64,000 bases of DNA from Eunapius fragilis. Lineage: Eukaryota > Porifera > Demospongiae > Spongillida > Spongillidae. Both the position numbers and the translations under genes were made by a program. Where the stretch lies: NCBI GenBank assembly GCA_963681505.1, contig OY811992.1:248001-312000 (forward strand). The letters are read 5' to 3'. Positions 1 through 64,000 of this stretch are shown here, piece after piece. Positions within the stretch are counted from its first letter, which is position 1. The number at the start of each line of letters is the position of its first letter. The notes beneath the pieces were generated by a model that made no database searches, was not told the DNA's origin, and was given only the letters and a program-made list of their open reading frames with translations.

Positions 1-1410
1 TACCTTCCCTCCCTATTCCCACCCTACCTTACCTCCATGTTCCCACCCCTACCTTCCCTGAGCCATGTTCCCACCCCCTACCTTCCCTCCATGTCTCCCC
101 ACCCCTACCTTCCCTCCATGTTCCCACCCCTACCTTCCCTCCATGTTCCCACCCCTACCTTCCCTCCATGTTCCCACCCTACCTTCCCTCCATGTTCCCA
201 CCCCTATCTTCGCTCCATGTTCCCACCCCTACCTTCCCTCCATGTTCCCACCCCTATCTTCCCATGTCCCACCCCTACCTTCCCTCCATGTTTCCACCCT
301 ACCTTCCCTCCATGTTCCCACCCCTACCTTCCCTCCATGTTCCCACCCCTACCTTCCCTCCATGTTCCCACCCCTACCTTCCCTCCATGTTTCCACCCTA
401 CCTTCCCTCCATGTTCCCACCCCTACCTTCCCTCCATGTTCCCACCCTACCCTCCATGTTCCCACCCCTACCTTCCCTCCCTATTCCCACCCTACCTTAC
501 CTCCATGTTCCCACCCCTACCTTCCCTCCATGTTTCCACCCTACCTTCCCTCCATGTTCCCACCCCTACCTTCCCTCCATGTTCCCACCCTACCCTCCAT
601 GTTCCCACCCCTACCTTCCCTCCCTATTCCCACCCTACCTTACCTCCATGTTCCCACCCCTACCTTCCCTGGAGCCATGTTCCCACCCCTACCTTCCCTC
701 CATGTTCCCACCCCTACCTTCCCTCCATGTTCCCACCCCTACCTTCCCTCCATGTTCCCACCCCTACCTTCCCTCCATGTTCCCACCCCTACCTTCCCTC
801 CATGTTTCCACCCTACCTTCCCTCCATGTTCCCACCCCTACCTTCCCTCCATGTTCCCACCCTACCCTCCATGTTCCCACCCCTACCTTCCCTCCCTATT
901 CCCACCCTACCTTACCTCCATGTTCCCACCCCTACCTTCCCTCCATGTTTCCACCCTACCTTCCCTCCATGTTCCCACCCCTACCTTCCCTCCATGTTCC
1001 CACCCTACCCTCCATGTTCCCACCCCTACCTTCCCTCCCTATTCCCACCCTACCTTACCTCCATGTTCCCACCCCTACCTTCCCTGGAGCCATGTTCCCA
1101 CCCCTACCTTCCCTCCATGTTCCCACCCCTACCTTCCCTCCATGTTCCCACCCCTACCTTCCCTCCATGTTCCCACCCCTACCTTCCCTCCATGTTCCCA
1201 CCCTACCTTCCCTCCATGTTCCCACCCCTATCTTCCCTCCATGTTCCCACCCCTACCTTCCCTCCATGTTCCCACCCCTATCTTCCCATGTTCCCACCCC
1301 TACCTTCCCTCCATGTTCCCACCCCTACCTTCCCTCCATATTCCCACCCCTACCTTCCCTCCATGTTCCCACCCCTACCTTCCCTCCATGTTCATGTTAC
1401 CTCCATGTTC
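1..1410. repeat. Minisatellite, about 25-bp unit, DMXL intron
   Basis: About 55 imperfect units with core CCATGTTCCCACCCCTACC. The array fills the sequenced part of a DMXL intron and runs off the left edge. Read on the gene (minus) strand each unit contains ATGGAGGGAAG/GTAGGGG, which resembles the adjacent exon end ATGGAGAAG/GTATGAAC at 1414. Higher-order blocks (a unit with TGGAGC, a short unit CCCTACCCTCC) recur at about 420 bp. It stays open in all three plus-strand frames but is not a gene. Confidence 0.95.
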
Positions 1411-4400
1411 ATACCTTCTCCATTAGTCTTCTAAGTGTGTCACTGCTCCTCACCCACCATCCTGCGCCTACATTCCTCAAGTTGTCCCAAGTCAGCTCAT
1501 CATTCTGCATGCCTGGTATGGCTGCCAACAGCTCTTTCTCTGCTTCAGAATGGAACGCCCATATAAACTCTACAGGTGTCAAAGCATTCGGGCAAACATC
1601 CTTGGGAAGGGATTGCGATAGGGTTACATAATTCTGCAAGATCAGCAGATAGCGAAATCCACAGTCGTCCATGGCCTCTCTCCCCCTACCTGAGGCTGCA
1701 TACCCTGCACCTGTTATGGATAAAATACCACCATCCCCTCCTCCATCCTCGTCAGAGGGCTCTCCACGAAAGGCATCTGCAGTGGCACCCTCCTGCACAC
1801 CAATCCCCATCTTCGTGTTGGCGACAGTCTCTGCTATCGTTAGCAGGAGGACCTGCTCAAGGTCACTTAGCCCTGGAAGCTGGGTATACTGAAGCACTGC
1901 GCTCATCTGCTGTGCCATTTCTGGAGTGAATGACGAGGTTTCGGGATTGATGTCATCAAAGGAAAGCCCCTTGGTGACTTCCTCAAACCCGTATGAAAAA
2001 TCCTGCAGCGTTGGTTCAATACCTGTAGAAAACAGCTCATCGTAGTCATTCCCTGAGCCATCAGCTTGCCCTTCTTCCTTCCCTCCCTGATGGTCTCCTT
2101 GACTCAGCAATCCCAGTTTGGACAGGGATAGTGCTGGGATGCTGTCAACACTAACCGTGACCTTCACCTTGTTACTTCTACGGACAAGCCCATCTGCAGA
2201 CACTGAGAGAAGCCTCTGTCGCTGTGACCCTTGGGTGTTCTCCTCCGGGGGAACAAAGCCCTGGAAGTCCACCGCTTCATCCTTTGGTTGAGACTTGTGC
2301 TGGTACAAGGTGAGATACTTGGACAAGTTCACCAGTATTAATTTGACAGTGGTAACCTTACCAGATGACATTAACTTCATCAAGATGGTAGGGTGGTATT
2401 GAGGTAAGGAGATGTTTCGAGCTTGTGCATAATTGAGAAGATTCATAGTGTTTTCACGTGAAACCTTAGAGCTGTCCACCCCTAGCAGCAGTGGGGGGGG
2501 GCTCTGGGCCTTGTTCCTCGAAGACTGGGGATGGCTGAACCCTTCTGCCATCATCTGTTCTAAATCACTACCTTTGGCATAGCATGAGTAGAGGTGCAGC
2601 TCATTGCCTATGCTGACCAGCAGACTGTTACTCCCTGTATACAGCAGAGCGCTGGCATACAAGCTTGGATACGACTGACAGCAGTCAAACTGCAAAATCC
2701 TGACCCAAGATGGCTTCCACACATGAGATGCCTCCGGTACCCTGGTGTTTTCATTGGTGCGCGACTTCTGCACCACCTTAAGCAGGTCATGCTCAACTAT
2801 CAAACTTTGACTAAAAATTGAGATGATGGATGAAAAGCAAGTAGCTAGCAAGTATGAACCATTCTCAATGGGTACCCATTCGAGCATAACCTTGGGGTTT
2901 TGTGATTCAACCACAAGCGTGCTTAGCCCTGTGAGCTGAAGAGTTGACTCGCACGACCACCTAAGACCACCTGAAGACTTACACTCCCAAATAGAAACAA
3001 GAGCGTGCTTATTGAGGGAAGTAGACTTGAGTATTGCACTGTTACTGGATTTGGAAGGGTGGCTCAGATGGTGGGCCATTGCAAACTGCCCAGGGTATGC
3101 AGAGGATATGGCACATGGTACAGGTGACACCAGGGCATACGATTGGAGCATGCTGTCCTCACTGCACTTCAGCGCACCACACAGCTCCTGTGGCACGTTG
3201 GCCTTAGACAGTCCCACCACCTCGTAAACTTCCAAACTTACGTCACCGCTTTTCCCAAGCAGGTCAGGGCTTGCTGAAGCATCGGCGTTTGTGCGCTGGT
3301 GAACACTGAACTGCCAGGACCTGATGGTGTTGTCCGAACAAGCAGTACTGAAAAGAAATGGTGCTGAAACACCAAACACCTGGAGCTGAAAAGAGCTCGG
3401 TATGTCTGTGGCAGGGACACAGGAGGTGGCGTGGACACCTTGGGCAAGAGGAAGAAGAACAGGAGACATTCTCTTTACCTTCACCCCTACTGGCTGGCTG
3501 GTGGGGGTGGGGTCACTCCCAGGCGCGGGATCAAATGAAATCATCCATACATGCAAAAAGGTTTGCTTTGTTTGGGATCCAGTGACTGATGACAGGGAAT
3601 GGCGATTCTCCACCAGGACTACCGCAATGCTGTCAACAAAGTCGGGACAGCTTGACTTCTGAATATTGTACGAAGTGACCAGAGATGAAAAGCGAAACAC
3701 ATGTAGAGTAAGGACCTCCTCAAAGCTCAGTATGTCACTCTCAATTGAAGCCACAATACTGATTGACTTCTTCCCAGTGTAGGTTATCCCTTCAGCTGCT
3801 TTACCACCACCACCACCACCACCACCGCTGCCATTACTCCAACCCTTTAGTCTGCTACTATTACTGGAACCCATGTCTAAAGTGGGTGTTAGCTTAGCTT
3901 TGTTTGGAGAGCCCACATTCTCAAATAGGGACACCTCGTACAGACACAGTTCAGATCCAACATTGGTTACAAAATAACCAGTGTGGTATAACTGGGGGGT
4001 GGAGCTCTGAGGGGTGGAGCTCTGAGAGGTGGAGCTCTGAGAGGTGCGTGATGACACAACAGGAGGCACCCAAGCTGTGTGCCGAAAGGACACTGAGCTG
4101 ATAGAAGACATCTTAGCAAGCTCGCTGATACTGCCATTGTGCTCTAAGGAGCCTGGTAATTCTGTGCTCCACACAATAAGCTCACTACCTACAGGGGAAA
4201 GCCCTTTTTCTCCCCCACCACACGACACAGTAAGTAACAGTGGGAGCCGAGGATGTCTCAGCATGGCCCGCACCTCAAAGCGATGTCCGCCCGTCTCCCC
4301 ACAGTGAATCAAGCCCGCTATAGAGTTGCCATGGTTTGTCTGCTGCGTCAGTTCTACTGACCAAATATTGAGGGTACCATGAAGATGTTTTGAGACTAGG

Positions 4401-7400
4401 ACAAGAGAGGACTCCTGTCCACCACCACAATACCCTTGATCTGCATCAGTCTTCCGGACATGGTTTGGGAGCCTCAGTTCAGGGACTGGTAGGTTGAAGT
4501 CACTTGACCTCGTTAACAATTGTGCATCGCTGGGTGCCTTGACGACCACCTGCAGTAGCTCATGACACAGTGAGGAGGCTAGGTGCAGGGGGAAGCAGTG
4601 AGGCAGGCAGGCACTGAAGCTGACGTGCACAAGCTTGGTGGTGTACAGACTACCATCGAGGCCTTCCACTGTCCACACCATAAGTGACCCACTGTTGGGA
4701 TGTATGCACAGCAGAAGGTCGGGTGAATTGCACCAGGTATCGACAAGCTGCCCCAGTGCCTTTCTTGACAAAGGATCTTGTCCTGTGTCACCCATGGAAG
4801 AAGCAGAGCGAAAGAATGACCCCACATGCATTGCTGGAGAGGTCATGCCCAAAGAGTCTGTTGGCTGTGGAGGCTTCTTATCAGGCACCGGTCCATTCAT
4901 GTGATCTGTGCCATCTTCCTCCAAGCACACCCAGCTCTGAAGGATTTCTTCACTCACTATTGAGGATATGGAGCTTCTCCGTGACAATGGAGCTGACGTT
5001 GTCTTGTATGATTTCTCCGCCTTGGTGGTGAAAGCTGTTTCCTTGTTGTTCAGCCAGTGGACAAAGAATGGCCCACCCTCAATTGCATTTAGTGATCGAA
5101 ATGGTATGTCCGTTATAGGATCTATTGATGCTGAAATGAAAAACCGTAATCGCTGTTTTTTGTTTTTCTTCAGCAACTTGTGGCTCCAGAGACGACAAAT
5201 GTTGTCCTTGCAGTGAGTAAGCAAAACATTTGGAACGACATGCCTAGCAACAGGAAAGAAGATCTATCACAAATGATACTGATAATACAACAAAGCAAGT
5301 GGTAGTACATCAACCCTTCTCCTGATTAGATCAGGAGGGGACAAAGGATAGGGGAGGAGGAGGGTGACAGCATACTATATATGTAAACCACATATAAACA
5401 ACTGCACTTGACTGCTTGCTGCAGTTAATAAAAACAGGTATGTGTGCTAATGGGGTATGTGTGTGCTAGTAGGGGTGTAGGGTGTGTGTGTGCTAATAGG
5501 GGTGTAGGGTGTGTGTGTGTAATGGGGGGTGGTGGGCTGGTGTGTGTGCTAATAGGGGTGTAGGGGGTGTGTGTGTGCTAATAGGGGTGTAGGGTGTGTG
5601 TGTGCTAATAGGGTGTAGGGTGTGTGTGTGCTAATGGGGGGTGGTGGGCTGGTGTGTGTGCTAATAGGGGTGGTGGGGGTGTGTGCTAATAGTGGTGGTG
5701 GGTGTGTGTGTGCTAATGGGGGGTGGTGGGCTGGTGTGTGTGCTAATAGGGGTGGTGGGGGTGTGTGTGCTAATAGGGGTGTAGGGTGTGTGTGTGCTAA
5801 TAAGGGTGTAGGTGTGTGTGTGCTAATAGGGGGTGGTGGGCTGGTGTGTGTGCTAATAGGGGTGTAGGGTGTGTGTGTGTGTGCTAATAGGGGTGTAGGG
5901 TGTGTGTGTGTGTGCTAATAGGGGTGTAGGGTGTGTGTGTGCTAATGGGGGGTGGTGGGTTGGTGTGTGTGCTAATAGGGGTGGTGGGTGTGTGTGTGTG
6001 CTAATAGGGGTGTAGGGTGTGTGTGTGCTAATGGGGGGTGGTGGGCCGGTGTGTGTGCTAATAGGGGTGGTGGGGGTGTGTGTGCTAATAGGGGTGTAGG
6101 GGGTGTGTGTGCTAATAGGGGTGGGGTGGGAGGGTGTGTGTGCTAATAGGGGTGTAGGGTGTGTGTGTGCTAATAAGGGTGTAGGTGTGTGTGTGCTAAT
6201 AGGGGGTGGTGGGCTGGTGTGTGTGCTAATAGGGGTGTAGGGTGTGTGTGTGTGCTAATAGGGGTGTAGGGTGTGTGTGTGTGCTAATAGGGTGTAGGGT
6301 GTGTGTGTGCTAATGGGGGGTGGTGGGCTGGTGTGTGTGCTAATAGGGGTGTAGGGTGTGTGTGTGTGCTAATAGGGGTGTAGGGTGTGTGTGTGCTAAT
6401 GGGGGGTGGTGGGCTGGTGTGTGTGCTAATAGGGGTGGTGGGGGTGTGTGCTAATAGTGGTGGTGGGAGGGTGTGTGCTAATAAGGGTGTAGGGTGTGTG
6501 TGTGCTAATGGGGGGTGGTGAGCTGGTGTGTGTGCTAATAGGGGTGTAGGGTGTGTGTGTGCTAATGGGGGGTGGTGGGCTGGTGTGTGTGCTAATAGGG
6601 GTGTAGGTGTGTGTGTGCTAATAGGGTGTAGGGTGTGTGTGTGCTAATGGGAGGTGGTGGGCTGGTGTGTGTGCTAATAGGGGTGGTGGGGGTGTGTGTG
6701 CTAATAGGGGTGTAGGGGGTGTGTGTGCTAATAGGGGTGGGGTGGGAGGGTGTGTGTGCTAATAGGGGTGTAGGGTGTGTGTGTGCTAATAAGGGTGTAG
6801 GTGTGTGTGCTAATAGGGGGTGGTGGGCTGGTGTGTGTGCTAATAGGGGTGTAGGGTGTGTGTGTGTGCTAATAAGGGTGTAGGGTGTGTGTGTGTGCTA
6901 ATAGGGTGTAGGGTGTGTGTGCTAATGGGGGGTGGTGGGCTGGTGTGTGTGCTAATAGGGGTGTAGGGTGTGTGTGTGTGCTAATAGGGGTGTAGGGTGT
7001 GTGTGTGCTAATGGGGGGTGGTGGGCTGGTGTGTGTGCTAATAGGGGTGGTAGGGGTGTGTGCTAATAGTGGTGATGGGAGGGTGTGTGCTAATAAGGGT
7101 GTAGGGTGTGTGTGTGCTAATAAGGGTGTAGGGTGTGTGTGTGCTAATGGGGGGTGGTGAGCTGGTGTGTGTGCTAATAGGGGTGTAGGGTGTGTGTGTG
7201 CTAATGGGGGGTGGTGGGCTGGTGTGTGTGCTAATAGGGGTGTAGGGTGTGTGTGTGTGCTAATAGGGTGTAGGGTGTGTGTGTGCTAATGGGGGGTGGT
7301 GGGCTGGTGTGTGTGCTAATAGGGGTGTAGGGTGTGTGTGTGTGCTAATAGGGGTGTAGGGTGTGTGTGTGCTAATGGGGGGTGGTGGGCTGGTGTGTGT

Positions 7401-10400
7401 GCTAATAGGGGTGTAGGGTGTGTGTGTGCTAATAGGGGTGTAGGGTGTGTGTGTGCTAATGGGGGGTGGTGGGCTGGTGTGTGTGCTAATAGGGGTGGTG
7501 GGGGTGTGTGTGCTAATAGGGGTGTAGGGGGTGTGTGTGCTAATAGGGGTGGGGTGGGAGGGTGTGTGTGCTAATAGGGTGTAGGGTGTGTGTGTGCTAA
7601 TAAGGGTGTAGGTGTGTGTGTGCTAATAGGGGGTGGTGGGCTGGTGTGTGTGCTAATAGGGGTGTAGGGTGTGTGTGTGTGCTAATAGGGGTGTAGGGTG
7701 TGTGTGTGTGCTAATAGGGTGTAGGGTGTGTGTGTGCTAATGGGAGGTGGTGGGCTGGTGTGTGTGCTAATAGGGGTGTAGGGTGTGTGTGTGCTAATAG
7801 GGGTGTAGGGTGTGTGTGTGCTAATGGGGGGTGGTGGGCTGGTGTGTGTGCTAATAGGGGTGGTGGGGGTGTGTGCTAATAGTGGTGGTGGGAGGATGTG
7901 TGTGCTAATAAGGGTGTAGGGTGTGTGTGTGCTAATAAGGGTGTAGGGTGTGTGTGTGCTAATAGGGGTGGGGTGGGAGGGTGTGTGTGCTAATAGGGGT
8001 GGGGTGGGAGGGTGTGTGTGCTAATGGGGGGGTGTGTGTGTGGTAAACATCCTATAGAGGATATGCAATGTTTAAATATTCATAGAGGTCAAAAGGTCGA
8101 CGGTGAGTGGCTGATAGAAATAGTATAGTGTCCAATACGCGCGTTTAGTTCTTCACTTTTTTTTTTCTTTTTCCATCTACGTCAACTGGACACTATCCTT
8201 TTCTATTTGAACACCCCCAAACACTGCATTGACGACGCGACATCACGAAAGCCTTTCTAACCCAACAATTTCCTATACTATTTTTATCAGCCACTCACCG
8301 TCGACCTTTTGACCTCTATGAATATTTAAACATTGCATACCTCTAATAGAGAAACCACAATCACATTGGACAACTTAATAGAGCCATTTACACTATACAG
8401 ATACAATGTACCTCACAGAAGATGGCTTTTAACTATCCAACCTAAGCCATTGTCTTTATTCATGTAACCCAATACATGTAGATGATCCACACAAGCAGAA
8501 CACTACGTGTTTATTAACCACTCGGACTTTAAACTGCTTCCCTGCACCTATATTTACAGTTACTCCTCCCCAGTCCCAAAACATCACCCCTGACCGTGGC
8601 ATCAGCACTCCAATCTTCCGCCACGAAAAGCTTGTCACAGCTCTTGGGTGTGCAATATACGAGAATGAGAAACCAGTAGTAAGTGTGCTAGTGGCTGGCA
8701 GAAGTGGTAAGGTCAGTCAGAAGGAGACGTGGGAGAAGAATGTGGAGAAGGTTAAGATGAGGAAGGAGAGGTGAGAGTAGAAAGAAAGTTGGGAAGGCGG
8801 TAACACACAAAAGAAACAGAACAATACAAACACATACCATTCAATAACTAACAATGTGAGATAATACATCACTTCATTCAATAACACAATCAACTGCAAC
8901 CTATCGACTAATTGGATAAGCCCAATCAAGCACGATATGTAACAGACCAGTACTACTTATAACAGACTGGCAATAGGCCACAATACACACACATGAACAT
9001 CAACAGTAATGAAACAGCCATACTCCAATTTCTACACAGTTCTACACACTAGTACATCAGTTCTACACACTAGTACATCAGTTCTACACACTAGTACATC
9101 AGTTCTACACACTAGTACATCAGTTCTACACACTAGTACATCAGTTCCAACAGACCACTTACATGCTGCCCGTGACCTTGCTGGGTACCAGATCTTTACC
9201 AGGGGGTCATTCTGTGAAGAACCAACATGCACACATAAACTGACAGGAGACCGTCTGAGTATACATGCACACCTAACCCATCTGATGTCACCAGCCCATG
9301 TGTGATGTCACCAGCCCACATGCGATGTCACCAGCCCATGTGTGATGTCACCAGCCCATGTGTGATGTCACCAGCCCATGTGTGATGTCACCAACCCAAG
9401 TGTGATGTCACCAGCCCATGTGTGATGTCACCAGTCCAAGTGTGATGTCACCAGCCAATGTGATGTCACCAGCCATCATCAGCCAATGTGATGTCACCAG
9501 CCCAAGTGTGATGTCACCACACTTGGGCTGGTGACATCACATGTGGGCTGGTGACATCACACATGAGCTGGGATGTTACCAGCCCATGTGTGATGTCACC
9601 AGCCCATGTGTGATGTCACCAGCCCATGTGTGATGTCACCAGCCCATGTGTGATGTCACCAGCCCATGTGTGATGTCATCAACCCCAAGTGTGATGTCAC
9701 CAGCCCATGTGTGATGTCACCAGTCCAAGTGTGATGTCACCAGCCAATGTAATGTCACCAGCCAACGTGATGTCACCAGCCCAAGTGTGATGTCACCAGC
9801 CCATGTGTGATGTCATCAGCCCATGTGTGATGTCACCAGTCCAAGTGTGATGTCACCAGCCCATGTGTGATGTCACCAGTCCAAGTGTGATGTCACCAGC
9901 CCATGTGTGATGTCACCAGCACTACTCACCTTCCCATAAGACGCAAACATGACGCCATCTGAAGAGAACTTCAAACACATCACTGGCTGTGACAGTTTAC
10001 ACCTCCAACTGTCCACCCATTTAATGGCAGGGGGCCCAGTAGTCTCGCCCCCAACACCAAAGGATGCCCCCCCACTCTCCCCACTCCACAGTACTATGCT
10101 CTCTCCACCTGTGAGCAGCTGCATACCTAATGATGGGAAGATGGTGGTGAGGACATGGGGGTGAGGGGGTGAGGGTGGTGAGGACATGAGGTGAGGGTGG
10201 TGAGGACATGGGGGTGAGGGTGGTGAGGACTTGGGGTGAGGGTGGTGAGGACATGAGGGTGAGGGTGGTGAGGACATGAGGGTGAGGGTGGTGAGGACAT
10301 GAGGGTGAGGGTGGTGAGGACATGAGGGTGAGGGTGGTGAGGACATGGGGGTGAGGGTGGTGAGGACATGAGGGTGAGGTAGTGAGGACATGGGGTGAGG

Positions 10401-12601
10401 GTGGTGAGGACATGGGGGTGAGGGTGGTGAGGACATGGGGTGAGGGTGGTGACAACATGAGGGTGAGGGGGTGAGGGTGATGAGGACATGAGGGTGAGGG
10501 TGGTGAGGACATGGGAGTGAGGGTGGTGAGGACATGAGGGTGAGGACATGAGGGTGAGGGTAGTGAGGACATGGGGTGAGGGTGGTGAGGACATGGGGTG
10601 AGGGTGGTGAGGACATGAGGGTGAGGGTGGTGAGGACATGGGGTGAGGGTGGTGAGGACATGAGGGTGAGGGTAGTGAGGACATGGGGTGAGGGTGGTGA
10701 AGACATGGGGGTGAGGGTGGTGAGGACATGGGGGTGAGGGTGGTGAGGACATGGGGTGAGGGTGGTGAGGACATGAGGGTGAGGGTGGTGAGGACATGAG
10801 GTGAGGGGGTGAGGGTGGTGAGGACATGAGGGTGAGAGGGTGAGGGTGGTGAGGACATGAGGGTGAGGGGGTGAGGGTGGTGAGGACATGGGGTGAGGGT
10901 GGTGAGGACATGGGGTGAGGGTGGTGACGACATGGGGTGAGGGTGGTGAGGACATGGGGGTGAGGGGGTGAGGGTGATGAGGACATGAGGGTGAGGGTGG
11001 TGACGACATGGGGTGAGGGTGGTGAGGACATGGGGTGAGGGGTGAGGGTGGTGAGGACATGGGGTGAGGGTGGTGAGGACATGAGGGTGAGGGGGTGAGG
11101 GTGGTGAGGACATGGGGTGAGGGTGGTGAGGACATGGGGTGAGGGGTGAGGGTGGTGAGGACATGGGGTGAGGGTGGTGACAACATGAGGGTGAGGACAT
11201 GGGAGTGAGGGTGGTGAGGACATGGGGTGAGGGTGGTGAGGACATGGGGATGAGTGGGGTGAGTGAGGGTGGTGAGGTGGGGGTGAAGGCATTATGTATG
11301 AGCTAGGGCACACACCTTCTCCATCCCAGCAGAGTGACAGCACTGGGTATTCCAAAGAAATAGTTTGGCTCGGGCACCATGTTGGGAATGCCTGGTGTAA
11401 ATAAGTATTCAAAAAAAGTGGAGGGTAGGTGATATACACCACCCACTGACCAACTTCAAACTGGAGGTAGCTTCATCCTTTTCCTTGGGCTCAAAAATAA
11501 CCACATCACAACCCCAAGCAACAGCAACCTGCAAATAAAAGCGACCACCTCATAATCATACACAACTACCTGAGGTTTTCACATGCAATCAATTGGGAGG
11601 CATTAAAAGGAAAAGGAGCTTTATAAAGGATGTGCCTTAAAAAGAAGGCTAACAGGACATCAATGGTGAGATACAGGACGTGAGGACAGAATTACTGGTG
11701 TGTTTCTACCTTTCCACCCTTAAATATTCCCTCCATTTTGTTAGACAAAATAAACAAACAAGATGGGGAGGAAGGTGATGAGTGAGGAGGGGGAGGTGAG
11801 AAGGGAGGAGTGGGGAAGGGTAATGAGTGAGGAGAGAGGAAGGGTAATGAGTGAGGGGGAAGGTGATGGATGAGGAGGTGATGAGCAGGGAGGAGTGGGG
11901 AAGGGTACATCGGATTTTATCCTGTGGAACTTTCTATATAGTGCCATGCAGCATGCCTAGTGCCCAGACCAAAAATATACACTGCCCAGACCAACAATAC
12001 ACACTGCCCGGTGCCCAGGTCAATATCCAGGCACAAGTATATTGGTACATACCCTTCCAGAATATTCAGCACTGTGCAGACTAGTGATATTGATATCTCC
12101 ATAGCCACAGTCGCTCCCTAGAATCGTCTGAACGTGTCTCAACTTAGCATCCACAATAACTACATTTCTGTCCAAAGCATAAACCTGAAAGTGGAGCAAG
12201 CGAGCATGAGTGTGTACGCGTGTGGTGTGTGTGTGTGTGTGTGTGTACGTGCGTGGTGTGCGCACGTGCGTGGTGTGTACATGCGTGGTGTGTGTAAGTG
12301 TGTGTGCGTAAGTGTATTCTGGTAGTATAATTTATGGTTGCGTTTTCGTAGATTTAGCATACGAGAAAGGTTGCCCAAAAACGGTATACACTTATCGTAC
12401 ACACATAACAAAAAAAAATCCAATCACACTCCTTTTCTATCCACACAATCACATCCTTCAGACGCGCGCGAGGAATGCATATACTTGTCTTGCATTTCGA
12501 ACACCACAACTCACAATAAACGGCTTGTCGAGAAAATATCCCGTGGAGAGCGAGCATGGCCCGAGGTCCACTGCTCCTGGTAATATCTGGCTACTATCCA
12601 T
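1..12601 (-). CDS. DMXL: DMXL / rabconnectin-3 alpha WD40 scaffold, 5' part, partial at left edge
   Basis: DmX-like protein. In the known family it acts with WDR7 in the metazoan RAVE complex to assemble and activate the V-ATPase on endosomes, lysosomes and synaptic vesicles. Eight exons join in one frame: 12601-12515, 12184-12053, 11528-11451, 11391-11316, 10126-9930, 9211-9163, 8694-8588 and 5263-1415 (1,525 codons). The last exon ends at a GTATGA donor (1414), so the C-terminal half lies beyond base 1. All junctions are GT-AG and phases agree; the 5263 acceptor is the least certain. Start: ATG at 12601, giving MDSSQILPGAVDLG, like the family N terminus. Family blocks seen: PFIVYALDRNVVIV, MQLLTGGESIVLW, DPLVKIWYP, AHPRAVTSFSWRK, NVLLTHCKDNICRLW, HWLNNKE and, near the end, GWWVRSSDTLRRLMEKV. 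A poly-Gly tract lies near 3800-3830. The 3.85-kb exon contrasts with the tiny upstream exons. DMXL1 and DMXL2 cannot be distinguished; the gene probably predates that split. Confidence 0.95.
5440..8042. repeat. Minisatellite, about 26-30-bp units, DMXL intron
   Basis: About 2.6 kb of related units built on GTGCTAATAGGGGTGTAGG and a variant with GGGGGGTGGTGGGCTGG, alternating in higher-order blocks. It lies inside the 3.3-kb DMXL intron between 8587 and 5264. On the gene strand each unit carries a pyrimidine-rich run ending in TATTAG, so the intron holds many acceptor-like sites upstream of the real acceptor. Confidence 0.95.
8052..8346. mobile_element. Foldback (MITE-like) element in DMXL intron
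   Basis: Near-perfect inverted repeat. The left arm from about 8052 (ATGCAATGTTTAAATATTC through GGTCGACGGTGAGTGGCTG) is repeated in reverse at about 8276-8346 with only a few mismatches. A second inner pair, AGTGTCCA and TGGACACT, extends the arms. It contains a short poly-T and no coding capacity. A small non-autonomous inverted-repeat transposon fits; the family is not recognised. Confidence 0.8.
9031..9150. repeat. 21-bp tandem repeat beside a DMXL donor
   Basis: Five to six copies with core TTCTACACACTAGTACAT, ending 10-15 bp from the GTAAGT donor of the 49-bp DMXL exon (donor at 9162). Confidence 0.9.
9290..9920. repeat. 20-bp minisatellite with an inverted segment
   Basis: About 30 copies of CCCATGTGTGATGTCACCAG with variants, filling the DMXL intron between exons 10126-9930 and 9211-9163 up to the GTGAGT donor. 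At about 9519-9572 two to three units lie in the opposite orientation before the original orientation resumes. Confidence 0.93.
10146..11280. repeat. GTGAGGACATGGGGTGAGGG-type minisatellite, DMXL intron
   Basis: About 50 units of 21-29 bp (core GGGTGAGGGTGGTGAGGACA) fill the DMXL intron between exons 11391-11316 and 10126-9930. The gene strand is pyrimidine-rich and lacks stops in several frames, which yields long meaningless open frames. Confidence 0.95.
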
Positions 12602-12770
12602 GAAACCAGGTTATACCAAATCACGCCACATAATGGGTGCCTTGCTGTACACAGCGACGCACGTGACTTGAGTGCGAGGGGCGTGCCGCAGTCACATGGT
12701 TTACAATAATTATGTTTACAGTGTAATAAGTAATAATGACCGCGTGAAGAGAAAAAAAAAAAAAAAAAGA
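12602..12770. promoter_or_regulatory. Divergent DMXL/MFSD12 promoter with CACGTGAC box
   Basis: Only 169 bp separate the DMXL start codon (12601, minus) from the MFSD12 ATG (12771, plus). An E-box CACGTGAC lies at 12660-12667 and a TCACATGG at about 12692; a run of about 18 A precedes the MFSD12 ATG. CACGTGAC is the core of the CLEAR/MITF-TFE site known from lysosomal genes. Co-regulation is inferred. Confidence 0.6.
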
Positions 12771-15597
12771 ATGAAAGCTGCATTGGAAAAGAAACATCTC
12801 ACCGTAAACGAAACGGAACTGTCTCAATTATATCAGAGCAGGACGCTCTCGTTATTTCGTCGGTTTTCGTTTGGAGTCGGACATTTCTTCAATGACATGT
12901 GCGCCAGTATGTGGTTCAGCTACATGATAGTCTTCTACCATCTTGTTTTGGGCATTGACAATAGCTTGGCTGGAACACTCGTCCTTATAGGCCAAATTGC
13001 CGATGCTTGTGCAACTCCCGTTATTGGATATCTTTGTGATAATACGCGTTCTCGCTACGGAAGAAGAAAGATATGGCATTTTTCTGGAACAGTGATGGTG
13101 GCTGTTTCGTTCTTCTTTTTCTGGCATCACTGTCTTGGCTGTCAGAGTGCAACCTCTAATTTACAAATCTTGTACTTCTCATCGTTCATCGTTGTGTTCC
13201 AAGTGGGGTGGGCAGCTGTCCAGATAGCTCACCTGGCGCTCATTCCTGAGCTGGTGTCTGACGAAAACGACAGAGTGGGTCTGAACGCCATCAGGTTAGA
13301 ATATTAGCACGCAGTTTGCCTTGAGACGAGGCCTGTGGATGGAGGGAGGAGGGGGGGTAGGGGGGGGATTTTAAAAACATTCTTGCGTCTGCTTGTATTT
13401 ACTATTCGCATTTAAAGTTGCCTGACAATGTCGTCTTTCAGTACTTTTCAAATTACATCCTCTAAGTGCAGCTGTACACCTAGGTGACTTAGCAACCTTC
13501 GTAGCAGGTTGTTAGAGACTAAAGCAAATGCAAAAAGTTTCATGTAATGTGTACCGTATCCAGGTGTATAGTCTATGTGTACCGTATCCAGGTGTATAGT
13601 CTATGTGTATCGTATCCAGGTGTATAGTCTACGTATCCAGGTGTATAGTCTATGTCCCTGGTGACTTACAGAGTGCCTTTCGTATGTAGGTATGCCTTCA
13701 CAATCATCTCCAGTGTGGTGGTGTATGGAGCCATGTGGGGGCTGCTGCTGCACTTTGGTGCGCTCACTGGAGGAAGGATCAACTCCAATGATGAATGGAT
13801 ATTTTCGGTACAATGCACACAGACTATGTATTTAGGGGTGTGGCCAGAATGCAGTTAGAGTGCATCACTTGATTGTGTATTTAACCTTTCACAGGGTACT
13901 GCACTAGGAATCATTGGTACTGGACTGGTCTTCACCACGGCGTTTCACCTATTCACTTATGAACCAAGTACAACACAACAACAGAACACAGAGATGGCCA
14001 GAGGGCTGACCAGGGCATGGTATATGTGGTTCCTGTCACCTCAATTCTATCTGGTATGTATTTGGGAGTTTGATCACTGGTACCTTGTGTGAAAAAGTCC
14101 TAACCTAAATTGCGTGACCGCTAAGCTTTACAGAACTCTTATGTACCCACTTAAAACACAGCAGTGCCCAGCAAACCCCCCCCCCCCCCCCCATATAATG
14201 ATTGCTGGATATCCCCCCCCCCCCCCCCCCCCCCCCCCCATATCAGAATTCGGTTAGTGATTCACTCAGCATTTGTAATGATGCAATTATATGGGGGGGG
14301 GGGGGGGGGAGGGATTCCAGCAACATGTGCAAGACCTATGAGTACTTAGCTGTGCATGTGTTGACATCTCTCCTTTCACATCTTCCCCTTCCCCTCCTCC
14401 CCTACACCTCCAGGTCGCAATTATCTACATGACAACACGGTTGGTCGTCAACTTCTCTCAGGTTTACACACCTCTGTATGTCCTGGATACTTTGTTGCTG
14501 GACAAAGTGCGTTCTTATTAATTTGCATAGTTAAGGAGGTGTCATTTAATAATGCTGTGGACGGGGTCCTTAACCCTCAAGCTATTGAGGCAGACCCCTG
14601 GGGGGCAGGCCAATGTTGCATAATCACTGTCTCCCCCTGGGGGGCAGGCCAATGTTGCATAACCACTGTCTCCCCCTGGGGGGCAGGCCAATGTTGCATA
14701 ACCACTGTCTCCCCCTGGGGGGCAGGCCAATGTTGCATAACCACTGTCTCCCCTGGGGGGGCAGGCCAATGTTGCACAACCACTGTTTCCCGCTGGGGGG
14801 CAGGCCTATGTTGCATAACCACTGTCTCCCCCTGGGGGGCAGGCCAATGTTGCATAACCACTGTCTCCCCCTGGGGGGCAGGCCAAGTTGCATAACCACT
14901 GTCTCCCCTGGGGGGGCAGGCCAATGTTGCACAACCACTGTTTCCCCCTGGGGGGGCAGGCCAATGTTGCATAACCACTGTCTCCCCCTGGGGGGCAGGC
15001 CAATGTTGCATAATCACTGTCTCCTCCTGGGGGGCAGGCCAATGTTGCAACTGTCCCTCTGGCTACATTCATTGCAAGTTTCCTTACTACCATCGCAGTA
15101 CAACACATAAACAAGTTGATTGGAAGAAACGTAAGTGTACTATACACCCCTGTTACTATGGTGACTAGAGGAACATACCCTGTCACTATGGTGACTACCC
15201 ATCACTGTCTTTCCCAACAGATTACCTATCTGGTGGCACTTATTGTTCTGGCAGGATCTCTGTGAGTCTAAGTAGTTTCACACTTGTGTCTATTGCCACA
15301 CCCTCTCCCTCTCCTCCCCTCTCTCCTCCCCTTTCTCTCTCCTCCCTCCCCCTCTCCTCCCTCTCTCTCTCTCCTCCCCTCTCTCTCTCCTCCCTCCCCC
15401 TCTCACAGTATACTGCTTTACTATCAAAAGCCGCCAACCAGCATTGGTGAAACCTTAGGTGTGTATGAAGCCATGGTTCTGCTTGGGATTGGTGGGACAA
15501 TCCTCTATGTGACATCACTGTCAATGGTGGCTGATCTAATAGGCTTCACTGTTGTAAGGCACACTGGTGGAGTGGTCACTTCAAATCATTGCTCTCT

Positions 15598-15641
<44 letters not shown>

Positions 15642-16436
15642 GTAGCAGTGCATTTGTTTATGGAGTAATGAGTTTTGCAGACAAGCTGTGCAATGGTTTA
15701 GCTGTTCAGATAGCACAGTCACTCCACCCATGTTCTGATTCAAGGTATTATAATGATGGTGGGTTCTGATGTTTACGGTGACAGACAGTGCTTGAATGGG
15801 TTAATATGGGATGGTATTAGCAAAGGGTTAATATGGGATGGTGTCTGCTGATATCTACAAGTACCTGTAAGTACCAGTAGTTTTCATGATTTCAAATGTG
15901 ATTATTACCCACTGAGAACCAGCCATTATTTGTCACTGGAGGCATGCTGAATTTCAACACAGGCATTAAATGGACTCCATTTGTTTAGAATGTAAAGTGG
16001 GAGAGGAAGTCAGATCCTCTAGCATACACTACCTTCTCCTTGGTACCATGTGTTCCTTTACAGTCAGAACTGTGGTACCTACTACAGACAGCTCATGGTA
16101 TTTGTACCTGCTGGGGCCTCAGTAATGGCTCTCATCTCTTTGGTTATCCTTGCTCTTCTGGTGCTCATGAAGAAACACTGTCAAGGTACAGAGTGCGGGG
16201 TACAAGGTACAGAGTGCGGGGTACAAGGTACATAGCGCGGGGTACAATGTACTGTAGAGCGCAGGGTACAAAATCAAATTTGTGTTTGGGTTGCATTGGT
16301 ACGTAACAAACCACACCTTGTGTCACTGCATCTCTTATCCCCAGCACAGAACAAACCCTCAACTGTCATGGATGACCCTTCCAATGATGTGGATGAGCCT
16401 TTAATCGATGAGTCTACCCCTCTGATACAGGACTAG
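12771..16436 (+). CDS. MFSD12: MFSD12 major-facilitator transporter
   Basis: Twelve-helix MFS protein of the MFSD12 family; the vertebrate member imports cysteine into lysosomes and melanosomes and affects pigmentation. Ten exons join in frame: 12771-13294, 13690-13807, 13895-14053, 14414-14506, 15038-15130, 15221-15261, 15409-15553, 15641-15744, 16064-16185 and 16345-16436 (496 aa). Diagnostic blocks: [18 protein letters not shown] near the N terminus, [16 protein letters not shown], the loop [51 protein letters not shown] and QSLHPC. The tail has an acidic/leucine stretch ([14 protein letters not shown]), a plausible lysosomal sorting signal. ATG 12771 was chosen because it directly precedes the conserved start and follows a poly-A run. 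Exon 5 (acceptor) and exon 9 (donor) are flanked by repeated splice sites. DMXL diverges upstream; DDX49 converges downstream. Confidence 0.95.
13545..13645 (+). repeat. Short tandem repeat before MFSD12 exon 2
   Basis: About four copies, roughly 28 bp, of the motif TATCCAGGTGTATAGTCTA in MFSD12 intron 1, 45 bp upstream of the exon 2 acceptor. Units contain AG dinucleotides (CCAG, ATAG) that look acceptor-like. Confidence 0.8.
14165..14325. mobile_element. Poly-C/poly-G foldback, MITE-like, MFSD12 intron 3
   Basis: Long C runs beside CATATAATGATTGCTGGA are mirrored about 100 bp later by TGCAATTATATG followed by a G run and a reversed GGATTCCAGCAA. The inverted arrangement suggests a small non-autonomous element. 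Homopolymer lengths may be unreliable in the assembly. Confidence 0.5.
14590..15047 (+). repeat. 39-40-bp array carrying 12 copies of the MFSD12 exon 5 acceptor
   Basis: Twelve units, each with GGGGGGCAG/GCCAATGTTGCA, fill MFSD12 intron 4. The last copy is the real junction: CAG ends at 15037 and exon 5 begins GCC AAT GTT GCA ACT. In upstream copies the same four codons are usually followed by TAA, so using a decoy acceptor gives an immediate in-frame stop. Two copies read CAA instead, and one copy has lost a base. Confidence 0.93.
15604..15640 (+). repeat. (CA)n ending in the MFSD12 exon 8 acceptor
   Basis: About 18 CA dinucleotides run straight into the acceptor CACAG at 15640. There is no conventional pyrimidine tract. 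Confidence 0.9.
16181..16245 (+). repeat. 21-bp repeat of the MFSD12 exon 9 donor
   Basis: The exon end TCAAG/GTACAGAG is followed by copies of the unit with donors at 16186, 16207 and 16228 (CAAG/GTACAGAGTGCGG). The spacing is exactly 21 nt. Use of donor 2 or 3 would add 7 or 14 codons without a stop. Confidence 0.9.
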
Positions 16437-16783
16437 AATCAAATTATGCAGTGGTATTTTCATTCATTATTTTTTTTGATATGCATCCCTAATTGAACTA
16501 CCTACGCTGCATGGATAATGTAAGGAGGTTCCCAAAGTTGGCAGTGGGTTAATTAACCATTCTATACTGACAGTGCTTACGTCAGATGTGAGTGGTGTGT
16601 AGAGCATACTCCAGCAGCTAAAGAACGTGGCAAGGCTACATGGGAGGGTTATGGTACACGCTGCCACTGATTCTAAATATAGATCAACTGCTTTAGTCGC
16701 AACAACTGTCATATGACCAGCATAATACACCATATGTGAAGACAACAATATGACAATGTGTTGAAGTGTCTTTAACATCCTTC
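16437..16783. other. Convergent 3' gap, MFSD12/DDX49
   Basis: This 347-bp stretch holds the 3' ends of the two convergent genes. No further gene, RNA or repeat was seen. Confidence 0.6.
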
Positions 16784-19700
16784 TCAAGTCGGCATTGCTG
16801 ATTTCTTCTGTCCCTGCAAGAAATGAAGATGTCCACCACTACACTCCCTCACCCACCACCTCACATACATCATCATCTCACATACACTGGCACTTACAAA
16901 CATTGCAATCCCCTCCCTCATATGACTCACTAGTCTTTTAAGCAACCTCTTCTTATGTTCATTGATCTTCCTCTTGTCACCAAAACTTGTTTCACTCAAT
17001 CTCTGCAGATAATAGTAAATGTGCTCCATTACATCCAAATGTGCCCTTTACTAAATTCAAACTTTCAAATTATCATTTCTGTACTCACCAGCTCCACTTC
17101 TTTCCTAGTGATGGTGACCAAAGTAAGTTGCTGCAGTACCTTGGCCTCATCCATTTCAAACTTTGTCATCTGTTTCCCTAAATTGCATTTGTCCGATAAA
17201 CAAACCTTAGCACTTACTTAACCCTAAAGCACTTACTTAACCTTGGCACTTAGGTACTTACTTAACCTAAGGTAATTACTTAACCCTAAGGTACTTACTT
17301 AACCCTAAGGCACTTACTTAACCCTAAGGTACTTACTTAACCCTAAGGCACTTACTTAACCCTAAGGTACTTACTTGTATGCAGCTCAATGTTCTTGATT
17401 CTCTCTACATCATGTTGTGTTACCATGGTGATAGACATTCCACCCCTTCCTGCAATAGGGACAAGTGTAATTAGATGTCTCTAAAACTTGATAACTAACC
17501 AACATACAATTAACTAGCTCATACATAATAACTAACCAGCATACGATTAACCTGCCCATAACTAACCAGCTCATTAACTAATAACTAACCTGCTCTGGCT
17601 GTACGTCCAACACGATGAATGTAGTCTTTAGAGGAGGCAGGTACATTGTAATTAATGACCACTTGCACTGAGGGAATATCCAGCCCTCTAAGGTGAGGGG
17701 AGGGGCCTGATCATGATGGGAGGGGCTAAACACACCTACCTGCTTGCTACATCAGTGGCTACTAAGATCTGTACTTGTCCTGATTTGAACTGTGCTAAAG
17801 AGGCAAGTCGTTGACCCTGTAACGAGAGAGAAGTAGTGTCAGCATGAGCTCCCTGGGACAGAAGGGAATGCAGGGGTACACAGGGGTATCCAAGCTACCT
17901 GGAACACAAGGGAATGCAGGGGTGCACAGGGGTATCCAAGCTACCTGGGACACAAGGGAATGCAGGGGTGCACAGGGGTATCCAAGCTACCTGGGACACA
18001 AGGGAATGCAGGGGTGCACAGGGGTATCCAAGCTCCCTCAACATCAAGCCACAGACATGACAGCTCCTGTGGAAGGACGCCTTAAAACCTTGTGCATGGC
18101 CATCACACAATGGCCATCACACAATGGCTGCCATACCTACAAGTGGGAGTAAATATGATGACTGTCTTCTTATCCGGGCCCTCAGTGTGCAGCTGTTCCA
18201 GTAGAGCCACCAGATAGCAGTCCTTGACCTACGGTGGGCATTATTTGAAGTTATAGTAGGAACAGAAATAGAATCATAGCCACAGGCAGGCAGTGATCAA
18301 AACAGGGGTGAGGTATGAGGGGAGATGAAGGGAAGGTGAGGTGTGAGGGGAGATGAAGGGAAGGTGAGGGTGTGAGGGGAAATGGAGGGAAGGTGAGGGT
18401 GTGAGGGGAGATGGAGGGAAGGTGAGGGTGTGAGGGAGATAAAGGAAAGGTGAGGGTGTGAGGGGAGATGGAGGGAAGGTGAGGGTGTGAGGGGAGGGGA
18501 GATGGAGGGAAGGTGAGGGTGTGGGGGAAGATGGAGGGAAGGTGAGGGTGTGAGGGAAGAGGTGGAACTGATAAAGGTGGACTAGCAAGGGTCTGTGATC
18601 TCCTGACATTACCTTTGCTGGGGTGAGAATGTATCTTTGGTCAAGCAGCTCCACAGTAACCTCACTACAAGGCATGGAGAAAAAAGCATCATAGAGCATC
18701 ATAGAGCATGTGTTATACTGCTTGTGGTTTTAACCATCCACAATAAGACCTTTTGTTCACATGAATAAATCATAACTTACTCCAATTGTGCTTCCCAATA
18801 AAAAGGTTCATTAATAGCTTTCTCTTTCAATCTAGATAGTGTATCTGTCAGAGTGGCACTAAAGAACAGAGTTTGTCTTTTGCTTGGTAAGGCTTCAAAG
18901 ATCACTTCTAAGTCATCCTCAAAACTCTTATCAAGCAACCTGTCAGCCTCATCAAGCACCTAAGATATCCAAGAGTATCCAGATTAAGGAATGTCCAAAC
19001 CCCTCAGAGTACCAAAAATACTTTCTCTCCACTCTGCAATGCAACACTACTCCACCCACCAAGCCCTACCAGGAACCGAAGTCTCTGAAATGACACAGTA
19101 TCTGTGCTCCTCAGGTGATCAGCCAGCCTTCCTGGGGTTGCTATGACAATGTGAGGATTGTTGGAAAGTTCCAAGCCTTGTTTCATCATGTCTGTTATTT
19201 GAATATGAATAAGGTCACTACAGACCAACACAGCAGTACTTCTCCCGTCCAATACAGGTGATGGGGAATACAATCATTGCAACACTTACTGTTGAGGTTA
19301 TGGTTTCCTGATTATCTCTTTAGTGGATCATTTTAAAGGTTAACCTGGTCACAGATATTGGTGTCCCCCTGGTAACAGCTATTCATGTCCTCTAGGTTAC
19401 ACTTTTGGGCCTTCATAATGCCACCTACCACCAACATTCTCGTAACATGAATATGCACATACCCACATTGGTCAACAATGGTTACTGTACATACCCACAC
19501 TGGTCACCAACGGTTACTGCACATACCCACACTGGTCACCAACGGTTACTGCACATACCCACACTGATCACCAACGGTTACTGCACATACCCACACTGGT
19601 CACCAACGGTTACTGCACATACCCACACTGGTCACCAATGGTTACTGCACATACCCACACTGGTCACTAATGGTTACTGCACATACCCACACTGGTCACC

Positions 19701-20518
19701 AACGGTTACTGCACATACCCACACTGATCACCAACGGTTACTGCACATACCCACACTGGTCACCAACGGTTACTGCACATACCCACACTGGTCACCAACG
19801 GTTACTGCACATACCAACACTGGTCACCAACGGTTACTGCACATACCAACACCACCAATGATCACTGCATCCTTCAAACCAATGTGGATACCGAACACCC
19901 TGAATTGTTCGGCTATCTGACAAGCAAGCTCTCTGTAGGTGTGAGGGTGAAGGGGATCAGAATGAGGTAAGCTATAATCTCACGCACCCTTCATACACAG
20001 TAACTAATGGCAACGGTAATATCATCTCGGGGGGGGGGTCCAGACTAATGGCAATGTGAATACCACCTCAGGGGTTACAGCCCAAGTTGAATGGTTAGGA
20101 TTATGGAGTTATTCCTTGTGTCAACCTAAGATTGTGCAGCGATGACAACGTCACGTGACTTGGCATGGATACAATGCCATGATTGTAGCTAGCTGCACGT
20201 GAAGACAAATAGTTAAGTTACCTTGTGGGTGTTATAACCAAGGCGAAGATACCATAAGGATCCTCTGAGAGCTTCTGAAGTATTGGAAGAGCAAAAGCTG
20301 CTGTCTTTCCGCTTCCAGTCTTCGCACACCCAATGCAGTCTCTGCCTGTTACAGTGAAAAATCTTCTTACATTCCGTCTCCATTCGTTTACACAATACCA
20401 TACCTTCTAAGATAGGAGGGATGCAATGTTCTTGTATAGGCGTGGGGTGTTTGAGTCCCATCTCACCAACTTGTCGAACAACCCATTCAACCAAACCAAG
20501 TTTCTCGAAACCAGCCAT
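16784..20518 (-). CDS. DDX49: DDX49 (Dbp8-type) DEAD-box RNA helicase
   Basis: Nucleolar ATP-dependent RNA helicase; known relatives act in 40S pre-rRNA processing. Fourteen exons join in frame: 20518-20404, 20345-20222, 19932-19847, 19191-19070, 18959-18781, 18664-18613, 18228-18137, 18066-17991, 17816-17740, 17687-17590, 17449-17375, 17177-17089, 17002-16898 and 16813-16784 (439 aa; human about 480). Motifs in order: Q-motif region [16 protein letters not shown], motif [36 protein letters not shown] (DEAD), [34 protein letters not shown] and [12 protein letters not shown]. All catalytic motifs are intact. The C-terminal basic tail is shorter than in vertebrates. ATG 20518 gives MAGFEKLGL, as in the family. 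A CACGTG sits 5 bp upstream. Four introns begin with arrays copied from their own donor. Confidence 0.96.
17209..17374 (-). repeat. DDX49 intron 11: array of GTAAGT donors
   Basis: On the gene strand the exon end CATACAA/GTAAGTACCTTAGGGTTAA is followed by about nine more copies of GTAAGTACCTTAGGGTTAA with small changes. Each copy contains a consensus donor. The TTAGGGTTA inside is not telomeric. Confidence 0.9.
17480..17592 (-). repeat. DDX49 intron 10: repeated GTTAGT donor
   Basis: The exon end GCAG/GTTAGTTATTAG is followed by degenerate copies (AGCTG/GTTAGTTATGGG, GCAG/GTTAATCG, GCTG/GTTAGTTATTATG). There are four to five donor-like sites within about 110 bp. Confidence 0.75.
17853..18040 (-). 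repeat. DDX49 exon 8 end plus donor repeated in 46-bp units
   Basis: The last codons of exon 8 (from [15 protein letters not shown]) plus the GTAGCT donor are copied about four times downstream with 46-bp spacing. Exon sequence is therefore part of the repeat unit. Because 46 is not a multiple of 3, use of a later donor would shift the frame. Confidence 0.9.
18295..18565. repeat. About 27-bp purine/pyrimidine minisatellite, DDX49 intron 6
   Basis: About ten units with core GGGGAGATGGAGGGAAGGTG lie in the intron between 18612 and 18229. No clear relation to the flanking junctions. Confidence 0.9.
19455..19850 (-). repeat. DDX49 intron 3: 32-bp array copied from the donor
   Basis: On the gene strand the exon end GGTGTTG/GTATGTGCAGTAACC is followed by about 12 units of 32 bp, each with CAGTGT(T/G)G/GTATGTGCAG. 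The unit spans the junction itself. Confidence 0.92.
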
Positions 20519-20985
20519 AGGAGCACGTGCTGAAGTGGCGGGAGCGGCTCAATTGTAATTGTTATATATGAAAATGGTTGTATCAAACAAAACTGTTGTT
20601 CCAGGACAAGCAAAAATGCGATGACGCTTTCCAAGGAAATAGAGAAGTTCAATTTAACGGGTATATCATGCTCGATCCATTCTCCGGGATGTCTCGTACC
20701 CAGATCAGTTTACGTAGTTCTTTTTTTTTTTTTTCTCACGAGGTCCTCTAAATACATGTCCAGGGTTGGGCAGTCGGCAGTATGTTGTAACACATTGAGT
20801 ACTTAATACATGGATGTAATGACCTAGTGCTGGTCATCAATATTGAACCGAGGTGATTGAGGCATGAGATAAGTATAACACATCTTCGCTTGCACATCTT
20901 TGAAATTTTTATGCATTGGCAATGAATTTATATTACACTGTGCTGGAAAGGAGAAATGTCTGACCACACAAGGCTCCTCTCATCA
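20519..20985. other. Intergenic region upstream of DDX49
   Basis: No gene recognised. It holds the proximal DDX49 promoter (CACGTG at 20523-20528), a poly-T near 20720, and one copy of a duplicated block ending at about 21000. Confidence 0.5.
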
Positions 20986-21243
20986 CTAGTCCTCCTTGTG
21001 ACTCTCAAACATCTCACACCACTTCTTTGTGAAGTAAATACTCAGTTTCTTTGATAAGGAGCAGAAGATCTAATAAGACCACGATGGCCAGGTGTAACAC
21101 CTGATCACACACCAGCCATCACACCATTTCTTTGTGAGCGGTCCTCACGGGCCAGCCAAGGTACTGACAAGGTGCAGGAATTAGGACATAGAAATGCCTC
21201 TGACACACACACAAGGCTCCTCTCATCACTAGTCATCCTTGTG
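20960..21243. repeat. Duplicated 3' block of the nurim region
   Basis: A block of about 45 bp containing CAAGGCTCCTCTCATCACTA occurs at 20960-21000 and again at 21191-21243. On the gene strand it covers the end and stop of two alternative C termini in different frames. Confidence 0.7.
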
Positions 21244-21442
21244 TGTCCAACTGGTCAAAATGGTTGCCCCAGCCCAGGTACACAGGAGACATCACGGCTA
21301 CCAGCAGTCGGTCATATGACATCACTGACACCGCCCACAGGATGAGGGTGGGGTCAAAGAACACTGGATGACACATGTGATCCAGCAGTCTCCTCTGTTC
21401 CCCGGGGGGCTTTCCTCTGCATAGGGTCACCCATACCTTGCA
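20986..21442 (-). pseudogene. NRM: Nurim (NRM) C-terminal fragment with a 1-nt frame disruption
   Basis: Nurim is a multi-pass inner nuclear membrane protein of unknown biochemical role. The exon from an acceptor at 21442 encodes VQGMGDPMQRKAPR and then, one frame over, EQRRLLDHMCHPVFFDPTLI through WAVSVMSYDRLLVAVMSPVY and LGWGNHFDQLD. This matches the family pattern GEP-K-P, RHPV, LLTVLWVV, TDRLLLA, LYLG-HG-DQ-D. The switch falls in CCCCCCGGGG (about 21401-21410); removing one base would restore a single frame. The frame stops at 21233. A second possible terminal exon at 21048-20986 ends KKWCEMFESHKED. The N-terminal exons were not identified. It may be a decayed gene, a homopolymer assembly error, or a real gene with an undetected short intron. 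Confidence 0.6.
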
Positions 21443-21923
21443 CTGAATAGTTCAGCTGTGGTGTGCTGGAGGTGGGGGTGGTGGAGAGTGGGATGTGTGG
21501 AGCAGAAGGGATGGTGGTAAGGTGAATGGTCAGACATCTCTGCACTTAGCCATGTTAAAATGAATATCAAAAACAAGATATTCTGGATTTGCCTGAATGT
21601 ACCAGTACCACATAGGGTTTTATCAAAGAGGTGGCACAATCACATGGGGTGCACAGGCGCGATGAACTATTTATACGGCTGCTCACATGCTGAGGTCTTT
21701 GGAACCTGGTTTAACTACCTTAAACTTTATTTATGTGGCATCCATTGGTGGACGTACCTCTTTATCTGCCATGTCACATTAAACCAGATGGGTCTGCAAA
21801 TTTATTAACTGTATTAGAAATGATGTATTAAGGTTTTTGTAATATAAGCTTAGGGCTAAACTTTATGGGTAGTGAGAGTGTGTGGTGTAGTCACTGCAGA
21901 GCTACTGCCTCTTATAGATCAAG

Positions 21924-22210
21924 CAGGGGGCGGATACAGGAATTCTGAAAGGAGGGGGTCCGACATGAATGACTAACCGGGGGGGGGGGGGGGGGGTGCG
22001 GGAGGGGGGATGTGCCATGCAGAAGCTTTTGGGGGTTCTGTACTTGGTGACACAGACTATCTATCCATATTGGCACCTGAAACTGTGTACTGTGCATCTG
22101 ATATACGATTAAGGCATACAATGAGGGTTAACTGCACACGTCACACGTGGTATAGGGGAGGGGGGAGGGGGTCCGGACCCCCCCCCCCCTCCCCCCTGCA
22201 TCCGCCCTTG
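21924..22210. mobile_element. hAT-like MITE
   Basis: The ends CAGGGGGCGGATACAGG and (reversed) CAAGGGCGGATGCAGG are flanked on both sides by GATCAAG, a likely target-site duplication. G-rich and C-rich subterminal tracts (GGTCCGGACCCC) are typical of non-autonomous hAT elements. No transposase. Confidence 0.7.
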
Positions 22211-23066
22211 ATCAAGAGAGGTGAGGAGAGGGATAAGGTATGGGAAGGTGTGGGGAAAGGTTATCGAGGAAGTGAGGGGTCATATGGTTACCTTGAGGGC
22301 ATTGAAACCTACATGTAGGAGGTGGCTTGTGGGTTAGAACACACATTGTTGTCAGTGGTGGGTAGAATGCTCTGGTGCATTTGTCAGAGGGAACTTTTAC
22401 TGCTGGGTCTGGGATTGTCTTTACCTGGGAGCAGGGGTGGAGATATATACATGGTTGCAGTCCAACATTATCACCCACCCCCAGGCTATCCTGCCTCATG
22501 CTCCTGCAAGTTGCAATAACAATATCTAACAGCCAATCTGTGCACCACACAAAACGTAACTACATCACAATTTGTGTTCAAAACAGTTAAACCAATATTG
22601 CACGTGCACATGCATCTGTCTGTGACAGCAGTGGGGTCCAGGCCAAGAAGGGGGGGGGGGGGGGGGGGGGGGGGGGGAGGGGGAGAGTACAATATGGGTG
22701 TGAAAGCAGGCCTATTTAAGATTACATGCAATCATATGGATTAGAGCCATCTGCTCTGGTCAAGTGGACATGCAGATGCTATTCTTACATTACAAAATGT
22801 AATGAAAGAATCAACTAGAGGCAACGAATAGACAACTCATCAATCAAACACCATCACCACCATGATACATTTTCAATCAGCTGATGTAATCTAATTATTG
22901 GGCAGTTTGTTTTAGTGCCAAAACATGCAATTACGTGTAGATTTGTGAATCTGCTATGAATACCAACAGCTCTTCAAATCTGAACAGGAGCAGGGAATTT
23001 TAATGTGCAAGATGCCATACATATTTTCGTTTACATAATTCCTTTTGGTGACGTCATTCTGCTCAC
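22211..23066. other. Unassigned stretch between nurim fragment and C2 gene
   Basis: It contains a long poly-G run (about 22650-22680) and short open frames on both strands. Some may be missing exons of nurim or the C2 gene, but none could be tied to a family. Confidence 0.4.
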
Positions 23067-24251
23067 TATCACATTTGTCCTTTTGGAGCATGTCTGGGAC
23101 AGAGAGGTGCAGGAGGAAGTGGACCGAGCCACGCTCCCCTCCCAGCAAAGGGAGAGTGAGATTGTATGGCTTTTCAGGTATAAGCATCTTATACAAAGGT
23201 CTCATCTGAGGCTGTACATGACAAACCACAAAACCTCGCTTTTGTAATACCGCCGATTGGATGCGGAGACCACGCAGTAGGGGTTACAGAAACGTTATGA
23301 GATGGATATCCTCATAGTCTCTCAACAATGCATCATGGATCAAACTCAATCAACACATACATCAGCAGGTTAGGGACCCAAACCTAACTATTTTCATTTT
23401 CTATTTACTAGCAAGTATGTGTTTAAAGAACTGTTACATGGTAGACTTTTAACTAAACTGTTGCATACTAGACTACAAACGGAACTTGTTGCATGCTCCG
23501 CTATAAAGTGTTACATGCAACTGTTCACTGAGATTCAGAATAGGTCCTTCCCATGCATAAACAGCCTCACATCCACTCTCACCCCTCACTCATGTGAACA
23601 CCCTCACCTCCAAGTACCTTACATGGACCCACGCACACAATATGCAGGAATCGCCTTACCTTTCTGATCCATACAGGGCAGGTCTGTACCATTCAGTAAG
23701 GTCCCTACAAGGATGCTTTTTTTCTCCCTCATGTTCCCATCATGTAAAGATGATTGCTGATGTCCCATGCTGTCCTTTCCACTATGCACCCTATCCTGTG
23801 CCACGTTGCAACAGCTGATGGTAACAATTGAAAACAGAATGTGAAAGCTTACCTCTTCAGTGCTCAGTTTCTGGTCATTGCATACCATTTCTATGGACAG
23901 TCTAATGAAACCAAAGTCCTCATCTGAGCAATTTGGATCACTCAAGTCTACGTCAATCATTTTAAGCCTTTTAACAAGAGAGGAATTGAACAAGTGCTAT
24001 GGATCACACACACATACACACACACACTCACCCTCCACCTGCAAATTCTGCAAGGTTTAAAGAGGCTGTACCCATAAAGACATCCGCTGATCTATAATCA
24101 TGGTCAAACACTTGCATCTGTACTGGCTCACTGAGGTCCGTTGTCTTAAATGAGACAAACTCAGTCCAGGGAGGGTTAAGGTTCTCATCGACTGTACCAC
24201 TTCGATGCTTGAAATGTCTGTGCTTGAGTTTGACATAAGGGTTACGGCTTC
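23067..24251 (-). CDS. C2-domain protein, probably MCTP-like (partial model)
   Basis: Three exons join in frame: 24251-24032, 23967-23853 and 23795-23660. The first holds most of a C2 domain (SRNPYVKLKHRHFKHRS, then LNPPWTEFVSF and VFDHDYRSADVFMGTASLNL), close to the MCTP pattern VFDYDFG-DDFMGSA-L-L. The second continues LKMIDVDLSDPNCSDEDFGF; the third starts another C2 domain (ILVGTLLNGTDLPCMDQKG). A further block at about 23169-23067 (KPYNLTLPLLGGERGSVHFL) looks like the end of that domain, but the exon between was not found. MCTPs are ER-anchored calcium and lipid sensors with C-terminal membrane helices; those helices were not seen. The N-terminal exons may lie near 24484-24700. Confidence 0.6.
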
Positions 24252-25204
24252 CTGTGGGAGAAAGGAATGGGAGAGAGAGGAACAGAGACATTATCCTACA
24301 TACACACAGATGCACCTCTGACAGCTGCTGCAAAGTTGTAGCCAAAGACCAAACAGACCAGCACAATGTATTCATGTGCATGCAGCTGCTGCTGATAATG
24401 GAATTAAATGGATCAGTGCATAAAACACAGCACACATACCCACCCTTAAAAAAAAGATTGCTTCAAAGCAATGTTAGTCCTTATCAATCTCCCAAATACA
24501 CACAGGGTATTCTTTTTAAATTTTTTAATGTGTGGACGTGCCTTATCTCCATCCGCAGCTCCCTGTGCAGGGGGTTTATGCAAGGCTCATGCATGATGGA
24601 CAAACATCTGGGAGATGACATGGAGGGTTGCTGTTGTCTGTGACAAAGGTGATACAACCGCTTCATTATTTTCTTGCTGGAATCCACTGTACCATGCTCT
24701 TCCTTAGTCTCGTCTTTAGCGCTAATGCTGGGCTAGGCTGCTCAAATACATAAACCGTTAGTACCTAAGCAGTTCCTAGCTACATTCCAAACACGCAGTG
24801 TTTCTTGCCTCCACGTATTCCACCTCTGCAATTTTCACAACTACACAGCCAAAAATTTTCATAACGTAACAACGCAGATGGGGTATGATACAGCGCAGAT
24901 ATCTGCGCTGTAGCATTAATGATATCAGCAATGTTAGACAGCGCTGATATCATAACGTATCATTTCCGACGGGTAATCACATGTATCAGCAATGAGTACA
25001 TCAGCGTTGACGCAACATGATGTATCATAATGCATCAGTACTGATAACAGCGTTGTTACATGCGAATGGACCGTATTTCGCCTCACCTTTTGCTCATTAA
25101 TAATTCATTTTCCCAAATATTTATTTTACTGAAACCAAATACAAAATACATCACAACAGTTTTAGCATCAGCAGTTCAAATTCTGGATTCAACTCCTCAG
25201 CAGC

Positions 25205-25985
25205 TGCAGCATCTTTAGAGAAGCCTCTTGGTAGCTGGCACAAAATGGCTTGCTCTGGTAGCTGGCACAAAATGGCTTACCTCTGAGTAGCTGGCACAAA
25301 ATGGCTTACCTCTGAGTAGCTGACACAAAATGGCTTACCTCTGAGTAGCTGACACAGAGTAGCTGGCACAAAATGGCTTACCTCTGAGTAGCTGGCACAA
25401 AATGGCTTACCTCTGAGTAGCTGACACAGAGTAGCTGGCACAAAATGGCTTACCTCTGAGTAGCTGGCACAAAATGGCTTACCTCTGAGTAGCTGGCACA
25501 AAATGGCTTACCTCTAAATAGCTGGCACAAAATGGCTTACCTCTGAGTAGCTGGCACAAAATGGCTTACCTCTGAGTGTAGCTGACACAGAGTAGCTGGC
25601 ACAAAATGGCTTACCTCTGAGTAGCTGACACAGAGTAGCTGGCACAAAATGGCTTACCTCTGAGTGTAGCTGACACAGAGTAGCTGGCACAAAATGGCTT
25701 ACCTCTGAGTAGCTGACACAGAGTAGCTGGCACAAAATGGCTTACCTCCGAGTAGCTGATGCAAAATGACTTAGCTGACATACCTCTGAGTAGCTGACAC
25801 AAAATGGCTTACCTCTTGAGTAGCTGACACAAAATGGCTTACATCTAAGTGGCTGACACAAAATGGCTTACCTCTGAGTAGTTGCATGACACAAAATGGC
25901 TTACCTCTGAGTAGCTGACACAAAATGGCTTACCTCTGAGTAGCTGACACAAAATGGCTTACCTATAGCTGACACAAAATGGCTT
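25205..25985 (-). repeat. About 28-bp satellite with donor-like units
   Basis: About 28 units with TGGCACAAAATGGCTTACCT. Read on the minus strand each unit has an AG-ending pyrimidine-poor stretch, a 10-bp segment CTACTCAGAG and then GTAAGCC, a consensus donor. It lies inside the TA-flanked element; no host exon was identified. Confidence 0.9.
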
Positions 25986-26116
25986 ATCTTTTGTAAATCA
26001 TTCGTATTTTAAAGAACTGCAACGTTGTTTACAGTTGGATCTTGAAATAACTTGAATTTCGGAACACGAACTGGGCACAATGACATCACGCATGCATGCA
26101 CGCACGCACGCAATCA

Positions 26117-26117
<1 letters not shown>

Positions 26118-26197
<80 letters not shown>
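26118..26197. repeat. (CA)n microsatellite
   Basis: About 40 CA dinucleotides within the TA-flanked element. Confidence 0.97.
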
Positions 26198-26199
<2 letters not shown>

Positions 26200-26953
26200 C
26201 GACTTACAAGGTGCGGTTGCAAAAATTGATATGGAGCCGCCGCCACATGGTTGGAGTGCATCAATAGGAATAAAATTGCTTGCCGGCAAAAAAATATTGT
26301 CAAAGTGCTAGCTTACACTACAATATATACTTTTTGCGATATAATATGAGCCTTCTTCTTTGGGAGACGGGCAGCCGCACTTAAGTCCTCAGCGGAATAA
26401 TAAATATTTTTTTAATGATTAACCACGCCTACACGTAGGGGTTAAAGTAGGCGTTCCATCTCTGGAAACCATGTTTTTTTTTTTGTTTTTTTTTGGCAAC
26501 AGGGTGTGAATTGTCTAAAACAGGAAGAATGCTTCCAGCACGATTTTTTCGAAATCGAGCGAAATAAGTGGCGTACCCCAACCAGAGTGTACGTGACACT
26601 AGCAGAACGCAAGGCCCCCCACTTTTCGTGAAGCGTACAGCAACCGCCCCCTCCCCGCTTTTCGTATCAGGCCAGACCTGAATACCTTGCCGCGGCCATT
26701 TTTTGTACACCCACTTTTGTTTATATGACTTACAAGGATTGCAAAGCACCGATACGGTACGGATATCTGCAATGACACATTTCACAGTGAGCATGATGTA
26801 TCAATTTCTTGTTAAATAAAGATTCATACTGTAAACAAACGTCTGTTACGTTATGTAGGTATAGGAATCCCAATGATACATAACGTAGTCATAGCAGATA
26901 CGTTATGAAATAGCTTTATCAACACTGATACGTTATGAAATTTTTTGGCTGTG

Positions 26954-28305
26954 TAACATTAATGGCCTAAAGGAGAGTATTTATATAATCATGTCGCAAT
27001 TCTGAACTTGTGGGTTTGATGCAATTGCAGACAGTTCTTTGATGAAAGAACACAGCTGCAATACCCTTAAGAACACAGCTGCAATACCCTAAAGAACACA
27101 GCTGCCTTTTACACCACAGTGCAAAATCTATAAATCTTGCCACCCCTGAAGGCAAGATCCCTTCCCTTAAGTATACACTTACAATTCATTAGCTCATATT
27201 AATATCTTTGTTTATTTATATTATTTATCATTTTTTTAACGCATAAATACGTAAATGTAATGTCAACTTATAACACACACATACAAAGTCAAGTCATGAG
27301 GGCAGGAACTCACTTGCCAAGATGGCTCTGGCAATAGACCTGACCAAGGTGATGCTCAACCCACAGAGATCATATATCTGATGTAGGGAGTGCCCAAATC
27401 ATATTCATTCACAATTAATTTTCATCAAATATGGCACTTACAATACTATATATGGTGGAAAAGAATTTTGAATATGATGTGATATTTTTGAATATGATTT
27501 GGGCATTCCCTCTGGATTCACCTATGCTCCAGTATTGGTATTGATATTTTCACCTGAGTACAATGTATGTCATTGTGATAAGAGTATCATCTTGCTGCTG
27601 TTTTCCAAACAAAGTCCGCGCAAAGGTATACAAACGATTGTCCAGGCACAGTGCGATAACTACCCAGTATACAAACATGCAATTACGTACCTGTGTTGTA
27701 AAAATCCGCCAATTTAAACGTCTCATCATATTTCAAATATAACTGACCTCCTGTTTACGTTACTATAAGAGGTATACGTTTCGGAAGGCTATGGAATCAT
27801 TATAGGCCCACAGGGCCACAGTCATCAATAAACACAGGAAAAAAAAAATCGTGTTCCGGACCTTGGGTTTTATCCTATCAACCTTGGGATCTGTTCCATC
27901 AAATGTATTCACTGTTGTCTTAGGCACTTTGAATACGTTTGATGGAACAGATCCCAAGGTCGATAGGTTAAAACCCAAGGTCCGGAACACGATTTTTTTT
28001 CCTGTGAAAGAGAAAAACAAATTATTACTTTTGATTATGCCGTCGGGGTTTTTTTTTTGCCCTCCATACTTTTCTGTAATTAGAAATTCGATTAGATAAC
28101 AATTTCGCTGAGCGGTGCTTTATTCTGATACGTACCGGTGCTGCATGCGGTATGTCTGTGTGCGTACCGTCAGTAATAGTTTCAAGCAACATTTCCTGGA
28201 TCGCAGCAAATGTTCGCGTCTTGTCTGCGGATAAGAAAGTAAGTCTAACTTTATAACAGATGCTGATCCGAAAAGCGCCATACATGTAGCTCCGTCACTC
28301 AGACA
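26954..28305. other. Intergenic stretch with a hairpin element
   Basis: AT-rich DNA with no recognised gene. It contains a 20-bp tandem AAGAACACAGCTGCAATACC near 27040-27110 and the strong palindrome at 27833-28006. Confidence 0.5.
27833..28006. mobile_element. 174-bp near-perfect hairpin
   Basis: Arms of about 75 bp (CACAGG, poly-A, TCGTGTTCCGGACCTTGGG and onward) are mirrored with only a few mismatches around a loop of about 20 bp. A miniature foldback element is most likely; a hairpin RNA precursor is possible. Confidence 0.8.
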
Positions 28306-28937
28306 ATGAGACTGGAACTTGATAATGGAACTCACAAACGTGAAGTGGAAGTCAAACTTAATGCATTTAGAACTTTGTACAAACAGGTATTATAAATCGA
28401 AGTAACTCATTTAATCGAGCCATATTTGAACTTGATTCTAACATCTTACCCCAAAACAAAGCGCGCTAAAGACATAAAGGATTGTCCTCCTCTGCCCAAG
28501 AAAGCGTCGAAGAAATCCTACGACGCTCAAATATTAGAAGACTGCTTTCGGGTAACAGCGCTACAGCAGTCAGCTCCTCCCCCCTTTAACTCGCTCCTCC
28601 CCTTCAGAAACTTTGGTACCTGGATCCCCTCCCGCAAGAATTACTCGAACTTATTGACGGTCAACTAGATGAGCCTACAGAATACACCAAGCCACTCACT
28701 GAAGGTGGCTGTAGTCCGGACATCACTTTGCAACCTTCAGAACAGCCTGCGAATTTCTCTCTTCCTCTGGTCCAAATGGAGAGCGCTGCCAACGAAGCAG
28801 ACATTGTGGACACCTTTAGAAATATTGCTCTTATTAACCCTCACCCAAAACACTGGCTACAAGATCATACATTTGCTAATGATGTCGTCATTCATGGAGT
28901 GCTCGAGGCTTTGGGCTATACTGGACCATCTTCGTAG
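28306..28937 (+). CDS. Small predicted protein, 166 aa, unknown family
   Basis: Three exons join in phase 0: 28306-28386 (GTATTA donor), 28462-28551 (GTAACA donor; weak acceptor AAAG) and 28608-28937 (acceptor CCCCTTCAG). The protein starts MRLELDNGTHKREVEVKLNA, has a Lys-rich segment, then CFRKLWYLDPLPQELLELID, an acidic middle, and ends HTFANDVVIHGVLEALGYTG. The coherent long third exon and clean phases support a real gene. No signal peptide or membrane segment was seen and I do not recognise the family. The second exon is the least certain. It converges with the WD40 gene. Confidence 0.55.
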
Positions 28938-29212
28938 CGCCCGTATACATGTACACCAACAGGACGATATGCAGGGAACTTACGGCGCATTGTGCTAGTT
29001 AGCTAGCTAGGTCTAGGTAGCAAATTTGCCTGATCATTATTGGTGTTTGAAAATGTAACATCGATATGCGAGCCGTTTGAAGTGTAACATGTTACATACA
29101 CCTCCATGAGTTCCATCCCACGACCATCAGCTGTTCAAATGTTTTAGACCCCCCCCCCCCCCCCCCCCCCTTCTCTCTCCAAGCTATGTCCACTGTTGAT
29201 TCAATAACAAAT

Positions 29213-32200
29213 CTATAAACGAAAAGTAGATGAATAATGTACCACAGTCACTCTTGATTTCTGCTCTTGCAAAAGAAGCAGTATCTCTGATGGTCCAACA
29301 CCAATGATGGAAGTAGGAAGGACATCATACTGGCTAGACGCACCTAGCTTGAACCCACACAATGGTTCAACTTCTTCTATGTACATTTTATCCTGCTCAT
29401 GAGCCTGTTGTATGTCCCAGAACAGAACTTGACCATCCAGGCCCACAGAAACAAGATGGTGAGAAAAGAAAGATATTCCACTAACAAAGGAGACATGACC
29501 TAAAAGGTCGCAATGTAAGTTACAGCTAACAAAACACACTTGCAGCAAACCTTTTAAGACATGTGTCTGGTGCAACTTGATAGGATGAATGGGCAAAACT
29601 GCGCAAGAAACCAACCAATATATTCATCACACAACACCATCAGCTGAGCACACCATCACTTGAGCACACCATCACTTGAGCACTTACAGTATTTGAAGAG
29701 TGAACATGAGGATTGTGCTTTGGCTGGTATGGCTTCATCCACTGACACCACTTGTACACAGTCATCGGCCCCTCCCACACCTAGTAACCTGCAGCCATAT
29801 ATGCGTTGGTCATCGGCCCCTCCCACACCTATATGTTGGTCATTAGCCCCTCCCACACCTAGTAACCTGCAGCCATATATGCGTAGAGTGCTATGGGTGT
29901 ATGAGTGCTGGTGTGTAGGGTATGCTGTGGGTGTATGAGTGCTGGTGTGTAGGGTATGCTGTGGGTGTAGGAGTGCTGGTGTGTAGGGTATGTTGTGGGT
30001 ATATGAGTGCTGGTGTGTAGGGTATGCTGTGGGTGTATGAGTGCTGGTGTGTAGGAGTGCTGGTGTGTAGGGTATGCTGTGGGTGTATGAGTGCTGGTGT
30101 GTAGGGTATGCTGTGGGTGTATGAGTGCTGGTGTGTAGGTGCTGTGGGTGTATGAGTGCTGGTGTGTAGGGTATGCTGTGGGTGTATGAGTGCTGGTGTG
30201 TAGGGTATGTTGTGGGTATATGAGTGCTGGTGTGTAGGGTATGTTGTGGGTGTATGAGTGCTGGTGTGTAGGGTATGCTGTGGGTGTATGAGTGCTGGTG
30301 TGTAGGGTATGTTGTGAGTATATGAGTGCTGGTGTGTAGGGTATGCTGTGGGTGTATGAGTGCTGGTGTGTAGGGTATGTTGTGGGTGTATGAGTGCTGG
30401 TGTGTGGGGTATGCTGTGGGTATATGAGTGCTGGTGTGTAGGTGCTGTGGGTGTATGAGTGCTGGTGTGTAGGGTATGCTGTGGGTGTATGAGTGCTGGT
30501 GTGTAGGGTATGTTGTGGGTATATGAGTGCTGGTGTGTAGGGTATGTTGTGGGTGTATGAGTGCTGGTGTGTAGGGTATGTTGTGGGTATATGAGTGCTG
30601 GTGTGTAGGGTATGCTGTGGGTGTATGAGTGCTGGTGTGTAGGGTATGCTGTGGGTGTATGAGTGCTGGTGTGTAGGGTATGCTGTGGGTGTATGAGTGC
30701 TGGTGTGTAGGTGCTGTGGGTGTATGAGTGCTGGTGTGTAGGGTATGTTGTGGGTGTATGAGTGCTGGTGTGTAGGTGCTGTGGGTGTATGAGTGCTGGT
30801 GTGTAGGGTATGCTGTGGGTGTATGAGTGCTGGTGTGTAGGGTATGTTGTGGGTGTAGGAGTGCTGGTGTGTAGGGTATGTTGTGGGTATATGAGTGCTG
30901 GTGTGTAGGGTATGTTGTGGGTATATGAGTGCTGGTGTGTAGGGTATGCTGTGGGTGTATGAGTGCTGGTGTGTAGGGTGCTGTGGGTGTATGAGTGCTG
31001 GTGTGTAGGGTATGTTGTGGGTATATGAGTGCTGGTGTGTAGGGTATGCTGTGGGTGTATGAGTGCTGGTGTGTAGGGTATGCTGTGGGTGTATGAGTGC
31101 TGGTGTGTAGGTGCTGTGGGTGTATGAGTGCTGGTGTGTAGGGTATGCTGTGGGTGTATGAGTGCTGGTGTGTAGGGTGCTGTGGGTGTACGAGTGCTGG
31201 TGTGTAGGGGTATGTTGTGGGTGTATGGTGTGTAGTCGGTTGCATTTCATGATGATGTATATAACTGAATGCCTTACCTGTCATCACCTGACCAGCTCAA
31301 ACAGGTCACCTCTGACCTAGAGCAGTTAAGAATATGAGGGGGGTTCACATGAGGGGGGTTCACTAGCGACTTCTCCACAGGTTTGCCCTCTAGCAGATAG
31401 ACAATGATGTCACCTCGTTCTGTTCCAGCAGCCAATTTGCTTGAGAAAACATAGTGTAAGACTAGACCAACTACTCCATGCTCCATACCAGCCATCATGA
31501 GAGAAGCTACAAGCAGTGATGGAATCAACAGAATGCTTCTCAAAAGTTACCTGTGTGAACTGTACCCTGCACGTGACAAAAGCAACATGTGAATGAGCTA
31601 TGTACTGAGATATGAGCCATACAAGTACTTCCAACAGGTACATCTTCTGAGTACCTTTCAGGCTCTTCCTGCTGGAACCAGAGATGCCACACAATGACAC
31701 TGCCTTCACTGCCCCCAGTGCACAGCGGGACGTCGGGAAGGTCCAGTGACTGTGCTGTCTCCCAAAAGCACATGCTGCATAAGAATAAAGCATAAAGCAA
31801 TAAGAAGATATTACGAAAACTATACCATTGAATGTTTTCTGTCCCAGATGGTAGCTCTGTGAAATACTTCACACTTTTCATTGCTATGGAAAGGAAACAA
31901 ATGTTCAACGTTTTATTTGTGGTTGCCATGGTGAGGAAAAGGCCTTCGTCTCCATTGCTTGGGTCTCTTCCCCACACTGCTGCCATGCTCAGAATAGTGG
32001 TTGGATCTTTAGTCTCACAAACATTTATACTCTGCAGATGAGAAAGCTTCATGTAAAGACAAACTGCTACCCCCTCAACATACCTCAGGTGCCACGCCCT
32101 CAACATACCTCAGGTAACGTCCAACTAAAGTAGTTATCAATACATTGTAGAGATTTAATAAACTCTGTGACAATTTCTTTTGATTCAGAATGAAATGTTG

Positions 32201-33536
32201 TTACATTGCCATTCAGATCAGTGCTATTACTTTCAATGGTACTACTTGTTTCCTTTTTGGCCATCTTCTCTGCCAGCCTAACACTTTTTCTACTTGGAGT
32301 AGAGCCATGATGTGCCTTGTGCCTCTTGGCCTTCAATGAGGCATCGATTTCCACATCCTCCACCCTTCCCACACTATCAGACAACCTTCTTTCTAATCCC
32401 TGTTTTTCAAAATTGAGAAATGTTTTCCGAATAATCACTGCAGATAGCCCATGATCAGTAATTGCCATGGCAACAAGAGAAATAGCCTTCTGAGGATTGC
32501 AAAGTAAGACACACCCACCACCGACCGTACGTACTACAGGGAATGGCAGCTGTGCATAGCAGTTTGTAGTTAAAGACATGGAGTGGTATGGCGGTCCTGA
32601 ACCCTGCACTGGCTTACTCTGGTGGTGCATCAGTAAATGGCCACAGATCTGACAGCTCACTGCTGGTAATAATTCAAGGACCTCTGTCATGCTGGTACGA
32701 GAGAACTTGTCAAAGATACTAAGCATGTTTTCCACTTGGAATCCTTTGCAAGGACACTCAACTCCAGCCTCCTGTGGATGTATTGCAACATAGTCAATGA
32801 ACTTGATGCATGTACACCACCATACCCAAACGTGGGGAATATATTAATTGTATGCACAATGTGTCAGAGCTCTACAAAGGACTTCAGTCTTTACACATAC
32901 AATGCTATGATATGAACGAGGAAGTAACAGCTTATCAACAAATGAATTAGCTTCCATGGAGGTTAAGAACATTACCTTCAGGCAACAGCCTAGTTCACAA
33001 ATGATACATCACTTTTTATTAATCAGTACACAACAAAATAATTTACCACAATTAGCTGGGGGTACAATACAAACCATGGTGCTTATTTACATGGTGCTAC
33101 AGGGTACCACACAGACTGGTGTTGTAAGCGCAATGTCTATATGGAGCAAGCACTGAGATGAGCACTTCAACAACTAAGCTGGATCACTAGATGTTCATGT
33201 AAAGTATTCACCATATGCCAATGGATGAAAATCCAGCTCCTGACGTATGACTATATTTTGTTACTCCCATTATAGATAGACAGATCAGTGGTAATCCTTG
33301 GAGCACACGAGACACCGGCGTACCCCATTGAGGCTTTCGTCATAAGGGACTTTTATAGGTACATACGGCCCAAATACTGGACTGCGGTGTACATCTCCAA
33401 ACGGTATAACGCAGCTGCATCTCGTGCTGCCAGCGGTGGTTATCTCCCTTTGCACGTGAAGCTCCACAGTTGACATTTCTCGGTGTTCTTTCATCAAGTG
33501 ACCGCATGTCTCACATCCGCGAGAATATCCGATCAA
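29213..33536 (-). CDS. WD40-repeat protein with N-terminal Cys/His modules, unknown family
   Basis: Exon blocks run from about 33536 to a stop at 29213. The upstream block has SRGCETCGHLMKEH and CLVCSKDYH; the next (about 32735-32116) has SCQICGHLLMHH, an acidic/basic linker with AKRHKAHHGSTPSRKSVRLA, and ITDHG. The two CxxCGH motifs suggest small zinc-binding modules. WD40 blades follow: TGGSEGSVIVWHL (about 31720), SVDSITACSFSHDGW then, after a 50-bp intron, KLAAGTERGDIIVYLLEG, VTCLSWSGDDRLLGVGGADD across a junction, and GHVSFVSGISFF with GLDGQVLFWDI in the last exon (from about 29498). The start is unresolved: no ATG opens the 33536 frame, so an upstream exon or the Met in GHLMKEH is needed. 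The function is unknown. Confidence 0.65.
29786..29880 (-). repeat. Duplicated acceptor and exon start in the WD40 gene
   Basis: The junction GGCTGCAG/GTTACTAGGTGTG is present twice, giving exon starts at 29788 and 29866. The 78-nt difference is in frame and stop-free (26 extra codons, including GVGGADDQRIYGC). Confidence 0.85.
29890..31225. repeat. 34-bp minisatellite in a WD40-gene intron
   Basis: About 40 units with core GTATGAGTGCTGGTGTGTAG plus a variable GGTATG(C/T)TGTGGGT or a shortened form. On the gene strand the unit contains CACACCAG, acceptor-like. Open in two minus frames only because of the repeat. Confidence 0.95.
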
Positions 33537-33550
33537 GGACCTGATGGTGG

Positions 33551-34155
33551 TTGATATTAAGATATATATATATATTTATATACATGGCTGCTGGCATTCA
33601 AGCTGCATTTCATCCTTTCTCACCCTTTGCAGTTCGGTTTGGCGGCAAAGGAAGAGCAAGAACATCCAACTACAATACAAGCCGCCATAAATTATTCCAA
33701 AATACCGCCATATCAGGTTCGGTGCACGTGAGATTGTTTATTGCAGTAAAACGACACAAAGTCACAAGCAAAAGCCGTTCTTTGGTTCATGTGTAACGTA
33801 GTCCATCTGAATACGACTGCTGAGCGCCATAAGACCATCTTCCCATCTCATCATTCTGCCACATATATATTATATATATAAAACTGTGAGTTAAAAATAG
33901 CGATACTCAAAATAGCGCAATATTTATTACAGCCCCAATTGAGTATCATGCTAAAAATAGATTGAACTCGTTTCTTTTTGGAGAAATTAAGACCCACCAC
34001 GCTGAAATCTGAATGTCTAGTTGTCAATAAAGAGGCGTTTAACTTTTGCACCATGGGTTTTGTGTATGTGTGCTTATACCTGCGGGGCCTTCTCTGTAAC
34101 TTAATTTATATTAACTCCTTCGCAGGAGAGACCTTGTCTCGGGAGCTGAAACAAA
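33551..34155. other. Intergenic region upstream of MEF2
   Basis: It contains TA-rich tracts (33560-33580, 33862-33880), a CACGTG at about 33727 and the MEF2 5' leader. No separate gene is supported. Confidence 0.5.
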
Positions 34156-36665
34156 ATGGGACGTAAAAAGATAGCGATTACACGTATTTCAGACGAAAGA
34201 AATCGACAGGTAATGCGTGTTGTTGGAGACCTGATGAGCATGATGGGCGAATTGGTGCCACTGCTTGCTATGTATCTCTCCTATGTGGCTCCAGATAACA
34301 TTCAGCAAGCGAAAAGCAGGCCTGCTGAAGAAGGCCTATGAACTCAGCATCCTGTGTGATGTGGAGATTGCCGTTATAATGATCACAAGCAACAAGAAGC
34401 TATATCAGTATGCCAGTTCCAACATGAACTCAATTCTCATTCGATACACCGACTTTAAAGATCCTGATGAAAGCAAAACCAATGCTGATATACTTGAGGT
34501 ACAATGGTGTATGCTGATATACTGGAGGTACAATGGTGTATGTGGTATGCCTATGTTTTCAATGCGCCCTGGGGTTTTCCAAATTGTATACAAATTCATG
34601 TTTCAAACACATGCACACACACACACATGCACACAAACACACACACACATATATATATACACACATATGCACACACATGCACACACATGCACACACACGC
34701 ACACACATGCACACACACGCACACACATGCACACACACGCACACACATGCACACACACGCACACACATGCACACACACGCACGCACACACATGCACACGC
34801 ACACACAAACACAAACACACATACAAACACACATATGCACACACACATATGCACACACATGCACACGCACACATGCGCACATGCACACACACACGCACAC
34901 ACACATGCACACATACACATGCACACAGGATATTACCAAGAGGGACAAAGGTCCCCACCCTGATGACTCAGGTGATGAGGAGGAGGACACCTCTAGTGCC
35001 CCTCAGGTTAGCAGGCCACACCTATTCATTTACATATTCTGGTCACGCCCCTTTGTCAATAGAGTTACCTCATCACGCCAAGGACTCAAGCTCACCACAA
35101 TAAGCTTGAGGATGATTTTGAGAGGATGATAAGACCCAACCCTCCACCAATCTCCGCTCCACCCATACCACCAGTAAGTGACCACACCCACTGACATGTC
35201 CTTCTGTGCATAATGGTTTCTTCATTGTCAAGTCTCCGCTCAGTTCTAAGGCTCCTGAAGCCATGCCAGTGAGGGTTCCTGTAAACCATTCCTCTGCTGT
35301 TCCCAGTCCTGTGCACTCCCAATTGGAGCACATCACTGGTCCTTCGTCAGTTTCAAGTTCATCAAGCTTGCTGACGCCACCAAATTCCAGCGACTCTATT
35401 GGGGGAAGCCCCTCTGCATCATCCCGGTCCCCAGGCACCATGCACCCACCACAGAACAGCCCTACAAGGCTAAGAAGGCTCAGAGGTAACACCATCAAGC
35501 TTCACTTCCCGGGAGGTGGCAGGAACTATGTGACCTTGGGATCAGGGGTTGATTCCCAGGGAAAGAAGGCGTCTCCTCAACCACTGGCTGGGGAGGAGGA
35601 GGAGGTACTCTCACAGGGTACAGGCGGTGATGGCGGGCAGACAGCCGGGAAGGCGGTGGGAACAGCAGGAGGGAACAAACCCCAGCTGAGGGTCATGATA
35701 CCTGGACAGAAAGGTTTCATGTCGAAAGGAGTAAGTCAGTCAGTTAAGCACGTGTACATGGAGCTGTACTGTTGGGATGAAGGAGGCCTATGTGATTTGT
35801 TCATGTTTTCCTTTCACAAGTCCTTTAAATTGTCATGGAACTTGTTTGCCAAGTCAGATCAGTATGGAAGCTATGTATCCATGCTTCACCTAGCCCACAC
35901 ATGCACACACACTGCCACAAACCCCATCACATCACAGTTCATAACTGTACTGTTTTCCAGGCCTCGTCCCCTCCAGTACACAGTGAAGGAACTACCCGTC
36001 CTGCTGCTCCTACTGTCTCCAGTGTGACAGCAGACAACAGCTTGACCACACCCATCATGTCGCTCTCCACACCAAGCCTCTTTGGGGCAGGTGGTCTACC
36101 TCCGCTTTTCTCCAGCATTATGGGGGATTTCCCCTTTAACTCTGCGGCCGGGGGGGGTAATGAGCTACACTCGGCACTGGTAGCCTTCCCTGTTAGCTTA
36201 CAGCCATCAAGTGGAGCAGGGTCTAGCTCCACTGCTGGGAACATAATCCTGCAGGCCCAGAATATGGGTCAGCCATTTCTGCTTACCCCGAGCTACGATC
36301 GGCAGAACTCGGTGTACACCTCCCAAATGCTTCCAGCCAGTACCTTTGGTGCCATAAGTCCGGGGTCACGGGACGTTGAGCAGCTGAAGCTTCAGTATGA
36401 AAAGATCCAACAGCAGCTACTGTTGTCCCAAGCATTGCAGAACTCGAGAGACATTGAGACAACCCAAGCAACATCGTCTATTGGACAGGGGAGGGGGGAG
36501 GAGTCTGAGGTGCAGTTGGCATCACAACCTTCACAATTCTTAAACTCTGATGTCATGATGAGCTCACAGACAAAGGAACCTTTGCCTTCCATCACTGTTG
36601 AGTCAGAAGCACCTCCATCTAAGAAGCAGCGGCGAAGGCCATCATCTTCTGATACTGCTGTCTAA
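34156..36665 (+). CDS. MEF2: MEF2 MADS-box transcription factor
   Basis: Nuclear DNA-binding regulator of muscle and stress-response genes in animals. Six exons: 34156-34209, 34295-34498, 34929-35006, 35063-35173, 35233-35730 and 35961-36665 (549 aa). The MADS box is split after [18 protein letters not shown] and continues [20 protein letters not shown] with CDVEIAV; the MEF2 domain follows ([25 protein letters not shown]). A conserved downstream block [10 protein letters not shown] lies near residue 300. The rest is Ser/Pro-rich with a Gln/Leu stretch ([12 protein letters not shown]) and a basic C-terminal [10 protein letters not shown], a probable nuclear localisation signal. The MADS core differs from vertebrates at several places (for example VIMITSNKK), fitting a distant invertebrate. 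Intron 2 begins with a duplicated donor and ends in a CA microsatellite. Confidence 0.97.
34481..34540 (+). repeat. 29-bp duplication of the MEF2 exon 2 donor
   Basis: GCTGATATACTTGAG/GTACAATGG (real donor at 34499) is repeated 29 bp downstream as GCTGATATACTGGAG/GTACAATGG (34528). Use of the second site would shift the frame. Confidence 0.9.
34605..34928 (+). repeat. ATGCACACACACGC-type CA repeat
   Basis: About 320 bp of CA repeat with regular ATG/ACG interruptions, ending in the MEF2 exon 3 acceptor CACACAG (34928). Confidence 0.95.
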
Positions 36666-36666
36666 C

Positions 36667-36690
36667 TATGTGTGTGTGTGTGTGTGTGCA
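36667..36690 (+). repeat. (GT)n in MEF2 3' region
   Basis: Short GT microsatellite directly after the MEF2 stop codon. Confidence 0.9.
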
Positions 36691-36837
36691 TAGGTAATTG
36701 TGTGTGTGGTTTGCTTGTCACACACCAACCACACTGACCCATCTGCTATGGTGTAGTTTTGTAACACTTTTATACTAAATGAACAGATTTTATGTGTGGC
36801 AATCACATGCAGAAGAGCAAAACAATTATGAAATGTG

Positions 36838-38695
36838 TGGTCCCCTATGGTCCTCCTGTGGTCCCCTATGGTCCTCCTGTGGTCCCCTACGGTCCTCCTG
36901 TGGTCCCCTATGGTCCTCCTGTGGTCCCCTATGGTCCTCCTGTGGTCCCCTATGGTCCTCCTGTGGTCTCCTGTGGTCCTCCTGTGGTCCCCTATGGTTC
37001 TCCTGTGGTCCCCTATGGTCCTCCTGTGGTCTCCTATGGTTCTCCTGTGGTCCCCTATGGTCCTCCTGTGGTCCCCTATGGTCCTCCTGTGGTCCCCTAT
37101 GGTCCTCCTGTCGTCCCCTATGGTCCTCCTGTGGTCCCCTATGGTCCTCCTGTGGTCTCCTGTGGTCCTCCTGTGGTCCCCTATGGTTCTCCTGTGGTCC
37201 CCTATGGTCCTCCTGTGGTCTCCTATGGTCCTCCTGTGGTCCCCTATGGTTCTCCTGTGGTCCCCTATGGTCCTCCTATGGTCCTCCTGTGGTCCCCTAT
37301 GGTCCTCCTGTGGTCCCCTATGGTCCTCCTGTGGTCCCCTATGGTCCTCCTGTGGTCCCCTATGGTCCTCCTGTGGTCCCCTATGGTCCTCCTGTGGTCC
37401 CCTATGGTCCTCCTGTGGTCCCCTATGGTCCTCCTGTGGTCCCCTATGGTCCTCCTGTGGTCCCCTATGGTCCTCCTATGGTCCTCCTGTGGTCCCCTAT
37501 GGTCCTCCTGTGGTCCCCTATGGTCCTCCTGTGGTCCTCCTATGGTCCTCCTGTGGTCCCCTATGGTCCTCCTGTGGTCCCCTATGGTCCTCCTGTGGTC
37601 CCCTATGGTCCTCCTGTGGTCCCCTATGGTCCTCCTGTGGTCTCCCTATGGTCCTCCTGTGGTCCCCTATGGTCCTCCTGTGGTCCCCTATGGTCCTCCT
37701 GTGGTCCCTATGGTCCTTCTGTGGTCCCCTATGGTCTTCCTATGGTCCTCCTGTGGTCCCCTATGGTCCTCCTGTGGTCCCCTACGGTCCTCCTGTGGTC
37801 CCCTATGGTCCTCCTGTGGTCCCCTATGGTCCTCCTGTGGTCCCCTATGGTCCTCCTGTGGTCTCCTGTGGTCCTCCTGTGGTCCCCTATGGTTCTCCTG
37901 TGGTCCCCTATGGTCCTCCTGTGGTCTCCGATGGTTCTCCTGTGGTCCCCTATGGTCCTCCTGTGGTCCCCTATGGTCCTCCTGTGGTCCCCTATGGTCC
38001 TCCTGTGGTCCCCTATGGTCCTCCTGTGGTCTCCTGTGGTCCTCCTGTGGTCCCCTATGGTTCTCCTGTGGTCCCCTATGGTCCTCCTGTGGTCTCCTAT
38101 GGTTCTCCTGTGGTCCCCTATGGTCCTCCTGTGGTCCCCTATGGTCCTCCTGTGGTCCCCTATGGTCCTCCTGTGGTCCCCTATGGTCCTCCTGTGGTCC
38201 CCTATGGTCCTCCTGTGGTCTCCCTATGGTCCTCCTGTGGTCCCCTATGGTCCTCCTGTGGTCCCCTATGGTCCTCCTGTGGTCCCCTATGGTCCTTCTG
38301 TGGTCCCCTATGGTCTTCCTATGGTCCTCCTGTGGTCCCCTATGGACCTCCTGTGGTCCCCTATGGTCCTCCTGTGGTCCTCCTGTGGTCCTCCTGTGGT
38401 CCCCTATGGTCCTCCTGTGGTCCCCTATGGTCCTCCTGTGGTCCCCTATGGTCCTCCTGTGGTCTCCCTATGGTCCTCCTGTGGTCCCCTATGGTCCTCC
38501 TGTGGTCCCCTATGGTCCTCCTGTGGTCCCCTATGGTCCTTCTGTGGTCCCCTATGGTCTTCCTATGGTCCTCCTGTGGTCCCCTATGGTCCTCCTGTGG
38601 TCCCCTATGGTCCTCCTGTGGTCCCGTATGGTCCTCCTGTGGTCCCCTATGGTCTTCCTGTGGTCCTCCTATGGTTCTCCTGTGGTCAACACAGT
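36838..38695. repeat. 21-bp satellite downstream of MEF2
   Basis: About 88 units with core GGTCCCCTATGGTCCTCCTG and variants (CTCCTGTGGT, TCTCCGATGG). The unit length is a multiple of 3 and lacks stops in the three forward frames, which explains overlapping open frames of 600-700 codons. Higher-order blocks of several hundred bp are repeated, suggesting unequal exchange. Confidence 0.97.
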
Positions 38696-38699
38696 AAGC

Positions 38700-40847
38700 A
38701 CTTTCTCATGTCATCTTCATTTGGAGTTGACATTACCATGGCCCCTCCCCCATGGCCCCTCCCCCATGGCCCCTCCCCCATATCCTATTAGACCATATAC
38801 TGTGTTATTAACACATATGTACGTTGATGAAATATTGGGGAGGGGGGGGCAAACAGCATTTGGGCCCCCCTGCTCCCCCCCCCTCCCCCCCCCCTCCGCT
38901 TCCTACGCCCATGGTGTTTGTTGGCATGCCTGTGTGTTGGAAGAAGAGGTGGAGAAGAAGGGTGTCTATTGTCAGCTGTGTCCAACAGGAGCCATCTGAC
39001 CTAAAGTGCTATTCTTCTACATGCTGCATGGCAATATCTTCACCCAATCTACTGTTTCTCCATCACAAATTATTACTACCACTTCAATTCCCAATTTTCA
39101 AGACAAATACAAGGTGGTCAATAATTGGGGCTCTTGTAGGTTCGGTAGGAGCACATTTATTCTTCCTGATGTATTCGTGTGTGTTGCTGAAGCATCTTGC
39201 AAAATACAGGCCACATGCCTTGACAAGTCTGACATTGTAAATCGTGAATTAAAAGTCATATAGTACCGTTGCCTTTGTTTGAGCTCCGTTGATTGTTCAC
39301 TTGGAAGAATGTCTGTGATTTTCTGTGATACAATCCAACTAAATCATTTTCCAAGATTGAAATTTTTTTCTTGGAGCTCTTGTGCTCTGTCTTTTTTAAC
39401 TGGTTTGGTCATTGCTGACTTGCTTGGATTCACAGCTGGATTTTCTGAACTGGTTGGACCTCATGCTTGATTATTCAATAATGGCAGTGTAACTTTCCTG
39501 CCATCTGTAGTAGAATTCCTTCCGAAGATCCCAATTCTTGCCCTTTTTAATGTTTTCTTTATATATGATAAGACTTTTCCAAAAGCCTAAAAGTTGTCCT
39601 TTCTTTTAAGGAACATTGCTTATTCTTCCTCAAACTTAGCAACGACATCGGACAAATTGTCCGCGCTTTTTCATTAATTCCAGGTTTGTTTGATGTGTGT
39701 GTGCCTTCTTGTAGGCTTTGTGCACGCGGAAATACAAATCCCTCATGTTGCCAACTGAATCATATACCATACTATCAATCAATAGTCATCCTCCTGTTTC
39801 TATGAATTCACACCTGTATGTCAAACAAGACACCAGTGATGGAGATGGCTGCTCCATTGGTCAGAGTTCCTTTCTCTCAAAAAAGGCATTTTGATGATTG
39901 ATGCCATGTTCTATAGTCGTGGCTCCAAGTCATGTGTTTTTTATGTGACAACCCACATACAGCATGGATACGCAGCTATCTAGGATATTAGTTCTGTCGG
40001 GTGAGTTGGTAAGTGATATTAAAGGTATAGATAAAAATAACATCGTTGTCCTATTCCCTAGGCTGACTCAAGAGATGACCAAATATGGTGTGAGACGGAG
40101 AAAACATAACACAATTATGCAACTCATCATGGCAGCTAGGACACACCTTATGGACCAAGTTGCAACATGTGAGCAGGTTAATCGTTTACAAGTACTTAGT
40201 AGTGGTGTGGTTGTTGTACCTGACAGGCAGTTGATATATGTATGTGACTATGTTCAATACAAATCACAAGCTTGTCCCAGGGTGCAGGCTATATAGTATA
40301 GCTTTAACTGACAGAAGATAGGAACTCTTTTGAGTCGACACGACAACATTCTGTGTCATGCATCCCTGTTGTCCCACCTGATGGTGTGCTCTCCTCAACT
40401 AACATGATGGCTCTCTGATGACACAAGCAAATACTGTGTGGTCAGTACAAGTCGTCAGGTCTATTATATATCAATGTGACCATCGCAGTACAACAGCTGA
40501 CACCAGCACTACCACCATTGTACAACAGCAGGCCTCAACTACATAATTGAAACAATGACACACAAGTGTTGTTTGAATGTGTACTGGATGCACACAGACA
40601 TGCGATGTATGTTATTACTTTAAGTTGTGGCATTCATGCAAAGTCTGTGGGAAGTATATATTATATAGGGATGAAAGGGATACGTAAAGCGATGTCCTAT
40701 GAATATCCATGGTCCCTCCCACATGCCACTTTAATACTTACATGTCTATGGAAAGGCTTTGAATGTACACCATACACAAACTGCCTTAGTTAACTACAAT
40801 AACTAGGTCATCCCTGGGCAGTCATATTGGTGACGTGATATCATGCA
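38700..40847. other. Gene-poor region between the 21-bp satellite and PINCH
   Basis: It begins with a triple CCATGGCCCCTCCCC. At 38835-38915 there are G- and C-runs next to CCGCTTCCTACGCCC, which resembles one end of a hAT-type element. The rest has scattered short open frames, including 110 codons at 39964-40296 (MDTQLSRILVLSG onward, no recognised domain). Decayed transposon sequence is possible; no gene is confidently called. Confidence 0.45.
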
Positions 40848-43800
40848 CTAGTCAGCTTGCTTCTTCAGTCTTCTCCTAAGTTCAACAGGAATCTTCTCAA
40901 AGCAACGTTTACAGTACGGCCTATCATCCATGTCAGCATACCGAGCACCACCCCTGTGAGAGAAGGGTTGAGTTCAACTGACAGGCTAATAGCAGACATA
41001 CTTTGATCCCAGTGCCTCATCGCAGGCTGTGCAGTGGAAGTGCTCCAAGCACCAGGTCTTGTTTAGAACATTCACAACTGCGTGTAAAAGTTTGATCATT
41101 GCTTGGGGCTGGGGATGAGCATGTTTGGGGCTGGGGATGAGGCATGCTTGGGGCTGGGGATGAGGCATGCTTGGGACTGGGGATGAGGTGTGCTTACCAT
41201 CACCCCGGCATGGTCGATTACATGAGAAACAAACATCTCCAAAGAGCTGGGGGCAAAGGACAGTTATGAGCACCATGAAGCCATGTGGACATTTTGTCCA
41301 CCCTACTATCACATGAATCTCTCCTGCCTCCTCTCTCCCTCACCACACCTGCCTCCTCCCTCCCTCACCACACCTGCCTCCTCCTCCCTCACCACACCTA
41401 CCTCCTCCCTCCCTCACCACACCTGCCTCCTCCCTCCCTCACCACACCTGCCTCCTCCCTCCCTCACCACACCTACCTCCTCCTCCCTCACCACACCTAC
41501 CTCCTCCCTCCCTCACCACACTTGCCTCCTCCCTCCCTCACCACACCTGCCTCCTCCTCCCTCACCACACCTACCTCCTCCCTCCCTCACCACACTTGCC
41601 TCCTCCCTCCCTCACCACACCTGCCTCCTCCCTCCCTCACCACACCTGCCTCCTCCCTCCCTCACCACACCTGCCTCCTCCCTCCCTCACCACACCTGCC
41701 TCCTCCCTCCCTCACCACACCTGCCTCCTCCCTCCCTCACCACACCTGCCTCCTCCCTCACATCACCCCTCCCACCCATACTTACAGCCTTGTAATCCCT
41801 CTCACAGTAGGCCAGGCCTTTCTTCTCATAATGCCGCCTTCCTTCAAATGGCTTCTCACAGTGACAACATACAAAATGCTAATTAAGAAAGAGCAGTTAA
41901 TTAGTGGAGCCCACGTCCACTCATGGTGGAGCCCACGCCCACCCAGACATTACCTCGGGATGCCAGGTTTTATTTAATGCATGAATGATGCGTCCTTCAA
42001 TTGGCCGCCTATAATGCAATGAATAGTACAAATGAAAGTGAAACTAACAACAATTGATGAGGAAGTTGAGGAGTGCTATGAGCAGTGATGTGAGGAGTGT
42101 GAGTACAGTGGTGGTGTGGCTGGGGCAAACCAGTATTTCTCCGCATAATCATCAGTAAACTAGAAACTACTAACAAATATACAAACGTACGCGGCTTTGC
42201 CACCCCAGCCACACCTCAACTGTGTTAGTAGTGATGATGGGAGGAGTGTTAGTGGTGATGGTGGGAGGAGTGTTAGTGGTGATGAGAGGAGTGTTAGTGA
42301 TGATGGAAGGAGTGTTAGTAGTGATGGTGGGAGGAGTGTTAGTGATGATGGGAGGAGTGTTGGTGGGAGGAGTGTTAGTGATGATGGGTGGAGGTTAGTA
42401 GTGATGGTGGGAGGAGTGTTAGTGATGATGGGAGGAGTGTTGGTGGGAGGAGTGTTAGTGATGATGGGTGGAGGTTAGTAGTGATGGTGGGAGGAGTGTT
42501 AGTGATGATGTGAGGAGTGTTAGTAGTGATGATGTGAGGAGTGTTGTGATGTTGTGATGATGGGAGGAGTGACCTGCATCCACCACAGACAGATGACTCC
42601 ATATTGTCATAACATCGAAGACAAAACAGCTCTCCTTCCTTCTCTTTACACTTCCCATTCAGAGCTTTGCTGCAGGAGGACAATAGTTATTCTCTCTCAC
42701 ACTTCCCCCCTACCCCTTTTTCTTACCCACATGTTTTACAGTTGAAGTGCTCAGGGTGTACCACCTGGAACTTGTAAACAATGTGGTCACCCTGAATGGG
42801 AAGGCTATAAGGATGAGGGGGAGAGGGAAGAGGGAGGGTGAGGGGGAGAGGGAAGAGGAAGGGTGAGGGAGAGAGGGAAGAGGGAGGTGGGTGAGGGGGA
42901 GAGGGAAGAGGGAGGTGGATGAGGGGGAGAGGGAAGAGGGAGGATGAGGGGGAGAGGGAAGAGGGAGGATGAGGGGGAGAGGGAAGAGGGAGGAGGATGA
43001 GGGGGAGAGGGAAGAGGGAGGTGGGTGAGGGGGAGAGGGAAGAGGGAGGAGGATGAGGGGGAGAGGGAAGAGGGAGGTGGATGAGGGGGAGAGGGAAGAG
43101 GGAGGTGGATGAGGGGGAGAGGGAAGAGGGAGGTGGATGAGGGGGAGAGGGAAGAGGGAGGTGGATGAGGGGGAGAGGGAAGGGGGGGGGAGAGGGACCA
43201 GACAGAGATATAATGGACATACACCATTAGTGTACAACATACCTGCATTTCATACAAAATTTCTTTGAGCCAGCTATGTAGCAGATAAAATGCATGAAGT
43301 GGCATCACTAAAGACGGCTGTGACCACCAACCTTTCACTTCAGCGTTGCACTTCTTGCAGAGTGGCCTAAAACACCATATTTGGTATGAACACAAGTACT
43401 CTGTACGTCATTATCTGTTCATACCACAGACACAACACTGCCCCCGCCTGGCACCCTGCCAACAAACATACACCGCGGCACTTGGTCCTTAATTCATACC
43501 TGCCTTGGTTTTTAACAAAACCAACATCAGCCAGTTCACAATGGCAGCTGACACATTTGAAGCAGGTGGGATGCCAACATTGGCTCATGGCGCGAATCAC
43601 GCGACCTACAATAAACTCTCCTACGCACATTTCCCTGTTATGAAGCGTGTCACGTTATCACACTGTACACAAACCTACCGCATCCACTGCAGCACGGAGC
43701 AAAGAGAACGTGGAAGTCCTTCTCGCAATATTTTCTTCCCTCTTGCTACGAGCACACATATCAGCACATAAGATTCCCTCCAAGACACCCATATCTAAAC

Positions 43801-44509
43801 CTTACCTCAAAGAATACACCATCTGGAAAAGGCTGAAAACACTGCACGCAACTGTTTGTGAAAGAGGTGGTCCAGCATAAGAGAAGTCTTAATGCACGCA
43901 TTAGGGGCAACAATACTTTTAACACACTACAGAACGTCAAAAAAGACGTTTCATTATTTACAATCTATCGTTGTAGTGTTTGTCTTAGGAAGCAATGAGC
44001 TATTCATTTTAAAACATACAACCCGCGAACGTAACCCCCCGGGCAATACGTAAAATCACCCCTGGACAGGCGTCCAATTTGTCTACACCTCCCGGAACAG
44101 GCTTTGAAGTACAACCTGGACAAGCGTCTATTTGATTACACCTTCCCTGGACAAGCGTATGTTTTTACCTGCAAACCCCCCCCCCCCCCCCCCCCCCTCC
44201 CGGACAGGCATTTATACCAACACCCCCGGGACATATTTCCAAAACTCCCCTGGACATCCTCATGTTTAAGAACACCCCCCGTGGACACCATTTATTGTTG
44301 TCATCTGTAGGGGTGTAGGGCTAAATAATAGAATAGCCCAATAAGTAACTTTTAATGCAACATTCTCATTATAGAATAGCACATGGTGCCGAACAACCTA
44401 CTCACACGAAGCATCCTTCATGCCAGATCTGTCCTCCAGAGTTTACAACGTTCTCTGAGCCCCCGAATGGATCTTGACAAAGCGTACACACCAGTCCGCT
44501 GAGATCCAT
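40848..44509 (-). CDS. LIMS1: PINCH (LIMS1/2) five-LIM adaptor
   Basis: Focal-adhesion adaptor; in the known IPP complex its first LIM domain binds integrin-linked kinase together with parvin. The first exons are 44509-44406, 43851-43806, 43745-43679 and 43620-43500, and all phases agree. LIM1 is C-T-L-C then [40 protein letters not shown] and LFAPCC. LIM2 is [20 protein letters not shown] with [21 protein letters not shown]3 includes [14 protein letters not shown] and [13 protein letters not shown]4 includes [19 protein letters not shown] and [19 protein letters not shown]5 is [32 protein letters not shown] and [20 protein letters not shown], ending at TAG 40848. Start ATG 44509 gives [11 protein letters not shown]. 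Introns carry four minisatellites and a MITE. LIMS1 and LIMS2 are not separable here. Confidence 0.95.
41090..41195. repeat. Short tandem repeat, PINCH intron
   Basis: Four units with GCTTGGGGCTGGGGATGAG between the two LIM5 exons. Confidence 0.9.
41320..41765. repeat. 24-bp minisatellite, PINCH intron
   Basis: About 18 units of CTCCCTCCCTCACCACACCT, between the LIM4/LIM5 exons, close to a GTAAGT donor at about 41785. Confidence 0.93.
42222..42562. repeat. Minisatellite starting at a PINCH donor
   Basis: Units of GGAGGAGTGTTAGTGATGAT. On the gene strand the intron starts GATGCAG/GTCACTCCTCCCATCATC, and the array repeats CACTCCTCCCATCATCAC, so the first intron bases belong to the unit. Confidence 0.85.
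42812..43190. repeat. 27-bp minisatellite upstream of a PINCH acceptor
   Basis: About 14 units of GATGAGGGGGAGAGGGAAGA. On the gene strand it is a very long pyrimidine tract leading to the CATTCAG acceptor of the LIM3 exon. Confidence 0.93.
43995..44345. mobile_element. MITE family A, copy 1 (PINCH intron 1)
   Basis: About 350 bp with related inverted ends (reversed ATTGGGCTATTCTATTATTT) and an interior of degenerate CCTGGACAAGCGT-type units and a C run. A second copy lies inverted at 54827-55213. Confidence 0.8.
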
Positions 44510-45409
44510 GTTTGTTTATTGATGACGTATTCAACGGTTCTTGTAATTTTCCGTTGAATGCGACTATATATGCTCATTATGAAATTAGCTTACATCCTAG
44601 TCTGGGGACCAGATGATTATAATTATCATTGCTGATACGCTCGCTGCTTGATGATAGGAATGGAGAGGGAGGCATTATCAGCAAAAGGACTTTTCCCATG
44701 GCCACAGTATTGACATCACAATGTTGAAGGGATGCGTTTGCATTGCTTCCAACAGGTTGGGAAGAGTCTATGCAACACCAGATTAAACTATATGCACAAA
44801 TATGACCATAGGAAAAGTACCTTCCATTTTTTTTTTTTGTTGATAATGTCTTCTCTTTCCATTTCCTATCATTAAGCAGTGCGTACATCGACAATGAAAA
44901 AAAACCTATACTGATAATTTCTACCATCGCTGCATCTAAACTACAAGTATTGTAGACAGTTTCTAACTCCCTGGAAGGAAAGGAAGGCTTCACACTTCAC
45001 TGACTGGAGTAGCATAGGCTCTTTCCTTAACACCTGTTGGAAGCACTGCAAACACACAACGCCCTCCAGCAATGGCCCAATATCATTTTAGCTCCAGAAT
45101 ACATGGCTCCCCGCGGCTTGGGGAGCAGAGTTTGCTAAGAGCGTCACGTCCCTTTTTGTACTGGTTTTATGGGCATGTGGATAGCGGTGGTCAACATCAC
45201 CGTATATGGATTTCGCCTGACCATAGATACTCTAACGTATCTATGGCCTAACTGACTGAGGGCAGTCATCTAGTCCCCAGCTAGGCTACTTGCATCTGGG
45301 CAGATATTATCTCGGATATGGGCATGTACATACATGTACATGTACATGTATATGATCACGATGATGATTACGATCAACGTCACGTGCTTCGTCGTGTTGC
45401 GCAATTGCA
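44510..45409. other. Divergent PINCH/membrane-protein intergenic region
   Basis: Between the start of PINCH and the next gene. CTAGTCTGGGGACCAGATGA at about 44597 and its reverse near 45268-45290 could mark a 0.7-kb inverted-repeat element. A 138-codon open frame (44993-44577) has no recognised domain. CACGTG lies at 45381-45386, about 25 bp before the next ATG. Confidence 0.45.
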
Positions 45410-47852
45410 ATGACCAGTATACAGATAATTTTGAAGGGAGCTGGCGGATCTCGCAAAAGCTTGGATCTGACAATTCCTGATGGTGCAGATGAAGCGACAG
45501 TAAAAGTCCAAGAAGATGCATTAGCGTTTGGCTTCACATACGTCCGCCAAAGGGCCAAAATGGATGGTGAACAAAGTATATCCGAGACCGACATAGCTTG
45601 CGAAGTGCCGGGAGAGCATGAACACACACAGCAGCAGACTGCCGCTGTACAGCAAGTCGGTACGCTATCTAAGGAGTATGCGGAACGCATCCAAGGCGAC
45701 AAAGACCTGAATAGTAAAATGGACGATGTGATTGCCAGATGTACATCAACCATACAGGATGTCGATATAATTAAAACTCACCTCAGTGTGGTGTACCAAA
45801 AATTATCGGCAGGTCATAACGGTACGGTAAGATTACGTCAGACCTTAATCCATTACGTCAGACCTTAACCCATTCTGTGTGTTTTTTTTTTTTTTCTTTA
45901 CAGATTAAATTATACTGCATGTACCCTTATTAGGGGTTGGGGGGGGGGGGGGGGTATTTGTACCATGTAAGATTGCAATTGATGTAGGGTAGGGTTAGTT
46001 CGGTAGTTGCTAGTTGTTAGTGTACTTGCACAGGAGTCACAGGTTTCGCACATATGAACACACCTACATCATACATCGTGTTTTGATCCTATGATGTCAT
46101 TTTATCCAGGAGAGTTCAAGCTGGTTTATTTTGTTGGCTTCCTTGAATATGGATACCAGTTAATCAAGAAGTATGTTGCAAAAATGCGTACTGATGGAAA
46201 AGTTGGTGTGTTCATAGTATCTGTGGTCTGGGCACTCGTCTCTTATCTCTGGACTTCAGGCGTCATTACTACCCAACTGGTGAGAACAAGTATTGGGTCA
46301 GGGTGAAGCCAAGAAGTAAACACAAACATGTGACCTGCACTGATAGCAGTATGGTTGTTGAGGAGTAGGTCCCTCCCTTCCCCTCTCCTAGGCCCCTCCC
46401 TTCCCCTCTCCTAGGCCCCTCCCTTCCCCACTCCTAGGCCCCTCCCTTCCCCTCCCCTAGGCCCCTCCCTTCCCCTCTCCTAAGCCCCTCCCTTCCCCTC
46501 CCCTAGGCCCCTCCCTTCCCCTCCCCTAGGCCCCTCCCTTCCCCTCCCCTTGGCCCCTCCCTTCCCCACTCCTAGGCCCCTCCCTTCCCTTCTCCTAGGC
46601 CCCTCCCTTCCCCTCCCCTAGGCCTCCCTTCCCCACTCCTAGGCCCCTCCCTTAGGCCCCTCCCTTCCCCTCTCCTAGGCCCCTCCCTTCCCCTCTCCTA
46701 AGCCCCTCCCTTCCCCTCCCCTAGGCCCCTCCCTTCCCCTCCCCTTGGCCCCTCCCTTCCCCACTCCTAGGCCCCTCCCTTCCCTTCTCCTAGGCCCCTC
46801 CCTTCCCCTCCCCTAGGCCTCCCTTCCCCACTCCTAGGCCCCTCCCTTAGGCCCCTCCCTTCCCCTCCCCTAGGCCCCTCCCTCCCCCTTCCCTAGGCCC
46901 CTCCCTTAGGCCCCTCCCTTCCCCTCTCCTAGGCCCCTCCCTTCCCCTCCCCTAGGCCTCCCTTCCCCACTCCTAGGCCCCTCCCTTAGGCCCCTCCCTT
47001 CCCCTCCCCTAGGCCCCTCCCTCCCCCTTCCCTAGGCCCCTCCCTTAGGCCCCTCCCTTCCCCTCTCCTAGGCCCCTCCCTTCCCCCTCCTAATTAATTA
47101 GCACTTGGTTGCTTTGTCACTTGTGGTTTCTAATTATAATTATATACCTTATGTCATTAAATGTTTCTAATTATATCCTGTATTCTGTATTCCTATAAAT
47201 GTAGCTCCTCATAGCTCCTCATAGCTCCTCATAGCTCCTCATAGCTCCTCATAGCTCCTCATAGCTCCTCATAGCTCCTCATAGCTCCTCATAACTCCTC
47301 ATAGCTCCTCATAGCTCCTCATAGCTCCTCATAGCTCCTCATAGCTCCTCATAGCTCTTCATAACTCCTCATAGCTCCTCATAGCTCCTCATAGCTCCTC
47401 ATAGCTCCTCATAGCTCCTCATAGCTCCTCATAGCTCCTCATAGCTCCTCATAACTCCTCATAGCTCCTCATAGCTCCTCATAGCTCCTCATAGCTCCTC
47501 ATAGCTCCTCATAGCTCCTCATAGCTCCTCATAGCTCCTCATAACTCCTCATAGCTCCTCATAGCTCCTCATAGCTCCTCATAGCTCCTCATAGCTCCTC
47601 ATAACTCCTCATAGGGTATCTTTCACTGACATGTGTAGACAGCTGCTGTATTGTACATTGTCACTTGGTGCTCCAACTATTTCTCTTTAGATGAAACGTT
47701 TGTCTGGTGATGACTATGGCTCCCTGTATGCAAGAGTAGTCTCAGGAGCTGTGGTAGTGGCTGGATTAGCCTACCGACATAAAATCATCGCTGCTGTTGT
47801 TGTAACATCTCTTGGACTTGGGATCGCGTACCAATACCTAAGGAGGAAGTAG
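45410..47852 (+). CDS. Predicted multi-pass membrane protein, 247 aa, unknown family
   Basis: Three exons with matching phases: 45410-45821, 46110-46279 and 47691-47852. Residues 1-138 are hydrophilic and end in a probable helical stretch (YAERIQGDKDLNSKMDDVIA, THLSVVYQKL). Hydrophobic segments follow at about 142-153, 169-185 (VGVFIVSVVWALVSYLW), 210-222 and 226-241. The protein ends AYQYLRRK, a basic tail that could face the cytosol and might act as an ER-type retrieval signal. There is no N-terminal signal peptide. Family not recognised. Intron 2 (1.4 kb) is nearly all satellite. PAM begins only 55-91 bp downstream on the same strand. Confidence 0.75.
46368..47092 (+). repeat. Pyrimidine-rich minisatellite, membrane-protein intron 2
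   Basis: About 32 units of CCCCTCCCTTCCCCTCTCCTAGG type. Each ends in a pyrimidine tract plus TAG, so every unit looks like a strong 3' splice site. It lies about 600 bp upstream of the real acceptor (47690). Confidence 0.95.
47204..47617 (+). repeat. Decamer array ATAGCTCCTC
   Basis: About 41 nearly identical 10-bp units, with occasional ATAACTCCTC spaced roughly every 8-10 units. Confidence 0.97.
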
Positions 47853-47943
47853 ACGTACATGTATTATGTGTATATTAGATGTCCCAATGAACCATCACGT
47901 GATTGGAATGTCTGCGTTTGTTGATCATTGTAATACTAGCACG

Positions 47944-50900
47944 ATGTTTGGTGCGGTGGTTGGTACAGTGGTTGTGACGTTGTTCGCGTGCACTGTGGTG
48001 TTGGGAGATGACGCGCTGAGCAAGATTACAGTCCAAATGCCACAGCCAGACACTCCTGTTAAGGTACGTGTGCCATCACTTTACTAACATAATACGAACC
48101 GGGGGGTATTGTGTATGAACGTACGCTGAATTTATATTGGACACATCCTCTGGGTCCCTCCAGTCCTGTTTATGTTCCTACGCTCCAACTTATGGTCTAT
48201 CAAGACGTTTTGTAAAATAGCTATCCTGCATTTATAAAGGGCTATGTTACTTTAGTTTGGTATCTAACGAAGGCGCATTTTAGGCCTATTTTTATGCAAT
48301 GTCCGGTGTAGATGATATCTGGTGTTTTGATGCAGCACGTAGAGGGAGGGTGTGGTGGGTCGGTACATGATGCCAGGATGTGTCCACTCTCCGTTGTAGC
48401 ACAATGATTACTGGTGCGTCGCTACGAAGCTACCCAGCACGGATAGTTACATTGGTTAGTGGGCGTAGTCAATTACAAGTTTTTCACTTTCTTAACTTTT
48501 CCTTCTCCCAATGCAGTGAAGTACGAACCTCTTGCCGACCCAAAGGTGGCGCACCACATGCTTCTCTATGGCTGCAGGAGACCTCATAAAAACAGCGGAT
48601 CTTGGTACGTCCACAACGTGTGGGTAAGAGGGTTGTGATGGCTTCTCCCCCCCCCCCCCCCTCTTTCCCCAGGCCTTGTGGAGGTAATGATATCTGCTCA
48701 GATCAGTCTCGCTTCCTCTTTGCCTGGGCCAAGGGGGCTGAAGGAATATCTATGCCTGAAGGGGTGGGGTTTTTTGTTGGCCCTTCCTCTGACCAGTATG
48801 CTGTCCTACAGATACACTATGGACAACCTCCTGGTAAACCACACCTCTGTTCTGCCTCCCCCCCTCTCCTCCCCTCTCTCCTGTCACAGTGAAGCCACAC
48901 ACACTGATTTCTCTCTTTCCCCTATCTCTAGTGGACAATTCACATGTTACAGAAGCACTGACACTTCACCTTACCACAGCAAGGTTAGTTTGTCAGTGAT
49001 TCATTTGTCCATTATCCACCTCATCCTCTTCCCCCTCCCTCCTTCCCACCTATACCTAAACATCTCCACAGGCAACCTCGTGTAGCTGGTATTTTCTTAA
49101 TTGTTGGCTCTGATTCAATACCACCAAACCAACAAGGTAACATGATATGTCCACAGCTGTTACACAGCTGGTACATAGCTACATAGCTGATAATTGCAGA
49201 CATGTTCCTCTAACCATCAGCATACACCATCAATAGTGGCTGCCGTTTCTCCGGCCCTAATTCAATACATCCATTTGCCTTCAGAACACATGCCCACTCC
49301 CTCTGTAGGTATATGTGATGTCATGTGACTGTCATGTGACGTTTGAGCATGCCACAGGCAAACAGATTGATGGCTATGTTATCAAAGATGGTCATTGGAA
49401 CCTTATTGGAAGCCGAAGTCCTCAGGACCCACAGGTCTGGGCACCCGTATGCCTATGTTCCCCTCTGACCACACTCTCTTATACAGGCATTCTACCCAGT
49501 GAAGGATAAGAGCCTGAATATCTCTGTTAATGACTGGCTGGTATGTAGAGGGAGGTGTGGTCTTATGATGAGCCCCTCCCCCTCTGGTCCCCATGCAGGC
49601 TGGTAGGTGCATATACAATAGTGTTGGTCAAAAGGACGACATCAACATGGGGTAAGGATGGGGAGGAGAGGTAAGGATGGGGAGGAGAGGTAAGGAGGGG
49701 GAGGAGGGTAAGGATGGGGAAGAGAGGTAAGGATGGGGAGGAGGGTAAGGATGGGGAAGAGAGGTAAGGATGGGGAGGAGGGTAAGGATGGGGAAGAGAG
49801 GTAAGGAGGGGGAGGAGGGTAAGGATGGGGAGGTGGTGGTATACCACATTTCAGCATACCTTTTTGTTGGTACTAAACTTGCTCACATGTGTATGTTATG
49901 TTGACCGCACCCACCAGATCCACCAGTGAAGATGAGATGTGTAACTTCTACATTATGTATGACACAGCCAACAACGGACAGCAACTCACCAACAGTGTTT
50001 GCAGTCAACCTGCCCCCAATAACATCATCTTCCCTTCTGTCGTTCCCATCACTCCTATGCCAAATATGGACATGGGGGTGGAGCACCATCATGGTAGCCA
50101 TGACAGCGCCTCTGGGGAGGATGGTGAGTATGAGTGCCCCAGGTACATTCCACCCAACATCCATTTGTGCCTTGTGGGCGGGGCAGTTCAGTCCAATATA
50201 ACTGTCCCACTATCCACTGAGGGGCTTCCCCCAATGCCTCCTCTGGACAAAGCGCTCCTCCATGGCAACACAAGTGAAGTTGCTATGGCAACAGTCTTGC
50301 CATCTACAAACCTGCCATCACCCACAGTACCCTCCCTACCCCCATGGACTGGGGACCCTAGTTCAGGTTATTACCCACTGCATCCCTCTGTTGTGTCATG
50401 TCTAATGTTGTGTGCACACACACCCACCTGTACTGTTGTGTGCACACACACCCACCTGTACTGTTGTGTGCACACACACCCACCTGTACTGTTGTGTGCA
50501 CACACACACACACACCTGTACTGTTGTGTGCACACACACACACACACACCTGTACTGTTGTGTGCACACACACACACACACACCTGTACTGTTGTGTGCA
50601 CACACACACACACACACCTGTACTGTTGTGTGCACACACACACACACCTGTACTGTTGTGTGCACACACACACCCACGTGAATAAAGCCAACTATGACCT
50701 TAGTTCAAACTTTACTGACCTCATATATAGTTATCTCGTCCCCAGGCCAAACTACTTTTAAATTTAAAGTTTCGATGTTTTGTAATAACAATATTTATTC
50801 TCGGGGGCGTTCCCATCTATAACTCCCATAGCCATTGCAGTTTTGCAGCACATGTGGACCACAATTGGAACACATGCGTGTATATAAGTCAAGCGCTTGA

Positions 50901-52343
50901 TGGTTCATGCCATACTTACAGCTAGAACAAGGCAAATATCTTTGATTCAAGATTGCCAAAAAGTATATTTATAGAATAAAGCAATATTGCATAGCAAGCA
51001 TCTATGATAGTTGTTAAACAGGCACAGCACAATGCCAGAGTGGCAATGTAGATTTTAAAGAGTTATTAACCAAAATAGTAAGTAACTTAAATTTTGAATA
51101 GCACTTCTCCACATAATATTTCATCATCTTATGGCTTATGTAACCGCTCCGTGAGTACGTTATGTAAAGCACAAGGCAATGAAAGTGGAGAAGGGCTATT
51201 CAAATAGCATAGATCAAGTTGGTGTTTACTTACTATTTTGGTTAATAACTCTTTAAAATCTACGTTGCCACTCTGGCATTGTGCTGTGCCTGTTTAACAA
51301 CTATCATAGATGCTTGTATGCAATATCGCTTTATTCTATAAATATACTTTTTGGCAATCTTGAATCAAAGATATTTGCCTTGTTCTAGCTGTAAGTATGG
51401 CATGAACCATCAAGCGCTTGACTTATATACACGCATGTGTTCCAATTGTGGTCCACATGTGCGGGTCTACGTACTACTGCAAAACTGCAATGGCTGTGGG
51501 AGTTATGGATGGGAACGCCCCCGAGAATAAATATTGTTATTACAAAACATCGAAACTTTAAATCCGCGTAATTCAAAAGTGGTTTGGCCTGGGGACGAGA
51601 TAATTGAACTATATGTACAGGTATATGAAGTCAGTAGTTGAGTAAAGTTTGAACTACATTAGAGAAGGTCATAGTTTTTTTGTTTGACTAGACATGGCTT
51701 TACCCACCTGTAATGTGTGTGTGCCGTACTATAAACTGTTCCACCATAGGTACGAATGCCCCTCCCCCCATGTGGACAGGAGGCCTCACCCCCTCTGATG
51801 CCTGGCCTTACAGTGACCAGAAGAAAGCACTGGAGGCCAAGTTTGGCCAAATCTCGGCTGTTGCAGTGGGTGCAAATGGAACGGTCTATATTCTTCATAG
51901 GGGAAAGAGAGTTTGGGATGAAAGGTATGCCCCTCCCCCCCCTCTTTAGGACCACCTTATTCATCCTGCTGTCACACCTCCAGTTCATTCTCCACCAAGT
52001 ACATGTTCAATTATATCTCTGATGGTCCCATCCCTGTCCCCACTGTGGTGGGGATTTCCCCTTCTGGAGAGGTGTTATCATCCTGGGGGGAGGGGTTCTT
52101 TTACCTCCCACACGGACTTACCATCGACCATGAAGGGAACTTCTGGATCACAGACGTTGCTATGCACCAGGTACTGTTGTGTTCTGTTGCTATGCACTAT
52201 GTACTGTTGCTATGCACCAGATTGTTGCTATGCACCCAGTACTCCATATTCACACATGTCCATACATTAACACTTTGACCACACACAACACACACACACA
52301 CACGCACGCACACACACACACACAAACACGCACGCACACGCGT

Positions 52344-52395
<52 letters not shown>

Positions 52396-53468
52396 CGTTT
52401 CTAAGGTGTTCAAATTCAGTCCGTCCAACCTCTTGAAGCCGGTGCTAACCAAAGGCACTCAGTTCACACCTGGATCTGGGCAGGACTACTTCTGCCAGCC
52501 AGCCGATGTGGCAGTAGAGATGTCAGGCATGTTCTACGTTGCCGATGGTTACTGCAACAGCAGAGTTGTACGCTTCACCAAAGATGGTGTGTGGGACATA
52601 GCCTGGAACGATCCTGTGGGGGAGGTGCCCATCCCCATCAGAGTGGCCCACAGTTTGGCCCTCTTAGAGGGGGAGAGGAAGCTGTTTCTGGCAGACAGGG
52701 AGAATGGCAGAATCCTTTCCTATGATACAGCCACTGGGGAGGGTCGTGTGTTCTCTAATGCCCTCGCATTTGGGGGAACCGTTTTTGCCATCTCCTTTTC
52801 TGCAAATGGAACATGGCCAATGGTTGCTGTGAATGGACATACAGATCATAATGTAGGGTTTACCATCAACCACAGAGGAGCTGTCGTAGCAACCTGGGAA
52901 CCAGCTGGGGTGAGTCAGGGGACCTGATGACACATTATTCTACCTTTTCCCTCAATTTAGGGGTTTTCCCAGCCTCATGACATCGCTGTGTCCCATGTGT
53001 GTGTTGTGTATGTTGCTGAAATTGGTCCTAATTTGGTATGGGAGTTTCTCCCTGTCTTAGGTATGTTTGCTTAGTCATTCTTGTAGCAACATTTTACAGT
53101 AGCTCTCATACCAAAATGCAGCCAACACATCTACCCCTTCATCCCCAGAGCCACCCACTGATGATGGCCAGCCACAAGGAAGTGTGTCCATTAATGCTGT
53201 CACAAATGGTGATACATCCACCACAGAGAACGTGACTTCCTACAGTCTGGTCCTGTTTATAGTCATCTTTGCCTTCTCTGCAGTGGTCATTGTTGCCATG
53301 GTGACCGTCATCTGCTGCTTAGCTAATCAGCAGAGAATGGTGGGGGCGGGGCAGAGTGCCAAGAGCTCTCTCCAGACACTGCTCAAACCAAAGCACTCTG
53401 GTTTTACAAAACTCCAAACTTATGACTCAGCAAGTGAAGATGAGCTGCATGTTGTCTCCGTTGTGTAA
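47944..53468 (+). CDS. PAM: Bifunctional peptidyl-glycine alpha-amidating monooxygenase
   Basis: Secretory-pathway enzyme that converts glycine-extended peptides to C-terminal amides. Sixteen exons: 47944-48063, 48400-48454, 48517-48604, 48673-48833, 48932-48983, 49072-49136, 49221-49304, 49358-49434, 49487-49540, 49599-49651, 49918-50366, 51750-51924, 51984-52170, 52406-52909, 52961-53060 and 53149-53468 (847 aa). Signal peptide [23 protein letters not shown] 47908 is an alternative start (+12 aa). PHM copper ligands are intact: [21 protein letters not shown] and the Met in [11 protein letters not shown]. The PAL domain has [51 protein letters not shown] and PHDIAVS. A His/Pro-rich linker (about 250-390) separates the domains. 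One membrane helix ([20 protein letters not shown]) precedes a tail with [15 protein letters not shown], like the PAM trafficking/phosphorylation tail. Confidence 0.97.
49650..49835 (+). repeat. 17-20-bp array of the PAM exon 10 donor
   Basis: The exon ends ACATGGG/GTAAGGATGGGG at 49651. GTAAGGATGGGGAGGAGAG is then repeated about ten times. Every copy is a consensus donor. Confidence 0.93.
50399..50682 (+). repeat. CTGTACTGTTGTGTG(CA)n compound repeat, PAM intron 11
   Basis: About nine units of CACCTGTACTGTTGTGTG joined by CA tracts of increasing then decreasing length. Confidence 0.93.
50690..51690. mobile_element. 1-kb inverted-repeat (foldback) element in PAM intron 11
   Basis: Left arm about 50690-51115 and right arm about 51186-51690 are near-identical reverse complements (for example CTCGGGGGCGTTCCCATC against GATGGGAACGCCCCCGAG), with a loop of about 70 bp. 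The arms include GGCCTGGGGACGAGATAA at the outer side. No coding capacity was seen. A transcript would fold into a very long duplex. Confidence 0.85.
52155..52245 (+). repeat. Repeated PAM exon 13 end and donor
   Basis: The exon end GTTGCTATGCACCAG/GTACTGTTG is followed by three to four imperfect copies (TTGCTATGCACTAT/GTACTG, TTGCTATGCACCAGATTG, TTGCTATGCACCCAGTAC). The unit spans coding sequence and intron. Confidence 0.88.
52275..52393 (+). repeat. (CA)n with ACGCACG interruptions, PAM intron 13
   Basis: CA-rich microsatellite ending 12 bp before the exon 14 acceptor TTTCTAAG (52405). Confidence 0.95.
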
Positions 53469-53833
53469 ATTTCGGCACTGTTCATAACTGAATTTTAATC
53501 ATTTTTTAATGTGTAATTTTTGGTATGAATGAGTTGAAGTGATGACTAGTACCGAGAGAGGAGAGGGAAGGGAAGAAAGGTCAGTTTGTTATTTCTTAAT
53601 AGAATACGTAGTACAGCACCAGATGCTCATTCTGAAATGTATATCTTATATAGAACTGTGAGCAGGTGTATAAAAACTGAATCTAATTAGCCTCGTCTCA
53701 TGCAAGTTCACCATGTTATAATATATTCCCCTCAACACATTGAAAAAAATGAGCAGAGAGTGAGAGTGAGGACATAATGGTGTTTAGTGAGGCCAGCTCC
53801 AAGTTTTTGTATAGAAATTAGCCTAAGATTGCA
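53469..53833. other. Convergent 3' region, PAM/TAMM41
   Basis: AT-rich 3' flanks of two convergent genes. No further feature seen. Confidence 0.55.
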
Positions 53834-54781
53834 TCATCTCATACTTCTGGCCATTTTAACAAGTTTTTCACCACTATACCACACAGTCTTGTGCAGTCCT
53901 GCTGTGAAGATTCCTTTCACACTCTGACGCCAACTGCTGGCATACACAATTCTTGAAAGTGCCCTCTGGAGCCCACAACCATGCCTCAGGCCTTGTGCCA
54001 CACAAGATGGCAGCCTATCTATGTAGCTATTCAGAGTCACGTGATCCTTAAGCACAAGCATGTCCTCATTCGTACTCGCTACAAATTCTACTAAATATTT
54101 CTTGTAGAGATCATGGAACTCTTTGACATAAGGTTTTACAAGGTTCCTCACTTTGTCCTTGTCTTCTCCAATGACCATGCGGAAGTCTCCTCTGTACGAG
54201 AGAGCCGCTATGTTCATGAACAGGCTTTCTTCAGAGAACGGTGTATCGGGACTGTTGTTTGCTGACAGTAGGGACGCGCATAAAGCTGCCGAAGACAAGT
54301 TTTGGCTGATGGCGTTCGACACTGCTCCGTTCATCCCCGTGCGCGCTCCGGCCGCTGGCTGGTCGTTCAGGATGACTACAGGCTTGTGCAGACGTCCCGC
54401 GACGTACAGCCATTTCCAGTTGCACAGGTCGTCCAACAGATCTTCTGTTGCTATGACGCCATATTTCAAAAGCTGCGAGTCCACAGTAACCAGTGTGTTA
54501 TAGTAAACTCCCGCCGAGTATCGCTGAACTTTGCGTATTGCTCTTGGTCCGAAGTACCGCAAGAAGGAATAATGGTGAGGATTACGGGCCATATTCTCGT
54601 GGTGCCAAGATTGCGGGTCGTCCACAGCAAATATTAAATCCAGCATTTTCCCTTTAACTCGCCCATGCTGTTGATAAACTGCGGATCCATATGCGAATGC
54701 GAATTGAACTGGAGGAAAGGCTTTTCTCAAGGCTGTCTCGTATAACACATGTACAGGGTGTTGCATTGCTGCAGGTAACAT
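53834..54781 (-). CDS. TAMM41: TAMM41, mitochondrial CDP-diacylglycerol synthase
   Basis: Matrix-side inner-membrane enzyme (Tam41/Mmp37 family) making CDP-diacylglycerol for cardiolipin synthesis. A single uninterrupted frame of 315 aa starts at ATG 54781 (MLPAAMQHPVHVLYETALR); a second ATG at 54766 is possible. Family features: nucleotidyltransferase motif FAFAYGSAVY, then MLDLIFAVDDPQSWHHENM with ARNPHHYS, AGVYYNTLVTVDSQLLKYGV, LYVAGRLHKPV and a C-terminal LSYRGDFRMV block. Length and motif order fit the family. The lack of introns contrasts with neighbours and could reflect retroposition or ancestral compactness. CACGTG overlaps the start region at 54782-54787. Confidence 0.95.
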   Translation of the reverse strand: MLPAAMQHPVHVLYETALRKAFPPVQFAFAYGSAVYQQHGRVKGKMLDLIFAVDDPQSWHHENMARNPHHYSFLRYFGPRAIRKVQRYSAGVYYNTLVTVDSQLLKYGVIATEDLLDDLCNWKWLYVAGRLHKPVVILNDQPAAGARTGMNGAVSNAISQNLSSAALCASLLSANNSPDTPFSEESLFMNIAALSYRGDFRMVIGEDKDKVRNLVKPYVKEFHDLYKKYLVEFVASTNEDMLVLKDHVTLNSYIDRLPSCVAQGLRHGCGLQRALSRIVYASSWRQSVKGIFTAGLHKTVWYSGEKLVKMARSMR

Positions 54782-54826
54782 CACGTGAATAGTTAATAAT
54801 TTGTATAAAATAGTACGTTCTCTTCG

Positions 54827-55213
54827 CAATGGGCTATTTCATTATTTAGCCGTACACCCCTACAGATGACTATAAATGGTGTCCACGGGGGGTGTTCGTA
54901 AACATGAGGTTGTCCAGGCACAGATTGAGTACCTGGTACCGTCAGGTATTCAATGTATGGTCCAGGGGAGTTTTGGAAATATGTCCCGGGGGGTGGTGGT
55001 ATAAATGCCTATCCCGGAGGGTCCGGGTTTGCAGGTAAAACATACGCTTGCCCAGGGCAGGTGTAATCAAATAGACGCTTGTCCAGGATGTACTTTAAAG
55101 GCTGTCCCGGGGGGTGTAGACAAAATGGACGCCTGTCCCAGGGGTGATTTTATCTATGATTTTACATATTGTCCCGTTACGTTCGCAATTATTGTATAAT
55201 GGGATAGCCCAAT
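54827..55213. mobile_element. MITE family A, copy 2
   Basis: The ends AATGGGCTATTTCATTATTT and reversed ATTGGGCTATCCCATTATA enclose degenerate GGACGCCTGTCCCAGGGGTG units. It matches copy 1 at 43995-44345 in inverted orientation, including the flank GGTGTCCACGGGGGGTGTTC. It lies about 45 bp upstream of the TAMM41 ATG. Confidence 0.8.
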
Positions 55214-55515
55214 ACATGTATACTCACATATACGGCAGGCTGAACCTACGCCCAGCCATCCTCTCAGCCCTGAATATTAGCTTTTATTTGTCATATATAA
55301 TAGTTCACGTATTCTCCAGTGTTATGTGTGTATGCCTTTAAAATAAAAAAATGTAAACAAATTAATGCTTCGTTATGGTAGCATTCATGTCTGTTCATGA
55401 TAAAAGACTTCATTAAAGATGCAATTTGCTAGATCGAACTTTGATTTCATTTTCATCCTGCACATTTCCTATACTCAAGGCTACAACTTGAAAGCGTATG
55501 TGTGATCGGTAATAA
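55214..55515. other. Spacer between MITE and DHDH
   Basis: AT-rich, about 300 bp, no recognised feature apart from the DHDH 3' flank. Confidence 0.5.
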
Positions 55516-56532
55516 CTACATATTGTAATATGTTACACCTAATTGCTTCATGACATCATCCATTATGTCTGCAACCACCTGACTTTGATCAAGGGTCATG
55601 TGACTGCTCTCTGTCTTCAAAGCTTTCAGACACATGTGCACTTCTTCGGCCTCATACCTCATCCCAGAGCTATTTCTGAACACGGTAGGCTTATCAAGGG
55701 AGGGCAAGGGATACTCCAGTACGCCCATAGGGGTCTCCACTTTGGAAGGGCACCAGAAGGGAAAAGGCAGCTTAAGGGTCCCCTTTGTTCCCACGACGAT
55801 TGCTTCTCGTGGGAGGTCCAGTCCAATAGAAGATGTTAGTTGAGCAACCCTCTCTCCTGAGTACTTCAATGTGATGGCTGCAAAATCATCCACCCCAGTG
55901 TCCGCAAGCCACCCTGAGGCATGTATGGACTCGGGACGGTCTCCGCCAAACACCATTGTCGCAAAGTTGATCACGTAAACGCCCACGTCCAGGACGGCTC
56001 CTCCCCCGAGGGAAGGGTCCGTAAGTCGTAAGCGTACCTTTTGTTCATCGTCTGTTGGTCGCTGAAATCCAAAATTGGCCGACACGTACTTCACTTGCCC
56101 GATCGCACCCTCATCGATCAGGGCCTTCAATTTCAAGATGGCGGGAAAAAATCTGGTCCATACGGCTTCCATCAGGAACACGCCCCCATCTCTGGCTGCT
56201 TTGATCAGAGTGGCCGTCTCTCTGCCGTTCATTGTCAGCGGTTTCTCACAAAGCACAGGCTTTTTTGCCTCCAACATTAGTAGGCTACACGTAAGGTGCG
56301 TTGGGTGAATGGTGGCCACGTACACAACGTCCACTTCGGTATCTCCGGCTAGGGCTTCGTATGAGCCATAAGCACGTGGGATGCGATGTTCCTGCGCAAA
56401 TTTTGTAGCGGTATCAAGCGAACGTGAAGCAACGGCCACCACTTGGTGCTGGTCCTCTGGAAGAGATTGCAGTGCAAGGACGAAGTCGTGGGCTATATTT
56501 CCTGACCCACATATGCCCCAACGCAATGCCAT
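55516..56532 (-). CDS. DHDH: Trans-1,2-dihydrobenzene-1,2-diol dehydrogenase, Gfo/Idh/MocA family
   Basis: NADP-dependent cytosolic oxidoreductase; relatives oxidise dihydrodiols and D-xylose. A single exon of 338 aa. N-terminal Rossmann fold MALRWGICGSGNIAHDF (GxGxxA), VVAVASRSLDTATKFA, IPRAYGSYEAL, then the catalytic-lysine motif VLCEKPLTMNG (EKP) and FLMEAVWTRFFPA. The C-terminal domain has LGGGAVLDVGVYVINF, a typical Gfo/Idh/MocA segment. Length matches the family (about 334 aa). ATG 56532 fits the family start exactly. A decayed partial copy lies at 57935-58019. Confidence 0.95.
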   Translation of the reverse strand: MALRWGICGSGNIAHDFVLALQSLPEDQHQVVAVASRSLDTATKFAQEHRIPRAYGSYEALAGDTEVDVVYVATIHPTHLTCSLLMLEAKKPVLCEKPLTMNGRETATLIKAARDGGVFLMEAVWTRFFPAILKLKALIDEGAIGQVKYVSANFGFQRPTDDEQKVRLRLTDPSLGGGAVLDVGVYVINFATMVFGGDRPESIHASGWLADTGVDDFAAITLKYSGERVAQLTSSIGLDLPREAIVVGTKGTLKLPFPFWCPSKVETPMGVLEYPLPSLDKPTVFRNSSGMRYEAEEVHMCLKALKTESSHMTLDQSQVVADIMDDVMKQLGVTYYNM

Positions 56533-58215
56533 TGTATATAAACAGTGCGTTATACTTCTAATTAGTGCACACGTTGTTAATACATTTTTGTTACCGCGCG
56601 GGTTTTACGCAACGACGGCTGACCAATAAACCTTGAGCTGATGGTGATGACCAGAATGCTGGATATACAGCACTCCGCTCATGATAGTATAATCTGTCTT
56701 TTTGAACTGCGCGTAGATGTATCTGATTTTTTCAAGGGAATTTTAACTGGTACCTAGCAAACGTCTTCGATTTCCTTCACTGTTGTGCCTTTCATACCTA
56801 GGGCTTGAATGAATTAATGCTTACTGCAAGGATCTAACAGTTGTGTTATCCACTTTTTAATAATACATTGTTTATTCAGAGATAATATATAGATCTGCGC
56901 TAAATATATAGGTCATTGTCGTTTCCTTCCCATACCCCCTTTCTAAACAACCTGTATTAGCAAGGTCGAAGTAAGGGGGGGGGGGGGGAGAGCCCCCCCT
57001 CCCCCCCAATAGTGACATAGGGGGCGCTCAGCCCCTCCTAACCAAACAACAGTACAATTTTTATTCTTCGTCCGCTAGATCGCTCGCGTATATACCGTTA
57101 TCAATTTATATTATGACATCTAGAAAAGTCGCCATAGGATGGGGCCCCAGTAAATAATATTCATAAAGCTAGTTTTCCATCTGTATGAGTTTTCGTGATA
57201 TATGGGGCAGTGCAAGAGAAATTCGGGCTTATGTAGGATTTTGAGAAAATTGCAAGACAACTAAAAGAAAGTAATGCTTTCCATTGAAATGTATGGCTAA
57301 TTAAAAATTCAGCGCTTTGTAGCTCTATGATACACTGTCCAATTTTGGATGCGTAAGAGAACTGTTTTGTAGAGAGCGCTATCCTGTATCCAAAAACTGT
57401 TAAATTTGAAAACTTGAAAAAAATTGCAAAAGCCCAATTTTCTCTTGCACTAATTAGGGCATCGAAAGCTTCCGCGCTTTGCGCACACCTCCCGGTTCTT
57501 GCCCCTCCCTCCCCCCCCTCCCCCCCTCCTCGGAAATGATGAGCAGACGCCTATGTGCTCTGCTTGACAATGTGAAGCGAAGGCCCCGGTTAGCCTGCAT
57601 GGCGTCATCGTGAAGGCGGTAATGTTGCAGACGGCTAACGGTGTCCCTATTGATTGTTAGCTGCATGCCAAATGCAAACAGTACTTGTGGTGCAATAATT
57701 CACCGGCTTACTGGGTCTGGGGTAATTCTTAGCCCCCGGCGGACGAAAGGAACAAACGCCCCCATTGAAATTCATGAATTTAAGTATCCTTGCTTTTGGA
57801 AGCCCCCCCCCCCCCCCCCCCCCCCAATTTTATATACCTTCCGCAGTCTCCCTGGAGTACCAGTAATATCTCACGTGACAAGCATGATCAATCTCTCGCA
57901 CCCGCAGCACATTTTGGCCCGGGTACGAGATCAGATGTCAGGAACACGCCCCCATATCTCGATGTTTTGAGCGGCCGTCTCCTTACCGTTCATTGTAAGC
58001 AGTTGCACAGGCTTCTCATATGGGAAGCTATTAATACCAGCTGTACTAATTACATCATAACGCAAAGTATGAACATTACATTTGCATGTTTTAAAACACA
58101 TACTACTGAGCTAAAATATACTATGAATAGCACTGTATGGCCATTCACCTGTCAAACATGTATGGAGTGCACACACAAAACAGACAAGGGAAATATTGGG
58201 CATCTTTTGGTCCAA
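56533..58215. other. Intergenic region DHDH-RASA1 with transposon-like debris
   Basis: No gene recognised except the DHDH fragment. It has paired G and C runs at 56973-57008, 57505-57530 and 57803-57826 with sequences such as GGGGGCGCTCAGCCCCTCC and CTTCCGCGCTTTGCGC, which resemble ends of hAT-type non-autonomous elements. Confidence 0.45.
57935..58019 (-). pseudogene. Decayed fragment of DHDH
   Basis: On the minus strand CTTACAATGAACGGTAAGGA, GACGGCCGCTC and GGGGGCGTGTTCCTGA align in order with 56260-56172 of the intact gene (TMNGRETA...GGVFL), with several substitutions and a small deletion. The frame does not continue on either side. Confidence 0.75.
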
Positions 58216-61200
58216 TCACGAATATTTGTTTAGGTACTTCTTTTCTGCGGTGCGAATTGAAGATATAGCAGCCATGAGCTTCAGTTCAGGCTGATAGAGA
58301 GAGGAAGGAACAAGTCGTAGATTGCCATGACAACTTCACGTCGCCCCCCCTCCCATACCCGCCCCACATACATGCTTCTTTGCAGCATCTTCCAATGGCT
58401 TCTCATAGGTGACACACAAGTGATAGACAGCAGCAAGGTCTCGAGAACCATCTGATTGTAACTCTACATGAGTCACATCTGACCCTTCCTAAAAGACCGA
58501 GTGGGTTACCTCATTGTACAAAACATTGTGAAACAGTGATGCTACCTCAAAGAAACAGATCCAGTATGGTACTTCTTACCATCACATTCCCTCCTCACCC
58601 ACCATCACATTCCCTCCTCACCCACCATCACATTCCCTCCTCACCCACCATCACATTCCCTCCTCACCCACCATCACATTCCCTCCTCACCCACCCACAT
58701 TCCCTCCTCACCCACCATCACATTCCCTCCTCACCCACCATCACATTCCCTCCTCACCCACCATCACATTCCCTCCTCACCCACCATCACATTCCCTCCT
58801 CACATACCCCCCATATTCCCTTACCTTCACACTAGATAGGTCGTTTACAAACTGCTTCATCTTTATAAGGTTCTTCTGTATGAAAGGGTTTAGCACTGTC
58901 ATGAAAGGTTCTTTGGCTTTGAACTCCACCAGGTTTGCAAGATTCTGCATCCCCTTGGCGATGAGTTTGAGTGTTCGCTCAGCATTGGGTGATGGGGGTG
59001 CTATAAATAGAAATACAATTGGGGGTGGTGGTGGGTGGGGATGGTGATGGTGGTGATGGCAGTACTACATTTAGATACTTCATACGTCACATGACCATTG
59101 TCACATGTCACATAACCACTATGCATATATCATGTGACCCACCCCTCTCATCACGTACCAGTCACAAGGTTGAAGATCTGAGGCTTCAACATCGCTGGAC
59201 AGATGAATCTCAGGAATAGGAAGCCACTGAAAGGATCACAGTGGTTATTAACTGTGTTCACCAAGGATCACAGTGGTTATTAACTGTGTTCACCAAGGAT
59301 CACAGTGGTTATTAACTGTGTTCACCAAGGATCACAGTGGTTATTAACTGTGTTCACCAAGGATCACAGTGGTTATTAACTGTGTTCACCAAGGATCACA
59401 GTGGTTATTAACTGTGTTCACCAAGGATCAGTGGTTATTAACTGTGTTCACCAAGGATCACAGTGGTTATTAACTGTGTTCACCAAGGATCAGTGGTTAT
59501 TAACTGAGCACATACACCAGTGATGCTGGTACAGATCAACCTAACCTTAACCCAATCAATTAACCCCACACAGCCCCACCCCCAACCCCACACAGCCCCA
59601 CCCCCAACCCCACACAGCCCCACCCCCATACCTAACAGCTCTTGTTCTCACTGTACCATCTGTTGGCCATTTCTTCACTACTTCTTCCTGCAAGTGTTTG
59701 AACACCTGCCGCAAAGCCCTGAAGGCGTGTAGTGTTTGAATGAATACACACACCTGTGTGCTCTCCCACAATGATACCTGATGCATGCATGTACACAATC
59801 CCCTCCCCTCCCCTCCCCCTCCCCTCCCACTTACATAGGACACAGGGTTGCTGAGGAGTATATGGCATTAAGAATGTTGGCTAGGTGTGTTTGGAGCCTT
59901 TCAGAGTTTTGCATCAAATCGGTTCCCTTGGGAAGGTTGCTAGGGTTAAGCTGTACATGTGTATGTGCAAAGGAGGAGAAATACACCTTATTAATGCCCA
60001 CCCTGATATGCTCAAAAAGTAGCACGACCACCCCCCCTAGCATACCTCACACACATCCTGTGACTGTACTATGTGCTCAATGGGAACCTTGAGGATAGAG
60101 TGAAGGTAGTCTATACCTGTCAGCTTCATGAACTGGTCCATCAACATAGTGGGAAGAGTACTTGCCCGAAACAGTGTAGAAATATCTGCATAGTAATGAC
60201 ATTTGTCTGAATTCAAGAACCAATTGAATTACACCAATATCAAGATAATCTGGTTATTGGTTAGTTAATTAAACACCTTCAACCTTTGGTACCATCCACC
60301 CCATCATGGGATACCTTCAGACTCCACAGCCTTGCCCAGGCATGCTGCGAGGATGGGGATGACCCTGTCATTACGACAGAAGATGTGGATAAGTGTTGAA
60401 GCCAGCTCAGCGTGGTGGTCTTTGCACACTTGGGCCAATGTTTCAATGGCAGTAAGGTTATCAGATAGCAGCAGCTAAGAGAAGGCATAATGACAATGTG
60501 TCATTTTATCCCATGCAACCATATTGACTGGCTTCCTACCTCTTTCAACTGCTTGTATTCCTCATATGGAAGAATGACTTCATGCTAGGAGCGTGTGTGT
60601 GTGTGCATGTGTGTGTGTGTATGTGTGTGTATGTATGTGTGTGTGTATGTGTATGTGTGTGTGTGTGTGTGTGGTTGTAATTTTTTATAACCCATAAAAG
60701 AACAGGTTGCAATAATGAATATGCTAACCTTAAATCTGGCAGCCAATCGTATTGAGCCCCGGGATACTTTGGTGGTTCCAACAAGCAGCTGATGCCATTG
60801 GTCGTCTTGCTGCCCATTGGGTAGGTCTGTAAGGTGGACTGTCACCCGACCTAGGATCGAAAATAAGAGAAATATGACCACTGGACCACCACCTAATCCC
60901 TCCACTGGCCCACTACCTAATCCCTCCACTGGCCCACCACCTAATCCCTCCACTGGCCCACCACCTAATCCCTCCACTGGCCTACCACCTAATCCCTCCA
61001 CTGGCCTACCACCTAATCCCTCCACTGGCCCACCACCTAATCCCTCCACTGGCCCACCACCTAATCCCTCCACTGGCCCACCACCTAATCCCTCCACTGG
61101 CCCACCACCTAATCCATCCACTGGCCCACCACCTAATCCCTCCACTGGCCTACCACCTAATCCCTCCACTGGCCCACCACCTAATCCCTCCACTGGCCCA

Positions 61201-62262
61201 CCACCTAATCCCTCCACTGGCCTACCACCTAATCCCTCCACTGGCCCACCACCTAATCCCTCCACTGGCCCACCACCTAATCCCTCCACTGGCCCACCAC
61301 CTAATCCCTCCACTGGCCCGCCACCTAATCCATCCACTGGCCCACCACCTAATCCCTCCACTGGCCCACCACCTAATCCCTCCACTGGCCCACCACCTAA
61401 TCCCTCCACTGGCCCACCACCTAATCCCTCCACTGGCCCACCACCTAATCCCTCCACTGGCCCACCACCTAATCCCTCCACTGGCCCACCACCTAATCCC
61501 TCCACTGGCCCACCACCATTCCTTACCCAGTGGGGTGTCCTTCAAGAGAGTGAATCGTTTTCCTTTGGAGGATGCCTCCACTTCCACACTGAATGTTTCT
61601 GCATAAGGAGGGAGGGCTCTGAAGAGAGGAGGAGAGGGGGAGGGGGGGAGGGGGGAGGGGGAGAGAGGAGAGGAGAGGAAGGACGTATTTGTCACCTCCT
61701 AATACCATTTCATATGCAAATCACATGACAATGTTACATACCATCCCTTACATCACATGACAATGTCACACCACTTACTCAAACTGATAGCTTTCATCAA
61801 AGACGCAGGGAGTGTCTTGTTCCACCTTGGTCCTGGCCACACACACACCATCAATGCTCACCAGACAACACACATTGGAGGCAGGCTTGGCTAGCTTGCA
61901 GTCCTGTATGGACAGGGCAAGAGACCTTATCTGCTGGACCTCAGCACAGCCGGTCGGAAACACATCATCTGCACCCATACACTTCCTCAGTGTCTGCAGC
62001 CAAGACTGGGGAGGAGGGAAACAAGGTTATGACAATGTATGTGTGTACACACACATGATCAAACCACATTTAGTGTTCTGAAGACTAAAAACTAAAACTA
62101 CCAACTATTCGTTCTAATAAGCCCCATCTTTCTTACCCATCATGCTGTAAACACACACAAATGACATTAGTCCTTACCTCGGCAGCAGTAGCAGTTTCAG
62201 CACACATGTAGTGCAAGTACTGCTCATTGAGGTAATGTAGTCTGAGCACAAAGCAATCATTC

Positions 62263-62309
<47 letters not shown>

Positions 62310-64000
62310 TATTATCTTTTCCCATGATATCGGGAAACACCATACCTTCCATACAGACTAGGGTGAGCCATGTATACTTTGCACTGCTTCAAATCCAGCA
62401 ATCCTTTAGCTCTGTGGCTCTATAGAGGCATGTGCGAACACTTCCATGAGATCCCAAACACACATGATCATACACCCAATAACACCATGACACCCAATAA
62501 CACCATGACACCCAATAACACCATGACACCCAATAACACCATGACACCCAATAACACCATGACACCCAATAACACCATGACACCCAATAACACCATGACA
62601 CCCAATAACACCATGACACCCAATAACGCCATGACACCCAATAACACCATGGCACCCTGAACACCCATGACACCCAATAACACCATGACTCTCTACAACA
62701 CAATTAACACCCATGACACCATACAAATGTGGCAGGAGGGCTGAGTAACCCATCACTGCCACACCCCAAAGAGGCACATGAGGGGGTGGGGCTAGACTCC
62801 ATTCTCACATTCTCATGTTCATAGAAGAGTAATTTATGTTCATCAAATTTCAGCACAAAGTAGAAACCCTTCCATTGTCCAGGCACAGGGTACTTCTTTC
62901 CTGTTAGGGGAAGGAAGAACACACCCACTAACACAATGTACACACACCCACTAGCACATATGAACAAATTAATTTGGGGAGGTATGTTAAAATTAGCATC
63001 GCCACTAACACCTAGAAGCATTGTAGTTATTAAAACACAACAAAGCAGTTATCAGAACATGACAGCAGAGCTCTGACATACCTTTCTTAAGAAGAAGCAA
63101 TCCTGTCTTGTCTCCTGTAGAACTGGTTTGCACATGAGACTGGTTCTTGTTGACATCTGGTTGCCGTGGTAGCAATGGAGAAGCTTTTGGAAGAGACCTC
63201 TTGAAGTGAAAAGATATGAGAAAGAGTTAGCGGTACCATTGATCACTAAAAACATACATGTTTGTCGAAGTAAGGGACAGGTTCATCCAGCTTCAACCCT
63301 TCAAGGATGTCTTCCTTACGGTATCTTGATATGACATCATCAAGGCTGGAAGAGATGGGTATCACACCCTGCTACAGGTACACACCACAAGGCTGGAGCC
63401 CCTCCCACATGTCATCTAGCCCCTCCCACATGTCATCTAGCCCCTCCCACATGTCATCAAGCCCCTCCCTCTGCTGGAATATATCATTCTGACTTGCCAG
63501 TTAAACTGCCTTCCTCCAAAGAGGAAGTACCCGCTAACATCTTTCTGGATCAGAAATCTTTGCACTTTGTCCGGTGTTCTGGTCATGAGGGTGGGGTGAC
63601 ATAAGTCTATCGTAATTTGACATGCACATCTGAACATCTACATGTGTCATGTGCCAATCACCTGAACATCAACATGTGTCATGTGCCAATCACCTGAACA
63701 TCAACATGTGTCATGTGCCAATCACCTGAACATCAACATGTGTCATGTGCCAATCACCTGAACATCAACATGTGTCATGTGCCAATCACCTGAACATCAA
63801 CGTGTGTCATGTGCCAATCACCTGAACATCAACGTGTGTCATGTGCCAATCACCTGAACATCAACGTGTGTCATGTGCCAATCACCTGAACATCAACATG
63901 CGTCATGTGCCAATCACCTGAACATCAACGTGTGTCATGTGCCAATCACCTGAACATCAACGTGTGTCATGTGCCAATCACCTGAACATCAACGTGTGTC
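58216..64000 (-). CDS. RASA1: RASA1-type Ras GTPase-activating protein, 3' part, partial at right edge
   Basis: p120RasGAP-like: SH2-PH-C2-RasGAP order. The earliest exon in the window (63629-63494) is the end of an SH2 domain (DKVQRFLIQKD, YFLFGGRQFN), continued by SLDDVISRYRKEDILEGLKL at about 63371-63264. The linker TGDKTGLLLLKKG leads to a PH domain (KKYPVPGQWKGFYFVLKFDE, about 62900), then a C2 domain (61980-61550; ALSIQDCKLAKPASNV, PCVFDESYQFE). The GAP domain spans about 60860-58830. The arginine finger is present in STLFRASTLPTMLMDQFMK (about 60180) and the signature in FLFLRFICPAMLKPQIFNL (from 59226), then NLANLVEFKAKEPFM. The C terminus is AAISSIRTAEKKYLNKYS, TGA at 58216. It accelerates GTP hydrolysis on Ras after recruitment by SH2 to phosphotyrosine. 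The N-terminal SH2/SH3 part is outside the window. Confidence 0.93.
58575..58810. repeat. 20-bp minisatellite beside a RASA1 donor
   Basis: About 12 units of CACCATCACATTCCCTCCTC. On the gene strand the intron starts GTGTGAAG/GTAAGGGAATATGG, and each unit contains GGTGAGGAGGGAATGTGATG, donor-like and similar to that intron start. Confidence 0.92.
59226..59512 (-). repeat. 32-bp array formed from the 3' end of a RASA1 intron
   Basis: About nine units with AAGGATCACAGTGGTTATTA. On the gene strand the array reads AACCACTGTGATCCTT and its last copy becomes AACCACTGTGATCCTTTCAG, the acceptor of the catalytic FLRFICPA exon. Confidence 0.9.
60595..60672. repeat. (GT)n, RASA1 intron
   Basis: GT-rich microsatellite. 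On the gene strand a CA tract leads into an acceptor GCTCCTAG a few bases away. Confidence 0.93.
60880..61516. repeat. 24-bp minisatellite, RASA1 intron
   Basis: About 26 highly uniform units of CCACTGGCCCACCACCTAAT plus CCCT, with rare CCTACC or CATCC variants. It is a multiple of 3 and stop-free on both strands, giving false 300-codon frames. Confidence 0.97.
62263..62307. repeat. (CA)n, RASA1 intron
   Basis: About 22 CA dinucleotides. Confidence 0.95.
62470..62695. repeat. 18-bp minisatellite, RASA1 intron
   Basis: About 12 units of ACACCCAATAACACCATG, flanking the PH-domain exon. Confidence 0.95.
63630..64000 (-). repeat. 32-bp array carrying copies of a RASA1 SH2-exon acceptor
   Basis: At least 11 units (core CATGTGCCAATCACCTGAAC), running off the right edge. 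On the gene strand the real acceptor is GTAGATGTTCAG/ATG (63630), and each unit contains GTTGATGTTCAG/GTG, nearly the same acceptor. Confidence 0.92.

Follow-up and report, generated by a model that had tools for sequence, protein, structure and literature searches.

Genes and introns of the window

The window, i.e. the whole 64-kb stretch of DNA that was analysed, is a single sample from one assembly (219 Mb, 24 contigs) and lies on a contig of 5.5 Mb; GC content across it is 42-53%. It carries DMXL, MFSD12, DDX49, a WD40 gene, MEF2, PINCH, PAM and RASA1, as well as genes near 23-24 kb and 46 kb. Introns (median length 152 nt) were curated by hand and checked for splice signals, and those of the main genes were also checked by reading frame and Pfam. 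Ab initio gene prediction was discarded as the intron source, as it called too many exons and merged neighbouring genes; for the WD40 gene and the genes near 23-24 kb and 46 kb, the introns come from reading by eye combined with ab initio prediction.

The DDX49 model translates to 428 aa with DEAD and Helicase_C domains, the RASA1 model to 653 aa with PH, C2 and RasGAP domains, and the MFSD12 model to 402 aa; the PAM pieces, the second PINCH piece and the start of MEF2 are likewise supported by Pfam and frame. With the outermost splice sites in use, the frames of DDX49, RASA1, MFSD12 and PAM are open across the junctions and match Pfam families. The first PINCH piece failed the frame check (5 stops), and DMXL failed it at one junction, where the donor was provisionally reset from 9162 to 9176. 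The DMXL donor stands at 9162 in the occupancy profile and in the array-coverage/skew, strict-copy and donor-versus-acceptor tests, and at 9176 in the decoy and random-birth tests; the occupancy profile also contains one PINCH intron with its acceptor at 43366 (later 43367). A 21-nt RASA1 intron (58509-58489) was dropped as implausible and the intron from 58824 extended to 58489. Two further candidates, PINCH 43328 and WD40 31561, were mis-set and were dropped or changed.

Tandem arrays and copied splice junctions

Arrays were excluded if their period was below 9, if more than half of the array was covered by repeats of period 6 or less, or if they were dinucleotide-rich. This microsatellite filter removed the RASA1 array at 59562-59628, one of eight junction-spanning donors, and counts were repeated with that array restored; the CA-rich MEF2 array at 34614-34927 passed the filter and was kept.

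Arrays make up 56% of curated intron DNA versus 15% of intergenic DNA, and 33 of 69 introns contain at least one. Self-copies have a density of 0-1% in exon sequence 24-48 nt upstream of the donor, and this rises to 5/69 at the donor itself, 13/69 at +12 and 21/51 at +60; on the other side it is 2/69 at the acceptor and 18/53 at -60. Repeat density in the curated introns climbs from the exon into the intron interior, and a peak was found at neither junction.

In about one intron in seven (10/70) the repeated unit takes in the splice site and the edge of the exon. Each junction (donor -24/+18, acceptor -18/+24) was aligned locally to its own intron, and a junction passed this strict test when the alignment crossed the splice site with a score of at least 28 and p of at most 0.03 relative to other junctions. 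Significant tandem copies of the junction's own splice site and exon bases were found at 8/70 donors and 2/69 acceptors, with units of roughly 20-80 nt at the ten passing junctions:

19454..19852, minus strand: DDX49 intron 3, 12.5 copies of a 32-nt unit; the first unit spans donor 19846, with 6 exon nt in the array, and the donor 14-mer recurs 12 more times (score 56, null maximum 21)
17847..18038, minus strand: DDX49 intron 8, 4.2 copies of a 46-nt unit at donor 17990; the unit is nearly all copied exon 3' end, with 48 exon nt inside the array (score 84, null maximum 20)
16182..16252, plus strand: last MFSD12 intron, 3.4 copies of a 21-nt unit spanning donor 16186, 4 exon nt (score 44, null maximum 18)
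14595..15049, plus strand: MFSD12 acceptor array, 11.7 copies of a 39-nt unit comprising acceptor and exon start; the acceptor ends at 15037, with 12 exon nt in the array and 11 copies of the acceptor 14-mer (score 57, null maximum 15)
32065..32115, minus strand: WD40 gene, two 25-nt copies spanning donor 32108, 7 exon nt (score 40, null maximum 24)
29760..29885, minus strand: WD40 gene, a single duplication of acceptor 29789 together with the start of the exon, at a spacing of 78 nt (score 78, null maximum 19)
34482..34542, plus strand: MEF2, two 29-nt copies spanning donor 34499, 17 exon nt (score 59, null maximum 20)
52154..52236, plus strand: PAM, about three copies containing the exon end and donor 52171 (score 38, null maximum 15)
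59562..59640, minus strand: RASA1, G-rich array of a 22-nt unit in which donor 59631 is copied (score 32, null maximum 20)
1..1425, minus strand: DMXL, 25-nt array (TRF 1-1393) whose degenerate copies extend as far as donor 1414 and take it in; a weak case (score 29, null maximum 26)

DMXL 1414 was counted in the strict test only, because its intron runs past the edge of the window. No intron passed this test at both ends (eight at the donor only, two at the acceptor only), and the difference between donors and acceptors was not significant (binomial P 0.11). The array copies are imperfect. Copies are spaced by 32, 46, 25 and 29 nt at some junctions, none a multiple of 3, and later donors there would therefore shift the frame. 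The spacings in MFSD12 (21 and 39 nt), PAM (30 nt) and the WD40 gene (78 nt) are divisible by 3, so frame does not exclude coding use of those copies.

A first-pass annotation had named 15 junction copies, and its observation of minisatellites at splice junctions is confirmed in part. Eight of its sites pass the strict test (DDX49 19846 and 17990, PAM 52171, MFSD12 16186 and 15037, MEF2 34499, DMXL 1414, weakly, and WD40 29787, modelled at 29789) and seven do not; WD40 32108 and RASA1 59631 were absent from its list. An array does lie at or near the donor at DDX49 17374 and 17589 and PAM 49652, but few or no exon bases are copied there; at PINCH near 42575, RASA1 near 58830 and RASA1 59227 an array adjoins the site, but the site is not significantly copied. 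The acceptor copy claimed at RASA1 63630 is unconfirmed; the exon is modelled to start at 63579, and the upstream exon lies outside the window. These and similar arrays, at or near junctions whose splice site is not significantly copied, are:

17212..17376, minus strand: DDX49 intron 11, 19-nt array that abuts donor 17374 and takes in 2 exon nt
17492..17581, minus strand: DDX49 intron 10, degenerate array that begins 8 nt from donor 17589; the donor 14-mer recurs with 1-4 mismatches
49651..49833, plus strand: PAM, 9.6 copies of a 19-nt G-rich unit in an array that abuts donor 49652 and takes in 1 exon nt
61720..61778, minus strand: RASA1, a 32-nt unit in two degenerate copies, the array beginning exactly at donor 61778
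9283..9920, minus strand: DMXL, 20-nt array that begins 9 nt from donor 9929
42222..42571, minus strand: PINCH, C-rich array that begins 2 nt from donor 42573, which is not copied
41100..41195, minus strand: PINCH, 23-nt array that begins 2 nt from donor 41197, which is not copied
58578..58803, minus strand: RASA1, G-rich array of a 23-nt unit that begins 21 nt from donor 58824; there are 9 loose copies, each with at most 4 mismatches
59231..59506, minus strand: RASA1, 32-nt array that ends 4 nt short of acceptor 59227, which is not copied
63630..64000, minus strand: RASA1, 32-nt array of the claimed acceptor copy; the array edge lies 50 nt upstream of the modelled exon start at 63579

Arrays beginning at a donor or within 10 nt of it that had not been named before include those at RASA1 61778 and 61526, DMXL 9929, DDX49 18136, PINCH 41197 and WD40 29687.

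Unit similarity reached at least 0.7 in 26 of 1,176 array-unit pairs, compared with 12 shuffled pairs, and most of the best eight listed pairs were CA-rich or C/G-rich. One spreading repeat family is rejected on these counts, no family of units being widely shared among the arrays. Together with the ten junctions whose own site and exon edge lie in the unit, they support the earlier claim that the arrays are of local origin. Among the best eight pairs are two arrays in neighbouring RASA1 introns, at 62472-62722 and 62919-62966 (unit score 0.86), which may be genuinely related.

Chance expectation and rival explanations

Spanning copies were present at 7/69 real donors and 2/69 acceptors, compared with 81/211 GT and 72/172 AG decoys within introns, and at 1/292 decoy GTs in exons (intergenic decoys omit 36.7-38.8 kb, where there is a large array). 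The rate at real donors is therefore far above the exon background and far below that of the intron interior. Under random birth, donor-spanning arrays (6/40) were expected to number 5.9, 8.1, 10.1 or 12.3 when 0, 20, 30 or 40 nt at the acceptor were barred; with the filtered RASA1 array restored, the count was 7/41 against 6.1-12.6 expected. Under unbarred random birth, a count no higher than the two at acceptors has P 0.042. The edges of arrays are more crowded: 16/40 lay within 10 nt of a donor, against 4.8, 8.5, 10.8 and 12.0 expected from uniform placement with the same lengths barred (P 9e-7, 4e-4, 0.006 and 0.026), and 17/41 with the RASA1 array restored (P 1.4e-7 to 0.008), P depending on the length of intron 3' end assumed unusable. 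Per possible start position, donor-spanning births in the curated introns occurred at 2.4 times the interior rate (P 0.028; 33 interior arrays). In introns with a collapsed length of at least 300 nt, none of nine array cases had an edge within 10 nt of a donor, a count without power because only 0.16 were expected.

The probable explanation for these observations is that minisatellites are born and grow locally at a very high rate in short-intron genes, that their units are placed at random, and that a splicing filter then leaves some copies of junctions. A unit, typically of 20-45 nt, would arise by duplication on the spot, at a largely random site, and would then expand by unequal exchange or replication slippage. 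Arrays would be purged from exons and freely tolerated in intron interiors. A unit straddling a donor could be tolerated because the first, upstream donor would still give the right mRNA, while one straddling an acceptor would mostly be purged, because the mRNA would be altered by extra AGs and by a shift of the branch point or polypyrimidine tract. We infer that arrays would come to occupy introns as far as the functional ends, and that a minority of arrays would carry copies of exon edge and splice site. In favour of this explanation are the share of arrays in intron against intergenic DNA, the density gradient without a junction peak, the decoy and donor-spanning counts and the mostly unrelated units. 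In addition, several spacings would shift the frame at later donors, while the first donors give open frames in DDX49, RASA1, MFSD12 and PAM. Against random birth with purging stand the crowding of donor edges and the 2.4-fold per-position rate, as well as the far lower number of arrays in intergenic DNA than in introns, which it leaves unexplained; all counts come from one 64-kb window.

The same edge crowding and donor rate would be expected if mutation were directed to junctions, with 5' splice sites acting as hot spots of tandem duplication, e.g. through transcription-coupled R-loops, G-quadruplexes (the sense strand being G-rich just downstream of the donor) or break repair. The excess of array DNA in introns over intergenic stretches also fits this idea, as does the sense-strand G skew of donor-adjacent arrays (mean +0.36, n=19, versus -0.15 for acceptor-adjacent arrays, n=9; P 0.03). 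However, the skew matches that of intron starts and ends generally (+0.30 and -0.20, a background that includes array bases), it is not correlated with position overall (Spearman P 0.38), and as proof of R-loops it was rejected as weak. Nor does repeat density peak at junctions; spanning copies are nearly four times as frequent at decoy GTs in introns as at real donors, and the donor-spanning count does not exceed that of random birth. Junction-directed mutation is considered unlikely. Similarly doubtful is the broader proposal that donors are true birthplaces of minisatellites, through duplication linked to transcription or splicing at the 5' ends of introns, with edges pinned there beyond what tolerance would give, and that the same process underlies the amphioxus and avian cases discussed below. 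The earlier view of junctions as special seeds thus fares unevenly: edge crowding and the per-position rate speak for it, the missing density peak and a donor-spanning count within random birth against it. That interpretation is partly supported, and junction-specific seeding of arrays is not established.

Intron gain by tandem duplication, in which a duplicated exon piece bearing AGGT becomes a new intron with both splice sites in the unit, would fit the nearly all-exon unit at DDX49 17990, and models of this kind are proposed in papers on amphioxus globins and potato RdRp (PMC4974935 for RdRp). Such an origin would predict spanning copies at both ends of an intron; by the strict test no intron here has them at more than one end, which makes it quite improbable. 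An artefact of assembly or annotation, through mis-modelled junctions or collapse errors in long reads, could distort copy numbers, and the junctions were read from assembled sequence, by eye in the first PINCH piece, the WD40 gene and the genes near 23-24 and 46 kb. Open frames and Pfam matches across the junctions of DDX49, RASA1, MFSD12 and PAM, and the imperfection of the copies, make it very hard to credit.

Relation to mirages and stuttering

The first-pass annotation knew of no described system of this kind, a statement that does not stand. According to two papers (PMC3087553, PMC3902484), amphioxus 'mirages' in Adh3, the globins BflGb6 and BflGb9, PGBD5, troponin C and other loci are minisatellite-like tandem duplications across exon-intron boundaries, at donor or acceptor, with units of about 10-160 nt in the cases quoted; AG/GT is kept in many copies and normal splicing is reported to be undisturbed. 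The junctions described above resemble them in that units span the boundary at donors and acceptors and fall inside the published size range. Unlike mirages as described, the arrays also fill introns without reaching the junctions. Frames that use the outermost splice sites are open in four genes here.

A February 2026 paper on chicken dot chromosomes (PMC12954441) describes 'sequence stuttering' and 'exon stuttering', in which local arrays fill introns between intact exons, and exon edge and donor or acceptor are copied in a minority (236 introns of 115 genes; 190/5,572 dot-chromosome introns). The copied exon parts measure 20-187 bp (median 36), and length varies between individual chickens. 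The high array content of introns with intact exons, and the copying of exon edge and splice site in a minority of introns by the strict test, are alike here. Stuttering in chicken is tied to GC-rich dot microchromosomes; the window has a GC content of 42-53% and a median intron of 152 nt, and its share of spanning introns is higher (10/70), in one window and by a different test. By this likeness, the junction-spanning arrays are taken to be of the same kind as amphioxus mirages and chicken exon stuttering, and hence already described.

If the pattern holds genome-wide and the species is neither lancelet nor bird, it would add a further lineage with junction-spanning intron minisatellites. It would also link two literatures, as the words 'mirage', 'lancelet' and 'minisatellite' are absent from the chicken paper. 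In a genome of 219 Mb with short introns one could readily ask where units arise, whether the effect of a splicing filter differs between donors and acceptors, and whether copies turn into new splice sites. Local duplication that reuses splice signals at an exon-intron boundary is also described for ATP2A1 and potato RdRp (PMC4974935). The present arrays share with these the local duplication of a boundary with its splice signals; unlike them, they show no sign of new introns, and their expansion is one-sided and repeated.

Gene models, introns and tandem arrays

The genome that holds the window is an animal genome of 219 Mb in 24 contigs. The window contains DMXL, MFSD12, DDX49, a gene near 23-24 kb, a WD40 gene, MEF2, PINCH, an unnamed gene near 46 kb, PAM, Tam41, a Gfo/Idh/MocA oxidoreductase and RASA1. 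Matches in Pfam or PDB, together with naming by the first-pass annotation and by us, underlie the names DMXL (Rav1p_C), DDX49, MFSD12, MEF2, PINCH (LIM), PAM, Tam41, oxidoreductase and RASA1; the WD40 label is that of the first-pass annotation. The gene near 23-24 kb appeared C2-like by eye, and the one fragment searched matched no Pfam family. Introns (n=69; length quartiles 83, 152 and 395 nt) were curated from sequence and checked for GT/GC-AG boundaries. Among the main genes checked, frames were open in DDX49 (428 aa), RASA1 (653 aa), MFSD12 (402 aa), the PAM pieces and the second PINCH piece, and were not open in the first PINCH piece and at one DMXL junction. A GC donor (CTG|GCAAGT) in a RASA1 intron, at 63497 on the minus strand, agrees with the reading frame.

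Tandem Repeats Finder (score at least 50, period at least 9, with microsatellite-like arrays taken out) gave 49 merged minisatellite arrays, covering 17,184 of the 64,000 bases. An array was present in 33/69 introns, and 13,865 of 24,916 intron bases lay within arrays (56%, counting in the DMXL stretch 1-1414), versus 1,959 of 12,800 intergenic bases (15%). The following arrays were also observed.

Individual arrays in the window
3998-4046: 15-nt tandem repeat in the large DMXL coding exon
25224-25993, minus strand: 29-nt array upstream of the gene near 23-24 kb, its unit containing a donor-like GAG|GTAAGCC and a CAG; no assignable junction among the curated set
62472-62722 and 62919-62966: arrays in neighbouring RASA1 introns with similar units (normalised score 0.86), possibly of single origin

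Copies that span splice sites

For all donors (-24/+18) and acceptors (-18/+24), the junction sequence was aligned to the remainder of its own intron, and other junctions aligned to that same intron served as the null. A significant copy across the splice site was found at 8/70 donors (the 69 plus DMXL 1414) and 2/69 acceptors, in ten separate introns. The simplest form is one two-copy duplication; in the multi-copy form the splice site itself is kept in many units.

Junctions with a significant spanning copy (window positions)
MFSD12 16186, donor
DDX49 19846, donor, kept in 12 copies
DDX49 17990, donor, 46-nt units that are almost wholly exon
WD40 32108, donor, two-copy duplication
MEF2 34499, donor, two-copy duplication
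PAM 52171, donor
RASA1 59631, donor
DMXL 1414, donor, the weakest (score 29 versus a null maximum of 26)
MFSD12 15037, acceptor, kept in 11 copies
WD40 29789, acceptor

Junction copies, the feature described in the first-pass annotation, are real. Elsewhere among the sites that it named, arrays abut the splice site or lie close to it, but exon bases are not significantly copied; RASA1 63630 was unconfirmed.

Proposed seeding of arrays at junctions

It had also been proposed that arrays are seeded specifically at junctions. This was not established: three tests say no and two say perhaps. The proportion of 24-mers that recurred within 400 bp was 0-1% in exons, 24-48 nt before the donor, and rose from 5/69 at the donor to 13/69 at +12 and 21/51 at +60; on the acceptor side it was 2/69 at the acceptor and 18/53 at -60. 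This is a gradient, with no peak at either junction. In the comparison with decoys, spanning copies were found at 7/69 real donors and 2/69 real acceptors, versus 81/211 intron-internal GTs and 72/172 intron-internal AGs, 1/292 exon GTs and 1/288 intergenic GTs (array-rich stretch 36.7-38.8 kb omitted). The third test was a random-birth model, in which one unit is placed at random in the collapsed intron, spanning of the donor is harmless and a zone at the acceptor end is barred. With barred zones of 0, 20, 30 and 40 nt, the model expects 5.9, 8.1, 10.1 and 12.3 donor-spanning arrays of 40, and 6 were observed under the strict test. The array of RASA1 59631 had been removed by the microsatellite filter and so is not among the 40; with it put back, 7/41 were observed versus 6.1-12.6 expected. 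DMXL 1414 is outside both counts because its intron is cut by the window. A cruder count of TRF edges gave 8/40 at or across the donor versus 6.6-12.6 expected, five of the eight having at least 4 exon nt, and one array across an acceptor.

The two results that perhaps favour seeding concern array edges and per-position rates. Edges lay within 10 nt of the donor in 16/40 arrays, when 4.8, 8.5, 10.8 and 12.0 were expected for the same barred zones (P 9e-7, 4e-4, 0.006 and 0.026), and in 17/41 with the dropped RASA1 array put back (P 1.4e-7 to 0.008); acceptor edges showed no excess (3/40). The donor-spanning rate per start position was 0.0067, which is 2.4 times the interior rate of 0.0028 (P 0.028), and the acceptor-spanning rate was 0.0017. 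In our reading both donor effects come mostly from short introns, in which the free space adjoins the donor, although this does not explain them fully. Among introns with a collapsed length of at least 300 nt, donor edges within 10 nt occurred in 0 of nine array cases, with 0.16 expected, a number too small to bear on the question. The donor-side excess of edges is the part of the finding that merits genome-wide attention.

Possible origin and known systems

Most likely, units of ~20-45 nt arise anywhere by local duplication, and would then be purged from exons and kept in intron interiors. A donor-spanning unit would survive because normal mRNA would still come from the outer donor, and an acceptor-spanning unit would usually be lost; expansion may proceed by unequal exchange, slippage or gene conversion. 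The asymmetry of 8 donors versus 2 acceptors fits this mechanism, although alone it is not significant (P 0.11). The difference in array content between introns and intergenic DNA is beyond birth and purging alone. Sense-strand skew was +0.36 in donor-side arrays versus -0.15 near acceptors (P 0.03) and fits a local origin of the arrays. It tracks the skew of intron starts and ends generally and does not demonstrate R-loops.

What the window shows is real, and it is a tidy case of a phenomenon with at least two earlier descriptions. The amphioxus 'mirages' are treated in PMC3902484, which adds PGBD5 and cites troponin C. In chicken, PMC12954441 describes 'sequence stuttering', presented there as novel. 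It reports copied exon edges that take in a splice donor or acceptor for 236 introns, which belong to 115 genes, and places 190 of these introns on dot chromosomes; gerbil GC-rich genes are named with data not shown, and a word search of the paper returned none of 'mirage', 'lancelet' or 'minisatellite'. Intron gain by tandem duplication is the subject of PMC4974935. No further lineage with the phenomenon was found in a literature search of titles and abstract openings that covered few subscription journals.

Inverted repeats were also seen by eye in two introns.

Inverted repeats in introns
50770-51560: long inverted repeat in a PAM intron, which looks like a palindromic transposable element
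8080-8400: pair of short inverted repeats in a DMXL intron, adjoining a 27-nt array; a possible small terminal-inverted-repeat element
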